Below, in pieces: positions 1 to 64,000 of a stretch of DNA of 64,000 bases; the stretch's first letter is position 1, and each line of letters opens with the position of its first letter. The notes beneath the pieces were generated by a model. The model did no database searches. It had not been told where the DNA came from and worked only from the letters and a program-made list of their open reading frames with translations. A program made the position numbers and the translations under genes. Source of the stretch: Chamaelirium japonicum (taxonomy: Eukaryota > Streptophyta > Magnoliopsida > Liliales > Melanthiaceae); assembly GCA_947650365.1 (NCBI GenBank), contig OX393552.1:16516775-16580774 (forward strand). Direction: 5' to 3'.

Positions 1-465
1 GGATCACGTAATTGCATCACCATATATTGGTGTATCAAAGCACCACACAACTGGTTAACCCACCAAATATGGTTCCTCAGGGTTTAAAATCGTTTTCCCT
101 AAGTAAAAACATAGCTTAGTGCACCAATATATGCTCACTGATCTATGTACCTTGTTGGTTCTGTTTGGCCACAGACATTATGCCTGGTGATGACCATGGT
201 AAAGACTCCTCATGCACGATCATCCCCAATAGCTTATCATGATGAGGCAACCAACCTAATCATAGCTGCAAACTGATTTAGGCTACATAGGACCTATCCA
301 CTTAGTCTTCGACTCAGTGAATTACCATGTAGCCATGGCTCTCTATTTCTATAGGAATATGTAATTGTATTACGTACCAACATGCATCTCATAGAATAAC
401 ATTTATCCTTTATTATTATATCAAAACTTAAAGTTAGACAAACTTAGAACACACCAATTCCAACA
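1..465 (-). repeat. 3' LTR of the Copia element (part)
   Basis: Positions 1-465 match 7733-8196 along their whole length at roughly 85% identity by eye. The LTR edge is at 465, where the minus strand starts TGTTGGAATTGG just after a purine-rich tract (AGTGAGAGAT). About 1.6 kb of this LTR is outside the window. Confidence 0.92.
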
Positions 466-570
466 ATCTCTCACTTAATCTAGCTTAGCAAAACGGTTTT
501 CACTCCCATCGTGTCCACATGTCACTCGAATGTCTTAGTAGGTATCGCCTTTATGAAAGGATCAGCAACA

Positions 571-3500
571 TTATCTACAGATGCAATCTATATCACTGCT
601 ACTCGCCCCTTGCTTTTGAAACTGCCAAATCAAGTGAAATTTGCACTCGATATGCTTTCCCTTCTGGTGGTGCCTTGGCTCCTTGGCTTGTGCAACTGTT
701 CCACTATTATCGCAATAAAGCACAATATGTAACTGGACTTCTGGCACATATCCCAAGTCCATAAGGAATTTCTTGAGCCATACCGTCTCTTTGGTTGCCT
801 CACATGTTGCAACATATTTAACATCTGTGGTAGAGTTCGCGATACACTTTTGCTTCATACTCTGCCAACTAACTGTTACTCCTTCTAACATGAACACAAA
901 TTCTGATGTCGATTTTCTTGATTCCAAATTTGACATAAAGTCAGAATTTGTATATCCAATCAGCGACAGTTCCTGTGCAGTGTAAACCAACTCGTCGTCC
1001 GATGAAGATACTTAAGTATACACTTCACAGCTGTCTAGTGAGTTGGACCCGGATTCGACTGAAATTGACCCATTATGTCTACTACAAAATAGATATCTGG
1101 CCTTATACAATGCATAGCATATATTAGTCTACCTACAGTCGAAGCATAAGGTACCTTTTGTATGTTCACTCTCTTCTTAGGTGTCTTAGGACCTTGATCC
1201 TTAGACAGTTTCATGCTATATCTGAATGGCACAAAACCCTTCTTGGAGTTCTGCATATCCCATAACATTATCTATGTACGCAGCCTGTGACAGCGAGAAA
1301 ATCTTGTTCTGACGATCTTGTGTTACCATGATCCCTAATACATAACTCGCTTCACCTAGGTCTTTCATATCGAACTGTGTTGACAACCAGACATTTATCA
1401 TTGATAATGTTCCCATATCATTTCTAATGAGTAGAATATCGTCCATGTAAAGTATCAAATAGACCATTGTAGTTTTGTCACTCCTCTTGTACACCCAAGG
1501 TTTATCTTCGTTTTGAGTAAATCTTTATAACTAAACCGCCTGATCAAAATGGATGTTCCAACTTCTAGATGCTTGCTTTAGTCCATAAATGGACTTCTGT
1601 AACTTACAAACTAGATGTTCCTGACCCTCTGACTCAAAATCGAGTGGCTGCATCATATATATGTCTTCTTCCAAATCTCTGTTGAGGAATATTGTCTTGA
1701 CATCCATTTGTCAGTTCTTCCAGTTGTAATGGACTACAATGGATAGAAGGATTCGAATAGACTTAATCATATCTACCAGCGAGAAGGTTTCATCAAAGTT
1801 GATCCCTTCTCTCTGGTTATAACCCTTGGCAACTAATCCAGTTTTATAAGTCTCAACGGAACCATCAGAACCTCTCTTCTTTTTATAAACCCAATAGGTT
1901 TAATATTGGATGATGGTATAATAAGAATCCAGATAGCGCTGTGGAACATTGATGTGATTTCTGTCTCTATGGCCTTTTACCAGTCAAAACTGTCAGAAGC
2001 TTCTACTGCCTCTTCATAGCCTAGTGGATCATCCTCCTGACCCTCTGGATCAACCAACAAGGTTTCTCTATAGTATCTATCAGGATCTTTGATGTTTCTC
2101 CTACTACGACGATGTGGTGGTGGTGGTACAGAATGACTAGGTACTACAGTGTCTGATGCATTTGTGTCTGAAGTGTCAGCACCCACTATACTTTTAGATA
2201 TGTGCTCTCTACTAGTACCCAATAGTTCATCCAGTACTGTCTTACTAGTAGGCTTGTGGTTCATAATATAATCTTTCTCTACGAATATGACATTTGTGAA
2301 AATGATTACCTTCTTAGTCTCAGGATCATAAAACAGTCCACCTTTGGTTTTCTTGGGATACCCTACAAATAGACATACTTTGGACTTTGGCTCTATCTTA
2401 TCCCTCTTGTCCTTCCGCATATGTGTAGAACATCCCTATATTCTAAAATATTATAGTATTGGCCTTCACCTCGACCACAGTTCTCTAGGGGTATAAGGCA
2501 CTAATTTAGATGGAACGTGGTTCAAAACATATGCTGCTGTCTGTAAGACGTAACCCTAAAAAGTGGTTGGTAAACTGGTGTAACTCATCATGCTACGAAC
2601 CATGTCTAACAGGGTTTGATTCCTTTCTCAAAAACTTTATTCTGTTATGGGATCTCTGGAGCAGTTAACTGGGATATGATCCTATGCTCTACCAAATACC
2701 CAAGGAACTCGTCAGATAGGTACTCACCACCTCGATCAGATCAAAGGGTTTTTATATATTTCCACTTCAGCCTTGAATTCGTTGAACATGTCAAAGGATT
2801 CTAACTTCCGATGCATCAGGTAAATATAACCATATTTTGAGTAATCATCAGTGAAAGTGAAGTACTCATAGCCTCCTATCGTCTTGATGCTCATGGGTCC
2901 ACATATATCTGTATGGATTAATTCCAATATCTCAGTGGCTCTTATTCCTTTGCCCTTAAATGACCTCTTGGTTATTTTTTCTTCCAGGCAGGATTCACAG
3001 GTGGGAAGGGTCTCCGAGGGATCTATTTCCAAAAGCCCGGCCTTCTTCATTATATAGATTCTGTCTAAGGCAATATGTCCAAGATGTAAGTGTCATAATT
3101 GGGTTAAATTTTCCGAAGGGTTCTTACGCTTAGATGAATTAACATGAAATACTGAAGTCATATTATTTTCTTTTTCAAAAATATGATTGACAATATAGAG
3201 ATTATTCTGAATCATTCCTCTTAATATAAAAGTTCTATTCAGCTTAAACGATACACCAGAAGCATCAAAATAAACTGAATAACCTTCATTAATCAAAGAG
3301 GAAACAGAAATCAAGTTTTGTCTCAAAGATGGCATATCAAAAACATCTCTAAGTGCATAGTCTTATTATTTAAAAAACTAATAATATCTCCAATGGCTTC
3401 AGCAATTGCCACAGCTTCATTTCCTATACTCAAGGCCACCTCTCTATCAAGCAACCTTCTGCTTGTCCGAAATCTCTGAAGAGAGTTACAAGCATGGTTA

Positions 3501-4140
3501 GTGGATCCAGAATCCACAATCCAACGAGCAAAAAATTATTACCTGAAAGAAATAATACAACAATGAAAAGTTATGATTTACCTTCTTCAGTATTCTAAGG
3601 CTTCTTGCAGTTCTTCTTTCAATGGCTCTTCTCGCAACACCGAAAACACTTGGTGCCTGGCTTCTTTGAATCACCAAATTCAGAGGTCCCTATAAAGTTC
3701 TACACAGGTGCTGACTTAGGTTTCTTCTTGTATTTCTTGCTCTGATGCTTCTTACTTGACTTTTTGAAGGATCTGCATTGCATGTGAAGTGCTTCACCCT
3801 TCTGCTTGAATTCATCCTCAGCTGCCTGGAGAGCTCCCAAAAGCTCCATATTTGTCATCGTCAACTTCTTTAGATTAAAGTTGGTGACAAAGCCTTCAAA
3901 GGCTCCAGACAGAGATGAGAGGTAGATATCCGTCATCACCTCGCCCTCTAGTACAATGTCCATGAATGCTAGTTTGTTTTGGAACCCAAATATTTTCAGT
4001 ATGTGTTCCTGAACCAGCATCCCCTCGGATAGCTTAGTGCTGACAAGTTTCTTAATAGTGAGGTATCGCGTCACTTGAGTATGCCTCTCAAACATGTCCT
4101 TCAGGTATAATATCATATCAGAAGTGTCAGGTATATCCAC
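571..4140 (-). pseudogene. Decayed gag-pol of the Copia element
   Basis: Recognisable pieces on the minus strand, from the 5' end: gag (3700-4140), an aspartic-protease/GAG-pre-integrase region with a DSGSTNH motif (about 3093-3517), integrase core (2736-3050, with ICGPM and TDDYSKYGYIY), integrase C-terminal region (1977-2420, CLFVGYP), reverse transcriptase with the YMDDIL catalytic box (1216-1494), and RNase H with the copia-type RKSTS motif (571-990). The order PR-INT-RT-RH is diagnostic of Ty1/Copia. It is a fossil with many breaks and is not expected to make protein. Confidence 0.9.
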
Positions 4141-4149
4141 GACTTACTT

Positions 4150-6078
4150 CTGCAGAGTTGTCTGCAAGGATTCTATTATATAGCACTTATATATTTTATT
4201 AGATTCCTTCTAGTCAGTGAATACCTTTAATTGTGCCTCCGTAGCATTGGGTCTTAGTAAGTCTGGCTCAGGATCATTAAGGGTTGTCATGTGTTTACCA
4301 ATCCTTAAGACCATGTAAAGATTGCGCTTCCAATCCTCATAGTTGGGACGGTAAGTTTGTGATCAGTTAGGATAGCGGACAGGGGGTCTAACTTGGTCAT
4401 TTGAAAAGAAAGAATTAAATGATGAGAATGTATGAAAATTCATTTTATGGATTTTTAAAATAAGCTAATTATATCCAAACATTAGTGCTACTCTCAAACG
4501 AAGACATCTATGGATTAATTAACTATGTATGCAAGATCTTAGAATCGGCTACATCCACCCGAGGGGGCAGTACGCAGTGTCATCCATTTGCACATGTCTT
4601 TCCTTGACCTAATCCAAATCTGTCAACTAAGGACTTTGATGGACCATGGTTGTCTTTTGACCAATGCCACATCATCCCCATGCGAAGCAATAAAAGCCTC
4701 ACATGCACTTTGGATGCTTACCCACAAGCCTAAGCAATTACAACACAGGAGTTCATACGGCCCCCACGAGGGTGAGAAAAGCCCTTCTCTCCTGCACCAT
4801 AATCGCCATATCCCAAGGAAGACCACTATGTCATCCGGCATAGAATGACACAACTCTCACCCAAGGGGGATATTGAGTTATATCTTCCTACCTGAACACG
4901 AAGCAGTTGGCTATGGAGGCCAGAGGATCTCTAAGAGTCCATTCTTACATCCCTTATTGAAATTGAGGGTTATTTTGCGAGTATATACTAATGCAAAGGT
5001 AGCGACCTTCTATGTACTAGACTCTAGTCACACCATGCTCCCATTAGCGCTTCAAGCCTTTCGCCTAGCATTAATTGATCTCGGAATATTATAGTCCATG
5101 CCTCAAGTGGATTTCTCCACTCAAGGGTTACATTATATATCCTGAGATAATTAATGCTCTAAAAACTTGGCTATCACACTAATGTCCTAGAGCCTAGCCT
5201 AAGGTCAGACACACAAGAAGGGACTCCCACTAATCATAGTGCCTAGCTTATAAATTTGACAATTGATGTCTCGTGGATCTTCATCTCATCTTATGTTTCG
5301 ATGCTGGTCAAATAGGCACACCTGACTAATCAAGTGTTGACCTAATGGTGGCATAACCATATATGATGGGATACCACTATCATAAAAAGTCAATTAAATA
5401 ATAGGCATAATATAGTGGGATCCTATCCTAATACGATCGCTCAGACCGAAGGGGAAAGACCTCCCTCTAAAGACAGATAATAAGATTATCTCATTGGGGT
5501 TCGATATGAAACATAAAGAACAAAAAAAAAAACCAAACAACTGAATAGAGTTCAGGGTCCGACCCCTGAACCTGACTAGCACAGCGCTCTCTCTTCAACT
5601 TCCTTTTCGCAAGGTTCCTCGGTTCAACTCCTTCGTCACACTCGCGAGCACTTCGCCGGATCGTCTTCGTCCTCCAAAGTTCTACTTACGTTCCCGATAG
5701 TGGATCTTCATGGCATGTCTTCCTTCTCGATCTTTAACCGAAAAATTTCTAGTACGCTATAAGCAAGTGCTCGGTCGTATATAATTTCCTAGAAAGAAAG
5801 AAAAACAAACCTAGCAATAATATTGGAAACCGAGGATGGTCAACCCCCATCACTCGCCAATCTATGGCTCTAAAAATACATCCACACAACAAAGAGAGCA
5901 TATCCAGATAAAGGCTAGCTTGGGGTCCGACCCCCGGTAGCACACAATCACAATCCATAGAACAAGCACTATACATATATGTATGATTTAAGCGTAGGAA
6001 CTCTGATGAAATCTCGCGCTCATCATGCGTGCACATAATAGTCTCATAAAACGTCATAAAACATGCATCACTAGCATG
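4150..6078 (-). other. Untranslated leader of the Copia element
   Basis: About 1.9 kb between the gag remnant and the primer-binding site. I see no convincing gene; the short open frames here have no recognisable domains. It is most simply the decayed leader of the element. Confidence 0.55.
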
Positions 6079-6090
6079 GCTCTGATACCA
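6079..6090 (-). other. Primer-binding site of the Copia element
   Basis: On the minus strand TGGTATCAGAGC, the complement of the 3' end of plant initiator methionine tRNA, begins 2 bp after the end of the 5' LTR at 6093. This fixes the element's orientation and the LTR boundary. Confidence 0.9.
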
Positions 6091-6092
6091 AT

Positions 6093-8196
6093 TGTTAAAA
6101 AATTCCTATGATAGAGGCCCGCAACGGAAGCGATTTGCCGATTGAAAGACCGTGTGTGGTGCACATTACACAATAAAACTTTCACGAAACTAATATGCAT
6201 GCATGTATGTGCACGTGAGACGAATGCCCTAAGGTCAATCTAGTGAATCGAATATCTAGCATGCATGCAATTCGAGACTATGCTAGATTATGAGTTAGAA
6301 CGAAGCATACCTTTGTGCGGATCTTTTAACCGCGGAGGATTATCTTTTTTATCGATGGAGACGGAAGAATTCCCATGAAAAAGAATGAGGATATGCGAGA
6401 GGATAAAGCCTTTGATGTTCACCCAATCTCACCCATTGCACGGAACGTTACTCACATATCTCTGAGTGCCTCCGATGAACGACTCTTCTTCATCTTCGAT
6501 TCAATACACGAGAATGAAGTCCAGCGTCACGCACATAGAGGAGGAGACGAGAGATGAGGGAGAGCTAAAGGGGGGTGTTCGTCCAAGGGTCTTATCAAGA
6601 ATGGTCGGCCCCCTCTCTCCTTGTTCACATAGGGACCGGCCCTTATCAAGCCCTAGAAGCTAGGGCCGGCCACCTATCTTCTCTCTCTCTCTCCTTTCCA
6701 TGTGAAGCCCGACCCTTTAAGACCCATCATAGCTAGCCCCCTTTGGTCAAAAACTCCCATACCCGGTCCCCCTTCTTCTCCTTCAGGTTTGCAAGTACAA
6801 ACCCTTGAAACTAGGGGGGCCGGTCATGCCTTGTGTCCTCATGTGGGGGGCGGCCAGTGGTGGTGCCCTTGGTTTCCCAAGGCACCCCTACACCTCTAGT
6901 TGGTTGCCCCTCGCATCGGAAACTTGCATGACACGCCCGAGTGACTTATGACTAGTGTTTTCACTATCACTGGGGTACCCTCGGTGAAAACCTAGGGTTC
7001 CCCTAGAAAAGTTAACTAGTCAATTCGTAACACGCACCGGTGTATCACACCTATATAGCGAACTTCACTAAGGTTGGGATTGACCACGTGTGTCTCCGTA
7101 CACTCCAGATCTATATCCTAGTGCCCACACGTGTATACGCATCTACCGTACACTAGTGCAAAGCACACACGAAGCGTATTAGACTTGGATTGTTTACTTC
7201 CTCTTATTGCGACTCGTGAATCGAGAAGATGATTCCAGAACCGTACAAGGTGTGTATCAGGGAACAGGGTTCATAGATTCTAACTTGAACTCAGTCGACA
7301 CACTATCCGAGTGTACCATCAACCCTCTGAGTTCAAGTTAACCTGCGTAGCCACCCAGAGTATAACACAGGCTGTACTCTATTTCCCCTAGACTAACTAT
7401 GTTCTCTCGTATACCCCTGCTCTCCGCTTAGTAGTGGTAAAATCGTTGTCCCTCCACTTAGTGCCATGAGTCAACTCGAGCGGTGGAGAACACCGTCAGA
7501 CTCGAGTGCTCATATGACTTGGTTTCTTCCAGGTTGCACAAACGTCGTACACATTGATTACCCTATCGAGTAATCAAACCCGATCAATAGTCTAACTAAT
7601 AAACACCAGGCCCGGATTTGGTACGACTTAAGTCACACCAAGGAACGCACCTCCCATTAGGGGTGTGGATAGCCTGCAGGAGTGGCATACTGATGCAACG
7701 CCAGCCGGGTAACCCAGTACATTGTGGTTTTGGATCACGTAACTGGATCCTCACACATTGGTGCGCCAAAGTATCACACAACTAGTTAGCCCACCAGATA
7801 TGGTTCCTCAAGGTATAGAATCAGTTTACCCTAAGCAAAAATACGGCTTAGTGCACCAGTGTCTGTTCACTGATTTGTGCACCGTGTTGGTTCTATTCGG
7901 CCCCAGACACTGTGCCTGGTGATGACCATGGTGAAGACTCCCCATGCATTGTCATCCTCAATAGCTTATCATGATGATGCGACCAACCTAATTATGACTG
8001 CGAACTGATTTAGGTTATATAGGACATATCAACTTAGTCTTTGACTCAGTAAATTACCATATAGCCATGGGTCTCTATTCCTATAGGAACACGTAATTGT
8101 ATTACGTACAAACGTGCATCTCATCGAATAACATTTATCCTTTATTATTAGATCAAAACTCAAGGTTTACAAGCTTAGAACACACCAATTCCAACA
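6093..8196 (-). repeat. 5' LTR of the Copia element
   Basis: About 2,104 bp, starting TGTTGGAATTGG at 8196 and ending TTTTAACA at 6093 on the minus strand, next to the primer-binding site. It is long for a Copia LTR. Its first 464 bp pair with the 3' LTR at 1-465. Segments of it are also recognisable in the plus-strand LTR at 53232-54709. Confidence 0.9.
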
Positions 8197-10900
8197 ATAG
8201 ATCTACCACAAACTCTTGTCCATAAGACAAGAGGGAGAAGCAAGAGTCAAAAGCCTCAGGAGCGAGGAAAACATCAAGCAAGGTCCAGGCCTAGAGGGAA
8301 TCTCACATGTTACTATTGTGGCATTTAGGAACACATGCAAAGGTACTATTGAAAATTCAAGCAGGATCGGAAGGATGGGAACACCAAGGCTGTGAAGAAG
8401 GAAGGGCCTACCCCCACCGCCATAAGCGATAATAGGGTAGTGATCCTATGTGATGGGAAGGAGTATTTGCATATGGCTGACCACGAGATCGAATGGGTGG
8501 TGTACACGGGCGGCGCCTTCTATCACGCAAGACCGTGGAGGGATCTCTTCGCAACGTACAAAACTGGATATTTCAGCAACGTGAAAATGGGAAATAGTTG
8601 ATATTCCAGGATCCAAAATATTGATGAAGTTTGTATCAGAACCAATATGGGATGCAAGTTGGTGTTGAAAGATATCATACATGTTCCAGATCTTCGACTG
8701 AACCAGACGTCTAGGCTTGCATTAGATCGGTAGGGCTACATGAGCTATTTTGGTGATGAAGCCTGGAAGATCACAAAGGGCTCGTTGGTAGGGCCAAATG
8801 CAGGATCTAATGCACTATGTACAAGACAGCGAGCCGATTGTGCAAGGATAGACTACATGTATCTGACTATCTAAGCATGGATCCACTCCGGACCTATGGC
8901 ATCGACATCTTGCGCACATGAGCAAGAAAGGTTTGGAGATTCTCGCAAAGAAGAAGAAGGTGGTGTTTTCAGACATCGACTCTGCGTCCCTCAGCTCATA
9001 TGAAAATCACTTAATTGGGAAGCATCACTAAGCGGTGATCCAGAATAGGATGGAGAGGAAAATAGAGCTTCTTGATCTAGCGCACACCAACGTGTGCGAT
9101 TCTCTCTATGTGGAGATGCATGGTGGGAACCGATACTTTCCCATGTTCATTGACAATGCCTCCAGTAAGGTATGGATCTCTTTTCTGAGATCCAAAGATA
9201 AAGTCTTTGAACAATTTAAAAATTTTCCTGTAAGGGTAGAAAAAGAAACATAAAAGTTTTTGAAGTGCCTCGATCCGTGTTGGTAGCTAGTCCCAATACA
9301 ACCCTGATAAAAGTCACTTCACCACATAGGAGAAGATCTCTGTCTCGAACCCTTTCGCAATGTATCTGGCCTTGTACTTCATATTCTTTCCGGTGTTGTC
9401 CTGCTTAAGCTTGTAGACCCACTTCTTTTTCAATGCTTTTCCTCCCCTTGGCATCTCCACCAGCCCATTAGTATTGTTACTCTGCAAAGAAGCCATCTCT
9501 TCTTGCAAATCCCTCATCTAGTGATCTTTATCCTCATAAGTGAATGCCTCCGGTATGCCTTTTAGCTCCCCCTCATTAGCGAGCAGGACATACTCATCAC
9601 CGGGGTACCTTGTAGATGATCGATGCTCCCTTATAGAGCCTAATCAGGGACTTCTTGAAGTCCTTTGATATAAAAGATTTGGGTCGGCACAGCAGTTGCT
9701 TGGGATAAAGATCAAGCATGATAGGAAGGCGAGGAAGATTTGGTTGTCACATGAAGCATATAACGATAATATGGTGGATCGTTTCAGTATGAAAGAAGCA
9801 AGCCGGTTAGCACTCCTCTTGCTTGCCATTTCAAGCTGAGCAAGAGGATGTCGCCAATTACAACCAATGAAAAATGAAAGAGGAAAATGTCCGCAATTCC
9901 CTACTCATCGGCTAAGGGGAGCTTGATGTATGCGATGGTCTGTAATAGACCATACATCGCTCATGCAGTTGGTGTGGTGATCGAGCAAGTTCCTAACAAA
10001 TCCAAGATATAAACCATGGGTGGCCATCAAGTGGATACAGGGGTACCTGAAGGGAACCTCAAAGGTGTGCTTGTGCTTCGACGGAGGAGAGTCGGTTCTA
10101 GATGGTTTTCACTGATTCTGACATGGCAGGGGATCATGATAACAAGAGATTGACATCGGGGTACAACTTCACATTTGCAGGGGGATCAGTGTCTTGGAAG
10201 TCACAGCTTCATAAATGAGAAGCTCTGTCGCCAACTGAAGCCGAGTACAATGCCTATCAGAAGTAAGGAAGCAGCTCATGTGGTCCAAGCACTTTTTTCA
10301 GGGTTTGGGCTTGAAGTAGGAGTAGTTTCTGTTATTTTGCGATAGTCAAAGTGTCATTGAGTTGAGTAAGAACTCATTGCACCATGGGTGGACCAAACAC
10401 ATCAATGTGTGATACTGTTAGATATAGGAGGAAAACTATTGTGGGGATCTGGAAGTCGTGAAGATTCACACAAGCTATAATTCGTTAGATTTTGCTGATG
10501 AAGACAATCACGAAGGAGGAGCACCACCTCTGTCGAGAGCTCGTCGGCATGGCATGAAAAGTGTGCCTTCTCTCCATGGGTCTAGAGGGGGGATACTGTT
10601 GAGTTTGTCCATCCCCATGTAGAAGAAAGACTCAAAAAATTAGGAAGTCGTGCCCATGAAGTGGACATCGTGTGCATGACCCTAGGAGCAAGGGACTAGC
10701 AGGCAGACGCGGATTAAACTTGGACCATACAGGTCATTGTGTGCACGACCTGGAGACTATTGGTAGTCGTGCGTACGACATTGTTGGCCACAACAGCATC
10801 GGTGAGCGGCGGCGGCGACAACATCGGGGACGGCGAGCAGCATCAGGTGATGACAGCAGCGACGGCGGCAAGCAGCAGAGAGAGGCGACGACAACGAGTT
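8197..10900 (+). mobile_element. Decayed Ty1/Copia element (Tnt1/Tork-like)
   Basis: Fossil Copia sequence on the plus strand, abutting the LTR that ends at 8196. Visible parts are a gag zinc-knuckle remnant (about 8310-8350), a protease-like region around 8490-8710, integrase-like sequence (8880-9270), and RT/RNase H remnants to about 10400. A purine-rich tract (GAGGGGGGATAC) precedes a probable 3' LTR start, TGTTGAGTTTGTCC, at 10597. One RT segment lies in the opposite orientation, so the copy is rearranged as well as heavily mutated (more than ten breaks). No 5' LTR was found; the right boundary is uncertain. Confidence 0.75.
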
Positions 10901-10914
10901 GGTTCAGCCTGGTT

Positions 10915-11070
10915 CGTATTAGGTTTAACATTAGATCTAGGGCTCTAGGGTTTATCATATGGCCTGTAGATCTTAGGTTTTAGAATTGGATTAGGTTTTA
11001 GGATTAGGTTTAGGATTCACCCCATGGCCAGTAGATCTTAGGTTTTGGATTAGGTTTAGGGTTTAGAGGT
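10915..11070 (+). repeat. Degenerate TTTAGGG-like tract
   Basis: Repeated variants of TTAGGTTTTAGGATTAGG and TTTAGGGTTTAG, with a doubled segment around GTAGATCTTAGGTTTT (near 10966 and 11031). They resemble degenerate plant telomere repeats or teloboxes. This could be old interstitial telomeric sequence or simple repeat drift inside the neighbouring LTR. Confidence 0.4.
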
Positions 11071-11325
11071 GAGTGGCATTCAAATAAAATTTTGAAGTAT
11101 ATCGAAGGGCATTTTTGTCCTCTGTCATTAGGCTTAAATGAAACTTGTTTTAGTATGTTCACTAAGTCCCCTGTAAAAGTATGGTCAAACCGGATATACT
11201 ATTCTCCTCAAAATTGCATGTCCTAGCGAACTTGTCCTCTTTTGGCCCAAAATTGTCTCATCAGACCTCTATAGCCCCTCATATACTTTTCTCCTCAAGA
11301 TGAATAGCCCAAAGGGTGGGGCTAT

Positions 11326-11902
11326 ATACAACCCACAAAATAGCTAAGGCAGCCCTAACTTAATTTTAAAAAATTATCGGATGTATACCAATTTTATTCC
11401 TGGTCTTTAGCTGAAGGCAACCCACACCTTACGTCCCATCACCGGCCATGTACAGGCCGCCGCATCCTCCTCCTCCCTCCTCCCCTTTTTCTTCTTCCTC
11501 CTCTTCTCCCTCCACCTCCTCCTCCATCTTTCCTTCTCCCTCCTCCATCAACCTCCTCCTTTTTTTCCCCTTCTTCTAGCTCCTCCTTTGGCCGAATGCA
11601 CTTTCTATGGATTCTATTGGGGTGGCCGAATGCACAAATTTTAGAGAGGAGGGGGGAGGAGGAGGAGGAAGAAGAAGGGGAAGAAAAAGGAGGAGGTTGA
11701 TAGAGGAGGGAAGAGGAGACGGCGACGAAGAGTTGGATGGACAATGGCGGGCGAGGCTGGGCGGAAGGCGGCAAATCATGGTGGGTGGCATAGGCACAGC
11801 GGAGGAAAAAAAAAGGGGTGGCATATAGATTGGACTGCCTATGGAAAAAAAAAGTTGTATTACCTTTAGACAGTGATGTCTTAGGTATTTCGTGGGTTGT
11901 AT
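11326..11902. mobile_element. Foldback DNA transposon with long inverted arms
   Basis: The ends are inverted repeats: ATACAACCCAC at 11326 matches the complement of the sequence ending at 11902, with 20 of 22 bases agreeing (11326-11347 against 11881-11902). Further in, a pyrimidine-rich arm (about 11450-11585) is the inverted counterpart of a purine-rich arm (about 11640-11720), with a loop that holds GGCCGAATGCAC twice. The whole can fold into one large hairpin. It carries no transposase. Open frames on both strands here are low-complexity shadows of the arms. The superfamily could not be assigned because no clear target duplication was found. Confidence 0.65.
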
Positions 11903-12001
11903 CTTGCTCCACTCAGACCAAATCAACAAAACTACATCGAACCCAGTCAACTACAGGCTTCTTACTTCTCATATACCCAATGTACTCGGCTCGACTGTCA
12001 C

Positions 12002-12429
12002 TAGGGGTGGCAATGGGTCAGGTAGGGTTGAAACATAGGTACAAGGCCAAAACACTCAACTCGAAGACGACCCGTATATTTAATAAATTGGTCAAAACAT
12101 TAAATCCAAGCCCAAACCGTCTAATAAATAGGTTGACCCGACCCGAACAGTTTTAACCCGTTTAATAAATAGGTCGGGTCGGATCGAGTCGGGTTGTGTT
12201 TGGTTGGCTCAGGTTGGGTCAACATAATCCATATAAACCGGTCGGGTTGGGTCGGGTTTGATCAAGTCGGGTTGACACGACCAATTTAGTAAACGGGTCA
12301 ATCGGGTTATAAGAACAAACCTAAACCCGACCCATTAAATAAACAGGTCAGTCGGGTCAATCCGTTTGACCCGAACCCGTTTAGATCAAATCCACTAACT
12401 TCGGGTCGGGTCAAGGATTGCCACCCCTA
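12002..12429. mobile_element. hAT-type MITE
   Basis: A 428-bp element with 13-bp perfect terminal inverted repeats TAGGGGTGGCAAT / ATTGCCACCCCTA. It is flanked by an 8-bp target duplication with one mismatch (ACTGTCAC at 11994-12001, GCTGTCAC at 12430-12437). The 8-bp duplication and the TAGGGGTGGCAA end fit hAT transposons. The inside is a degenerate array of GGGTCGGGTC and its complement, so it is non-coding. It lies about 0.5 kb upstream of the glycine-rich protein start codon and may supply or disturb promoter sequence. Confidence 0.85.
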
Positions 12430-12840
12430 GCTGTCACCGCACAGACAGCACTGTGTTCCTGCAGCCTAGCTCTTGATACGCACTCAATACAGCTGGGTCC
12501 CACTTTCACTGGTCCTCCTCTGGAGTGCCAGCTACAGTCCAGATCCGGACCCAAATCCCAACGCAATTTCGATCCAACGGCCCACATTCCATCGCAAGAA
12601 ACGTCTACAGACTTCAAAGTCTCAAAGAGACTCTCAAATGAGACCCAATAAAGAACCACCCCACTGTGCCGCTTCCCCCTCATTTGCGGAGCCACCACCT
12701 TGACGACGTGGGTCTCTTTCGATTGTGTGTACTTTGTGGGTCTCAAAATCTGCTTCCAACCAAGGGCCCCATCGTCAAGTGTTATGAAGTCCTCATTAAC
12801 TCCTTTGAACTGTCCCCGTCCCCCCCCCTCTCCCCTCTCC

Positions 12841-12846
12841 TATAAG
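12841..12846 (+). promoter_or_regulatory. Probable TATA box of the glycine-rich protein gene
   Basis: TATAAG, in a pyrimidine-rich context (CTCTCCTATAAG), lies 83 bp upstream of the ATG at 12924. That spacing leaves room for a transcription start near 12870 and a short leader containing the GA repeat. No better TATA is seen between the MITE and the start codon. Confidence 0.5.
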
Positions 12847-12890
12847 AATGGCGCCAAAGCCTTATCTCTTCAAACTTCTGTGTGTTAGAG

Positions 12891-12891
<1 letters not shown>

Positions 12892-12923
<32 letters not shown>
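12892..12923 (+). repeat. (GA)n tract in the 5' leader
   Basis: An almost pure GA dinucleotide run ends directly at the ATG at 12924. GA tracts in plant leaders can bind BBR/BPC-type GAGA factors. The frame is open upstream through the run, but the upstream Met would put a charged Arg-Glu repeat before the signal peptide, so 12924 is the better start. Confidence 0.8.
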
Positions 12924-12928
<5 letters not shown>

Positions 12929-13364
12929 GAGGTGGTGTCTGGTCTCCTTGGTTCTAGCTCTTGCACTAGCTCAGGCCACCGCCAGGGGCGGTCCGAGCCT
13001 CGTCAAGGAAAGCACCAAGAAACCAGCCGGCAGCGCCGCCGGCGTCAAGGACGAAAAGAACTTCGTCTATGGTGGGGTCGGCAGCTACGGCGCGATCGGC
13101 GGCGCCACTGTCCTCGGCTTTCCCGTCCTCGGCGGAGTGGTGGGTGGCGTCGGTGGGGTCGGCGGCGTGGCCGGGGTCGGGGGCCTCGGTGGAGTGGGGG
13201 GGCTTGGCGGCGTCGGCGGCGCCACCGGGCTCGGTGGTGTCGGCGGAGGAGTCGGAGGGGTGGGTGGAGCCGGAGGGTTGGGTGGCGTCGGTGCGCTCGG
13301 CGGCGTCGGAGGTGGCGCCGGTGGAGGCATCGGTGGTGGCGCTGGTGGTGGAGTGATACCTTGA
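12924..13364 (+). CDS. Small secreted glycine-rich protein (GRP)
   Basis: Single-exon frame of 146 residues. Residues 1-20 form a clear signal peptide: MARW, then a hydrophobic core LVSLVLALALAQATA, with likely cleavage after Ala-Thr-Ala. A short basic segment follows (about 21-45, with KESTKKPAG and VKDEKNF). The rest (about 50-145) is GG-X repeats in which X is mostly Val, Leu or Ala. This fits the plant cell-wall or apoplastic GRP class with a GGX domain. No RNA-binding, cysteine-rich or oleosin domain is present. GRPs of this type are thought to be structural or to bind wall receptors; the substrate here is unknown. It has a TATA-like box, a GA-rich leader, a 73-bp duplication in the 3' region and AATAAA at 13677. 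It stands alone, with transposons on both sides. The high GC of the repeat gives long proline-rich and other shadow frames that are not genes. Confidence 0.82.
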
Positions 13365-13521
13365 GTCGGCTGGTTGACACGTGGCTTAACATGTGCATGT
13401 GTCATGCATGCACGTTACGTGTGTTTGGTATGGTACTTTTTAGGGTTTAGGGTTTTGGCTAGCTTGGTAGTTCGATCATGGAGTTTGCGTGTAATAATAG
13501 TTTGTGTTGATGGTGGTTAAG

Positions 13522-13667
13522 TTCTTGTTGGGGGGGGCAGTTAATTTCTTGGTTCTGCTTAGCTTTAAATAGCTAGCTGTTAATGAATGTCATCTTCTTG
13601 TTGGGGGGGGCAGTTAATTTCTTGGTTCTGCTTAGCTTTAAATAGCTAGCTGTTAATGAATGTCATC
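13522..13667 (+). repeat. Perfect 73-bp tandem duplication downstream of the GRP gene
   Basis: 13522-13594 is repeated without a visible change at 13595-13667; each unit carries a run of eight G and TAGCTAGCTG. It lies in the likely 3' untranslated region, before the AATAAA signal. Perfect identity, including the G-run, implies a recent duplication, or possibly an assembly artefact. Confidence 0.92.
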
Positions 13668-13676
13668 TTCTACTCT

Positions 13677-13682
13677 AATAAA
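13677..13682 (+). terminator. Likely polyadenylation signal of the GRP gene
   Basis: AATAAA in CTCTAATAAATATATGG, 313 bp after the stop codon and directly after the tandem duplication. Plant signals are loose, so this is the best candidate rather than proof. Confidence 0.45.
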
Positions 13683-13689
13683 TATATGG

Positions 13690-14345
13690 GCTTTTTAGTT
13701 GTACTTGATTATACATATGGGCCGTAAATGGGCTGTACTTGGGCTTAACAAATGGCTGTGATAGATCTAGTGCCACATGGCCCACATCAGGGTGTTCCAC
13801 TGTTCCTAATCGATGTGCATATGGCCAATACTTATTGCTACTCGAGTACGAATCCTAAATAAGTTAGGCTGAGCCCGCAAATTCAGACATGGCTTGCCTG
13901 CCACAATATTAAGATCAAAACCCTATATATAGTCATGGATTAGGGTTTGGGTTAGCTGTTAAGCTCTTAGATACACTTTGTCGGTCCCCTTTCTAGCAAC
14001 TCGTGTTTTAGATGTGTACGTTCACTAGTTAACATGGTATCAGAGCAGGAGGTTTTGTGTTCGAACTGTAGAAGTACGTTCCTGAAGATCCAACATGTTA
14101 GGGGGTTAAGTCCTTCGATATATAGCGCTGGCTCGATCCCTCTCCCTAACCACATATGTCTTTAGATGAGTTGGTAAGTTAACATCGTATCAAAATTAAA
14201 CAGGAGTTTTTGTGTTTGTACTCCTGAAGTTTGCTCCTGAAGACTCCACGTACGTTCTCGATCGGGGTGTATACGCTAAGCCCTTTGATATACATTGTTG
14301 GCCCTGCCTCTCTCCATCGACCCGTCTTTAGATGAATTGGTAATT
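13690..14345 (+). repeat. LTR-end and primer-site remnant, duplicated in tandem
   Basis: A CTATATATAG box near 13923 and the sequence AACA followed by TGGTATCAGAGC (14035-14046) look like the end of a Copia-type LTR and its initiator-Met primer site. A diverged second unit begins near 14180 (TAACATCGTATCAAAATTAAA) and repeats the same order of motifs (TTTTTGTGTT, CTCCTGAAG, TTTGATATA, GTCTTTAGATGAATTGG). It is probably a relic of a small LTR element or a tandem copy of its leader. No coding sequence is seen. Confidence 0.5.
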
Positions 14346-14358
14346 AAACATAAAGTTA

Positions 14359-15171
14359 GAGCATCTCCAACCAAATCCCTATCTCACCTCCTATCACACG
14401 AGGCAGCCACTTTTTTTGTCCCTTTGCGGATAAAAGCAGCTCCAACCGACTCCTACTCAATGTTCTAAAAAGCGGCCCAGGCGGCCGCCTAGGCAGTACC
14501 TAGGCGCTATAGGTGGCCCCCACCGTCTCGCTTAGGTCCTAGGCGCTCTAGAAAAGTGGCCAAACTCCCAAGCGGAGCTAGACGGTCTAGGCGGGCTCAG
14601 ACTGGCCAAGCGGGCTGAGGCTGACCAAGCAAGATAGGCGGGCTAAGGCGGGCCAAGCGGACCATGTTTGCTTTTATTTTTGTTAATCACTCAATCTTGA
14701 ATTATGGTTATATACTTGTTCTTTAAAATAATGGTTTGGGATAATCTTGAACTTATATTAATTTTTAAACATATAAATATTATATAATATCAAAATAATA
14801 ATTAAAATAATTATAAAAAAAAAAAGGCAAAACGTCTAGGCGCCACCTAGGTCCTTGGGAGCCCCCCACCGCCCGATTAGTGCCTAACGCTTTTTAGAAC
14901 CTTGCTCTTACTGATCCTACGTAGTGGCAGGAGCCGGAATCTGCTCACAGCTATCGGGAGCCAAGGCAATCTCCGATCCCCTGAGGTTTTTAAAACCCTC
15001 TTTCAACCACGTGGTGTGATCTGGGAGCGATTGCCAACATGGTGTGATCTGGCTCTTCGGAGATAGGAGCCGGTTGAAGGGGTCTTCTTTCTCCACCAAC
15101 TCATACCTCAGGTGACACCTAGTAAAAAGATTAGGAATAAGATTTTGGATAGGAGTCGGTTGGAGATGCTC
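14359..15171. mobile_element. PIF/Harbinger-like MITE, interrupted by a second MITE
   Basis: The ends are inverted: GAGCATCTCCAACC at 14359 and GGTTGGAGATGCTC ending at 15171. They are flanked by a TTA trinucleotide on both sides (14356-14358 and 15172-15174), the target typical of PIF/Harbinger. Inside, CAGCTCCAACCGACTCCTA and TAGGAGTCGGTTGGAG extend the inverted symmetry. It is non-coding. A younger element occupies 14458-14904. Confidence 0.75.
14458..14904. mobile_element. Nested MITE with GTTCTAAAAAGCG ends
   Basis: Inverted ends CAATGTTCTAAAAAGCG and CGCTTTTTAGAACCTTG (16 of 17 bases). An 8-bp flanking repeat has one mismatch (CTCCTACT at 14450-14457, CTCTTACT at 14905-14912), which suggests hAT. 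The interior has CCTAGGCG-rich palindromic sequence and an AT-rich middle. It inserted into the PIF-like MITE around it. Confidence 0.7.
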
Positions 15172-15458
15172 TTAACATTTTGATAACTCTTGAGAATGAA
15201 AAGAGTTGATATGGATCCAAATCAAAGCCATCCTTAGATTTCTCTTTAAGTTCGAGATCGACAATTCCATCATCCCCTGGTCTTAAATGGTCAATGTAGG
15301 GTCCTCTGAAGGTCTTAAATGCTGAGTAGGGTGGCCAGAGCCTTATTAATCACAACCGTGAAGGATTGAATGGCTGATGTCCGATTGTAGGTCCCGAAGA
15401 ATCAGACATGACCCTTGAATGCCCTTTACTTCTATCTTTGAATCGATCATTTATATCA

Positions 15459-15862
15459 GGAGTAATGATATCTGAACAAACTGAGGGACAATCTGCTTAC
15501 AACTCCACGTGAAAGAGAGAGCTGGTATTTCCTGATTGGCGGAACGATGTGTTTTTGGATAAACCCTAAGGGGATGTCACGTGCGTGGGTGGTGGCTGAC
15601 GGCGGTGGCCGGCAGGTTGTGGGTGGCAACGGCTGGTGAGGCAGTGGACGATGGCAGGCGGTGGTCGGCAGGGTGGTGCCGGTGACGAACGGGGTGGAGG
15701 GCTGATGATAATAGTGGATGTTGATGGAAACGAGACAGCAACGGCCGATGGTGGTGACATTCCCTAGGGTTAATCTCATCTCATTGCCTATAGTCCCATC
15801 AGCACTTCTTTTCACCTGGAGTCAACAGATGGTCCCTCAGTTTGTTCATATAGCATTACTCC
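15459..15862. mobile_element. 404-bp MITE with 30-bp inverted ends
   Basis: The first 30 bp (GGAGTAATGATATCTGAACA onwards) match the complement of the last 30 bp at about 28 positions. ATCA lies on both sides (15455-15458, 15863-15866) and may be the target duplication. The interior is GC-rich and non-coding. The superfamily is uncertain. Confidence 0.7.
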
Positions 15863-15866
15863 ATCA

Positions 15867-16340
15867 GACACACTTTCATTGGACCATGTCAGCATGATAG
15901 ACTACCAACTCCATTTTGTTCGAATAATTGGATCTCTTCTATATTTGACACAAATAATGGACTATGATCATCTTTTGAAAATCGAAATAAGTGTTTGCCA
16001 CCTACACCACCCACTCCTTTCTCATAGGACCCCTTTTATTAGACATTGCTGCCACCTGCACCCCGGGGAGGGTGGCGGCGGGAGATGGTCGGCCGGGGGG
16101 GAGGGGGGGGGGGGGCGGCGGTGTAGTCAGCACAATGATTGGCTCTGATGCATGCATGGCAGCTAGCAGTAGTGGTTGTTGATTTTCGGATCGCCACTTG
16201 TTGCTCTCCAAATCGCCAGCGATCGATAATCGATAGAGGAGACGATCATCAGTGGAGAGCAATCGAACCCCGGCATTGCACCACCTTCTTGTTACACACC
16301 GCGCGCGTGGAAATAAGATTCACCATGGTGATAGGCCGGA
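15867..16340. other. No gene seen; contains a long G-run
   Basis: No supported coding sequence or element end. It holds a run of about 20 G broken by one A (16095-16115), which is a plausible G-quadruplex and also a region prone to sequencing error. Confidence 0.5.
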
Positions 16341-16959
16341 TTGCAATCACCTAGTAAAATCAATGAATCAAGAGCATCAGCAATTCCGGCCTTCGACGAC
16401 TATCTGAAAGACGAAGCCCCGGCGAAAATCAAGATCTTCTCTCTACTGGTGGCTAGGAATAAAATCCTCACCAAATCTAACCTCATGAAGAGGAACCATC
16501 CACAGGTGACTGAATCCCGATGCACATTCTGCAACTCGGAAGAGGAGACTGCTTCCCATCTCTTACTCGGGTGCCCTTTTGCTCGACAGGTGTGGTACCA
16601 TTTCGCGGTTAAGGGTGAGATTACTTCACATCCAAGGAGTTTGAAAGCTGTGTGGAGTACTTGGCGGAGGAGGCGAATCCCAAAAGCGATCCGGCCAACA
16701 TGGGACATTCTAGCGATGGCTATCATTTGGGTGCTCTGGCTTGAGAGGAACAATCGCATCTTCAACGGCAAAAGTACTAAGGCAAATCATCTTTGAAAAT
16801 CGGTGTCCTCAATCTTCAGAACTTGGATTATTCCATGGATTCCGAAATTCAGAATGGAGGCTACTACCTTTTGTAACAGGATTAGTTCTTGATTTAATAA
16901 TATAACTGGTTGGGAGCTGTCTAACCCTCCCTCCTTTTTCGAAGGGGTTCTAAAAAAAA
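16341..16959 (+). mobile_element. 5'-truncated LINE: zinc-binding RT tail and poly-A
   Basis: An open frame of about 150 residues (to 16796) is the reverse-transcriptase zinc-binding domain found at the 3' end of plant L1-type LINE ORF2. It shows the CTFC pair, then TASHLLLGCPFARQVWYHF, giving the usual Cys-x2-Cys ... His-x4-Cys order, followed by IWVLWLERNNRIFNGK. After the stop comes a short 3' region and an A-run (16951-16959). The upstream RT and endonuclease parts are missing, as expected for 5' truncation during target-primed reverse transcription. No target duplication was found. Confidence 0.85.
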
Positions 16960-18560
16960 ACGATAACATACAGTAAGAGAAAACGAAAGCACACCACAAG
17001 CACAAAACAACGATTTACATGAAAAATCCAAATCGAGAAAAATCTGAAGGCAACAACTATCAAATCTACTAAAAGCCAAGGAACCAAGGACGGTACAAGC
17101 AATCACTTACCAACAACTTCAAGATAGTGTTTCTCTTCCTCCCATAGAACCTCTCCCAAATTCACCGTGCCTCATTTGGCTCCCAAAACACCCTTATATA
17201 GTATAAGGTGCACTTACATAAGCTATAAGCCAAAGCCAATAGAAAACTGAATCCTAAAGTAGTCAAATCGATCGTTTGCCAAGAAATTCCAACCAGCAAT
17301 TGGTTTGGCCCAACCTAACATCACCAATGTGAGTAATCACATCCGATCGATCTGCCAAAGATCGGATCGATCTTTTAGAACGCCTGTTTTCTGTAAAACA
17401 AAATAGATTTGCTGATTTTCACCACCCGATTGATCCGACTGGATTTTTTCTTGATCTTCAAAATTAAGCAATTACTTAATAATTCTCCACCTTGGTAAAT
17501 TCCTCTATCAATCTAAAAATCATCTCCAATGCAATATAATGGTGCCACAGACTGCACCCTACAAACGCGCCATAGCGGCCTGATGGTGCCAGCACTTTGA
17601 TGGTGCAAACTTCTTCATGGCGTCTTGACCAAGTTCAAGCAATGCTTAAATTAATCACTATAATCGAAATCGTAAGCATGTCAACAACATTGTCCTGTGT
17701 ATAAATCTTCATTACAGAAAGAATTATATCCTTGATAATTTTCCGAATAAAATGATACTTGATATCAATGTGATTCGTCCGTGAATGATGAACATTGTCA
17801 TCATTCGCTAAATAGATAGCACTCTAGCTATTAGACTACATGATCATACTGGGTTGCGAAAGACCAAACTCACCAACAATGTCTTTGAACTATGTTGCTT
17901 CCTTAGCTGCTTCCGTGATGGACATGTACTCTGCCTCTATCATCGACAACACAACCGTTGCATGTAGAAAAGCATTCCAACTCGCCAAATCTCCTACTAG
18001 TTTAAAAAAAAAAACAAGTCATAGACTTCCGTACATCCCGGTCATCAGCATAATTAGTATCAACATACCCAATTGTATCTTTGACCGAATCACCGTCCTA
18101 CTGAAAACGAAGACTAATGTTCAATGTACCATGTATGAACCTCAATATCTACTTTACGGCCTACCAATGCTCCTTTCGTGGATCGTCAATGAATTGACTG
18201 ACTACAACGACCGCTTGGGCAATAAATGTACGAGTAAACACTGTTGCATATATCAAACTGTTGACTGCGAACACACGAGCCATTTACTCATGCCATAGTC
18301 GATGCTGAAAAACTGTGCCATCGAAAAGTCAGAAGTGCATGGGTAGCAAGAGGGATGCTAACTGGCTTAGCATTATTCATACCATATCCAGAAACCACAA
18401 TCTCCAGATATATCCTCTACGCAAGTGAACTGTTTCACACTTTCCATATCTGATAATCTCTATACTAAGTATTTTCTTTGAGCCACCTAAATCTTTCATG
18501 TCAAACTTATCACTCAACTGATACTTCAAGATATCAACCTTTTTATTGAAAAACGAGAAC
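16960..18560 (-). mobile_element. Ty1/Copia 3' fragment (RT, RNase H, part of LTR)
   Basis: Fossil on the minus strand. RT sequence (DKFDMKDLGGSKKIL) lies at about 18450-18540. RNase H follows (GYVDTNYADDRDVRKS, then IEAEYMSITEAAKEA, then HIDIKYHFI) down to about 17700. A purine-rich tract (AAGGTGGAGAAT, about 17486-17497) probably marks the start of the 3' LTR, which would run left to the LINE poly-A. The 5' portion is lost at the CA/TA microsatellite. It is broken in several places. Confidence 0.8.
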
Positions 18561-18567
18561 CCAATGG

Positions 18568-19745
<1,178 letters not shown>

Positions 19746-19951
19746 ACATTGTCTGAGTTAGATATGGTCACATAAGGATATTATAGTACAATGAGAGAAC
19801 TGCCAATTAGGACCACTTGGTTGTAGTTGATGTGGTCTTTAGCTTATAAAAAATTTGTTTACGAATATTGAATTAATAATTGAATAAATAGAATCTAAAT
19901 TGGTACATGATTAATCATGTGTTCTGTTTGACAGAGTTAGTAGTTGCCTTG
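19746..19951. other. Flank of the nested retroelement block, with target site
   Basis: About 200 bp of AT-rich sequence with no gene. CCTTG at 19947-19951 is repeated at 53103-53107 and is the target duplication of the outer chromovirus. Confidence 0.8.
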
Positions 19952-21337
19952 TGATGCAGCATGATCAGCATCATCAGATCATCGCCGCATCTTCGAGTTA
20001 TTGCCAGAGACCTTTATTTGCAGTCATTTTATTTTTATGCTTGAAGGACATTATCCGTTTGGGACTTGTTAGCCGTTATTTCAGTTTTTGGCCATTTTTT
20101 TATATTTTTAGCCTAATTTCAGCACCTAGTACTGTTTATGTTTTTGCCCAATTCATGGGGGATGTCCATGATCTCATCCGAGGGCTTTTCGGATTAAATC
20201 CGGGTCTTCTCGGGTGAGTTTCTGCATATTATTAATAAAATTCGGGGTGCGTGTGTTTGTGAGGTACCGACGGACAAGATTATATCTCGAAACCGACGGT
20301 TAGATGACAAAATAACTCAAATTAGATGACGTGGCACATATGGGCTTCAGTTAGGGATTAAATGGGCTTATCTTAAGCCCAATAGGGCTTCTATTGAGTG
20401 ACGCTCCCCTCTCTTTCCCTTTTCCCGTGAACAAGCCACCCGACCCCCCCGCCCTTGTCCGCGCGAAAGAAGCCACCCGACCTTCCTCTTCCGTCCCCTC
20501 TCTTCTCTCTCTCTTCTTCCCTTGTTTCTCTCTCTTTTCCTTGCCTTTCTTAGCCATTGCATCCACACCATCCACCTTTGATTCTTTTTAATCTTGGTCA
20601 TCCAAAAGAAAACCCTAGCCTACAAAAGATGAAGAAAGAAAAAAGAATTCAGTTTTGATCATTGCTGAAATTTGTGCCTCTTCGTGAGTGCTTCCGGGCA
20701 AGACGCGTGTCCCCGATCCTCGCCGCATCCGCGACTTCGCCTCACGAAGGCTTTGGTGTTGATTTTTCGAAGGTTCCGGCTTCTCCCGACGTCCGGCCTT
20801 GCTCCGTGTGCGGGATCATCGACGCATCCTCGCAATCGACCCACGGCGGGAAACCCCATGCAGTATCTATCTTTTATCTTATTTCCCCATTGCATCCGCA
20901 TCGTTTTTCTTTTGTTTTCATTGCCTCCACTCCGCATCGCAGCCGTCATCTCCCCTTTTCATCGCTAGTTGAAGCCATAACGCCAGCCTAGTCATTAGAT
21001 TTGTTATCTTTAGTCTGTCGGTTACCTTTGCAAACATATTTAGCCTATTTTAGTGAAAAATCTGATGCATGCCTATTGTTAAATTTACATATCTACTGCT
21101 GCGATTGAATCTATTATTTGCTGAAATCAATTTTCTGATAATATTGCGTCTTTATTTGTTTAAGTCTTACATCTGCTTTATGTTGATTGCATGGACTTTT
21201 AGTACTGCGTGAGATAATCTAAGTTGCTATCCTTTTGAGTTATATGTTGCTATATTGATCAATAAACCTTAGCTATTGACCAAAGAGAACCCTAAAAGGG
21301 TTTAGGATTGTAGTGTACCTTATCGGTGCCTGCATCA
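19952..21337 (+). repeat. 5' LTR of the chromovirus
   Basis: 1,386 bp starting TGATGCAGCATGATCAGC and ending TGCATCA, followed by the primer site. It aligns end to end with 51719-53102. Confidence 0.95.
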
Positions 21338-21340
21338 AGT

Positions 21341-21352
21341 TGGTATCAGAGC
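21341..21352 (+). other. Primer-binding site of the chromovirus
   Basis: TGGTATCAGAGC three bases after the 5' LTR, complementary to the 3' end of initiator methionine tRNA. Confidence 0.88.
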
Positions 21353-21507
21353 TCGAAAGAACCTGTTCGGGTTTCTTTTGAGTGCTGAATTTCAGCAAAC
21401 CCTCATCTTCTTATTTGCTGATTTTGCATAGGGCATAATCTTGCGTGCTTGAAATTGCATCTAGCGTTAGGATTGCATTGTGTGAAACATCTGCATATCT
21501 CATACCC

Positions 21508-22417
21508 ATGGCTGATCGTACTCATCTGCACCGGGATGCCCGGAATCGGGGACGTTTTCCCCGAGGACCACAACCTCGTGGTGCTTGGCAAGAAGTGACC
21601 CAAAATACTTTGGATCGACATGCAACCTTGTTGCAAGAGATCACAGACAGGCTAGGATTACTGTTACAAGATAGAGGCGTCAACCCTCATACCCGACCGG
21701 TCGAAGAAGACTCGAGAGGGGCAGAAGCCAATCCACATGCCGAGGGTCATAGGGTCGAAGAGCAAGATCGAAACCAGGGCTTAAATCGAAATCCGATTCC
21801 AAACCCACCTCAGAACCAGAACCAAGCCCTACCTCAGAATCACAACCGATACTAGCCGCAAGAGCGAAATCGAGCTGACTATCTTGAGTCGCCCCCTGAG
21901 TCTGAAGCTGAGTTGGACGAGTCCGACGTAGACTTCGAACGAGAGTACGTTCAGTTCGGTCGTCCCAAAAACCCTAGAGAGCAGCATACGCGTGATCAGC
22001 ACAGTATGGAAGAGCGCCTTGTGCGAGCCCTTGAGAGATCCCAAGGTTATGGAGTCCGAGATGACATCGATGACTTTAGGGGAAGCCATGATGCTAACGC
22101 ATTCCTCGACTGGATAGAAAGCGTCGAGCACTTCTTTGAATGGAAAGATCTCCCTGACGATCGAAAGGTCAAACTCGTGGCAACTAAATGAAAGGAGCCG
22201 CTTTGGTTTGGTGGCGAGAGTTGCAAACAAGTCGTCTTAGGAAAGGGAAGCCAAAGGTCGCAACGTGGGCCAAAATACGTGATAAGATGCGACTAAAATA
22301 CCTTCCTCCTGACTACTGTACCTCTCTGTACCAGAGGTTGCTTAGTCTGAAACAAGACAATCGAAGCGTACAGGAGTACACTGAAGAGTTTGACATCCTG
22401 ACCATTCGCAACGCCAT
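21508..22417 (+). pseudogene. Chromovirus gag, part before the insertion
   Basis: Starts MADRTHLHRDARNRGRF. The capsid-like region (FRGSHDANAFLDWIESVEHF, then GAALVWWRELQ, then QEYTEEFDIL) is the Retrotrans_gag domain of plant chromoviruses. The Tat insertion follows GCCAT at 22413-22417; gag sequence resumes at 47609. Fossil with a few breaks. Confidence 0.9.
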
Positions 22418-23222
22418 TGTGGGGGAAAATCTTCGTGCCGACCCGAAGATTCTCGCAGCACCAGTCAATTGAAGTCGAAGTTGATGTCGAAGATCGTTGA
22501 TCGATCTGTTGATTGAAGTCGAAGCCTTTTGATATGCAAACAGAGGAATGCAATCAGAGAAATTGTGACACGAGATGTGATCTCGGAGTTCAGCCGAAGC
22601 CTACGTCTCCGTGCTATAGGGAGCAACCCGAATTCACTAACACTTCTGTTGAAGTGACCTCGATAGGCCGAGTGTCACTGGAGATCTTCTAATCCCTTCG
22701 AAAGAGAAAAGAAGATCAACGAGAGATGGTAGATCGGAGTTAGAAAATCCCAGAGCTCTGGTTCTGGAAGTCAGATCTCAGAGTGGAAATCAGAATTCAG
22801 GATTTTAGTTTTTCGATCCTTTTACATTCGAAGGCACTGCTATTTATAGGATTCTCTGTTGGGGAATTCCGAGGTAAATGGCGGTTTCTGCTGCTGTATC
22901 TGGGGATCCTCCAGGCAGGACCGGTGGGTCCTGTGGTAGTCCTCGTGGGCCCACCAGGCAGGGCCGGTGGGTCCCGTGGTAATCCTCGTGGGCCCACCAG
23001 GCAGGGCCGGTGGGTCCCGTGGTAGTCCTCGTGGGCCCACCAGGCAGGGCCGGTGGGTCCCATGGTAATCCTCGTGGGCCCACCAGGCAGGGCCGGTGGG
23101 TCCCGTGGTAGTCCTCGTGGGCCCACCAGGCAGGGCCGGTGGGTCCCGTGGTAGTCCTCGTGGGCCCACCAAGCAGGACCGGTGGGTCCCGTGGTGGATA
23201 CATGCCAAAATTTGCACCCACA
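22418..23222 (-). repeat. 3' LTR of Tat copy A, with 43-bp internal repeats
   Basis: 805 bp, TGTGGG...CCCACA. About 22913-23215 is seven tandem units of 43 bp built on GGGCCCACCAGGCAGGGCCG. A TATA box (CCTATAAATAGC on the minus strand, about 22847-22858) gives the direction of transcription. The several long frames across the 43-bp array are repeat shadows. Confidence 0.95.
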
Positions 23223-23344
23223 GTTACCCCCTCCAAGTTAGCTAGAGTGCATTCTGGCTGGCTTGGACTTGGTGCAAAAAATAGCAACTTCCTGTTTTGA
23301 AAAACGGACATGAAGAAACTTATCGCATGTTAGAAAAAAAAAAG

Positions 23345-24475
23345 GGACCGATCGGTCAAATTTTGACCGATCGGTCAAATTTTGACCGATCGGTCAAAAT
23401 TCAACCGGTCAAGAATCGGGTGATCGGTCAAAAAACAGGGTTTTTTGACCGATCCAGTAGTAAATTTGACCGATCAGCTGAAATTTGACCGATCGGTTAA
23501 ATTTTGACCGATCGGTCATTTTTGATCGATCGGTCAAATTTTGACCGATCGGGCAAAATTCAACCGGTCAAGAATCGGGTGATCGGTCAAAAAACACGGT
23601 TTTTTGACCGATCCAGTAGAAATTTGATCGATCAGATAACTTTCGCCGATCGGACATGTTTGTCCGATCGGTGAAAAAATATCCGGTCAAGGTTCGAGTG
23701 ATCGGCAAAAAACCTTAGTTTTTTGCCAGATCCAGTAGAAATTTGACCGATCAGATAACTTTCGCCGATCGGACATGTTTGTCCGATCGGTGAAGAAATA
23801 TCCGGTCAAGGTTCGATTGATCGGCAAAAAACCTAGATTTTTTGCCAGATCCAGTAGAAATTTGACCGATTAGATAACTTTCGCCGATCGGACATGTTTG
23901 TCCGATCGGTGAAAAAATATCCGGTCAAGGTTCGAGTGATCGGCAAAAAACCTTGGTTTTTTGCCAGATCCAGTAGAAATTTGACCGATCAAATAACTTT
24001 CGCCGATCGGACATGTTTGTCCGATCGGTGAAAAAATATCCGGTCAAGGTTCGAGTGATCGGCAAAAAACCTTGGTTTTTTGCCAGATCCAGTAGAAATT
24101 TGACCGATCAAATAACTTTCGCCGATCGGACATGTTTGTCCGATCGGTGAAAAAATATCCGGTCAAGGTTCGAGTGATCGGCAAAAAACCTTGGTTTTTT
24201 GCCAGATCAAGTAGAAATTTGACCGATCAGATAACTTTCGCTGATCGGACATGTTTGTCCGATCGGTGAAAAAATATCCGGTCAAGGTTCGAGCGATCGG
24301 CAAAAAACCTTGGTTTTTTGCCAGATCCAGTAGAAATTTGACCGATCAAATAACTTTCGCCGATCGGACATGTTTGTCCGATCGGTAAAAAAATATCCGG
24401 TCAAGGTTCGAGTGATCGGCAAAAAACCTTGGTTTTTTGCCAGATCCAGTAGAAATTTGACCGATCAAAGTAAAG
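23345..24475. repeat. Palindromic tandem array of Tat copy A
   Basis: Two zones. 23345-23640 has scattered copies of the 18-bp palindrome TTTGACCGATCGGTCAAA. From about 23641 come seven units of exactly 119 bp, each holding CCGATCGGACA-tgtt-TGTCCGATCGG (a perfect 11-bp hairpin) and a second hairpin around CAAAAAACC/GGTTTTTTG. The array sits between the 3' LTR and the start of the antisense ORF. Tandem arrays in the 3' region are a known trait of Tat/Ogre elements and can seed satellite DNA. Confidence 0.93.
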
Positions 24476-24918
24476 TTTTGAACCTGCCCTTCAGAAAAGG
24501 TTTACTGCTTTGTTCTCCGATATTTTGGCAGAGTTTTGAACATTGATGGAGCTTGATTCTTCTTGTTTTGAATCCTTGGTTGGCTTGATGGTTGCTTTGA
24601 ACCGGCGGTCCGGTTTACCCAGACCGGTGGCTTGCTTGGACCGTTGGTTCATGTGGACCGGTAGGTCCGACGTTTCGCCTGGTTGCGACTGTTCGCCTGG
24701 TTTTGTGCTTGCTACGGATGGATGCCACGTGTACCTACAAAAACACACGATTTGATATGGTGAAGACACGTGTCTTCTCGATTTGCGCACCTGTTTTACC
24801 CTGGGTACAAAAGTTTTCACCGGCTGTCATTTCGCCTCACGCTTCCAAAATTTTTCGAAGTCCAGACCCTTGTTCTCTTGATTTCTGCTCTTGTTCTTGT
24901 TCTCGTTCGATCGGTCCA

Positions 24919-27661
24919 ATGGCTTCATCTGGCAGTTCGAAGAAGTCTGGTACTGCTCCCTCGAAGAGAAAGGGGAAGGAAATTGTCGAGGTTCAATCTC
25001 CTCCGAGGGGCCGTGGCAAAGGCAAGGCTGCTCTCGCTGAACTTGGCCAACTGGGCAAGAGGCACCAAGGGGTAGGGTTTGCTTCGGCGCCATCAAGGCC
25101 AGAGTTCATCCCTAAGGTCAAGTTTGTTCTGGGCCCTCTCATGCCCCTGACAGAGGAGACGGAGTACATGTACAATGTAGGTGGTGAGTTCACGGATACG
25201 AAGAGACAGAAATGGCAAGCACTGCTCTCTTTCTTCACAGAAGGGAAGGGGGCACAGCCTTCACTCCCTAGCATCCAGACGGCTTTCGGCATCGACAAGA
25301 AGACCGTCTTCACCAGCTATGCCAGCAACGAGAAGGTCATGGGAACCATCGTGACCATCGGCCAAATGAACTGCGGTCTGCGTTTACCGCTGCCACCCTT
25401 TGCGGCAAGGTTGCTGAATACATCTGGCCTTTGCCCGGGGCAGGTCACAGGAAACGCCTGGCGAATAATCTACGCATTCTGCCGCATGGAATCAGATTTC
25501 CAGGAAGATTTGAGGGCCTGCTACTCCAGTATCCCGGAAGGAGAAGTTGCCAGGATCGAACTTGGATACTTCTTCTTCCACTACAGATGGGCCTACAGAA
25601 GGGACAGCCCGTTCTACAATTTGACTGGAGTATCTCCGCTGCGCCCACTCACCGATACAGTCCCTTCGGACAAGTTGTATACGGATTGGCCAATCTCTGT
25701 ATCTGGCGCCTGGACATCCATGTCAGTGCCCGACACCCCCCGAGACAGCGTGCACGATGCCGTGAAGATGTACAGTGAGGGAGGCATCTTCGCCTGGAAT
25801 TCTGAGAGGGCTGGAGCCATAGACAACTTATTCCTCGAGCTGACTTGTGGAACGAGGTCGTGGAAGCAGTTCTCCAACTGCCCAGTGAGATACGGCAAGG
25901 CCAATCTCCTCCACCGATCAAAGGATAGATATGAGGATAACGAAGTCCTATATTCTGACTATGAAGAGGATCCCCACTCGGGCAAGGTCATTCGAAAGAT
26001 TCGGGCCGAGAAGAAGATCTACACTGCTAGGCGCCGATTGCCCACTTTTGACGAGAAACTGGTGCTCCAAAGAGGCCCAGTGAAGAAGAAACGAAAAACC
26101 CTTATCAAGCAACAGGAGGGTGAAGACCAAGGGAAGAAGATCGAAGAGGAAGAAGAAGGGAAGAAGAATGAAGAAGAAGAGACTGAGAATGCCAGCCACG
26201 ACAACAGTGGCAATGGCGAAGATGAGGACGCCGACGACGAGGATGATCCGTCATCGACTCCTTCTGGTGAAGATATCGAGAATGGGGGTGGTGAGGAAGA
26301 AATTCCTCCCACCCCCACTGTTGGTGTAACAGGAGAAGATTCAATTCCTGTTCCCATTGACAAGGCTAAGGCCCGTCAGATGGAAGGAGTTATGGACGCG
26401 GAAGGCGATGGCCAAAGAGTGGTTCCCGCCTACAAATTTGATGAATTGAAGAGGCCGACGCGCCTGATAATAAAGCTGTCGAGGAGTGGTGGGGTTGGAA
26501 GCAACCCCACACCCCTCGATCAGATTCCCCCCGACGTTCCTCGTATTGAAGGAGCAACAACGAGCGGGGGTGTTAAAGTAAAGCAACCCCCACTCCCCTC
26601 TCGCTCTCTACTTGAGGAGGTGGAAGCAATGGTGGCAGGGCTCAAGCCTGGCGGATTACAAGAGGAAGAGAGAGTCTCTCCTCCGAGGAATGCTTCCCCC
26701 CCTACTCATTTGGAGAGGGGAAGTCGAGTGGGTGATGGGGCTCCTCAACTTCAACCAGCGCCAACTCCTACTCAGGAGAAATCGACCCCTCAGGGTGGCT
26801 CTGATCGCCGGAAGGGCAAAGAGCCGAGGGTCGAAACCTCAGGTAATTGAACTAACTCGCCTTGAATGCCTTGTCTCTGAAGCTCGAAAATAATCTAACA
26901 CTTTGATCTCTTGTTGATTGTAGGTGCACCTGCTGGATTGACTCCGACAATAAGAAGCTTGGGTGACGTTGATATTAACCGCCCCACAGCTGCGATCAGG
27001 AAACTCATCAACCTCCCAGGGGCTACTCTGGATGAAGCTTTTGAGAGACTTGATCTGTTGGTAGGTGCATCTGCTCGATCAATCATCTGAGTTGTATCTT
27101 TATAATAATTCTAACTCTTTTGTTCTTTTGCAGAACTCAGCGGTTATGAATGTCGCGACCAAGCTCTCCATGAGGGCGGGAGCAAAAGAAGCTGTAGCTG
27201 AAATAAATCACTTGACCGCGGAGAGAGATGAGCTGAGAGAGCTCCTGACTTCGAAGAAAGCCTCTCTCAAAACCAAGATTGAGGAACTTTGCAAGGGGAA
27301 GCTGGAGATCAAGGGGCTGTAGAATCGTTGCGAGGCACAGAGTCACGAGCTCGAATCCTTGAAGACTCGACGCTCCAAGGTTGAGGAAGTGTCCTGTGGT
27401 CGCACCAGCGAGATTCAAGAGCTGAAGCAACAACTTGCTACCCAGCACGCTGTCTTCACTGCCAGAGAAGAGACTTCGAAGAAGGCATTGGAGCACGTGT
27501 TGTCTGAGTGCAAGGTTTACAAGGAGACAGCAGAGAAGGCGGCAGAAGCGCTCAGGGCCCATGTTTCCAGTGTCCGATCCTCCAAGGCATCAGTGGCGAG
27601 TAAAGCTCGTCCTGGATCTGAAGGGGAGAAGTCGCATGCGAAGAGCGTGGCCAAGCCCTGA
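24919..27661 (+). CDS. Antisense gene-like ORF of Tat copy A (gypsy-type transposon domain plus coiled coil)
   Basis: Antisense to the gag-pol of its own element. The main frame from Met 24919 (MASSGSSKKSG) to 26850 has a basic N-terminus, a folded region of about 350 residues (LRLPLPPFAARLL, then PGQVTGNAWRIIYAFCRM, then ELGYFFFHYRW) and a long acidic Glu/Asp/Lys tail. The NAW..I.AF motif recalls the Pfam 'putative gypsy type transposon' domain; that is recognition by eye. Two further segments (about 26923-27060 and 27134-27661, the latter a Glu/Lys-rich coiled coil) are set apart by short intervals bounded by GT and AG, in the same places in copy B, so the gene may be spliced. It converges on pol. 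Antisense ORFs between pol and 3' LTR are known in Tat elements such as maize Grande. Function unknown. Treat as part of the element; copy A looks slightly damaged. Confidence 0.72.
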
Positions 27662-27885
27662 GACTTTTCTTCTTCTTCGTTGTTGTACTTGTAAATTTTT
27701 GAAATGTAACAGCTCCTTGTATCTGACATATTTTGATAATAAAAGATCTTCTTGGTGTTTGAAAATTGAATGTCTCTTGAATTGAATGCCTTTGACTATC
27801 ATGATCTCAATAGCATTAGAATAGATACAATCTTTTGAATGTAACTTTGAAAATTGGACTTGAATTCGTATAACACTTGAATGTG

Positions 27886-28110
27886 AGGGGTTGAGTCGCA
27901 ACTCAAGCACCCAAACCTGTTAAACGATGTAGAAATTGATTGAAATTGAATATTGAAATTTGAAAGTCAGTTTAACATTTGCCAGTAAGGGGTTGAGTCG
28001 CAACTCTAACACCCAAACTTGTTAAGACTTGATAACTTGAATGCGGTCAGTTTTTAACATTTGCTAGTAAGGGGTTGAGTCGCAACTCTAACTCCCAAAC
28101 TTGTTAAAAG
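27886..28110. repeat. Three hairpin repeats between convergent frames (copy A)
   Basis: GGGGTTGAGTCGCAACTC occurs three times (near 27888, 27990 and 28073), each with the stem TTGAGT-cgca-ACTCAA or a variant of it and followed by ACCCAAAC(C/T)TGTTAA. The block lies between the end of the antisense gene and the end of pol, which point toward each other. It could be a shared 3'-end signal for both transcripts; that is inference. Confidence 0.6.
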
Positions 28111-28226
28111 ACCTGGTAACTTGAATATGGATAACTCGAAACTGCTTCAGAACTTGAATTGAAAAATTGAACAGTTGCATATTTGAACACTTTGAAAGAG
28201 AACTTTATTCATCACAAAAATTTCCA

Positions 28227-31200
28227 TCATGGGTAGAACATCTTAAGGTGTCTAGAATTCCAAGCTCGAGGCAATCTATCTCCTTCTGGTGTGATCAGTC
28301 TGTAAGAACCTTTGCTTCCTACTGATTCAATGATATATGGACCTTCCCAGTTGGGAGCAAGCTTTCCACTGCTGTGCTCTTTGGTATTGTAGAAAACTGC
28401 TCTGAGAACTAAACTACCCACTGGGAACTGTCTCTTATGGACTTTCTTGTCATAGGCTCTTTTGATCTTCTGTTGATACTTGGCTACACGAAGAGAAGCT
28501 TGATCTCGTAGTTCTTCAGAGAAGTCTAGATCATTGATCCGAAGTTCTTCATTGACTCCTTCTTCAACAGCTTTGGTCTTCAAAGTACTTGATATATTTT
28601 CTGTTGGGAGTATTGCTTCCGATCCATATGTTAGACGAAAGGGTGAGAACCCTGTGGATCTTCTCGGAGTTGTGCGATACCCCCAAAGAACTTCAGGTAG
28701 GACTTGCTCCCACAATCCTTTCTTGTCGTTGAGTTTCTTCTTGAGTATATCAAGTATAGCTCTGTTTGAGGCTTCAGCTTGACCATTGCATTGAGAATAT
28801 CTTGGAGTTGAATAGAATAGCTTGATACCGTTGTTCAGACAGAACTCTCGGAATTTGTCTGAGTCAAATTGAGCTCCATTGTCAGCAACAAGAACTTGAG
28901 GTGTGCCAAACCTTGAGAAGATGTTGTGCCGAATGAATTTGATCACTTCGTCGTCAGTCTCTCGAAAGAGGGGCACAGCTTCAACCCATTTGGTGAAGTA
29001 ATCAGTAGCCAGCAGTAGATATTTCTTCTTGCTTGGAGTTGGAGGGAAAGGACCCAAGAAATCTAACCCCCATTGATGGAAAGGCCAGGGGCTTGATAAT
29101 TGATGAAGTTCATCTGCAGGGAGATGGATAGCTCGAGCGTGTCGTTGGCAAGGCTCGCATCTTTGAACGACTTGTTGAGCATCCCTTGCCATTGTTGGCC
29201 AGTAGTACCCTTGTAGCTTCGTCTTGGCTTCAAGAGATCTTCCCCCCGAATGATTTCCACAAGCTCCAGAGTGGATATCAATCAGGATTGACTGTGCTTG
29301 CTCTGGACCAAGGCACTTGAGCAACATCCCGTTGTGAGATTTGAAGTACAGATCTTCTCCTTGAATAGTGTAGCATGGGAGCTTCCTTTGAAGTCTTCGG
29401 GCTTGATTTGGATCTTCTGGCATTTTGCCATGTTTGAAGAAGTCAAGAATTGGTCGTCTCCAATCTTCAAGCTGATCTCCACCCCCAGATCCTTTTGTAG
29501 TAGTAAGGATCTGTTGATCGGGGATGGTCTTGGGCATTTCTTGATAATTGATCTGTACTTGCCTTCCTCCAAGCGAGTCTCCCAGAACTGAGGCAGCATT
29601 AGCTAAGGCATCTGCTTCTCGGTTTTCTGCTCTTGGAATTTGAACGAACTCAATTGTAGTAAAACGTTGTTGAAGACGTCGTACTAAAGCTAAGTAGAGT
29701 TGCATTCTTTCTTCACGAGCTGTGTACTCTCCATTGATTTGCCTTATGATCAACTGGGAGTCGCTGTAGATGATGATTCGATCTACCCCCAGGGATTCTG
29801 CCATTTCGAGTCCGGAAATGAGTGCTTCGTATTCAGCTTCGTTGTTGGTGGCATTAAATCCAAGGAGAGTGGCCTTCTGGAGATGATCAAGTTCGGGGGA
29901 TATTAAGACTATCCCAGTTCCCGAACTGATCGAACTTGATGCTCCATCAGTATAAAGCTTCCAAGGAGGAGTTGCAGCAATAACTTCAAGACTTGGATCA
30001 ATTTTTGTTGCAAGATTGATCGGAGGATTATCCTCATCTTCCAAGCGCATGTCGACATCTTCTTCCCAAATGATGGGGTCTTCAACTGGAAAGTCAGCTA
30101 GAAAATCAGCAATTGCTTGACCTTTGATAGAAGTGTGAGATTCGAATTGAATCCCCAGAGCACTCATTTCGATCACCCATTTGGTCATTCGACCAGCTCG
30201 ACCAGCTTTGTCAATGATATCTTTGAGCGAGTGTTCTGAAATGACAGTGATCTGGTGAGAGACGAAATATGGTTGGAGACGACGCGATGCAGTGAGCAAG
30301 GCCAGGATGACTTTCTCAGTTTTCGAATAGCGAGTTTCAGCCGGAAGAAGAGTGTGGCTGATGTAGTAGACTGGATGTTCGACGCCTTCTCTTCTACTGA
30401 CTAAGACCGCGCTGATTGCTTGATCGGTCACGGCCAGATAGAGCCACAAGTCTTCTTTTGGTAATGGAGCAGTCAGGATGGGAGCTTGCACCAGATATTT
30501 CTTGATGCTTTGAAATGCCTCTTCACATATTGGACTCCAGCCGGATGTATCCGCCTTTCGTAGTTTGTCGAAGAGGGGTTTGCATTTGTCGGAAGATTTT
30601 GAAATGAATCGATTGAGTGCTGCTAACCTTCCAGTGAGGCGTTGAACTTCTTTTCGATTTGTAGGTGAAGGCATATTGATGATGGCTCGAATTTGATCAG
30701 GATTGGCTTCAATACCCCTCCTAGTCACAAGATGACCCAGGAATTTGCCAGATTGAACTCCGAAAGCGCACTTGGCTGGATTGAGCTTCATTCAATACTT
30801 TCGAAGGACTTGGAAGGTTTCAGCCAGATCAGATAGATGTTTACTCCGAACGGAACTCTTGGTGAGGAGATCATCGACATATACTTCGACGTTGCGACCA
30901 ATCTGATCTTCGAACATTTTGGTGACTAGCCTTTGATAGGTGGAACCAGCATTTTTGAGGCCGAATGGCATGACATTGTAGCAATAAAGGCCTCGGCTAG
31001 TCACAAAACATGTCTTCTCTTGATCATCAGCGTGGAGCGGAATTTGATTATATCCAGAATACCCATCCATGAAAGACAATAGCTCGTGGCCAGCAGTGGC
31101 GTCGACGAGTCTATCTATCCTTGGCATGGGAAAAGGATCTTTGGGGCAAGCCTTGTTGAGATTGGTAAAGTCGATGCAGACTCTGACTTTCCCATTCTTC

Positions 31201-31454
31201 TTTGGTACAGCCACTATATTAGAGATCCAAGTTGGATACTCTACTTCTCGGATGAATCCGGCTGCGAGTAGCTTGGTAATTTCTTCTTGAACAGCAACTT
31301 GCAGCTCTGGTCGAATGGTGCGAGGCTTTTGCTTGACAGGCTTTACCTCTTCTTTGATCGCAAGTCGGTGACAAGCGTCATCTGGATTGATACCAGGCAT
31401 GTCTTCGAAACACCAAGCAAAGACGTCGATATTGGACTGGAGGAAGGATACCAT
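28227..31454 (-). CDS. Pol of Tat copy A (RT, RNase H, second RNase H, integrase)
   Basis: Fossil retroelement pol on the minus strand. RT: VPKKNGKVRVCIDFTNLNKA and the catalytic YVDDLL box. RNase H follows in the usual place (VTDQAISAVLV). A second, archaeal-type RNase H (KLYTDGASSS, then NNEAEYEALISGLEMAESLG, then YSDSQLI) marks the Tat lineage. Integrase has the H-H-C-C zinc site (ending RCEPCQRHA), DFLGPFP, VLVADNGAQFDSDKF and the final acidic residue in GQAEASNRA. No chromodomain. It is close to whole, with about one break. RT to integrase order is Ty3/Gypsy. Confidence 0.93.
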
Positions 31455-31607
31455 GTCTTGCGCTTCTGCGTCGCTAAGACCGGTACCAATAAATGTTTGT
31501 CGAGGGAGATCTCTGCTGCCTATGTTGATCGGGATGATTTCTTCAATTGAAGGTGATGCTTCCCATTCGATTGGTGGAGGTTCGGTCAGCGGAATCTCCT
31601 TTGATTG

Positions 31608-34076
31608 CTATTTGGAAGAGGGACCAGCTTCATCTCGTGGCCGCTTTAGAGGAGCAATGTTAATCTTTCGATCTGTCTTTGCCGCAGCAGCTTCACAAGA
31701 CCTTCCAGCTTGCTGATCGCCTCGCATGCAGACAATGCCTTCTCCAGTTGCAAACTTGAGCAGTTGATGGTAAGAGGAGGAGATGGCATTGATCTGATGG
31801 AGGAATGGTCGCCCAAGAATGGCGTTGTAGCTAGACATTCCTTCGACGATTGCAAACCTCACCGAGACTCGAGTCTCTCGGCTGAGGTCGATGGTAAATC
31901 TGGATTCGCCCACTGTGATGCTTTGTTCACCATTGAAGCCGGTGATCACAGTCGGGACGACGTCGAGGCTTTGATACTTATGTCCCAGACGTTTGAAACA
32001 GTCTGAGAACATTATGTCGATGGAGCTTCCGGTGTCGATGAGGATCCGGTTGACAGTGCTGCCGTCGATAATGAGTTTCAAGACCAGGGGGTCTCGATGT
32101 GGAGTATGGACTCCTTGAAGATCAGTGTCGTTGAAGACTATGGATGGCCAAGCAAGACCTTCGATGGGCTTCTCGATCCAGGTATCCTCTTTGCTCGCAG
32201 TAGAACGAACGTGGAAGATGCGTCGAACTTGGCGATCCACCTCTTTCCCAGTCAGACTTTGATTGTGCAATGTTCCATGAATACCAAAAACATTGGCATT
32301 CACAGAGATAGTTTGCCGGTTAGAGGAGATTTGATGTATCCAACACACTTCTTTCCCCTTTGCAGAGGTCCGATGTTGATTGTGTCCGCCTCTAACGAAC
32401 TCTTGAAGATGGCCTTCTCGCAATAGGTCTTCAAGATGGAATTTCAGCCGAAAACACCGATCGGTGGAATGGCCATGACTTCGATGGAAGTCGCAGTAGA
32501 CTGTCTTGTCTGCTGTGAATTTGGAATTCGGCTGAAGAGGATTAGGCCTCCGAACGAACTCTTCATGTTGAATGCGGTCGAGTATCTGTTCGACCGGCAT
32601 ATTCCACTCGGTGAAAGTGGTCTTCGTTGGAGATCGACGTCCATCATTCTTTGATCTTTTGTTGGCCGGAGGGGCTGCTGCTTCAGCGTTGTGAGTCTTT
32701 GCAGCATACTTAGGAGCTTCTCTTTCAGCAGGCCTTCTCTTAGTTTCTCGCCCTTTCCGAGCGACTTGATCGTCTTCCACCTCAATCTCTCTTTGAATTC
32801 GGTCAAACATTGCTCCCAGAGAAGGAGGGGGATTGCGGATGAAGTCATTGTAGATGTGTAGATCGAAGCGGAGAGCGTTCTGGAAAGCCAACATGATGGC
32901 TTCATCATCCAGATGTCTTCCAGAGAGAGCAGCATGCTCGTTGCGAAACCTCCTCGTGAAGCTGCGAAGAGTCTCGTCTGCACCCATCCTCAGTCGGTAG
33001 AGAGAGTCGAGTTTCTTTTCTGGCTTTAGATTGAGTTGATAGTGCTGCACAAAGAGGTTAGCCAAAACACCGAATTGGGTGATGGACCCAGCTCGGAGAT
33101 TGTGATACCAGTCGAGCGAAGGCTCATCGAGACTTCCCGCGAAGGTGCGGCAGAGCACGTTGTTTTCCTCTTCGTGTGGTGTTAGAGCTTGCTTGAAAGC
33201 AAGTATATGGAGGCTTGGATCTCCTCTAATACAGTTGAATTTGGGGAGGATAGGAGTTCTCCATCCTCTTGGAAAGGTGGTCTCGAAGAGACTTCGATGT
33301 AGTGGCCCGGCAGAGGAGTAACCGTCCCTACGACCATGTCCTCGACCTAGAGGTGGGTCAAGAGGCAAGATCGCAAGGTCTTGCTCTGGCATTGAAGTGT
33401 TTGCCGGTCGAAGTCGGTGTCGAAGGTCCGATCCAAGTCCACGTTGGAGTGGAATGGAAGGGGAGACTCTACTCTTTGAAGGAGCGCCTTTCATTTGGTG
33501 CTTCCTTGGCATGTTGAGCTTCGATGGTGCTCTTTTGTCGCAGTTACGACCAGATGAGGATTGGGAGGACTCGTCTTCAAGACGATCCCAGACACTCTGC
33601 TTCCAAGGAGCAGCAGAGGGAGTTGGGTCGCGTCGAATCCTCTCGAGAGCATCAGTGCCCATTGACCTCCGTTGTTCGGAGTGAATTGAATGTCGAGGAG
33701 GATCAACCCTCTCACTTGCGGAGGGGATCGGAATAGCAATTCCAGCTTCGGAAGCTGCCTTCTTCAGAGCATCCCTCTCAGCAGTGAGGGTGGCGTTTTG
33801 CTTCGCCAATTGGAGTAGTTGGAAATCGATTGCAGAGATCTGGTAAGTCGATGGAGGATCTTCAGCAGGAGCAAGGACAGTCTGCCCAATTGATTGATGA
33901 GGATGAGGGGCGATCGGTCGATCGACTGATCTCCCGCTTCCTGAATGAACCCCCATCTCGGGGACAGCAAGGGGCTGCCCGAAATTGAGCCTTTGACTCA
34001 TTGAACGAGTCTCAGGACGAGGTTGATGTTGAGTGTTACTTCCTTCTGGTTGACCCTGGTGTTTGGTTCTCGCCAT
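31608..34076 (-). CDS. Gag-protease of Tat copy A
   Basis: A frame of about 820 residues from MARTKHQGQPEGSN. The N-terminal part is polar and low in complexity. The capsid region (FKQALTPHEEENNVLCRTFA, then LDWYHNLRAGSITQF, then SFTRRFRNEHAALSGRHLDD) is Retrotrans_gag. A zinc-binding stretch (YCDFHRSHGHSTDRCFRLK) follows, then an aspartic protease with ILIDTGSSIDIMF and AILGRPFLH. It is an intact-looking frame of a Tat element, directly upstream of pol in the element's direction. Confidence 0.93.
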   Translation of the reverse strand: MARTKHQGQPEGSNTQHQPRPETRSMSQRLNFGQPLAVPEMGVHSGSGRSVDRPIAPHPHQSIGQTVLAPAEDPPSTYQISAIDFQLLQLAKQNATLTAERDALKKAASEAGIAIPIPSASERVDPPRHSIHSEQRRSMGTDALERIRRDPTPSAAPWKQSVWDRLEDESSQSSSGRNCDKRAPSKLNMPRKHQMKGAPSKSRVSPSIPLQRGLGSDLRHRLRPANTSMPEQDLAILPLDPPLGRGHGRRDGYSSAGPLHRSLFETTFPRGWRTPILPKFNCIRGDPSLHILAFKQALTPHEEENNVLCRTFAGSLDEPSLDWYHNLRAGSITQFGVLANLFVQHYQLNLKPEKKLDSLYRLRMGADETLRSFTRRFRNEHAALSGRHLDDEAIMLAFQNALRFDLHIYNDFIRNPPPSLGAMFDRIQREIEVEDDQVARKGRETKRRPAEREAPKYAAKTHNAEAAAPPANKRSKNDGRRSPTKTTFTEWNMPVEQILDRIQHEEFVRRPNPLQPNSKFTADKTVYCDFHRSHGHSTDRCFRLKFHLEDLLREGHLQEFVRGGHNQHRTSAKGKEVCWIHQISSNRQTISVNANVFGIHGTLHNQSLTGKEVDRQVRRIFHVRSTASKEDTWIEKPIEGLAWPSIVFNDTDLQGVHTPHRDPLVLKLIIDGSTVNRILIDTGSSIDIMFSDCFKRLGHKYQSLDVVPTVITGFNGEQSITVGESRFTIDLSRETRVSVRFAIVEGMSSYNAILGRPFLHQINAISSSYHQLLKFATGEGIVCMRGDQQAGRSCEAAAAKTDRKINIAPLKRPRDEAGPSSK

Positions 34077-34202
34077 TCAGAGTGCGAAGGGTACAACGAG
34101 ATTGCCAACGTCCGATCAGTTGTCTGATCAACCGAGGGGGCGAGGAAGTTTGGCTATTGATCTGGTAGTCGAAGTAGAGAGGACACGGCTTCTCGCTCGG
34201 AT

Positions 34203-34221
34203 CCCACAGACGGCGCCAAAC
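34203..34221 (-). other. Primer-binding site region of Tat copy A
   Basis: Next to the LTR end at 34222 the minus strand reads GTTTGGCGCCGTCTGTGGG. The TTTGGCGCCGT core is the primer site usual in Tat/Athila elements. The same sequence follows the 5' LTR of copy B at 35257. Confidence 0.8.
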
Positions 34222-34536
34222 TGTGGGGGAAAATCTTCGTGCCGACCCGAAGATTCTCGCAGCACCAGTCAATTGAAGTCGAAGTTGATGTCGAAGATCG
34301 TTGATCGATCTGTTGATTGAAGTCGAAGCCTTTTGATATGCAAACAGAGGAATGCAATCAGAGAAATTGTGACACGAGATGTGATCTCGGAGTTCAGCCG
34401 AAGCCTACGTCTCCGTGCTATAGGGAGCAACCCGAATTCACTAACACTTCTGTTGAAGTGACCTCGACAGGCCGAGTGTCACTGGAGATCTTCTAATCCC
34501 TTCGAAAGAGAAAAGAAGATCAACGAGAGATGGTAG
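34222..34536 (-). repeat. Left piece of the split 5' LTR of Tat copy A
   Basis: 315 bp matching 22418-22732 with about one difference. It stops at GGTAG (34532-34536), the target duplication of copy B, and resumes at 47114. The two pieces add up to 805 bp, the same as the 3' LTR. Confidence 0.95.
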
Positions 34537-35256
34537 TGTGGGTGCAAATTTTGGCATGTATCCACCACGGGACCCATTTGCCCTGCCTGGTGGGCCCACG
34601 AGGACTACCACGGGACCCACCTGCCCTGCCTGGTGGGCCCACGAGGACTACCACGGGACCCACCGGCCCTGCCTGGTGGGCCCACGAGGACTACCACGGG
34701 ACCCACCGGCCCTGCCTGGTGGGCCCACGAGGACTACCACAGGATCCACCGGTCCTGCCTGGAGGATCCCCAGATACGGCAGCAGAAACCGCCATTTACC
34801 TCGGAATTCCCCAACAGAGAATCCTATAAATAGCAGTGCCTTCGAATGTAAAAGGATCGAAAATCTAAAAATCCTGAATTCTGATTTCCACTCTGAGATC
34901 TGACTTTCAGAACCAGAGCTCTGGGATTTTCTAACTCCGATCTACCATCTCTCGTTGATCTTCTTTTCTCTTTCGAAGGGATCAGAAGATCTCCAGTGAC
35001 ACTCGGCCTGTCGAGGTCACTTCAACAGAAGTGTTAGTGAATTCGGGTTGCTCCCTATAGCACGGAGACGTAGGCTTCGGCTGAACTCCGAGATCACATC
35101 TCGTGTCACAATTTCTCTGATTGCATTCCTCTGTTTGCATATCAAAAGGCTTCTACTTCAATCAACAGATCGATCAACGATCTTCGACATCAACTTCGAC
35201 TTCAATTGACTGGTGCTGCGAGAATCTTCGGGTCGGCACGAAGATTTTCCCCCACA
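34537..35256 (+). repeat. 5' LTR of Tat copy B
   Basis: 720 bp, TGTGGGTGC...CCCCCACA, with five 43-bp units (34568-34760) and CCTATAAATAGC near 34824. The primer site TTTGGCGCCGT starts two bases after it. Confidence 0.95.
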
Positions 35257-35401
35257 GTTTGGCGCCGTCTGTGGGATCCGAGCGAGAAGCCGTGTCCTCT
35301 CTACTTCGACTACCAGATCAATAGCCAAACTTCCTCGCCCCCTCGGTTGATCAGACAACTGATCGGACGTCAGCAATCTCGTTGTACCCTTCGCACTCTG
35401 A

Positions 35402-37870
35402 ATGGCGAGAACCAAATACCAGGGTCAACCAGAAGGAAGTAACACTCAACATCAACCTCGTCCTGAGACTCGTTCAATGAGTCAAAGGCTCAATTTCGGG
35501 CAGCCCCTTGCTGTCCCCGAGATGGGGGTTCATTCAGGAAGCGGGAGATCAGTCGATCGACCGATCGCCCCTCATCCTCATCAATCAATTGGGCAGACTG
35601 TCCCTGCTCCTGCTGAAGATCCTCCATCAACTTACCAGATCTCTGCAATCGATTTCTAACTACTCCAATTGGCAAAGCAAAACGCCACCCTCACTGCTGA
35701 GAGGGATGCTCTGAAGAAGGCAGCTTCCGAAGCTGGAATTGCTATTCCGATCCCCTCCGCAAGTGAGAGGGTTGATCCTCCTCGACATTCAATTCACTCC
35801 GAACAACGGAGGTCAATGGGCACTGATGCTCTCGAGAGGATTCGACGCGACCCAACTCCCTCTGCTGCTCCTTGGAAGCAGAGTGTCTGGGATCGTCTTG
35901 AAGACGAGTCCTCCCAATCCTCATCTGGTCGTAACTGCGACAAGAGGACACCTTCAAAGATCAACATGCCAAGGAAGCACCAAATGAAAGGCGCTCCTTC
36001 AAAGAGCAGAGTCTCCCCTTCCATTCCACTCCAACGTGGACTTGGATCGGACCTTCGACACCGACTTCAACCGGCAAATACTTCAATGCCTGAGCAAGAC
36101 CTTGCGATCTTGCCTCTTGACCCGCCTCTAGGTCGAGGACACGGTCGTAGGGACGGTTACTCCTCTGCCGGACCTCTACATCGAAGTCTCTTCGAGACCA
36201 CCTTTCCAAGAGGATGGAGAACTCCTATCCTCCCCAAATTCAACTGCATCAGAGGAGATCCAAGCCTCCACATACTTGCCTTCAAGCAAGCTCTAACGCC
36301 ACACGAAGAGGAAAACAACGTGCTCTGCCGCACCTTCGCGGGAAGTCTCGATGAGCCTTCGCTCGACTGGTATCACAATCTCCGAGCTGGGTCCATCACC
36401 CAGTTCGGTGTTTTGGCTAACCTCTTTGTGCAGCACTATCAACTCAATCTAAAGCCAGAGAAGAAGCTCGACTCTCTCTACCGACTGAGGATGGGTGCAG
36501 ACGAGACTCTCCGCAACTTCACGAGGAGGTTTCGCAACGAGAATGCTGCTCTCTCTGGAAGACATCTGGATGATGAAGCCATCATGTTGGCTTTCCAGAA
36601 CGCTCTCTGCTTCGATCTACACATCTACAACGACTTCATCCGCAATCCCCCTCCTTCTCTGGGTGCAATGTTTGACCGAATCCAGAGGGAGATTGAGGTG
36701 GAAGACGATCAAGTCGCTCGGAAAGGGCGAGAAACTAAGAGAAGGCCTGCTGAAAGAGAAGCTCCTAAGTATGCTGCAAAGGCTCACAACGCTGAAGCAG
36801 CAGCCCCTCCGGCCAACAAAAGATCAAAGAATGATGGACGTCGATCTCCAACGAAGACCACTTTCACCGAGTGGAATATGCCGGTCGAACAGATACTCGA
36901 CCGCATTCAACATGAAGAGTTCGTTCGGAGGCCTAATCCTCTTCAGCCGAATTCCAAATTCACAGCAGACAAAACAGTCTACTGCGACTTCCATCGAAGT
37001 CATGGCCATTCCACCGATCGATGTTTTCGGCTGAAATTCCATCTTGAAGACCTATTGCGAGAAGGCCATCTTCAAGAGTTTGTTAGAGGCGGACATAATC
37101 AACATCGGACCTCTGCAAAGGGGAAAGAAGTGTGTTGGATACATCAAATCTCCTCTAACCGGCAAACTATCTCTGTGAATGCCAATATTTTTGGTATTCA
37201 TGGAACATTGCACAATCAAAGTCTGACTGGGAAAGAGGTGGATCGCCAAGTTCGATGCATCTTCCACGTTCGTTCTACTGCGAGCAAAGAGGATACCTGG
37301 ATCGAGAAGCCCATCGAAGGTCTTGCTTGGCCATCCATAGTCTTCAACGACACTGATCTTCAAGGAGTTCATACTCCACATCGAGACCCCCTGGTCTTGA
37401 AACTCATCATCGATGGCAGCACTGTCAACCGGATCCTCATCGACACCGGAAGCTCTATCGACATTATGTTCTCAGACTGTTTCAAACGTCTGGGACATAA
37501 GTATCAAAGCCTCGACATCGTCCCGACTGTGATCACCGGCTTCAATGGTGAACAAAGCATCACAGTGGGCGAATCCAGATTTACCATCGACCTCAGCCGA
37601 GAGACTCGAGTCTCGGTGAGGTTTGCAATCGTCGAAGGAATGTCTAGCCACAACGCCATTCTTGGGCGACCATTCCTCCATCAGATCAATGCCATCTCCT
37701 CCTCTTACCATCAACTACTCAAGTTTGCAACTGGAGAAGGCATTGTCTGCATTCGAGGCGATCAGCAAGCTGGAAGGTCTTGTGAAGCTGCTGCGGCAAA
37801 GACAGATCGAAAGATTAACATTGCTCCTCCAAAGCGGCCACGAGATGAAGCTGGTCCCTCTTCCAAATAG
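35402..37870 (+). CDS. Gag-protease of Tat copy B
   Basis: Counterpart of the copy A frame, starting MARTKYQGQPEGSN. Same capsid motifs (LDWYHNLRAGSITQF), zinc-binding stretch (YCDFHRSHGHSTDRC) and protease site ILIDTGSSIDIMF. It differs from copy A at scattered residues only. Fossil rule applies: nearly whole, about one break. Confidence 0.92.
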
Positions 37871-38023
37871 CAATCAAAGGATATTCCGCTGACCGAACCT
37901 CCACCAATCGAATGGGAAGCATCACCTTCAATTGAAGAAATCATCCCGATCAACATAGGCAGCGGAGATCTCCCTCGACAAACATTTATTGGTACCGGTC
38001 TTAGCGACGCAGAAGCGCAAGAC

Positions 38024-41000
38024 ATGGTATCCTTCCTCCAGTCCAATATCGACGTCTTTGCTTGGTGTTTCGAAGACATGCCTGGTATCAATCCAGATGA
38101 CGCTTGTCACCGACTTGCGATCAAGGAAGAGGTGAAGCCTGTCAAGCAAAAGCCACGCACCATCCGCCCAGAGCTGCAAGTTGCTGTTCAAGAAGAAATT
38201 ACCAAGCTACTCGCAGCCGGATTCATCCGAGAAGTAGAGTATCCAACTTGGATCTCTAATATAGTGGCTGTTCCAAAGAAGAATGGGAAAGTCAGAGTCT
38301 GCATCGACTTTACTAATCTCAACAAGGCTTGCCCCAAAAATCCTTTTCCCATGCCAAGGATAGATAGACTCGTCGACGCCACTGCTGGCCACGAGCTATT
38401 GTCTTTCATGGATGGGTATTCCGGATATAATCAAATTCCGCTCCACGCTGATGATCAAGAGAAGACATGTTTTGTGACTAGCCGAGGCCTTTATTGCTAC
38501 AATGTCATGCCATTCGGCCTCAAAAATGCTGGTTCCACCTATCAAAGGCTAGTCACCAAAATGTTCGAAGATCAGATTGGTCGCAACGTCGAAGTATATG
38601 TCGATGATCTCCTCACCAAGAGTTCCGTTCGGAGTAAACATCTATCTGATCTGGCTGAAACCTTCCAAGTCCTTCGAAAGTATCGAATGAAGCTCAATCC
38701 AGCCAAGTGCGCTTTCGGAGTTCAATCTGGCAAATTCCTTGGTCATCTTGTGACCAGGAGGGGTATTGAAGCCAATCCTGATCAAATTTGAGCCATCATC
38801 GATATGCCTTCACCTACAAATCGAAAAAAAGTTCAACGCCTCACTGGAAGGTTAGCAGCACTCAATCGATTCATTTCAAAATCTTCCGACAAATGCAAAC
38901 CCCTCTTCGACAAACTACGAAAGGCGAATACATCCGGCTGGAGTCCAATCTGTGAAGAGGCATTTCAAAGCATCAAGAAATATCTGGTGCAAGCTCCCAT
39001 CCTGACTGCTCCATTGCCAAAAGAAGACTTGTGGCTCTATCTGGCCGTGACCGATCAAGCAATCAGCGCGGTCTTAGTCAGTAGAAGAGAAGGCGTCGAA
39101 CATCCAGTCTACTACATCAGCCACACTCTTCTTCCGGCTGAAACTCGCTATTCGAAAACTGAGAAAGTCATCCTGGCCTTGCTCACTGCATCGCGTCGTC
39201 TCCAACCATATTTCGTCTCTCACCAGATTACTGTCATTTCAGAACACTCGCTCAAATATATCATTGACAAAGCTGGTCGAGCTGGTCGAATGACCAAATG
39301 GGTGATCGAAATGAGTGCTCTGGGGATTCAATTCGAATCTCGCACTTCTATCAAAGGTCAAGCAATTGCTGATTTTCTAGCTGACTTTCCAGTTGAAGAC
39401 CCCATTATTTGGGAAGAAGATGTCGACATGCGCTTGGAAGATGAGGATAATCCTCCGATCAATCCTGCAACAAAAATTGATCCAAGTCTTGGAGTTATTG
39501 CTGCAACTCCTCCTTGGAAGCTTTATACTGATGGAGCATCAAGTTCGATCGGTTCGGGAACTGGGATAGTTTTAATATCCCCCGAACTTGATCATCTCCA
39601 GAAGGCCACTCTCCTTGGATTTAGTGCCACCAACAACGAAGCTGAATACGAAGCACTCATTTCCGGACTCGAAATGGCAGAATCCCTGGGGGTAGATCGA
39701 ATCATCATCTATAGCGACTCCCAGTTGATCATAAGGCAAATCAATGGAGAGTACACAGCTCGTGAAGAAAGAATGCAACTCTACTTAGCTTTAGTACGAC
39801 GTCTTCAACAACGTTTTACTACAATTGAGTTCGTTCAAATTCCAAGAGCAGAAAACCGAGAAGCAGATGCCTTAGCTAATGCTGCCTCAGTTCTGGGAGA
39901 CTCGCTTGGAGGAAGGCAAGTACAGATCAATTATCAAGAAATGCCCAAGACCATCCCCGATCAACAGATCCTTACTACTACAAAAGGATCTGGGGGTGGA
40001 GATCAGCTTGAAGATTGGAGACAACCAATTCTTGACTTCTTCAAACATGGCAAAATGCCAGAAGATCCAAATCAAGCCCGAAGACTTCAAAGGAAGCTCC
40101 CATGCTACACTATTCAAGGAGAAGATCTGTACTTCAAATCTCACAACGGGATGTTGCTCAAGTGCCTTGGTCCAGAGCAAGCACAGTCAATCCTGATTGA
40201 TATCCACTCTGGAGCTTGTGGAAATCATTCGGGGGGAAGATCTCTTGAAGCCAAGACGAAGCTACAAGGGTACTACTGGCCAACAATGGCAAGGGATGCT
40301 CAACAAGTCGTTCAAAGATGCGAGCCTTGCCAACGACACGCTCGAGCTATCCATCTCCCTGCAGATGAACTTCATCAATTATCAAGCCCCTGGCCTTTCT
40401 ATCAATGGGGGTTAGATTTCTTGGGTCCTTTCCCTCCAACTCCAAGCAAGAAGAAATATCTACTGCTGGCTACTGATTACTTCACCAAATGGGTTGAAGC
40501 TGTGCCCCTCTTTCGAGAGACTGACGACGAAGTGATCAAATTCATTCGGCACAACATCTTCTCAAGGTTTGGCACACCTCAAGTTCTTGTTGCTGACAAT
40601 GGAGCTCAATTTGATTCAGACAAATTCCGAGAGTTCTGTCTGAACAACGGTATCAAGCTATTTTATTCAACTCCAAGATATCCTCAATGCAATGGTCAAG
40701 CTGAAGCCTCAAACAGAGCTATACTTGATATACTCAAGAAGAAACTCAACGACAAGAAAGGATTGTGGGAGCAAGTCCTACCTGAAGTTCTTTGGGGGTA
40801 TCGCACAACTCCGAGAAGATCCACAGGGTTCTCACCCTTTCGTCTAACATATGGATCGGAAGCAATACTCCCAACAGAAAATATATCAAGTACTTTGAAA
40901 ACCAAAGCTGTTGAAGAATGAGTCAATGAAGAACTTCGGATCAATGATCTAGACTTCTCTGAAGAACTACGAGATCAAGCTTCTCTTCGTGTAGCTCAGT

Positions 41001-41251
41001 ATCAACAGAAGATCAAAAGAGCCTATGACAAGAAAGTCCACAAGAGACAGTTCCCAGTGGGTAGTTTAGTTCTCAGAGCAGTTTTCTACAATACCAAAGA
41101 GCACAGCAGTGGAAAGCTTGCTCCCAACTGGGAAGGTCCATATATCATTGAATCAGTAGGAAGCAAAGGTTCTTACAGACTGATCACACCAGAAGGAGAT
41201 AGATTGCCTCGAGCTTGGAATTCTAGACACCTTAAGATGTTCTACCCATGA
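38024..41251 (+). CDS. Pol of Tat copy B
   Basis: Same layout as copy A: RT with YVDDLL (about 38600), RNase H, a second archaeal-type RNase H (KLYTDGASSSIGSG, about 39520), integrase zinc site and DDE core (VLVADNGAQFDSDKF, about 40590), and a C-terminal part ending HLKMFYP. It faces the antisense ORF across about 590 bp. Nearly whole, with a couple of breaks. Confidence 0.92.
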
Positions 41252-41374
41252 TGTAAATTTTTGTGATGAATAAAGTTCTCTTTCAAAGTATTCAAATATG
41301 CAACTGTTCAATTTTTCAATTCAAGTTCTGAAGCAGTTTCAAGTTATCCATATTCAAGTTACCAGGTCTTTTAA

Positions 41375-41600
41375 CAAGTTTGGGAGTTAGAGTTGCGACT
41401 CAACCCCTTACTAGCAAATGTTAAAAACTGACCGCATTCAAGTTATCAAGTCTTAACAAGTTTGGGTGTTAGAGTTGCGACTCAACCCCTTACTGGCAAA
41501 TGTTAAACTGACTTTCAAATTTCAATATTCAATTTCAATCAATTTCTACATCGTTTAACAGGTTTGGGTGCTTGAGTTGCGACTCAACCCCTCACATTCA
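41375..41600. repeat. Three hairpin repeats between convergent frames (copy B)
   Basis: GAGTTGCGACTCAACCCC occurs three times (near 41391, 41472 and 41575), the mirror of the block at 27886-28110 in copy A. It lies between the ends of pol and the antisense ORF. Confidence 0.6.
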
Positions 41601-41841
41601 AGTGTTATACGAATTCAAGTCCAATTTTCAAAGTTACATTCAAGTCCAATTTTCAAAGTTACATTCAAAAGATTATATCTATTCTAATACTATTGAGATC
41701 ATGATAGTCAAAGGCATTCAATTCAAGAGACATTCAATTTTCAAACACCAAGAAGGTCTTTTATTATCAAAATATGTCAGATACAAGGAGCTGTTACATT
41801 TCAAAAATTTACAAGTACAACAACGAAGAAGAAGAAAAGTC

Positions 41842-44584
41842 TCAAGGCTTGGCCACACTCTTCCCATGCGACTTCTCCCCTTCAGATCCAGGACGAGCTT
41901 TACTCGCCACTGATGCCTTGGAGGATCGGACACTGGAAACATGGGCCCTGAGCGCTTCTGCCGCCTTCTCTGCTGTCTCCTTGTAAACCTTGCACTCAGA
42001 CAACGCGTGCTCCAGTGCCTTCTTCGAAGTCTCTTCTTTGGCAGTGAAGACAGCGTACTGGGTAGCAAGTTGTTGCTTCAGCTCTTGGATCTCGATGGTG
42101 CGACCACAGGACACGTCCTCAACCTTGGAGAGTCGAGTCTTCAAGGATTCGAGCTCGTGACTCTGTGCCTCGCAACGATCCTGCAGCCCCTTGATCTCCA
42201 GCTTCCCCTTGCGAAGTTCCTCAATCTTGGCTTTGAGAGAGGCTTTCTTCGAAGTCAGGAGCTCTCTCAGCTCATCTCTCTCCGCGGTCAATTGATTTAT
42301 TTCAGCTACAGCTTCTTTTGCTCCCGCCCTCATGGAGAGCTTGGTCGCAACATTCATAACTGCTGAGTTCTGCAAAAGAACAAAAGAGTTAGAATTATCA
42401 TAAAGATACAACTCAGATGATTGATCGAGCAGATGCACCTACCAACAGATCAATTCTTTCAAAAGCTTCATCCAGAGTAGCCCCTGGGAGGTTGATGAGT
42501 TTCCTGATCGCAGCTGTGGGGCGGTTGATATCAACGTCACCCAAGCTTCTTATTGTCGGAGTCAATCCAGCAGGTGCACCTACAATCAACAAGAGATCAA
42601 AGTGTTAGATTATTTTCGAGCTTCAGAGACAAGGCATTCAAGGCGAGTTAGTTCAATTACCTGAGGTTTCGATCTTCGGCTCTTTGCCCTTCCTGCGATC
42701 AGAGCCACCCTGAGGGGTCGACTTCTCCTGAATCGGGGTTGGCGCTGGTTGAGGTGGAGGAGCCCCATCACCCACTCGACTTCCCCTCTCCAAATGAGTA
42801 GGGGAGGAAGCATTCCTCAGAGGAGAGACTCTCTCTTCCTCTTGTGGTCCGCCAGGCTTGAGCCCTGCCACCATTGCTTCCACCTCCTCAAGTAGAGAGC
42901 GAGAGGGGAGTGGGGGTTGCTCTACTTCAACACCCCCGCTCGTTGTTGCTCCTTCAATACGAGGAACGTCGGGGGGAATCTGATCGAGGGGTGTGGGGTT
43001 GCTTCCAACCCCACCACTCCTCGACAGCTTTATTATCAGGCACGTCGGCCTCTTCAATTCATCAAATTTATAGGCGGGAACCACTCTTTGGCCATCGCCT
43101 TCCGCGTCCATAACTCCTTCCATCTGACGGGCCTTAGCCTCGTCAATGGGAACAGGAATTGAATCTTCTCCTGTTACACCAACAGTGGGGGTGGGAGGAA
43201 TTTCTTCCTCACCACCCCCATTCTCGATATCTTCACCAGAAGGAGTCGATGACGGATCATCCTCGTCGTCGGCGTCCTCATCTTCGCCATTGCCACTGTT
43301 GTCGTGGCTGGCATTCTCAGTCTCTTCTTCTTCATTCTTTTTCCCTTCTTCTTCCTCTTCGATCTTCTTCCCTTGGTCTTCATCCTCCTGTTGCTTGATA
43401 AGGGTTTTTCGTTTCTTCTTCACTGGGCCTCTTTGGAGCACCAGTTTCTCATCAAAAGTGGGCAATCGGCGCCTAGCAGTGTAGATCTTCTTCTCGGCCC
43501 GAATCTTTCGAATGACCTTGCCCGAGTGGGGATCCTCTTCATAGTCAGAGTATAGGACTTCGTTGTCCTCATATCTATCCTTTGATCGGTGGAGGAGATT
43601 GGCCTTGCCGTATCTCACTGGGCAGTTGGAGAACTGCTTCCACGACCTCGTGCCACAAGTCAGCTCGAGGAATAAGTTGTCTATGGCTCCAGCCCTCTCA
43701 GAATTCCAGGCGAAGATGCCTCCCTCACTGTACATCTTCACGGCATCGTGCACGCTGTCTCGGGGGGTGTCGGGCACTGACATGGATGTCCAGGCGCCAG
43801 ATACAGAGATTGGCCAATCCGTATACAACTTGTCCGAAGGGACTGTATCGGTGAGTGGGCGCAGCGGAGATACTCCAGTCAAATTGTAGAACGGGCTGTC
43901 CCTTCTGTAGGCCCATCTGTAGTGGAAGAAGAAGTATCCAAGTTCGATTCTGGCAACTTCTCCTTCCGGGATACTGGAGTAGCAGGCCCTCAAATCTTCC
44001 TGGAAATCTGATTCCATGCGGCAGAATGCGTAGATTATTCGCCAGGCGTTTCCTGTGACCTGCCCCGGGCAAAGGCCAGATGTATTCAGCAACCTTGCCG
44101 CAAAGGGTGGCAGCGGTAAACGCAGACCGCAGTTCATTTGGCCGATGGTCACGATGGTTCCCATGACCTTCTCGTTGCTGGCATAGCTGGTGAAGACGGT
44201 CTTCTTGTCGATGCCGAAAGCCGTCTGGATGCTGGGGAGTGAAGGCTGTGCCCCCTTCCCTTCTATGAAGAAAGAGAGCAATGCTTGCCATTTCTGTCTC
44301 TTCGTATCCGTGAACTCACCACCTACATTGTACATATACTCTGTCTCCTCTGTCAGTGGCATAAGCGGACCCAGAACAAACTTCACTTTGGGGATGAACT
44401 CTGGCCTTGATGGCGCTGAGGCAAACCCTACTCCTTGGTGCCGCTTGCCCAGTTGGCCGAGTTCAGTGAGAGCAGCTTTGCCTTTGCCACGGCCCCTCGG
44501 AGGAGATTGAACCTCGACAATTTCCTTCCCCTTTCTCTTCGAGGGAGCAGTACCAGACTTCTTCGAACTGCCAGATGAAGCCAT
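41842..44584 (-). CDS. Antisense gene-like ORF of Tat copy B
   Basis: Same antisense gene as in copy A. Main frame 44584 down to 42653 (Met in MASSGSSKKSG), with the same folded region (PGQVTGNAWRIIYAFCRM, ELGYFFFHYRW) and acidic tail. The coiled-coil segment (about 42366-41842, AEINQLTAERDELRELL) is open here. The short GT...AG-bounded intervals sit at the same places as in copy A. Both copies keep long open frames in spite of their position outside gag-pol, which suggests the protein matters to the element. Function unknown; the nearest resemblance seen is the 'putative gypsy type transposon' domain. Confidence 0.72.
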
Positions 44585-45029
44585 TGGACCGATCGAACGA
44601 GAACAAGAACAAGAGCAGAAATCAGGAGAACAAGGGTCTGGACTTCGAAAAATTTTGGAAGCGTGAGGCGAAATGACAGCCAGAAAAAACTTTTGTACCC
44701 AGGGTAAAACAGGTGCGCAAATCGAGAAGACACGTGTCTTCACCATATCAAATCGCGTGTTTTTTGTAGGTACACGTGGCATCCATCCGAAGCAAGCGCA
44801 AAACCAGGCGAACAGTCGCGACCAGGCGAAACATCGGACCTACCGGTCCACATGAACCAACGGTCCAAGCAAGCCACCGGTCTGGGTAAACCGGACCGCC
44901 GGTTCAAAGCAACCATCAAGCCAACCAAGGATTCAAAACAAGAAGAATCAAGCTCCATCAATGTTCAAAACTCTGCCAAAATATCGGAGAACAAAGCAGT
45001 AAACCTTCTCTGAAGGGCAGGTTCAAAAC

Positions 45030-46320
45030 TTTACTTTGATCGGTCAAATTTCTACTGGATCTGGCAAAAAACCGAGGTTTTTTGCCGATCGCTCGAACCT
45101 TGACCGGATATTTTTTCACCGATCGGACAAACATGTCCGATCGGCGAAAGTTATTTGATCGGTCAAATTTCTACTGGATCTGGCAAAAAACCAAGGTTTT
45201 TTGCCGATCACTCGAACCTTGACCGGATATTTTTTCACCGATCGGACAAAACATGTCCGATCGGCGAAAGTTATTTGATCGGTCAAATTTCTACTGGATC
45301 TGGCAAAAAACCAAGGTTTTTTGCCGATCACTCGAACCTTGACCGGATATTTTTTCACCGATCGGACAAACATGTCCGATCGGCGAAAGTTATCTGATCG
45401 GTCAAATTTCTACTTGATCTGGCAAAAAACCAAGGTTTTTTGCCGATCACTCGAACCTTGACCGGATATTTTTTCACCGATCGGACAAACATGTCCGATC
45501 GGCGAAAGTTATCTGATCGGTCAAATTTCTACTGGATCTGGCAAAAAACTAAGGTTTTTTGCCGATCGCTCGAACCTTGACCGGATATTTTTTCACCGAT
45601 CGGACAAACATGTCCGATCGGCGAAAGTTATCTGATCGGTCAAATTTCTACTTGATCTGGCAAAAAACCAAGGTTTTTTGCCGATCACTCGAACCTTGAC
45701 CGGATATTTTTTCACCGATCGGACAAACATGTCCGATCGGCGAAAGTTATCTGATCGGTCAAATTTCTACTGGATCTGGCAAAAAACCAAGGTTTTTTGC
45801 TGATCGCTCGAACCTTGACCGGATATTTTTTCACCGATCGGACAAACATGTCCGATCGGCGAAAGTTATTTGATCGGTCAAATTTCTACTGGATCTGGCA
45901 AAAAACCAAGGTTTTTTGCCGATCACTCGAACCTTGACCGGATATTTTTTCACCGATCGGACAAACATGTCCGATCGGCGAAAGTTATCTGATCGGTCAA
46001 ATTTCTACTGGATCGGTCAAAAAACCGTGTTTTTTGACCGATCACCCGATTTTTGACCGGTTGAATTTTGCCCGATCGGTCAAAATTTGACCGATCGGTC
46101 AAAAATGACCGATCGGTCAAAATTTAACCGATCGGTCAAAATTCCAGCTGATCGGTCAAATTTACTACTGGATCAGTCAAAAAACCCTGTTTTTTGACCG
46201 ATCACCCGATTCTTGACCGGTTGAATTTTGACCGATCAGTCAAAATTTGACCGATCGGTCAAAATTTGACCGATCGGTCAAATTTGACCGATCGGTCCAA
46301 ATTGACCGATCAGTCCCTTT
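45030..46320. repeat. Palindromic tandem array of Tat copy B
   Basis: Eight units of about 119 bp (45030 to about 46010) with CCGATCGGACA-aaca-TGTCCGATCGG, then an 18-bp-palindrome zone (TTTGACCGATCGGTCAAA) to 46320. It is the same array as in copy A with one more unit. It lies upstream of the antisense ORF and inside the 3' LTR. Confidence 0.93.
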
Positions 46321-46436
46321 TTTCTCTAACATGCGATAAGTTTCTTCGTGTCCGTTTTTCAAAACAGGAAGTTGCTATTTTTTGCACCAAGTCCAAGCCA
46401 GCCAGAATGCACTCTAGCTAACTTGGAGGGGGTAAC

Positions 46437-47113
46437 TGTGGGTGCAAATTTTGGCATGTATCCACCACGGGACCCACTTGCCCTGCCTGGTGGGCCCACG
46501 AGGACTACCACGGGACCCACCTGCCCTGCCTGGTGGGCCCACGAGGACTACCACGGGACCCACCGGCCCTGCCTGGTGGGCCCACGAGGACTACCACAGG
46601 ACCCACCGGTCCTGCCTGGAGGATCCCCAGATACGGCAGCAGAAACCGCCATTTACCTCGGAATTCCCCAACAGAGAATCCTATAAATAGCAGTGCCTTC
46701 GAATGTAAAAGGATCGAAAATCTAAAAATCCTGAATTCTGATTTCCACTCTGAGATCTGACTTTCAGAACCAGAGCTCTGGGATTTTCTAACTCCGATCT
46801 ACCATCTCTCGTTGATCTTCTTTTCTCTTTCGAAGGGATCAGAAGATCTCCAGTGACACTCGGCCTATCGAGGTCACTTCAACAGAAGTGTTAGTGAATT
46901 CGGGTTGCTCCCTATAGCACGGAGACGTAGGCTTCGGCTGAACTCCGAGATCACATCTCGTGTCACAATTTCTCTGATTGCATTCCTCTGTTTGCATATC
47001 AAAAGGCTTCTACTTCAATCAACAGATCGATCAACGATCTTCGACATCAACTTCGACTTCAATTGACTGGTGCTGCGAGAATCTTCGGGTCGGCACGAAG
47101 ATTTTCCCCCACA
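46437..47113 (+). repeat. 3' LTR of Tat copy B
   Basis: 677 bp, with four 43-bp units against five in the 5' LTR; otherwise about three base differences. Ends CCCCCACA, followed by the target duplication GGTAG. Confidence 0.95.
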
Positions 47114-47608
47114 GGTAGATCGGAGTTAGAAAATCCCAGAGCTCTGGTTCTGAAAGTCAGATCTCAGAGTGGAAATCAGAATTCAGGATTTTAGTTTTTC
47201 GATCCTTTTACATTCGAAGGCACTGCTATTTATAGGATTCTCTGTTGGGGAATTCCGAGGTAAATGGCGGTTTCTGCTGCTGTATCTGGGGATCCTCCAG
47301 GCAGGACCGGTGGGTCCTGTGGTAGTCCTCGTGGGCCCACCAGGCAGGGCCGGTGGGTCCCGTGGTAATCCTCGTGGGCCCACCAGGCAGGGCCGGTGGG
47401 TCCCGTGGTAGTCCTCGTGGGCCCACCAGGCAGGGCCGGTGGGTCCCGTGGTAATCCTCGTGGGCCCACCAGGCAGGGCCGGTGGGTCCCGTGGTAGTCC
47501 TCGTGGGCCCACCAGGCAGGGCCGGTGGGTCCCGTGGTAGTCCTCGTGGGCCCACCAAGCAGGACCGGTGGGTCCCGTGGTGGATACATGCCAAAATTTG
47601 CACCCACA
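47114..47608 (-). repeat. Right piece of the split 5' LTR of Tat copy A
   Basis: Begins with the repeated GGTAG (47114-47118), continues copy A's LTR with seven 43-bp units, and ends TTTGCACCCACA at 47608, next to the GCCAT duplication. Confidence 0.95.
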
Positions 47609-50600
47609 GCCATCCCAGAAGACGATGAACAGAAAGCTGCACACTACCTCTCGGGGTTGCGTTATCAAATTCAGGACGCGCTAGCAATGCAGACCATCCT
47701 CACTGTGATGGAAGCATCTAGGCAAGCTCTCAAGGCTGAGAAAATTCAAGAACGAGCCTTTAGGAGAAAGGTTGCCCCTAGAGTACCCCCAGGAGCCCCT
47801 TCAGCTGGAAGAGGAGCCCCTCCTACTAGAGTCACCCCACCTGTTCCCACTCCGACTACAACTCCATCAAGAACCAATCAACCCCCTGGTCGGGTTGAAC
47901 AATCGAGTCGTGAGCGAGGTGCGATAGGAAGTCGACCACCCGGAGCGACTTACAAATGCATCGAGTGTGGAGAAGTAGGACACCTCATTGCCCAATGCCC
48001 AAAAAGGAGACCTCAGACCCATCTGACAGAAAGTGAAGAGCCAACTGAGGAAACCCTAAACAACATGGCTGAAGAAGGGTATGATGATGATCCTAGAGAT
48101 GTTGAATATTAGGAGGATGACGAGACACATGACGTCGTCGCTGAAGCTGACGAGGCAACACATGCACTAGTCATGCATCGTGTTTTGTCGACACCGAAGA
48201 CTCCTGAACCAGATCGGTGGCTTAGAAGGAACATTTTCCACACCACTTGTACCTCAAAGGGAAGGCATTGCGTTCTCATCATAGACAGTGGTAGTACCGA
48301 GAACTTGGTCGCCCAGATCATGGTCGACAAGTTAGGGCTCAAGACAGAGAAGTTGGTCAAGCCATACAACTTGTCTTGGTTTAAGAAAGGATCAGATGTC
48401 GCTATTAAATAGCGATGCCTAGTCGAATACACCATTGGCAAGATATATAAGGAAGCTGTGTGGTGTGGCGTGGCGCCCTTGGGCATTTGTTATATTCTGT
48501 TGGGCCGCCCGTGGCAGTACGACAGAAAGACAACACATGATGGGGAGAAGAACATGTACTCCTTCTTCAAAGACGACTATAACATCACTTTAGTGCCTCA
48601 GAGGGGGCCCCTGAAACCCATTTCTAGTGAGCCAACACCCCCACCCGTCACCCCGAGATTACCAAAAGAGAAACCGAAGGCCCTACCAATATTGCTGACA
48701 CAAGCTTGCTTCGAGGACGAGCTTAGAGAATCTCGCTCCATCTTTTTCATCGTAGCAAAAGAAGCCACAGAGGGCCCTAGCATTCCTCATAAGGTTCGAG
48801 TCCTGCTTGAAGACTTCAATGATCTCATCCCAGAGGAATTACCTGAAGGACTCCCACCTCTTCGGGATATTCAACATTGCATTGACCTAGTCCCAGGAGC
48901 GACGCTACCTCACCTTCCTCACTACCGAATGAGCCCGTCTGAATATGAGGAGATGCGTCGACAGGTTATCGAGTTACTGCAAAAGGGACTAATCCAAGAG
49001 AGCATGAGTCCATGCGCAGTATCGGCACTCCTAACTCCCAAGAAGGATGGGACGTGGAGAATGTGCATAGATTGTCGTGCCATCAATCGAATAACTGTCA
49101 AATATAGATTTTCGATTCCCCGATTAGATGATATGCTTGACATGCTACATGGCGTGAAAATCTTCTCAAAAATCGATCTTCATAGCGGTTATCATCAAAT
49201 CCGCGTACGACCCGGTGATGAATGGAAGACTGCATTTAAAACCCGGGAAGGACTGTATGAATGGCTAGTAATGCCATTTGGTCTATCGAATGCACCAAGT
49301 ACCTTTATGAGGTTTATGAATCAGATGCTCAGACCATTCATAGGAAAGTTCATTATCGTATACTTTGATGACATTCTTATCTATAGTACGACGTCTGAAC
49401 AATATATCGAGCACTTGCGAGAAGTCCTAAAAACGCTGAGGAAAGATAAGCTGTACATCCATCTGAAGAAGTGCACCTTCCTGACAGACAGCTTGACCTT
49501 TCTAAGCTACATTGTGTGCTCCGAAGGGATACGGGTCGATCCAGAGAAGGTCGAAGCCATCAAATCATGGCCCGTTCCAAATAACGTCAGTGATGTGCGA
49601 CGGTTCCATGGTCTAGCGTCCTTTTATCGTAGATTCATTAAGAACTTTAGTTCCGTCATTGCACCTCTCACGAACTGCATGAAGAAGGGTGGTTTCCTTT
49701 GGACCCCCGAAGTTGAAGCAAGTTTCGATCTCATCAAGACCAAGATGATGAGTGCTCCAGTTTTGGCACTCCCGAACTTTGAAAATGTCTTTGAAATTGA
49801 CTGTGATGCCTCTCACGTCGGGATAGGAGCAGTCCTTAGTCAAGAGGGACGTCCCGTCACATTCTTCAGCGAGAAGCTGAACGTCGCGCGTTTGAATTAC
49901 TCGACATACGACATTGAGTTTTACACGGTTGTTCAAGCCCTCAAGCACTGGAGGCATTACTTGATCCAGCGAGAATTTGTGCTCAATTCTGATCATAAAG
50001 CACTTCGCTATCTGAAGTCTCAGCGTAGCTTGAACCAACGTCATGCCAAGTGGTCAAATTTCTTGCAAGAATGCACTTTCAACCTCAGGTATAAGGCTGG
50101 AGTCCTGAATAAAGCTGCTGACGCTTTGAGTCGATGAGGCCTGATGCTAGTCACTTTACAGCCCGTCGTTGTTTCCTTTGACGCTCTGAAATCAATGTAC
50201 GTGACTGATCCATACTTCGGTCCCATCTGGGAATCCTGTCAGGAAACGTGTACTGATCCCACGGCATCGTATATCATCCAAGAGGGATTCTTGTTCCGTG
50301 GAACCCGCCTGTGCATCCCTGAGTGTTCCCTTCGCGAGAGTCTAGTTCAGAACACCCATGAAGGGACCGTCTCTGAGGAAAGTCCTAATGAATCTTTTGG
50401 AGATACGTTAATCCACGACTTGCATGGAAGTAATTTGGAAGGTCATTTTGGCCAAACCAAAACAATTAAGTCAGTGGAGCGACGCTACTTTTGGCCTCAC
50501 TTAAGAAAAGATGTCGTCAAGTTTGTGCAACGATGTCGAACCTGTCAAATGTTCAAAGGCAGAAAACAGAATACGGGTCTTTATATTCCTCTACCAATCC

Positions 50601-51718
50601 CTGCTCGTCCTTGGGAGGATATCACCATAGATTTCATTGTAGGTCTACCTCGAACGCTTCGGCGTGTCGATTCAATCTTTGTGGTTGTAGACCGATTTTC
50701 TAAGATGGCACATTTCATACCATGTAGGAAAACTTCTGATGCATCTCATGTAGCTGAATTATTCTTTAGGGAAGTTGTTTGTCTGCATGGCATTCCAAGG
50801 TCATTCACATCTGATAGGAACACTAGATTTTTGAGCCACTTTTGGCGTACTCTTTGGTCAAAGCTAGGAACTAAACTTCAATACAGTAGCGCGTATCACC
50901 CTCAAACTGATGGACAAACGGAAGTTGTCAACCGTAGCCTAGGGGATATGCTTCGATGTCTAGCTGGTGAAAGACCAAAACAATGGGATGTAGTTTTACC
51001 ACAAGCTGAATTCGCATATAATAGTTCAATTAATCGCTCAGTAGGTAAAACCCCTTTTGAAATCGTCTATGGCCATGTTATTCCCCATTTCCTGGATAGA
51101 ACTGCCTTACCGCCTACAGGTCCTGTGAGTGCTGATGCTGATGAATTCCTTGAACACATCAAGACCGTACAGTGGGAGTCGCTTGAGAAAATGAGGGAAA
51201 GCAATGACAGGTATAAGGCAAGCGTAGATTTACACAGGCGCGAGAGCACTTTTCAGCCAGGGGACTGGGTCCTCGTCTACTTTCGCAGAGAGCGATTTCC
51301 CACAGGTTCTTATGGGAAGCTGAGCCAGAGGAAGTTTGGGCCCTTTCACGTTCTCCGAACGTTGGGACCCAATGCTTACCTGCTGGACTTACTAGATGAC
51401 ATGCCGACATCGCCGATCTTTAACATCTTAGAGCTATTCCCTTTCCACAGAGACCGGCCGGATACGCCTTCAGCACCACAGATTCCTTTTTTCAAATGCA
51501 CAGCGAGACGAGACAGAGCAGATACAGGAGATCGTTGACGTCAGAGAGCTTGCTACCCGTCGCGGTGTCTTCCGACGGTTCCTTGTTCGGTGGGTAGGCA
51601 GGCCACTTTCAAACTGTACCTGGGTGGAGGAGCGATAGTTACGAGCACAGCGGCCTGACCTCGTACAGCAGCTGGACGTCCACTCGACGGAGTCGAGTTC
51701 TTTCTAGTCCGGGGGAGT
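47609..51718 (+). pseudogene. Chromovirus gag end, protease, pol and chromodomain
   Basis: Resumes the outer element after the insertion. Gag end with zinc knuckle YKCIECGEVGHLIAQC (about 47952-48000); protease with IDSGSTENLVAQ (about 48282); RT with YFDDILIYS (about 49360); RNase H ([20 protein letters not shown], about 49790); integrase with zinc site and DDE region (TIDFIVGLPR, YHPQTDGQTEVVNRSL, 50420-51000); then a chromodomain-like end (FLVRWVGRPLSNCTWVEE, about 51580-51637). The chromodomain and Met primer site place it among chromoviruses, Tekay/Reina-like by eye. Fossil with several breaks. Confidence 0.92.
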
Positions 51719-53102
51719 TGATGCAGCATGATCAGCATCATCAGATCATCGCCGCATCTTCGAGTCATCGCCAGAGACCTTTATTTGCAGTCGTTTTATT
51801 TTTATGCTTGAAGGAGATTATCCGTTTGGGACTTGTTAGCCGTTATTTCAGTTTTTGGCCATTTTTCTATATTTTTGGCCTAATTTCAGCACCTAGTACT
51901 GTTTATGTTTTTGCCCAATTCATGGGGGATGTCCATGATCTCATCCGAGGGCTTTTCGGATTGAATCCGGGTCTTCTCGAATGAGTTTCTGCATATTATT
52001 AATAAAATTCGGGGTGCGTGTGTTTGCGGGGTACCAACGGACGAGACTATATCTCGAAACCGACGGTTAGATGACAAAATAACTCAAATTAGATAACGTG
52101 GCACATATGGACTTCAATTAGGGATTAAATGGGCTTATCTTAAGCCCAATAGGGCTTCTATTGAGTGTTGCTCCCCTTTCTTTCCCTTTTCCCGTGAACA
52201 AGTCGCCCGACCCCCCCTTGTCCGCACGGAAGAAGCCACCCGGCCTTCCTCTTCCGTCCCCTCTCTTCTCTCTCTCTTCTTCCCTTGTTTCTCTCTCTCT
52301 TTTCCTTGCCTTTCTTAGCCATTGCATCCACACCATCCACCTTTGATTCCTTTTAATCTTGGCCATCCAAAAGAAAACCCTAGCCTACAAAAGATGAAGA
52401 AAGAAAAAAGAATTCAGTTTTGATCATTGCTGAAATTTGTGCCTCTTCGTGAGTGCCTCCGAGCGAGACGCGTGTCCCCGATCCTCGCCGCATCCGCGAC
52501 TTCGCCTCGCGAAGGCTTTGGTGTTGATTTTCCGAAGGTTCTAGCTTCTCCCGACGTCCGGCCTTGCTCCGTGTGCGGGATCATCGGCGCATCCTCGCAA
52601 TCGACCCACGGCAGGAAACCCCAGGCAGTATCTATCTTTTATCTTATTTCTCCATCGCATCCGCATCGTTTTTCTTTCGTTTCCATTGCCTCCGCTCCGC
52701 ATCGCAACCGTCATCTCCCCTTTTCATCGCTAGTTGAAGCCATAACGCCAGCCTAGTCATTAGATTTGTTATCTTTAGTCTGTCGGTTACCTTTGCAAAC
52801 ATATTTAGCCTATTTTAGTGAAAAATCTGATGCATGCCTATTGTTAAATTTACATATCTACTGCTGCGATTGAATCTATTATTTGTTGAAATCAGTTTTC
52901 TGATAATATTGTGTCTTTATTTGTTTAAGTCTTACATCTGCTTTATGTTGATTGCATGGACTTTTAGTGCTGCGTGAGATAATCTAAGTTGTTGTCCTTT
53001 TGAGTTATATGTTGCTATATTGATCAATAAACCTTAACTATTGACCAAAGAGAACCCTAAAAGGGTTTAGTATTGTAGTGTATCTTATCGGTGCATGCAT
53101 CA
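51719..53102 (+). repeat. 3' LTR of the chromovirus
   Basis: 1,384 bp, preceded by the purine tract CCGGGGGAGT and followed by the target duplication CCTTG (53103-53107). About 4% different from the 5' LTR. Confidence 0.95.
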
Positions 53103-53231
53103 CCTTGGTGACTCAATAGGCTACCAAGTGCATGATAGGCTTCATGCTTGGGAGACCTGGTGGACCAATTTTGAAGTTAACCTAAAGTAGTTCATGGCTC
53201 CAATAAGATTGGTTACTCAATCAGGATAAAT

Positions 53232-54709
53232 TGTTGGAAATGATAGAGCGTTATAAGTCTTCATCACGATCCTTACCAGGCACGGTGTCTGTGCTGAATA
53301 GGAACTAACACGGTGCACAGATCAATGCACAAACACTGGTGCATTACATGTTTCTACTTAGGGTAGTTGGTCCTAATCCTAAGGAGCCATGATCACTGAA
53401 TTACTAGCTGAGTGGTGCTTTGGTATATCAACGTGTGAGAAATCTATTCACTAAGCAATACCACGATGCACTGGATTACCCAACTAGTGTTGCAATGGTA
53501 TTCCACTCCTATAAACTATCCACATCCATAAATGGATGGGTGTGTCCCTTGAGTTCAACCAACCACACAGACAATCCAGTCGTGGTGGTTAACAATTGGA
53601 CTGTTGACCGGCTCCAAAAGGCTGGCCAAGTGTCTGGAGGTGTGTAAACTGAATGGAGACCTTGACAAGTGACCACTAGAGTCTAACAGTGCTCCACACT
53701 GCTCAAGGTGAGACATGACACCAATTCTGGAGGGACATCACACTACCAGTGATAAGCGGAGAGCAAGGGTCTGCGAGGAAGTAGAGTAAGTCTGAGGGAA
53801 CTAGAGTGCAACCCACACAGCATACGAGTTAAGATGCAGATTAGTCGCACTCAGAACAGTAGTGATACACTATAGGAGCCCGACTGAAAGCTATGAGCCT
53901 CGGTCCCTGAAGGCTCCACCCTATTCACGTTACTATGTAGACCATACCTAGGCCTGATAATGAAGAGTGAGGAAACCCTGAAAAAACCTCACAGGTATCC
54001 CAAATGAAGGTCGATAGGCAGCTAGAAGGTAATCTTATAAGAGTGGACCACTATCTACAACAATACAGGATTAGTGTGTCTAGACCAAGTCATGTGCACA
54101 ATCTTCGGTGCATGACAGGATGTCCAGTCCAAGTCATCATTGGGATTCTAAAAATTTAGCCTGAATCCACATCTATAAGTTGTGCAATCAAACGGCTGGG
54201 ATGTAAAGACTTGGTCATATTTAAAGGAAACCTCGTGGACTGCTAGGGTTAAGAAAAATCAGAAAGATTTTTAAGAGATCTAACGATGGCACTCATCTCT
54301 TTCTTTGTCCTCGTCCTCCTCCATTAGAGATCGAGGCTTGCAACGGGTGTACTCGATGATCCCGAGCAAGGGGTCTTCACGAAGCGCGTGATCGAGTGAA
54401 TAAGAAGGGGATCATCTACATCGTCTTCTCCATCAACTCAAGAATTTCATGGCTAAAAGATCCACACGGATGTATAGATCTAAACCCTTGTTAGGTAAAT
54501 CTAGATATATAGGTATCAATAGATCATCCTTGGGGGTTCTCGGGCATCGACCCATGCTCATGATAGGTTTAGATCTTCAATATTTTTGATATGTAGCGCA
54601 CACCAACAACCGATATCTCTGGACCGTGATCTTCCGCTACGAGTCCAGGTCATTCGCACGATTAGATTAGTCACGCACAGAATACATATAGAGGGAACTT
54701 TTCCCAACA
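53232..54709 (+). repeat. Probable solo Copia LTR, related to the element at 1-8196
   Basis: TGTTGGAAATG...TTTTCCCAACA, about 1.48 kb. The stretch from 53278 (CAGGCACGGTGTCTG, AACACGGTGCACAGATCA) matches the complement of the LTR near 7800-7925, and AAAAGATCCACACGG near 54458 matches the LTR near 6320. No gag-pol flanks it. A matching 5-bp target duplication was not found, so it may be the end of a broken element. The 124 bp before it (53108-53231) hold nothing I recognise. Confidence 0.65.
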
Positions 54710-55271
54710 CACTATACATCTAATAAAACTATCAAATAGGACCTGTTTTGAAAATACATACATAACAGGGTAGATAAGGGCATTTTAAAGTATATGTTAT
54801 GTCAGAAATACCCTTATATCTAAATCGATTGAAAATCTAAATCTAATGACAACCCAACCCCTACATTAGGGAGGTTGCACCAAGCGGCTCACCAATCCAT
54901 TCTAACTTATAAAGCCCATGGCCTTTAGAATCATGTGGCAACCTCTCCTTTCTCTCTTCTCTCTCTAAATTTATTTACCTAGGAGCTCTCCTTTCCATCT
55001 TTCCACACTTTTTCCTTTCCCTCTCTTAAACTTTCTCCCTCTGCTCACTCCAAGTAATTAAAAACAAGGACAAATCATTTAATGTACGACGAAAGTGACC
55101 CAATCATGGGTAAGATGTTTTGTTGAGCATTGTTTCATCAAATCGGGTGTCATCTCACAGCTCTTCAATGAATTATAAGAGATAATTGACAAGAGATTCT
55201 CAGCCATCCGATCAACGACAACAGTCGCCCACTATGTTTCCTCTTAAAAGGCCAAAAAAAAAAAAAGGGAA
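54710..55271. other. No gene or element seen
   Basis: AT-rich sequence with pyrimidine-rich patches (CTCTCCTTTCTCTCTTCTC around 54943). No open frame with recognisable content, and no inverted ends found. Confidence 0.4.
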
Positions 55272-56000
55272 GATTTAGCCTTAAGTCCTTTTAGCAGATA
55301 CTATATTAGCTAAAGGACAGGCAATGTTTCAATATTGCACCAAGTCCCTCCCAAACGTTGCGTGCTACAGGAAGTCCCTCGTCCTTATTTACCCCCTCAC
55401 TTGCTACAGAAAGAGTATCCATTCGTCTCCAACAAAAGCATTCATTCGCTGGTTGACACTGTGCATGTAGCGATTGCTACAGTGATTTTACTATAGCTGC
55501 TGTAGTGATTTTACTGTAGCTGCTATAGTGAAATTACTGTAGCAAGAGTATCAATTTGATTTCGTAAGAGTATCAATTTAGCGAATTATTTGTTGCTACA
55601 GTTATTTCACTATAACAAGAGTATCATTTAGATGAATGGATACTATTGCTACAGTGAAATCATCGTAGCAATCGCAACATGCACAATGTCACCTGATAAA
55701 TAGATACTCTTGTTGATGACGAATGGATACTCTTTTCGGAGATGAATGTATACTTTTACTACAGTGTTCTCACTATAGTAGCTACAATGAAATCACTGTA
55801 ACAATCACTACATGTATGGTTAATCGGTGAATAGATACTCTATTTGAAAACGAATGGATACTCTTGCTGGAGGGACAGTTTTATAATTTAAAGGGTAAAA
55901 AGTCTATTTTTTTGTTAGGAACTTACTGTACAAATGTATCCTTCGAAAGGGACTTTAGCTAATATACTAACAAGTTGTATCCTTTAACTTAAATACAGAC
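55272..56000. repeat. Repeat with many GCTACAGTGA motifs and inverted ends
   Basis: Motifs of the form GCTACAGTGA and TCACTGTAGC, with variants, occur about ten times between 55460 and 55820, mixed with GAATGGATACTCTTGCT. The outer parts are partly inverted: TATATTAGCTAAAG near 55301 against CTTTAGCTAATATA near 55954. This looks like a non-autonomous DNA transposon with subterminal repeats, but the exact ends and target duplication were not found. Confidence 0.5.
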
Positions 56001-56142
56001 TTGTGTTTGGATTTAGGACTGATTAACCAAAAAAAAAGAAGCAAACAATTTCCTTGATGAACCTATGCTCGTGGGATTTTTTCTTATGCTATGTGCATGA
56101 CAAAATCAGCATCACAATTATCCATGATTTGCACAGGATTAG

Positions 56143-56167
56143 GACTAGTAATAATAATAATAATAAT
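56143..56167. repeat. (TAA)n microsatellite
   Basis: AGTAATAATAATAATAATAA, a short trinucleotide run. Confidence 0.9.
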
Positions 56168-56480
56168 CACTGGCAATTCATATGGAATGATGGTAAAAAA
56201 CAAGATCGGATGAACTACTGCATTGGATATGAATGAACTTCCAGCAAACATGGGAAACGAGCAAGCATACAAGCCCTGCCAAGGATTCACAAAGAGACAT
56301 AAACAGAGCAACCAACAGAACCATTTTTGCATATCAGTAACCCTAGTGAGATAATAACCACATCTCACATATGATGGCCCTAAAGGAAGTCCTTGGATAA
56401 TTCATTTCCCCCCCTATAGCACACAGGAACCAAAGCACGCATCAGCAGACGGTCACACACTTCGGCCGCCCGCAACCCTT

Positions 56481-62447
<5,967 letters not shown>

Positions 62448-63362
62448 CTGAATGAAGCACCAAACCAATTGATAAATAACATAAAATATAAACATATCCT
62501 ACAATACTTGTCGCATCTATTTGCTATCAATACAGATATACAAAGTAGAATTTACCATCCGAAGACAGAGATCACACCGTTCATACATACTATTTATGTC
62601 AGATAAGTTTAAAAAAAAAGTGCAAATGAGGCCGAACCAGAAGAATTATTAACATCTGCTGTGAGATAGTAAAACAGCAAGCTGGAGAAAAAAATAAAAG
62701 TAAGCATATAGAACAGAAACAGAACAAATGCAGAAGACTTAACCGAAACTTTTTTGACTAAGAATAGATTCATTAGTATGTCAAGTACCAAGAGAGGTCC
62801 ATGCCCAAATATCAAACAGCATACAACTGGACAATGTTCAGACCAAACAACATAAACAAGAATCATGAATTATAGCTTCTGTTGGTACAATTTAAAATTG
62901 GGCAAAGATATTAAGATTCACCAAACATCGCCAAAATGTTTGCATAATGCATTAAAGTTAAAGTTGGGGAAAGTTATCATAATTTACAGTTATATCTTAC
63001 AAAGATTAGTACTTGATAAATATCATAAATTGATTCCAGAACCGTCAATGTTTTCCATTCTTACTATGAATTCTACATCATATCTTTGCGACAAGCCTTT
63101 ATTCTTACATCCACACATCTAGTAGAACACAAACTTTATAAGCCCCCCTCCCCTCCTTTCTGCTTCTCCAATCACTCTCCGATCCCTCAACATAAGGCTT
63201 ATTTTGTTAAGAAAGAGAGCGTAAACAAGCTGGATCATCAAGATACCTACATTAAAAGAATACATCAAAAAATCGGAGCCACAGTTACAAAGTCGGAAGT
63301 CGGAAAAAAAATCATTTAGGGGAGAAGTTGGGAAAATCGGGAAACAAACGGTAGAATTTTAA

Positions 63363-63454
<92 letters not shown>

Positions 63455-64000
63455 CCAACATGCTTTTCAGCAATACATGATGGGAATAAGACGCGATTAA
63501 ATGGGATTAAAATGCGGAAATCAGGATTAAAACATGAAAATCGAGATTTTTTTCACAAAATTGACTTTTTCCACACAAAAAAGGGAAACAGTCGTGTAGT
63601 GAACGCTTGCTGAATAAGTAGCGTTTTAATCACGATTTATTCAAAAATCAGAGTTTTTAGTAACAGGCTAGGAGCCACCCCCAATAAGATGATATTTAGA
63701 CCGGGTTGTGAAACTAAAGGATATTTATACATCAAACAAAATTTATGTCAACATAAATTTTGGAATGTTTTTACAACAAATAAATCAGTATATGCCTACT
63801 ATCAAAACAGTATTTTGATTTTGGAAACATGCCATATAAAGCTTATAATCATTAAAGCCCACATATAATGAGTTCAATAAGGCACTCATGGAGACATATC
63901 GGGTCTGTTTGCTTGCTAATACGATGGATTTCTAAAAATAAAGAAAGCATCAAATGAGTTGAATTTCTGAAAAACACATTGAAAGAAAGAAACTGCCCCA
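62448..64000 (-). other. Upstream intron or flank of the Alba gene
   Basis: No Alba N-terminal exon recognised. AT-rich, with an A-run near 62613 and the microsatellite at 63366-63452. It is most simply a long intron ahead of the first exon present in the window. Short frames here show no known domain. Confidence 0.5.
63366..63452. repeat. (TA)n-(GT)n microsatellite
   Basis: About 52 bp of TA then 35 bp of GT. No foldback element is seen beside it, unlike the other TA arrays. Confidence 0.96.

What the first reader, a model, noticed from the sequence alone, without database searches (positions are those of the whole stretch)
22418..47113. Two young Tat elements head to head form an almost 25 kb near-palindrome
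Copy A (minus) and copy B (plus) of the same family abut at 34536/34537. Because copy B landed in copy A's 5' LTR, the two internal regions are inverted repeats with arms of about 12 kb and a central unpaired stretch of only about 0.4 kb. Transcription from the flanking chromovirus LTR, or across the centre, would give a very long hairpin RNA. Inverted duplications of this kind are known to trigger silencing of a whole family (maize Mu killer is the classic case). This could be a natural silencing locus for this Tat family.
Basis: partly seen in the sequence, partly recalled or inferred. Interest (0 to 1): 0.75.

Follow-up and report, generated by a model that had tools for sequence, protein, structure and literature searches.

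The report
Self-nested Retand retrotransposons forming a palindrome
A young plant retrotransposon jumped backwards into the promoter end of a close relative, leaving a 25-kb near-mirror image that could make double-stranded RNA; the structure is well supported and of a kind already described, and whether it silences the family is untested.

Summary
Three LTR retrotransposons are nested, each with a perfect 5-bp target-site duplication: a chromovirus-type element C (+), a Tat/Retand-like element A (-) inside it, and a second one, B (+), inside A's 5' LTR. The arms are 22418-34536 and 34942-47113, 405 bp apart. A and B internals differ at 207 of 10,999 aligned bases, against 3 differences between the LTRs of each copy: two separate insertions, not a duplication or read artefact.

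A runs on to 47608. B landed downstream of A's one TATA box (47234, minus strand), so A's promoter half is whole and points through antisense B into sense A. That hairpin geometry needs no read-through from C, whose LTRs have no sense TATA[AT]A. B's 3' LTR also faces A's promoter, about 0.5 kb away.

Silencing is not shown. Six AATAAA motifs lie in the antisense-B stretch, LTR poly(A) sites are unknown, and no RNA data were available. Antisense self-nesting as a possible hairpin source is already published for EVD in Arabidopsis. Ordinary genesis, plausible consequence: a new member of a known kind.

The parts
19952..53102 (+).
   Evidence: TSD and termini; LTR pair 48 ts + 5 tv in 1,382 sites; RT, RNase H, integrase and Tf2-like SH3 domains at 48413-51535
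22418..47608 (-). Copy A, Retand-like element split by B; TSD GCCAT 22413-22417 / 47609-47613
22418..23222 (-). A 3' LTR (805 bp)
34222..34536 (-). Inner piece of A 5' LTR (last 315 bp), no TATA[AT]A match
   Evidence: 2 mismatches in 315 against the end of B's 5' LTR
47114..47608 (-). Outer piece of A 5' LTR (first 495 bp): U3, TATA at 47234, inferred TSS about 47202, reading left into B
   Evidence: 2 differences of 495 from A's 3' LTR and TATA position; TSS is inferred as TATA + 32
34537..47113 (+). Copy B, inserted in A's 5' LTR; TSD GGTAG 34532-34536 / 47114-47118; LTRs 34537-35256 (720 bp) and 46437-47113 (677 bp)
34537..34941 (.). Central 405-bp spacer (first 405 bp of B 5' LTR): loop of the potential hairpin
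   Evidence: fold of 34387-35091 minus strand, -502.2 kcal/mol against -253.4 +/- 8.7 for 20 shuffles
28227..34076 (-). A gag-pol region: gag and protease, RT, RNase H, integrase in three stop-to-stop pieces
   Evidence: Pfam; stop positions
35660..40921 (+). B gag-pol region, same domain order, three stop-to-stop pieces
   Evidence: Pfam; stop positions
24601..26850 (+). A antisense ORF (749 aa stop to stop) with weak Transposase_28 match
   Evidence: PF04195 E 1.7e-4, 22.2 bits, below Pfam cutoff 26.2
42653..44839 (-). B antisense ORF (728 aa stop to stop) with weak Transposase_28 match
   Evidence: PF04195 E 1.4e-4, 22.5 bits, below Pfam cutoff 26.2; dN/dS 0.19 between A and B over 700 shared codons
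23540..24467 (-). 119-bp tandem array of A, 7.8 units
45037..46121 (+). 119-bp tandem array of B, 9.1 units
46682..46689 (+). TATAAATA of B 3' LTR, facing A's outer promoter (inferred TSSs 488 bp apart)

Best explanation
Two members of one Retand-like (Tat) family inserted one after the other. A entered an older chromovirus-type element in antisense, then B entered A's 5' LTR in the opposite direction, about 89 bp downstream of A's inferred transcription start. Shown: geometry, order, TSDs, young age, separate source copies, the undivided first 495 bp of A's 5' LTR with its TATA box outside B, and face-to-face TATA boxes of A (outer piece) and B (3' LTR). Inferred: if A's promoter fires, RNA runs through antisense B, then through A's R/U5 piece, and perhaps on through sense A. 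That gives up to a 315-bp LTR stem if the RNA ends in the R/U5 piece, and up to a 12-kb stem if it runs on. B's 3' LTR firing toward it would also give about 0.5 kb of overlapping dsRNA. Dicer products from such RNA could feed LTR methylation of the family in cis and in trans. Most likely today the locus is methylated like other nested copies and is a weak or occasional source of small RNA rather than the family's master silencer. My estimates: structure and genesis 0.97; some dsRNA made at this locus in some tissue or past generation about 0.5; family-level silencing trigger about 0.15.
For: Three perfect nested 5-bp TSDs with TG..CA ends. LTR pairs: A 2 of 495 and 1 of 315, B 3 of 677 plus one 43-bp unit. 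Between copies: 15 of 719 (A3-B5), 12 of 676 (A3-B3), 207 of 10,999 internal. So A and B came from different source copies. TATAAATA occurs at 6 places on both strands of the 64-kb window and 4 of these are the four Retand LTR positions. A's lies at 47234, in the outer piece; the inner piece has no TATA[AT]A. The central 705 nt fold 28 sd below 20 shuffles. 7,499 of 10,976 24-mers of A's internal region occur exactly in B's. Antisense nesting of the EVD retrotransposon into itself, with both hairpin and convergent-promoter routes proposed, is reported in PMC11624286 (passages).
Against: No transcript, small-RNA or methylation data. In the B-antisense stretch 6 AATAAA motifs occur on the strand that A's promoter would transcribe, about 2.2 expected from 100 first-order Markov simulations, so the RNA may end before the centre. 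A's R/U5 piece may itself carry the LTR poly(A) site, now 12.7 kb from the start and no longer shielded by closeness to the promoter (inference). TSS placement is inferred from the TATA box alone. In the EVD case the antisense nested copy was found in only one of two silenced lines, its siRNA output was not tested, and LTR siRNAs there were mainly 24 nt, whereas hairpins usually give several sizes (PMC11624286, passages). Young nested elements in plants can be silenced by ordinary Pol IV RdDM without any hairpin (recalled).
Confidence: 0.8

Rival explanations
1. Inert nested insertion: same genesis, but the palindrome has no special RNA output and is silenced and decaying like any other nested copy. 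(This rival disputes only the RNA step, so its odds overlap with the best explanation.)
For: Both copies carry private in-frame stops in gag-pol. AATAAA motifs could cut antisense transcripts. Nesting is common: 1,491 pairs analysed in 12 plant genomes (PMC6911290, abstract passage).
Against: The promoter half of A's 5' LTR, with TATA, is undivided and correctly placed to transcribe the inverted arms; both copies are very young.
Confidence: 0.45
2. Assembly or read artefact, such as a palindromic read from a missed hairpin adapter, or a wrong join of two copies.
For: Long inverted repeats with short spacers are a known class of long-read artefact (recalled); no reads were available.
Against: Artefact arms would be near identical. 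Here they differ by 207 of 10,999 plus 5 gaps and by tandem-array length. Each of three elements has its own perfect TSD. LTR divergence is lower within each element than between them, though in the inner 315 bp alone the contrast is slight: 1 difference from A's 3' LTR against 2 from B's 5' LTR.
Confidence: 0.03
3. Inverted duplication or fold-back rearrangement of one element rather than transposition.
For: The product resembles an inverted duplication.
Against: TSDs, complete LTR termini, and between-copy divergence about 4-5 times the within-copy LTR divergence.
Confidence: 0.01
4. Read-through from the chromovirus 5' LTR is the main source of hairpin RNA.
For: C's 5' LTR is upstream on the + strand and reads toward both arms.
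Against: No TATA[AT]A in sense in C's LTRs; C's LTR K2P is 0.040; 5 AATAAA in antisense A; B's 5' LTR would be met in sense and could terminate the RNA (inference).
Confidence: 0.08

Closest known systems
[quoted passage not shown] PMC11624286, passages seen)
   Same: Same-family LTR element inserted in antisense into an older copy; hairpin from the older copy's promoter or convergent transcription proposed as a trigger of LTR siRNAs; not proven there either.
   Different: There the opposed LTRs were reported 2,562 and 1,942 bp apart, and EVD is Copia (recalled). Here LTR lies inside LTR (distance 0), arms are about 12 kb, and the copies are Retand-like, in a genome sequence of unknown source.
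Mu killer (Muk), maize (PMC3440606, start of abstract in the listing; PMC2725412, passages)
   Same: An inverted arrangement of transposon sequence able to give a long hairpin RNA.
   Different: Muk is a partial inverted duplication from the MuDR DNA transposon, its ~4-kb hairpin proposed to come from read-through of a flanking gene, and it silences MuDR. Here there are two whole-length retroelements, the first copy's own promoter half is retained, and no silencing is shown.
Retand elements (PMC11963269, abstract and section 11 part 1 of 2)
   Same: LTR and internal sizes, gag-AP-RT-RH-INT order, antisense ORF with PF04195, tandem arrays between pol and 3' LTR.
   Different: No structural difference found in the features compared; these copies carry private in-frame stops.
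Nested LTR retrotransposons and autoinsertions (PMC6911290, passages and section 7)
   Same: Nesting into the same family is documented, for Retand in Lotus japonicus among others; 5-bp TSDs dominate.
   Different: LTRs are among the least hit regions there; here the hit is in the 5' LTR.

Membership tests
Retand lineage (Tat, Ty3/gypsy) | LTR 315-1,194 bp and internal region 7,380-12,869 bp (ranges in PMC11963269) | tested here: met
   LTRs 805, 720 and 677 bp; internals 10,999 and 11,180 bp
Retand lineage (Tat, Ty3/gypsy) | gag, protease, RT, RNase H, integrase in gypsy order | tested here: met
   Pfam hits in both copies
Retand lineage (Tat, Ty3/gypsy) | Antisense ORF with TRP28 (PF04195) between pol and 3' LTR | tested here: met
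   Both copies; E 1.7e-4 and 1.4e-4, but 22.2 and 22.5 bits are below Pfam's curated 26.2, so a weak match
Retand lineage (Tat, Ty3/gypsy) | pol-3'LTR region 2,933-6,566 bp, often with tandem arrays | tested here: met
   5,004 bp (A) and 5,515 bp (B) from the ORF and LTR ends; 119-bp arrays
Retand lineage (Tat, Ty3/gypsy) | RT phylogeny places it in Retand | not tested
   No reference RT set was at hand
Mu killer-like silencing locus | Long inverted repeat of transposon sequence | tested here: met
Mu killer-like silencing locus | A promoter that reads through both arms | tested here: inconclusive
   A's TATA at 47234 is present and correctly aimed; activity and poly(A) use unknown
Mu killer-like silencing locus | Hairpin RNA and siRNAs from the locus | not testable with these tools
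   No RNA data
Mu killer-like silencing locus | Dominant silencing of the family in trans | not testable with these tools
   Needs segregating plants
Antisense same-family nested insertion | Younger copy inserted with own TSD, antisense, in an older copy | tested here: met
   GGTAG TSD within A's 5' LTR

The most novel reading that the evidence does not exclude
A self-promoted 'Retand killer': because B sits just downstream of A's start site, each firing of A's own LTR promoter would make antisense-B plus sense-A RNA. An ordinary transposition into a relative would thus have turned the family's promoter into its own hairpin-RNA driver. The more the family is transcriptionally active, the more trigger RNA it makes, a built-in negative feedback that needs no host gene promoter.
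Probability: 0.15. Interest if true: 0.7.

Novelty: new member of a known kind. Interest (0 to 1): 0.38.

Why it matters
How silencing of an active plant transposon is first installed is described as poorly understood (PMC11624286, start of abstract in the listing). An antisense self-insertion just downstream of the older copy's start is a precise, searchable geometry. It can be counted genome-wide, and its small-RNA output compared with that of solitary copies. This locus is a clean specimen: supported by TSDs, young, LTR within LTR, promoter half kept. If such loci prove to be siRNA hot spots, they would help explain why silencing sets in at arbitrary times and copy numbers.

Tried and rejected
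Rejected: palindromic-read artefact and inverted duplication (TSDs; arms 1.9% apart). Gene conversion between the arms: the longest perfect run, 376 bp, is not exceptional (P 0.126 in 5,000 uniform simulations). Differences are uneven along the internal region (chi2 53.3 on 21 df, P 1.3e-4), as is dS (36/519 in gag-pro against 19/693 in RT-INT, P 7e-4). Selection and mixed ancestry could explain this, but local conversion is not excluded. Methylation footprint as a sign of hairpin silencing: transitions, counted on whichever copy has the C, are 50 CG, 29 CHG and 91 CHH, against 998, 957 and 3,279 such cytosines in A's internal region. That is a CG excess only. Most of these changes should predate the insertions, since the LTR pairs differ far less, so the test is uninformative.

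Led nowhere: other copies of the family could not be sought, since genome search 'own' was unanswered five times. The other DNA collections hold viral, metagenomic, prokaryotic, phage or plasmid records, were judged unlikely to hold plant retrotransposons and were not searched. The source species is unknown. Paper searches used: 8 of 10; none of the listed titles and abstract starts showed a Retand or Tat head-to-head silencing locus, and only openly licensed papers are covered. PMC12312487 (passages) concerns head-to-head VANDAL21 DNA transposons and did not bear on this.
Full report
OBSERVATION. The window contains a 12-kb inverted repeat with a 405-bp spacer. The longest ungapped arms are 27835-34536 and 34942-41643, 99% complementary. 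BLASTN joins 23346-34536 to 46118-34942 at 97.4% identity over 11,218 columns. There is no N in the window.

ANATOMY. Three LTR retrotransposons are nested, each with TG..CA ends and a perfect 5-bp TSD. C (+), 19952-53102, TSD CCTTG; A (-), 22418-47608, TSD GCCAT; B (+), 34537-47113, TSD GGTAG. B's TSD lies inside A's 5' LTR, which is thereby cut into an inner piece (34222-34536, the last 315 bp) and an outer piece (47114-47608, the first 495 bp).

IDENTITY. Both A and B encode gag, aspartic protease, RT, RNase H and integrase, and, antisense between pol and 3' LTR, an ORF of 749 or 728 aa (stop to stop) with a weak Transposase_28 (PF04195) match, E 1.7e-4 and 1.4e-4, below Pfam's curated cutoff. 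[quoted passage not shown] A and B fit all of these. No RT tree was made. C carries RT, RNase H, integrase and a Tf2-like SH3 domain.

AGE AND ORIGIN. LTR pairs: A 2 differences of 495 plus 1 of 315; B 3 of 677 and one 43-bp repeat unit; C 53 of 1,382. Between copies: 15 of 719 (A3-B5), 12 of 676 (A3-B3), 207 of 10,999 internal with 5 gaps. With a rate of 1.3e-8 (recalled), A and B are each about 0.15 My old, their common ancestor about 0.7-0.8 My and C about 1.5 My. The copies are therefore separate insertions of related elements. The within-element closeness of the LTRs rests mostly on the outer part. In the inner 315 bp, A's 5' LTR differs by 1 from its own 3' LTR and by 2 from B's 5' LTR. 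Both copies share a stop at the end of the gag-protease frame. Besides it, A has one private in-frame stop in the RT region. B has one in the same region, and a second near the start of gag that counts only if translation begins upstream of it. So neither is likely to be autonomous now.

Each Retand LTR has one TATAAATA. The motif occurs at 6 places on both strands of the window, and 4 are these. In A's split 5' LTR it is at 47234 on the minus strand, in the outer piece; the inner piece has no TATA[AT]A. With a start about 32 bp downstream (inference), A's RNA begins near 47202 and meets B 89 bp later. A's promoter half is thus undivided but now reads B's 3' LTR, interior and 5' LTR in antisense, then A's own R/U5 and interior in sense. 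That is a hairpin gene with its own retroelement promoter. Moreover B's 3' LTR promoter (TATA 46682, +) faces it, inferred starts 488 bp apart, so convergent dsRNA is possible as well. If RNA crosses the centre but ends in A's R/U5 piece, the stem is up to 315 bp with 2 mismatches; the maximal one is about 12 kb. The central 705 nt fold at -502.2 kcal/mol against -253.4 +/- 8.7 in 20 shuffles. Of 10,976 24-mers in A's interior, 7,499 occur exactly in B's.

AGAINST. No RNA evidence exists here. In the antisense-B path there are 6 AATAAA motifs, about 2.2 expected in 100 Markov simulations, against 1 in each sense strand, about 3 expected. A transcript may well stop before the centre. The LTR's poly(A) site is unknown and could lie in A's R/U5 piece. 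A missing TATA match does not prove a dead promoter.

COMPARISON. [quoted passage not shown] Much closer is the antisense nested EVD insertion in Arabidopsis, for which the authors propose hairpins from the older copy's transcription and convergent transcription. They state that they did not test whether the locus makes siRNAs, found it in one of two silenced lines, and note mainly 24-nt LTR siRNAs, unlike typical hairpins (PMC11624286, passages). Same-family nesting is documented, with LTRs among the least hit regions (PMC6911290). In wheat, small RNAs match the top layers of nested elements more than lower layers, P 0.047 (PMC2996936, passages). Hairpin siRNA loci can have strong natural effects, such as Teosinte Pollen Drive (PMC11390486, passages). 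Hence: a new member of a known kind, with an unusually complete geometry. In eight paper searches the listings showed no Retand or Tat locus of this form.

VERDICT. Structure well supported, genesis ordinary, mechanism plausible and sharpened, silencing role unproven.

Noticed in passing
24601-26850 (+) and 42653-44839 (-): The antisense ORF of the Retand copies looks constrained: between A and B 29 synonymous and 19 non-synonymous differences over 700 shared codons, dN/dS 0.19 (Fisher P 2.5e-8), while the five other frames of the same stretch give 0.44-1.12. gag-pro gives 0.11 and RT-INT 0.23. The function is called unknown in PMC11963269.
   Followed up: partly
22911-23195, 34564-34762, 46464-46619, 47297-47581: 43-bp tandem units in the LTR upstream of the TATA box vary in number: TRF gives 6.6 in both LTRs of A, 4.6 and 3.6 in the two LTRs of B. 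One unit changed since B's insertion or during its reverse transcription; it may act on promoter strength.
   Followed up: no
22418-34536 and 34537-47113: AATAAA is scarce in the sense strand of both Retand copies (1 each, about 3 expected) and in excess in antisense (5 and 6, about 2 expected).
   Followed up: no
LTRs of A and B: At one LTR site both 5' LTRs share one base and both 3' LTRs share another (alignment); perhaps recurrent deamination, unexplained.
   Followed up: no
1-8198: Remains of a Copia-type element on the minus strand (gag match at 3703-4143, retroviral SH3 match at 1980-2435) between repeats 1-467 and 7732-8198 at 85% identity; it may run on past the window's left edge.
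   Followed up: partly
16335-16793: zf-RVT match (E 1.2e-15): LINE remnant or host reverse-transcriptase-like gene.
   Followed up: no
19077-19305 and 59035-59134: Long microsatellites: CT x40 next to TA x75, both pure, ending about 650 bp left of element C, and TA x50 at 96% match.
   Followed up: no
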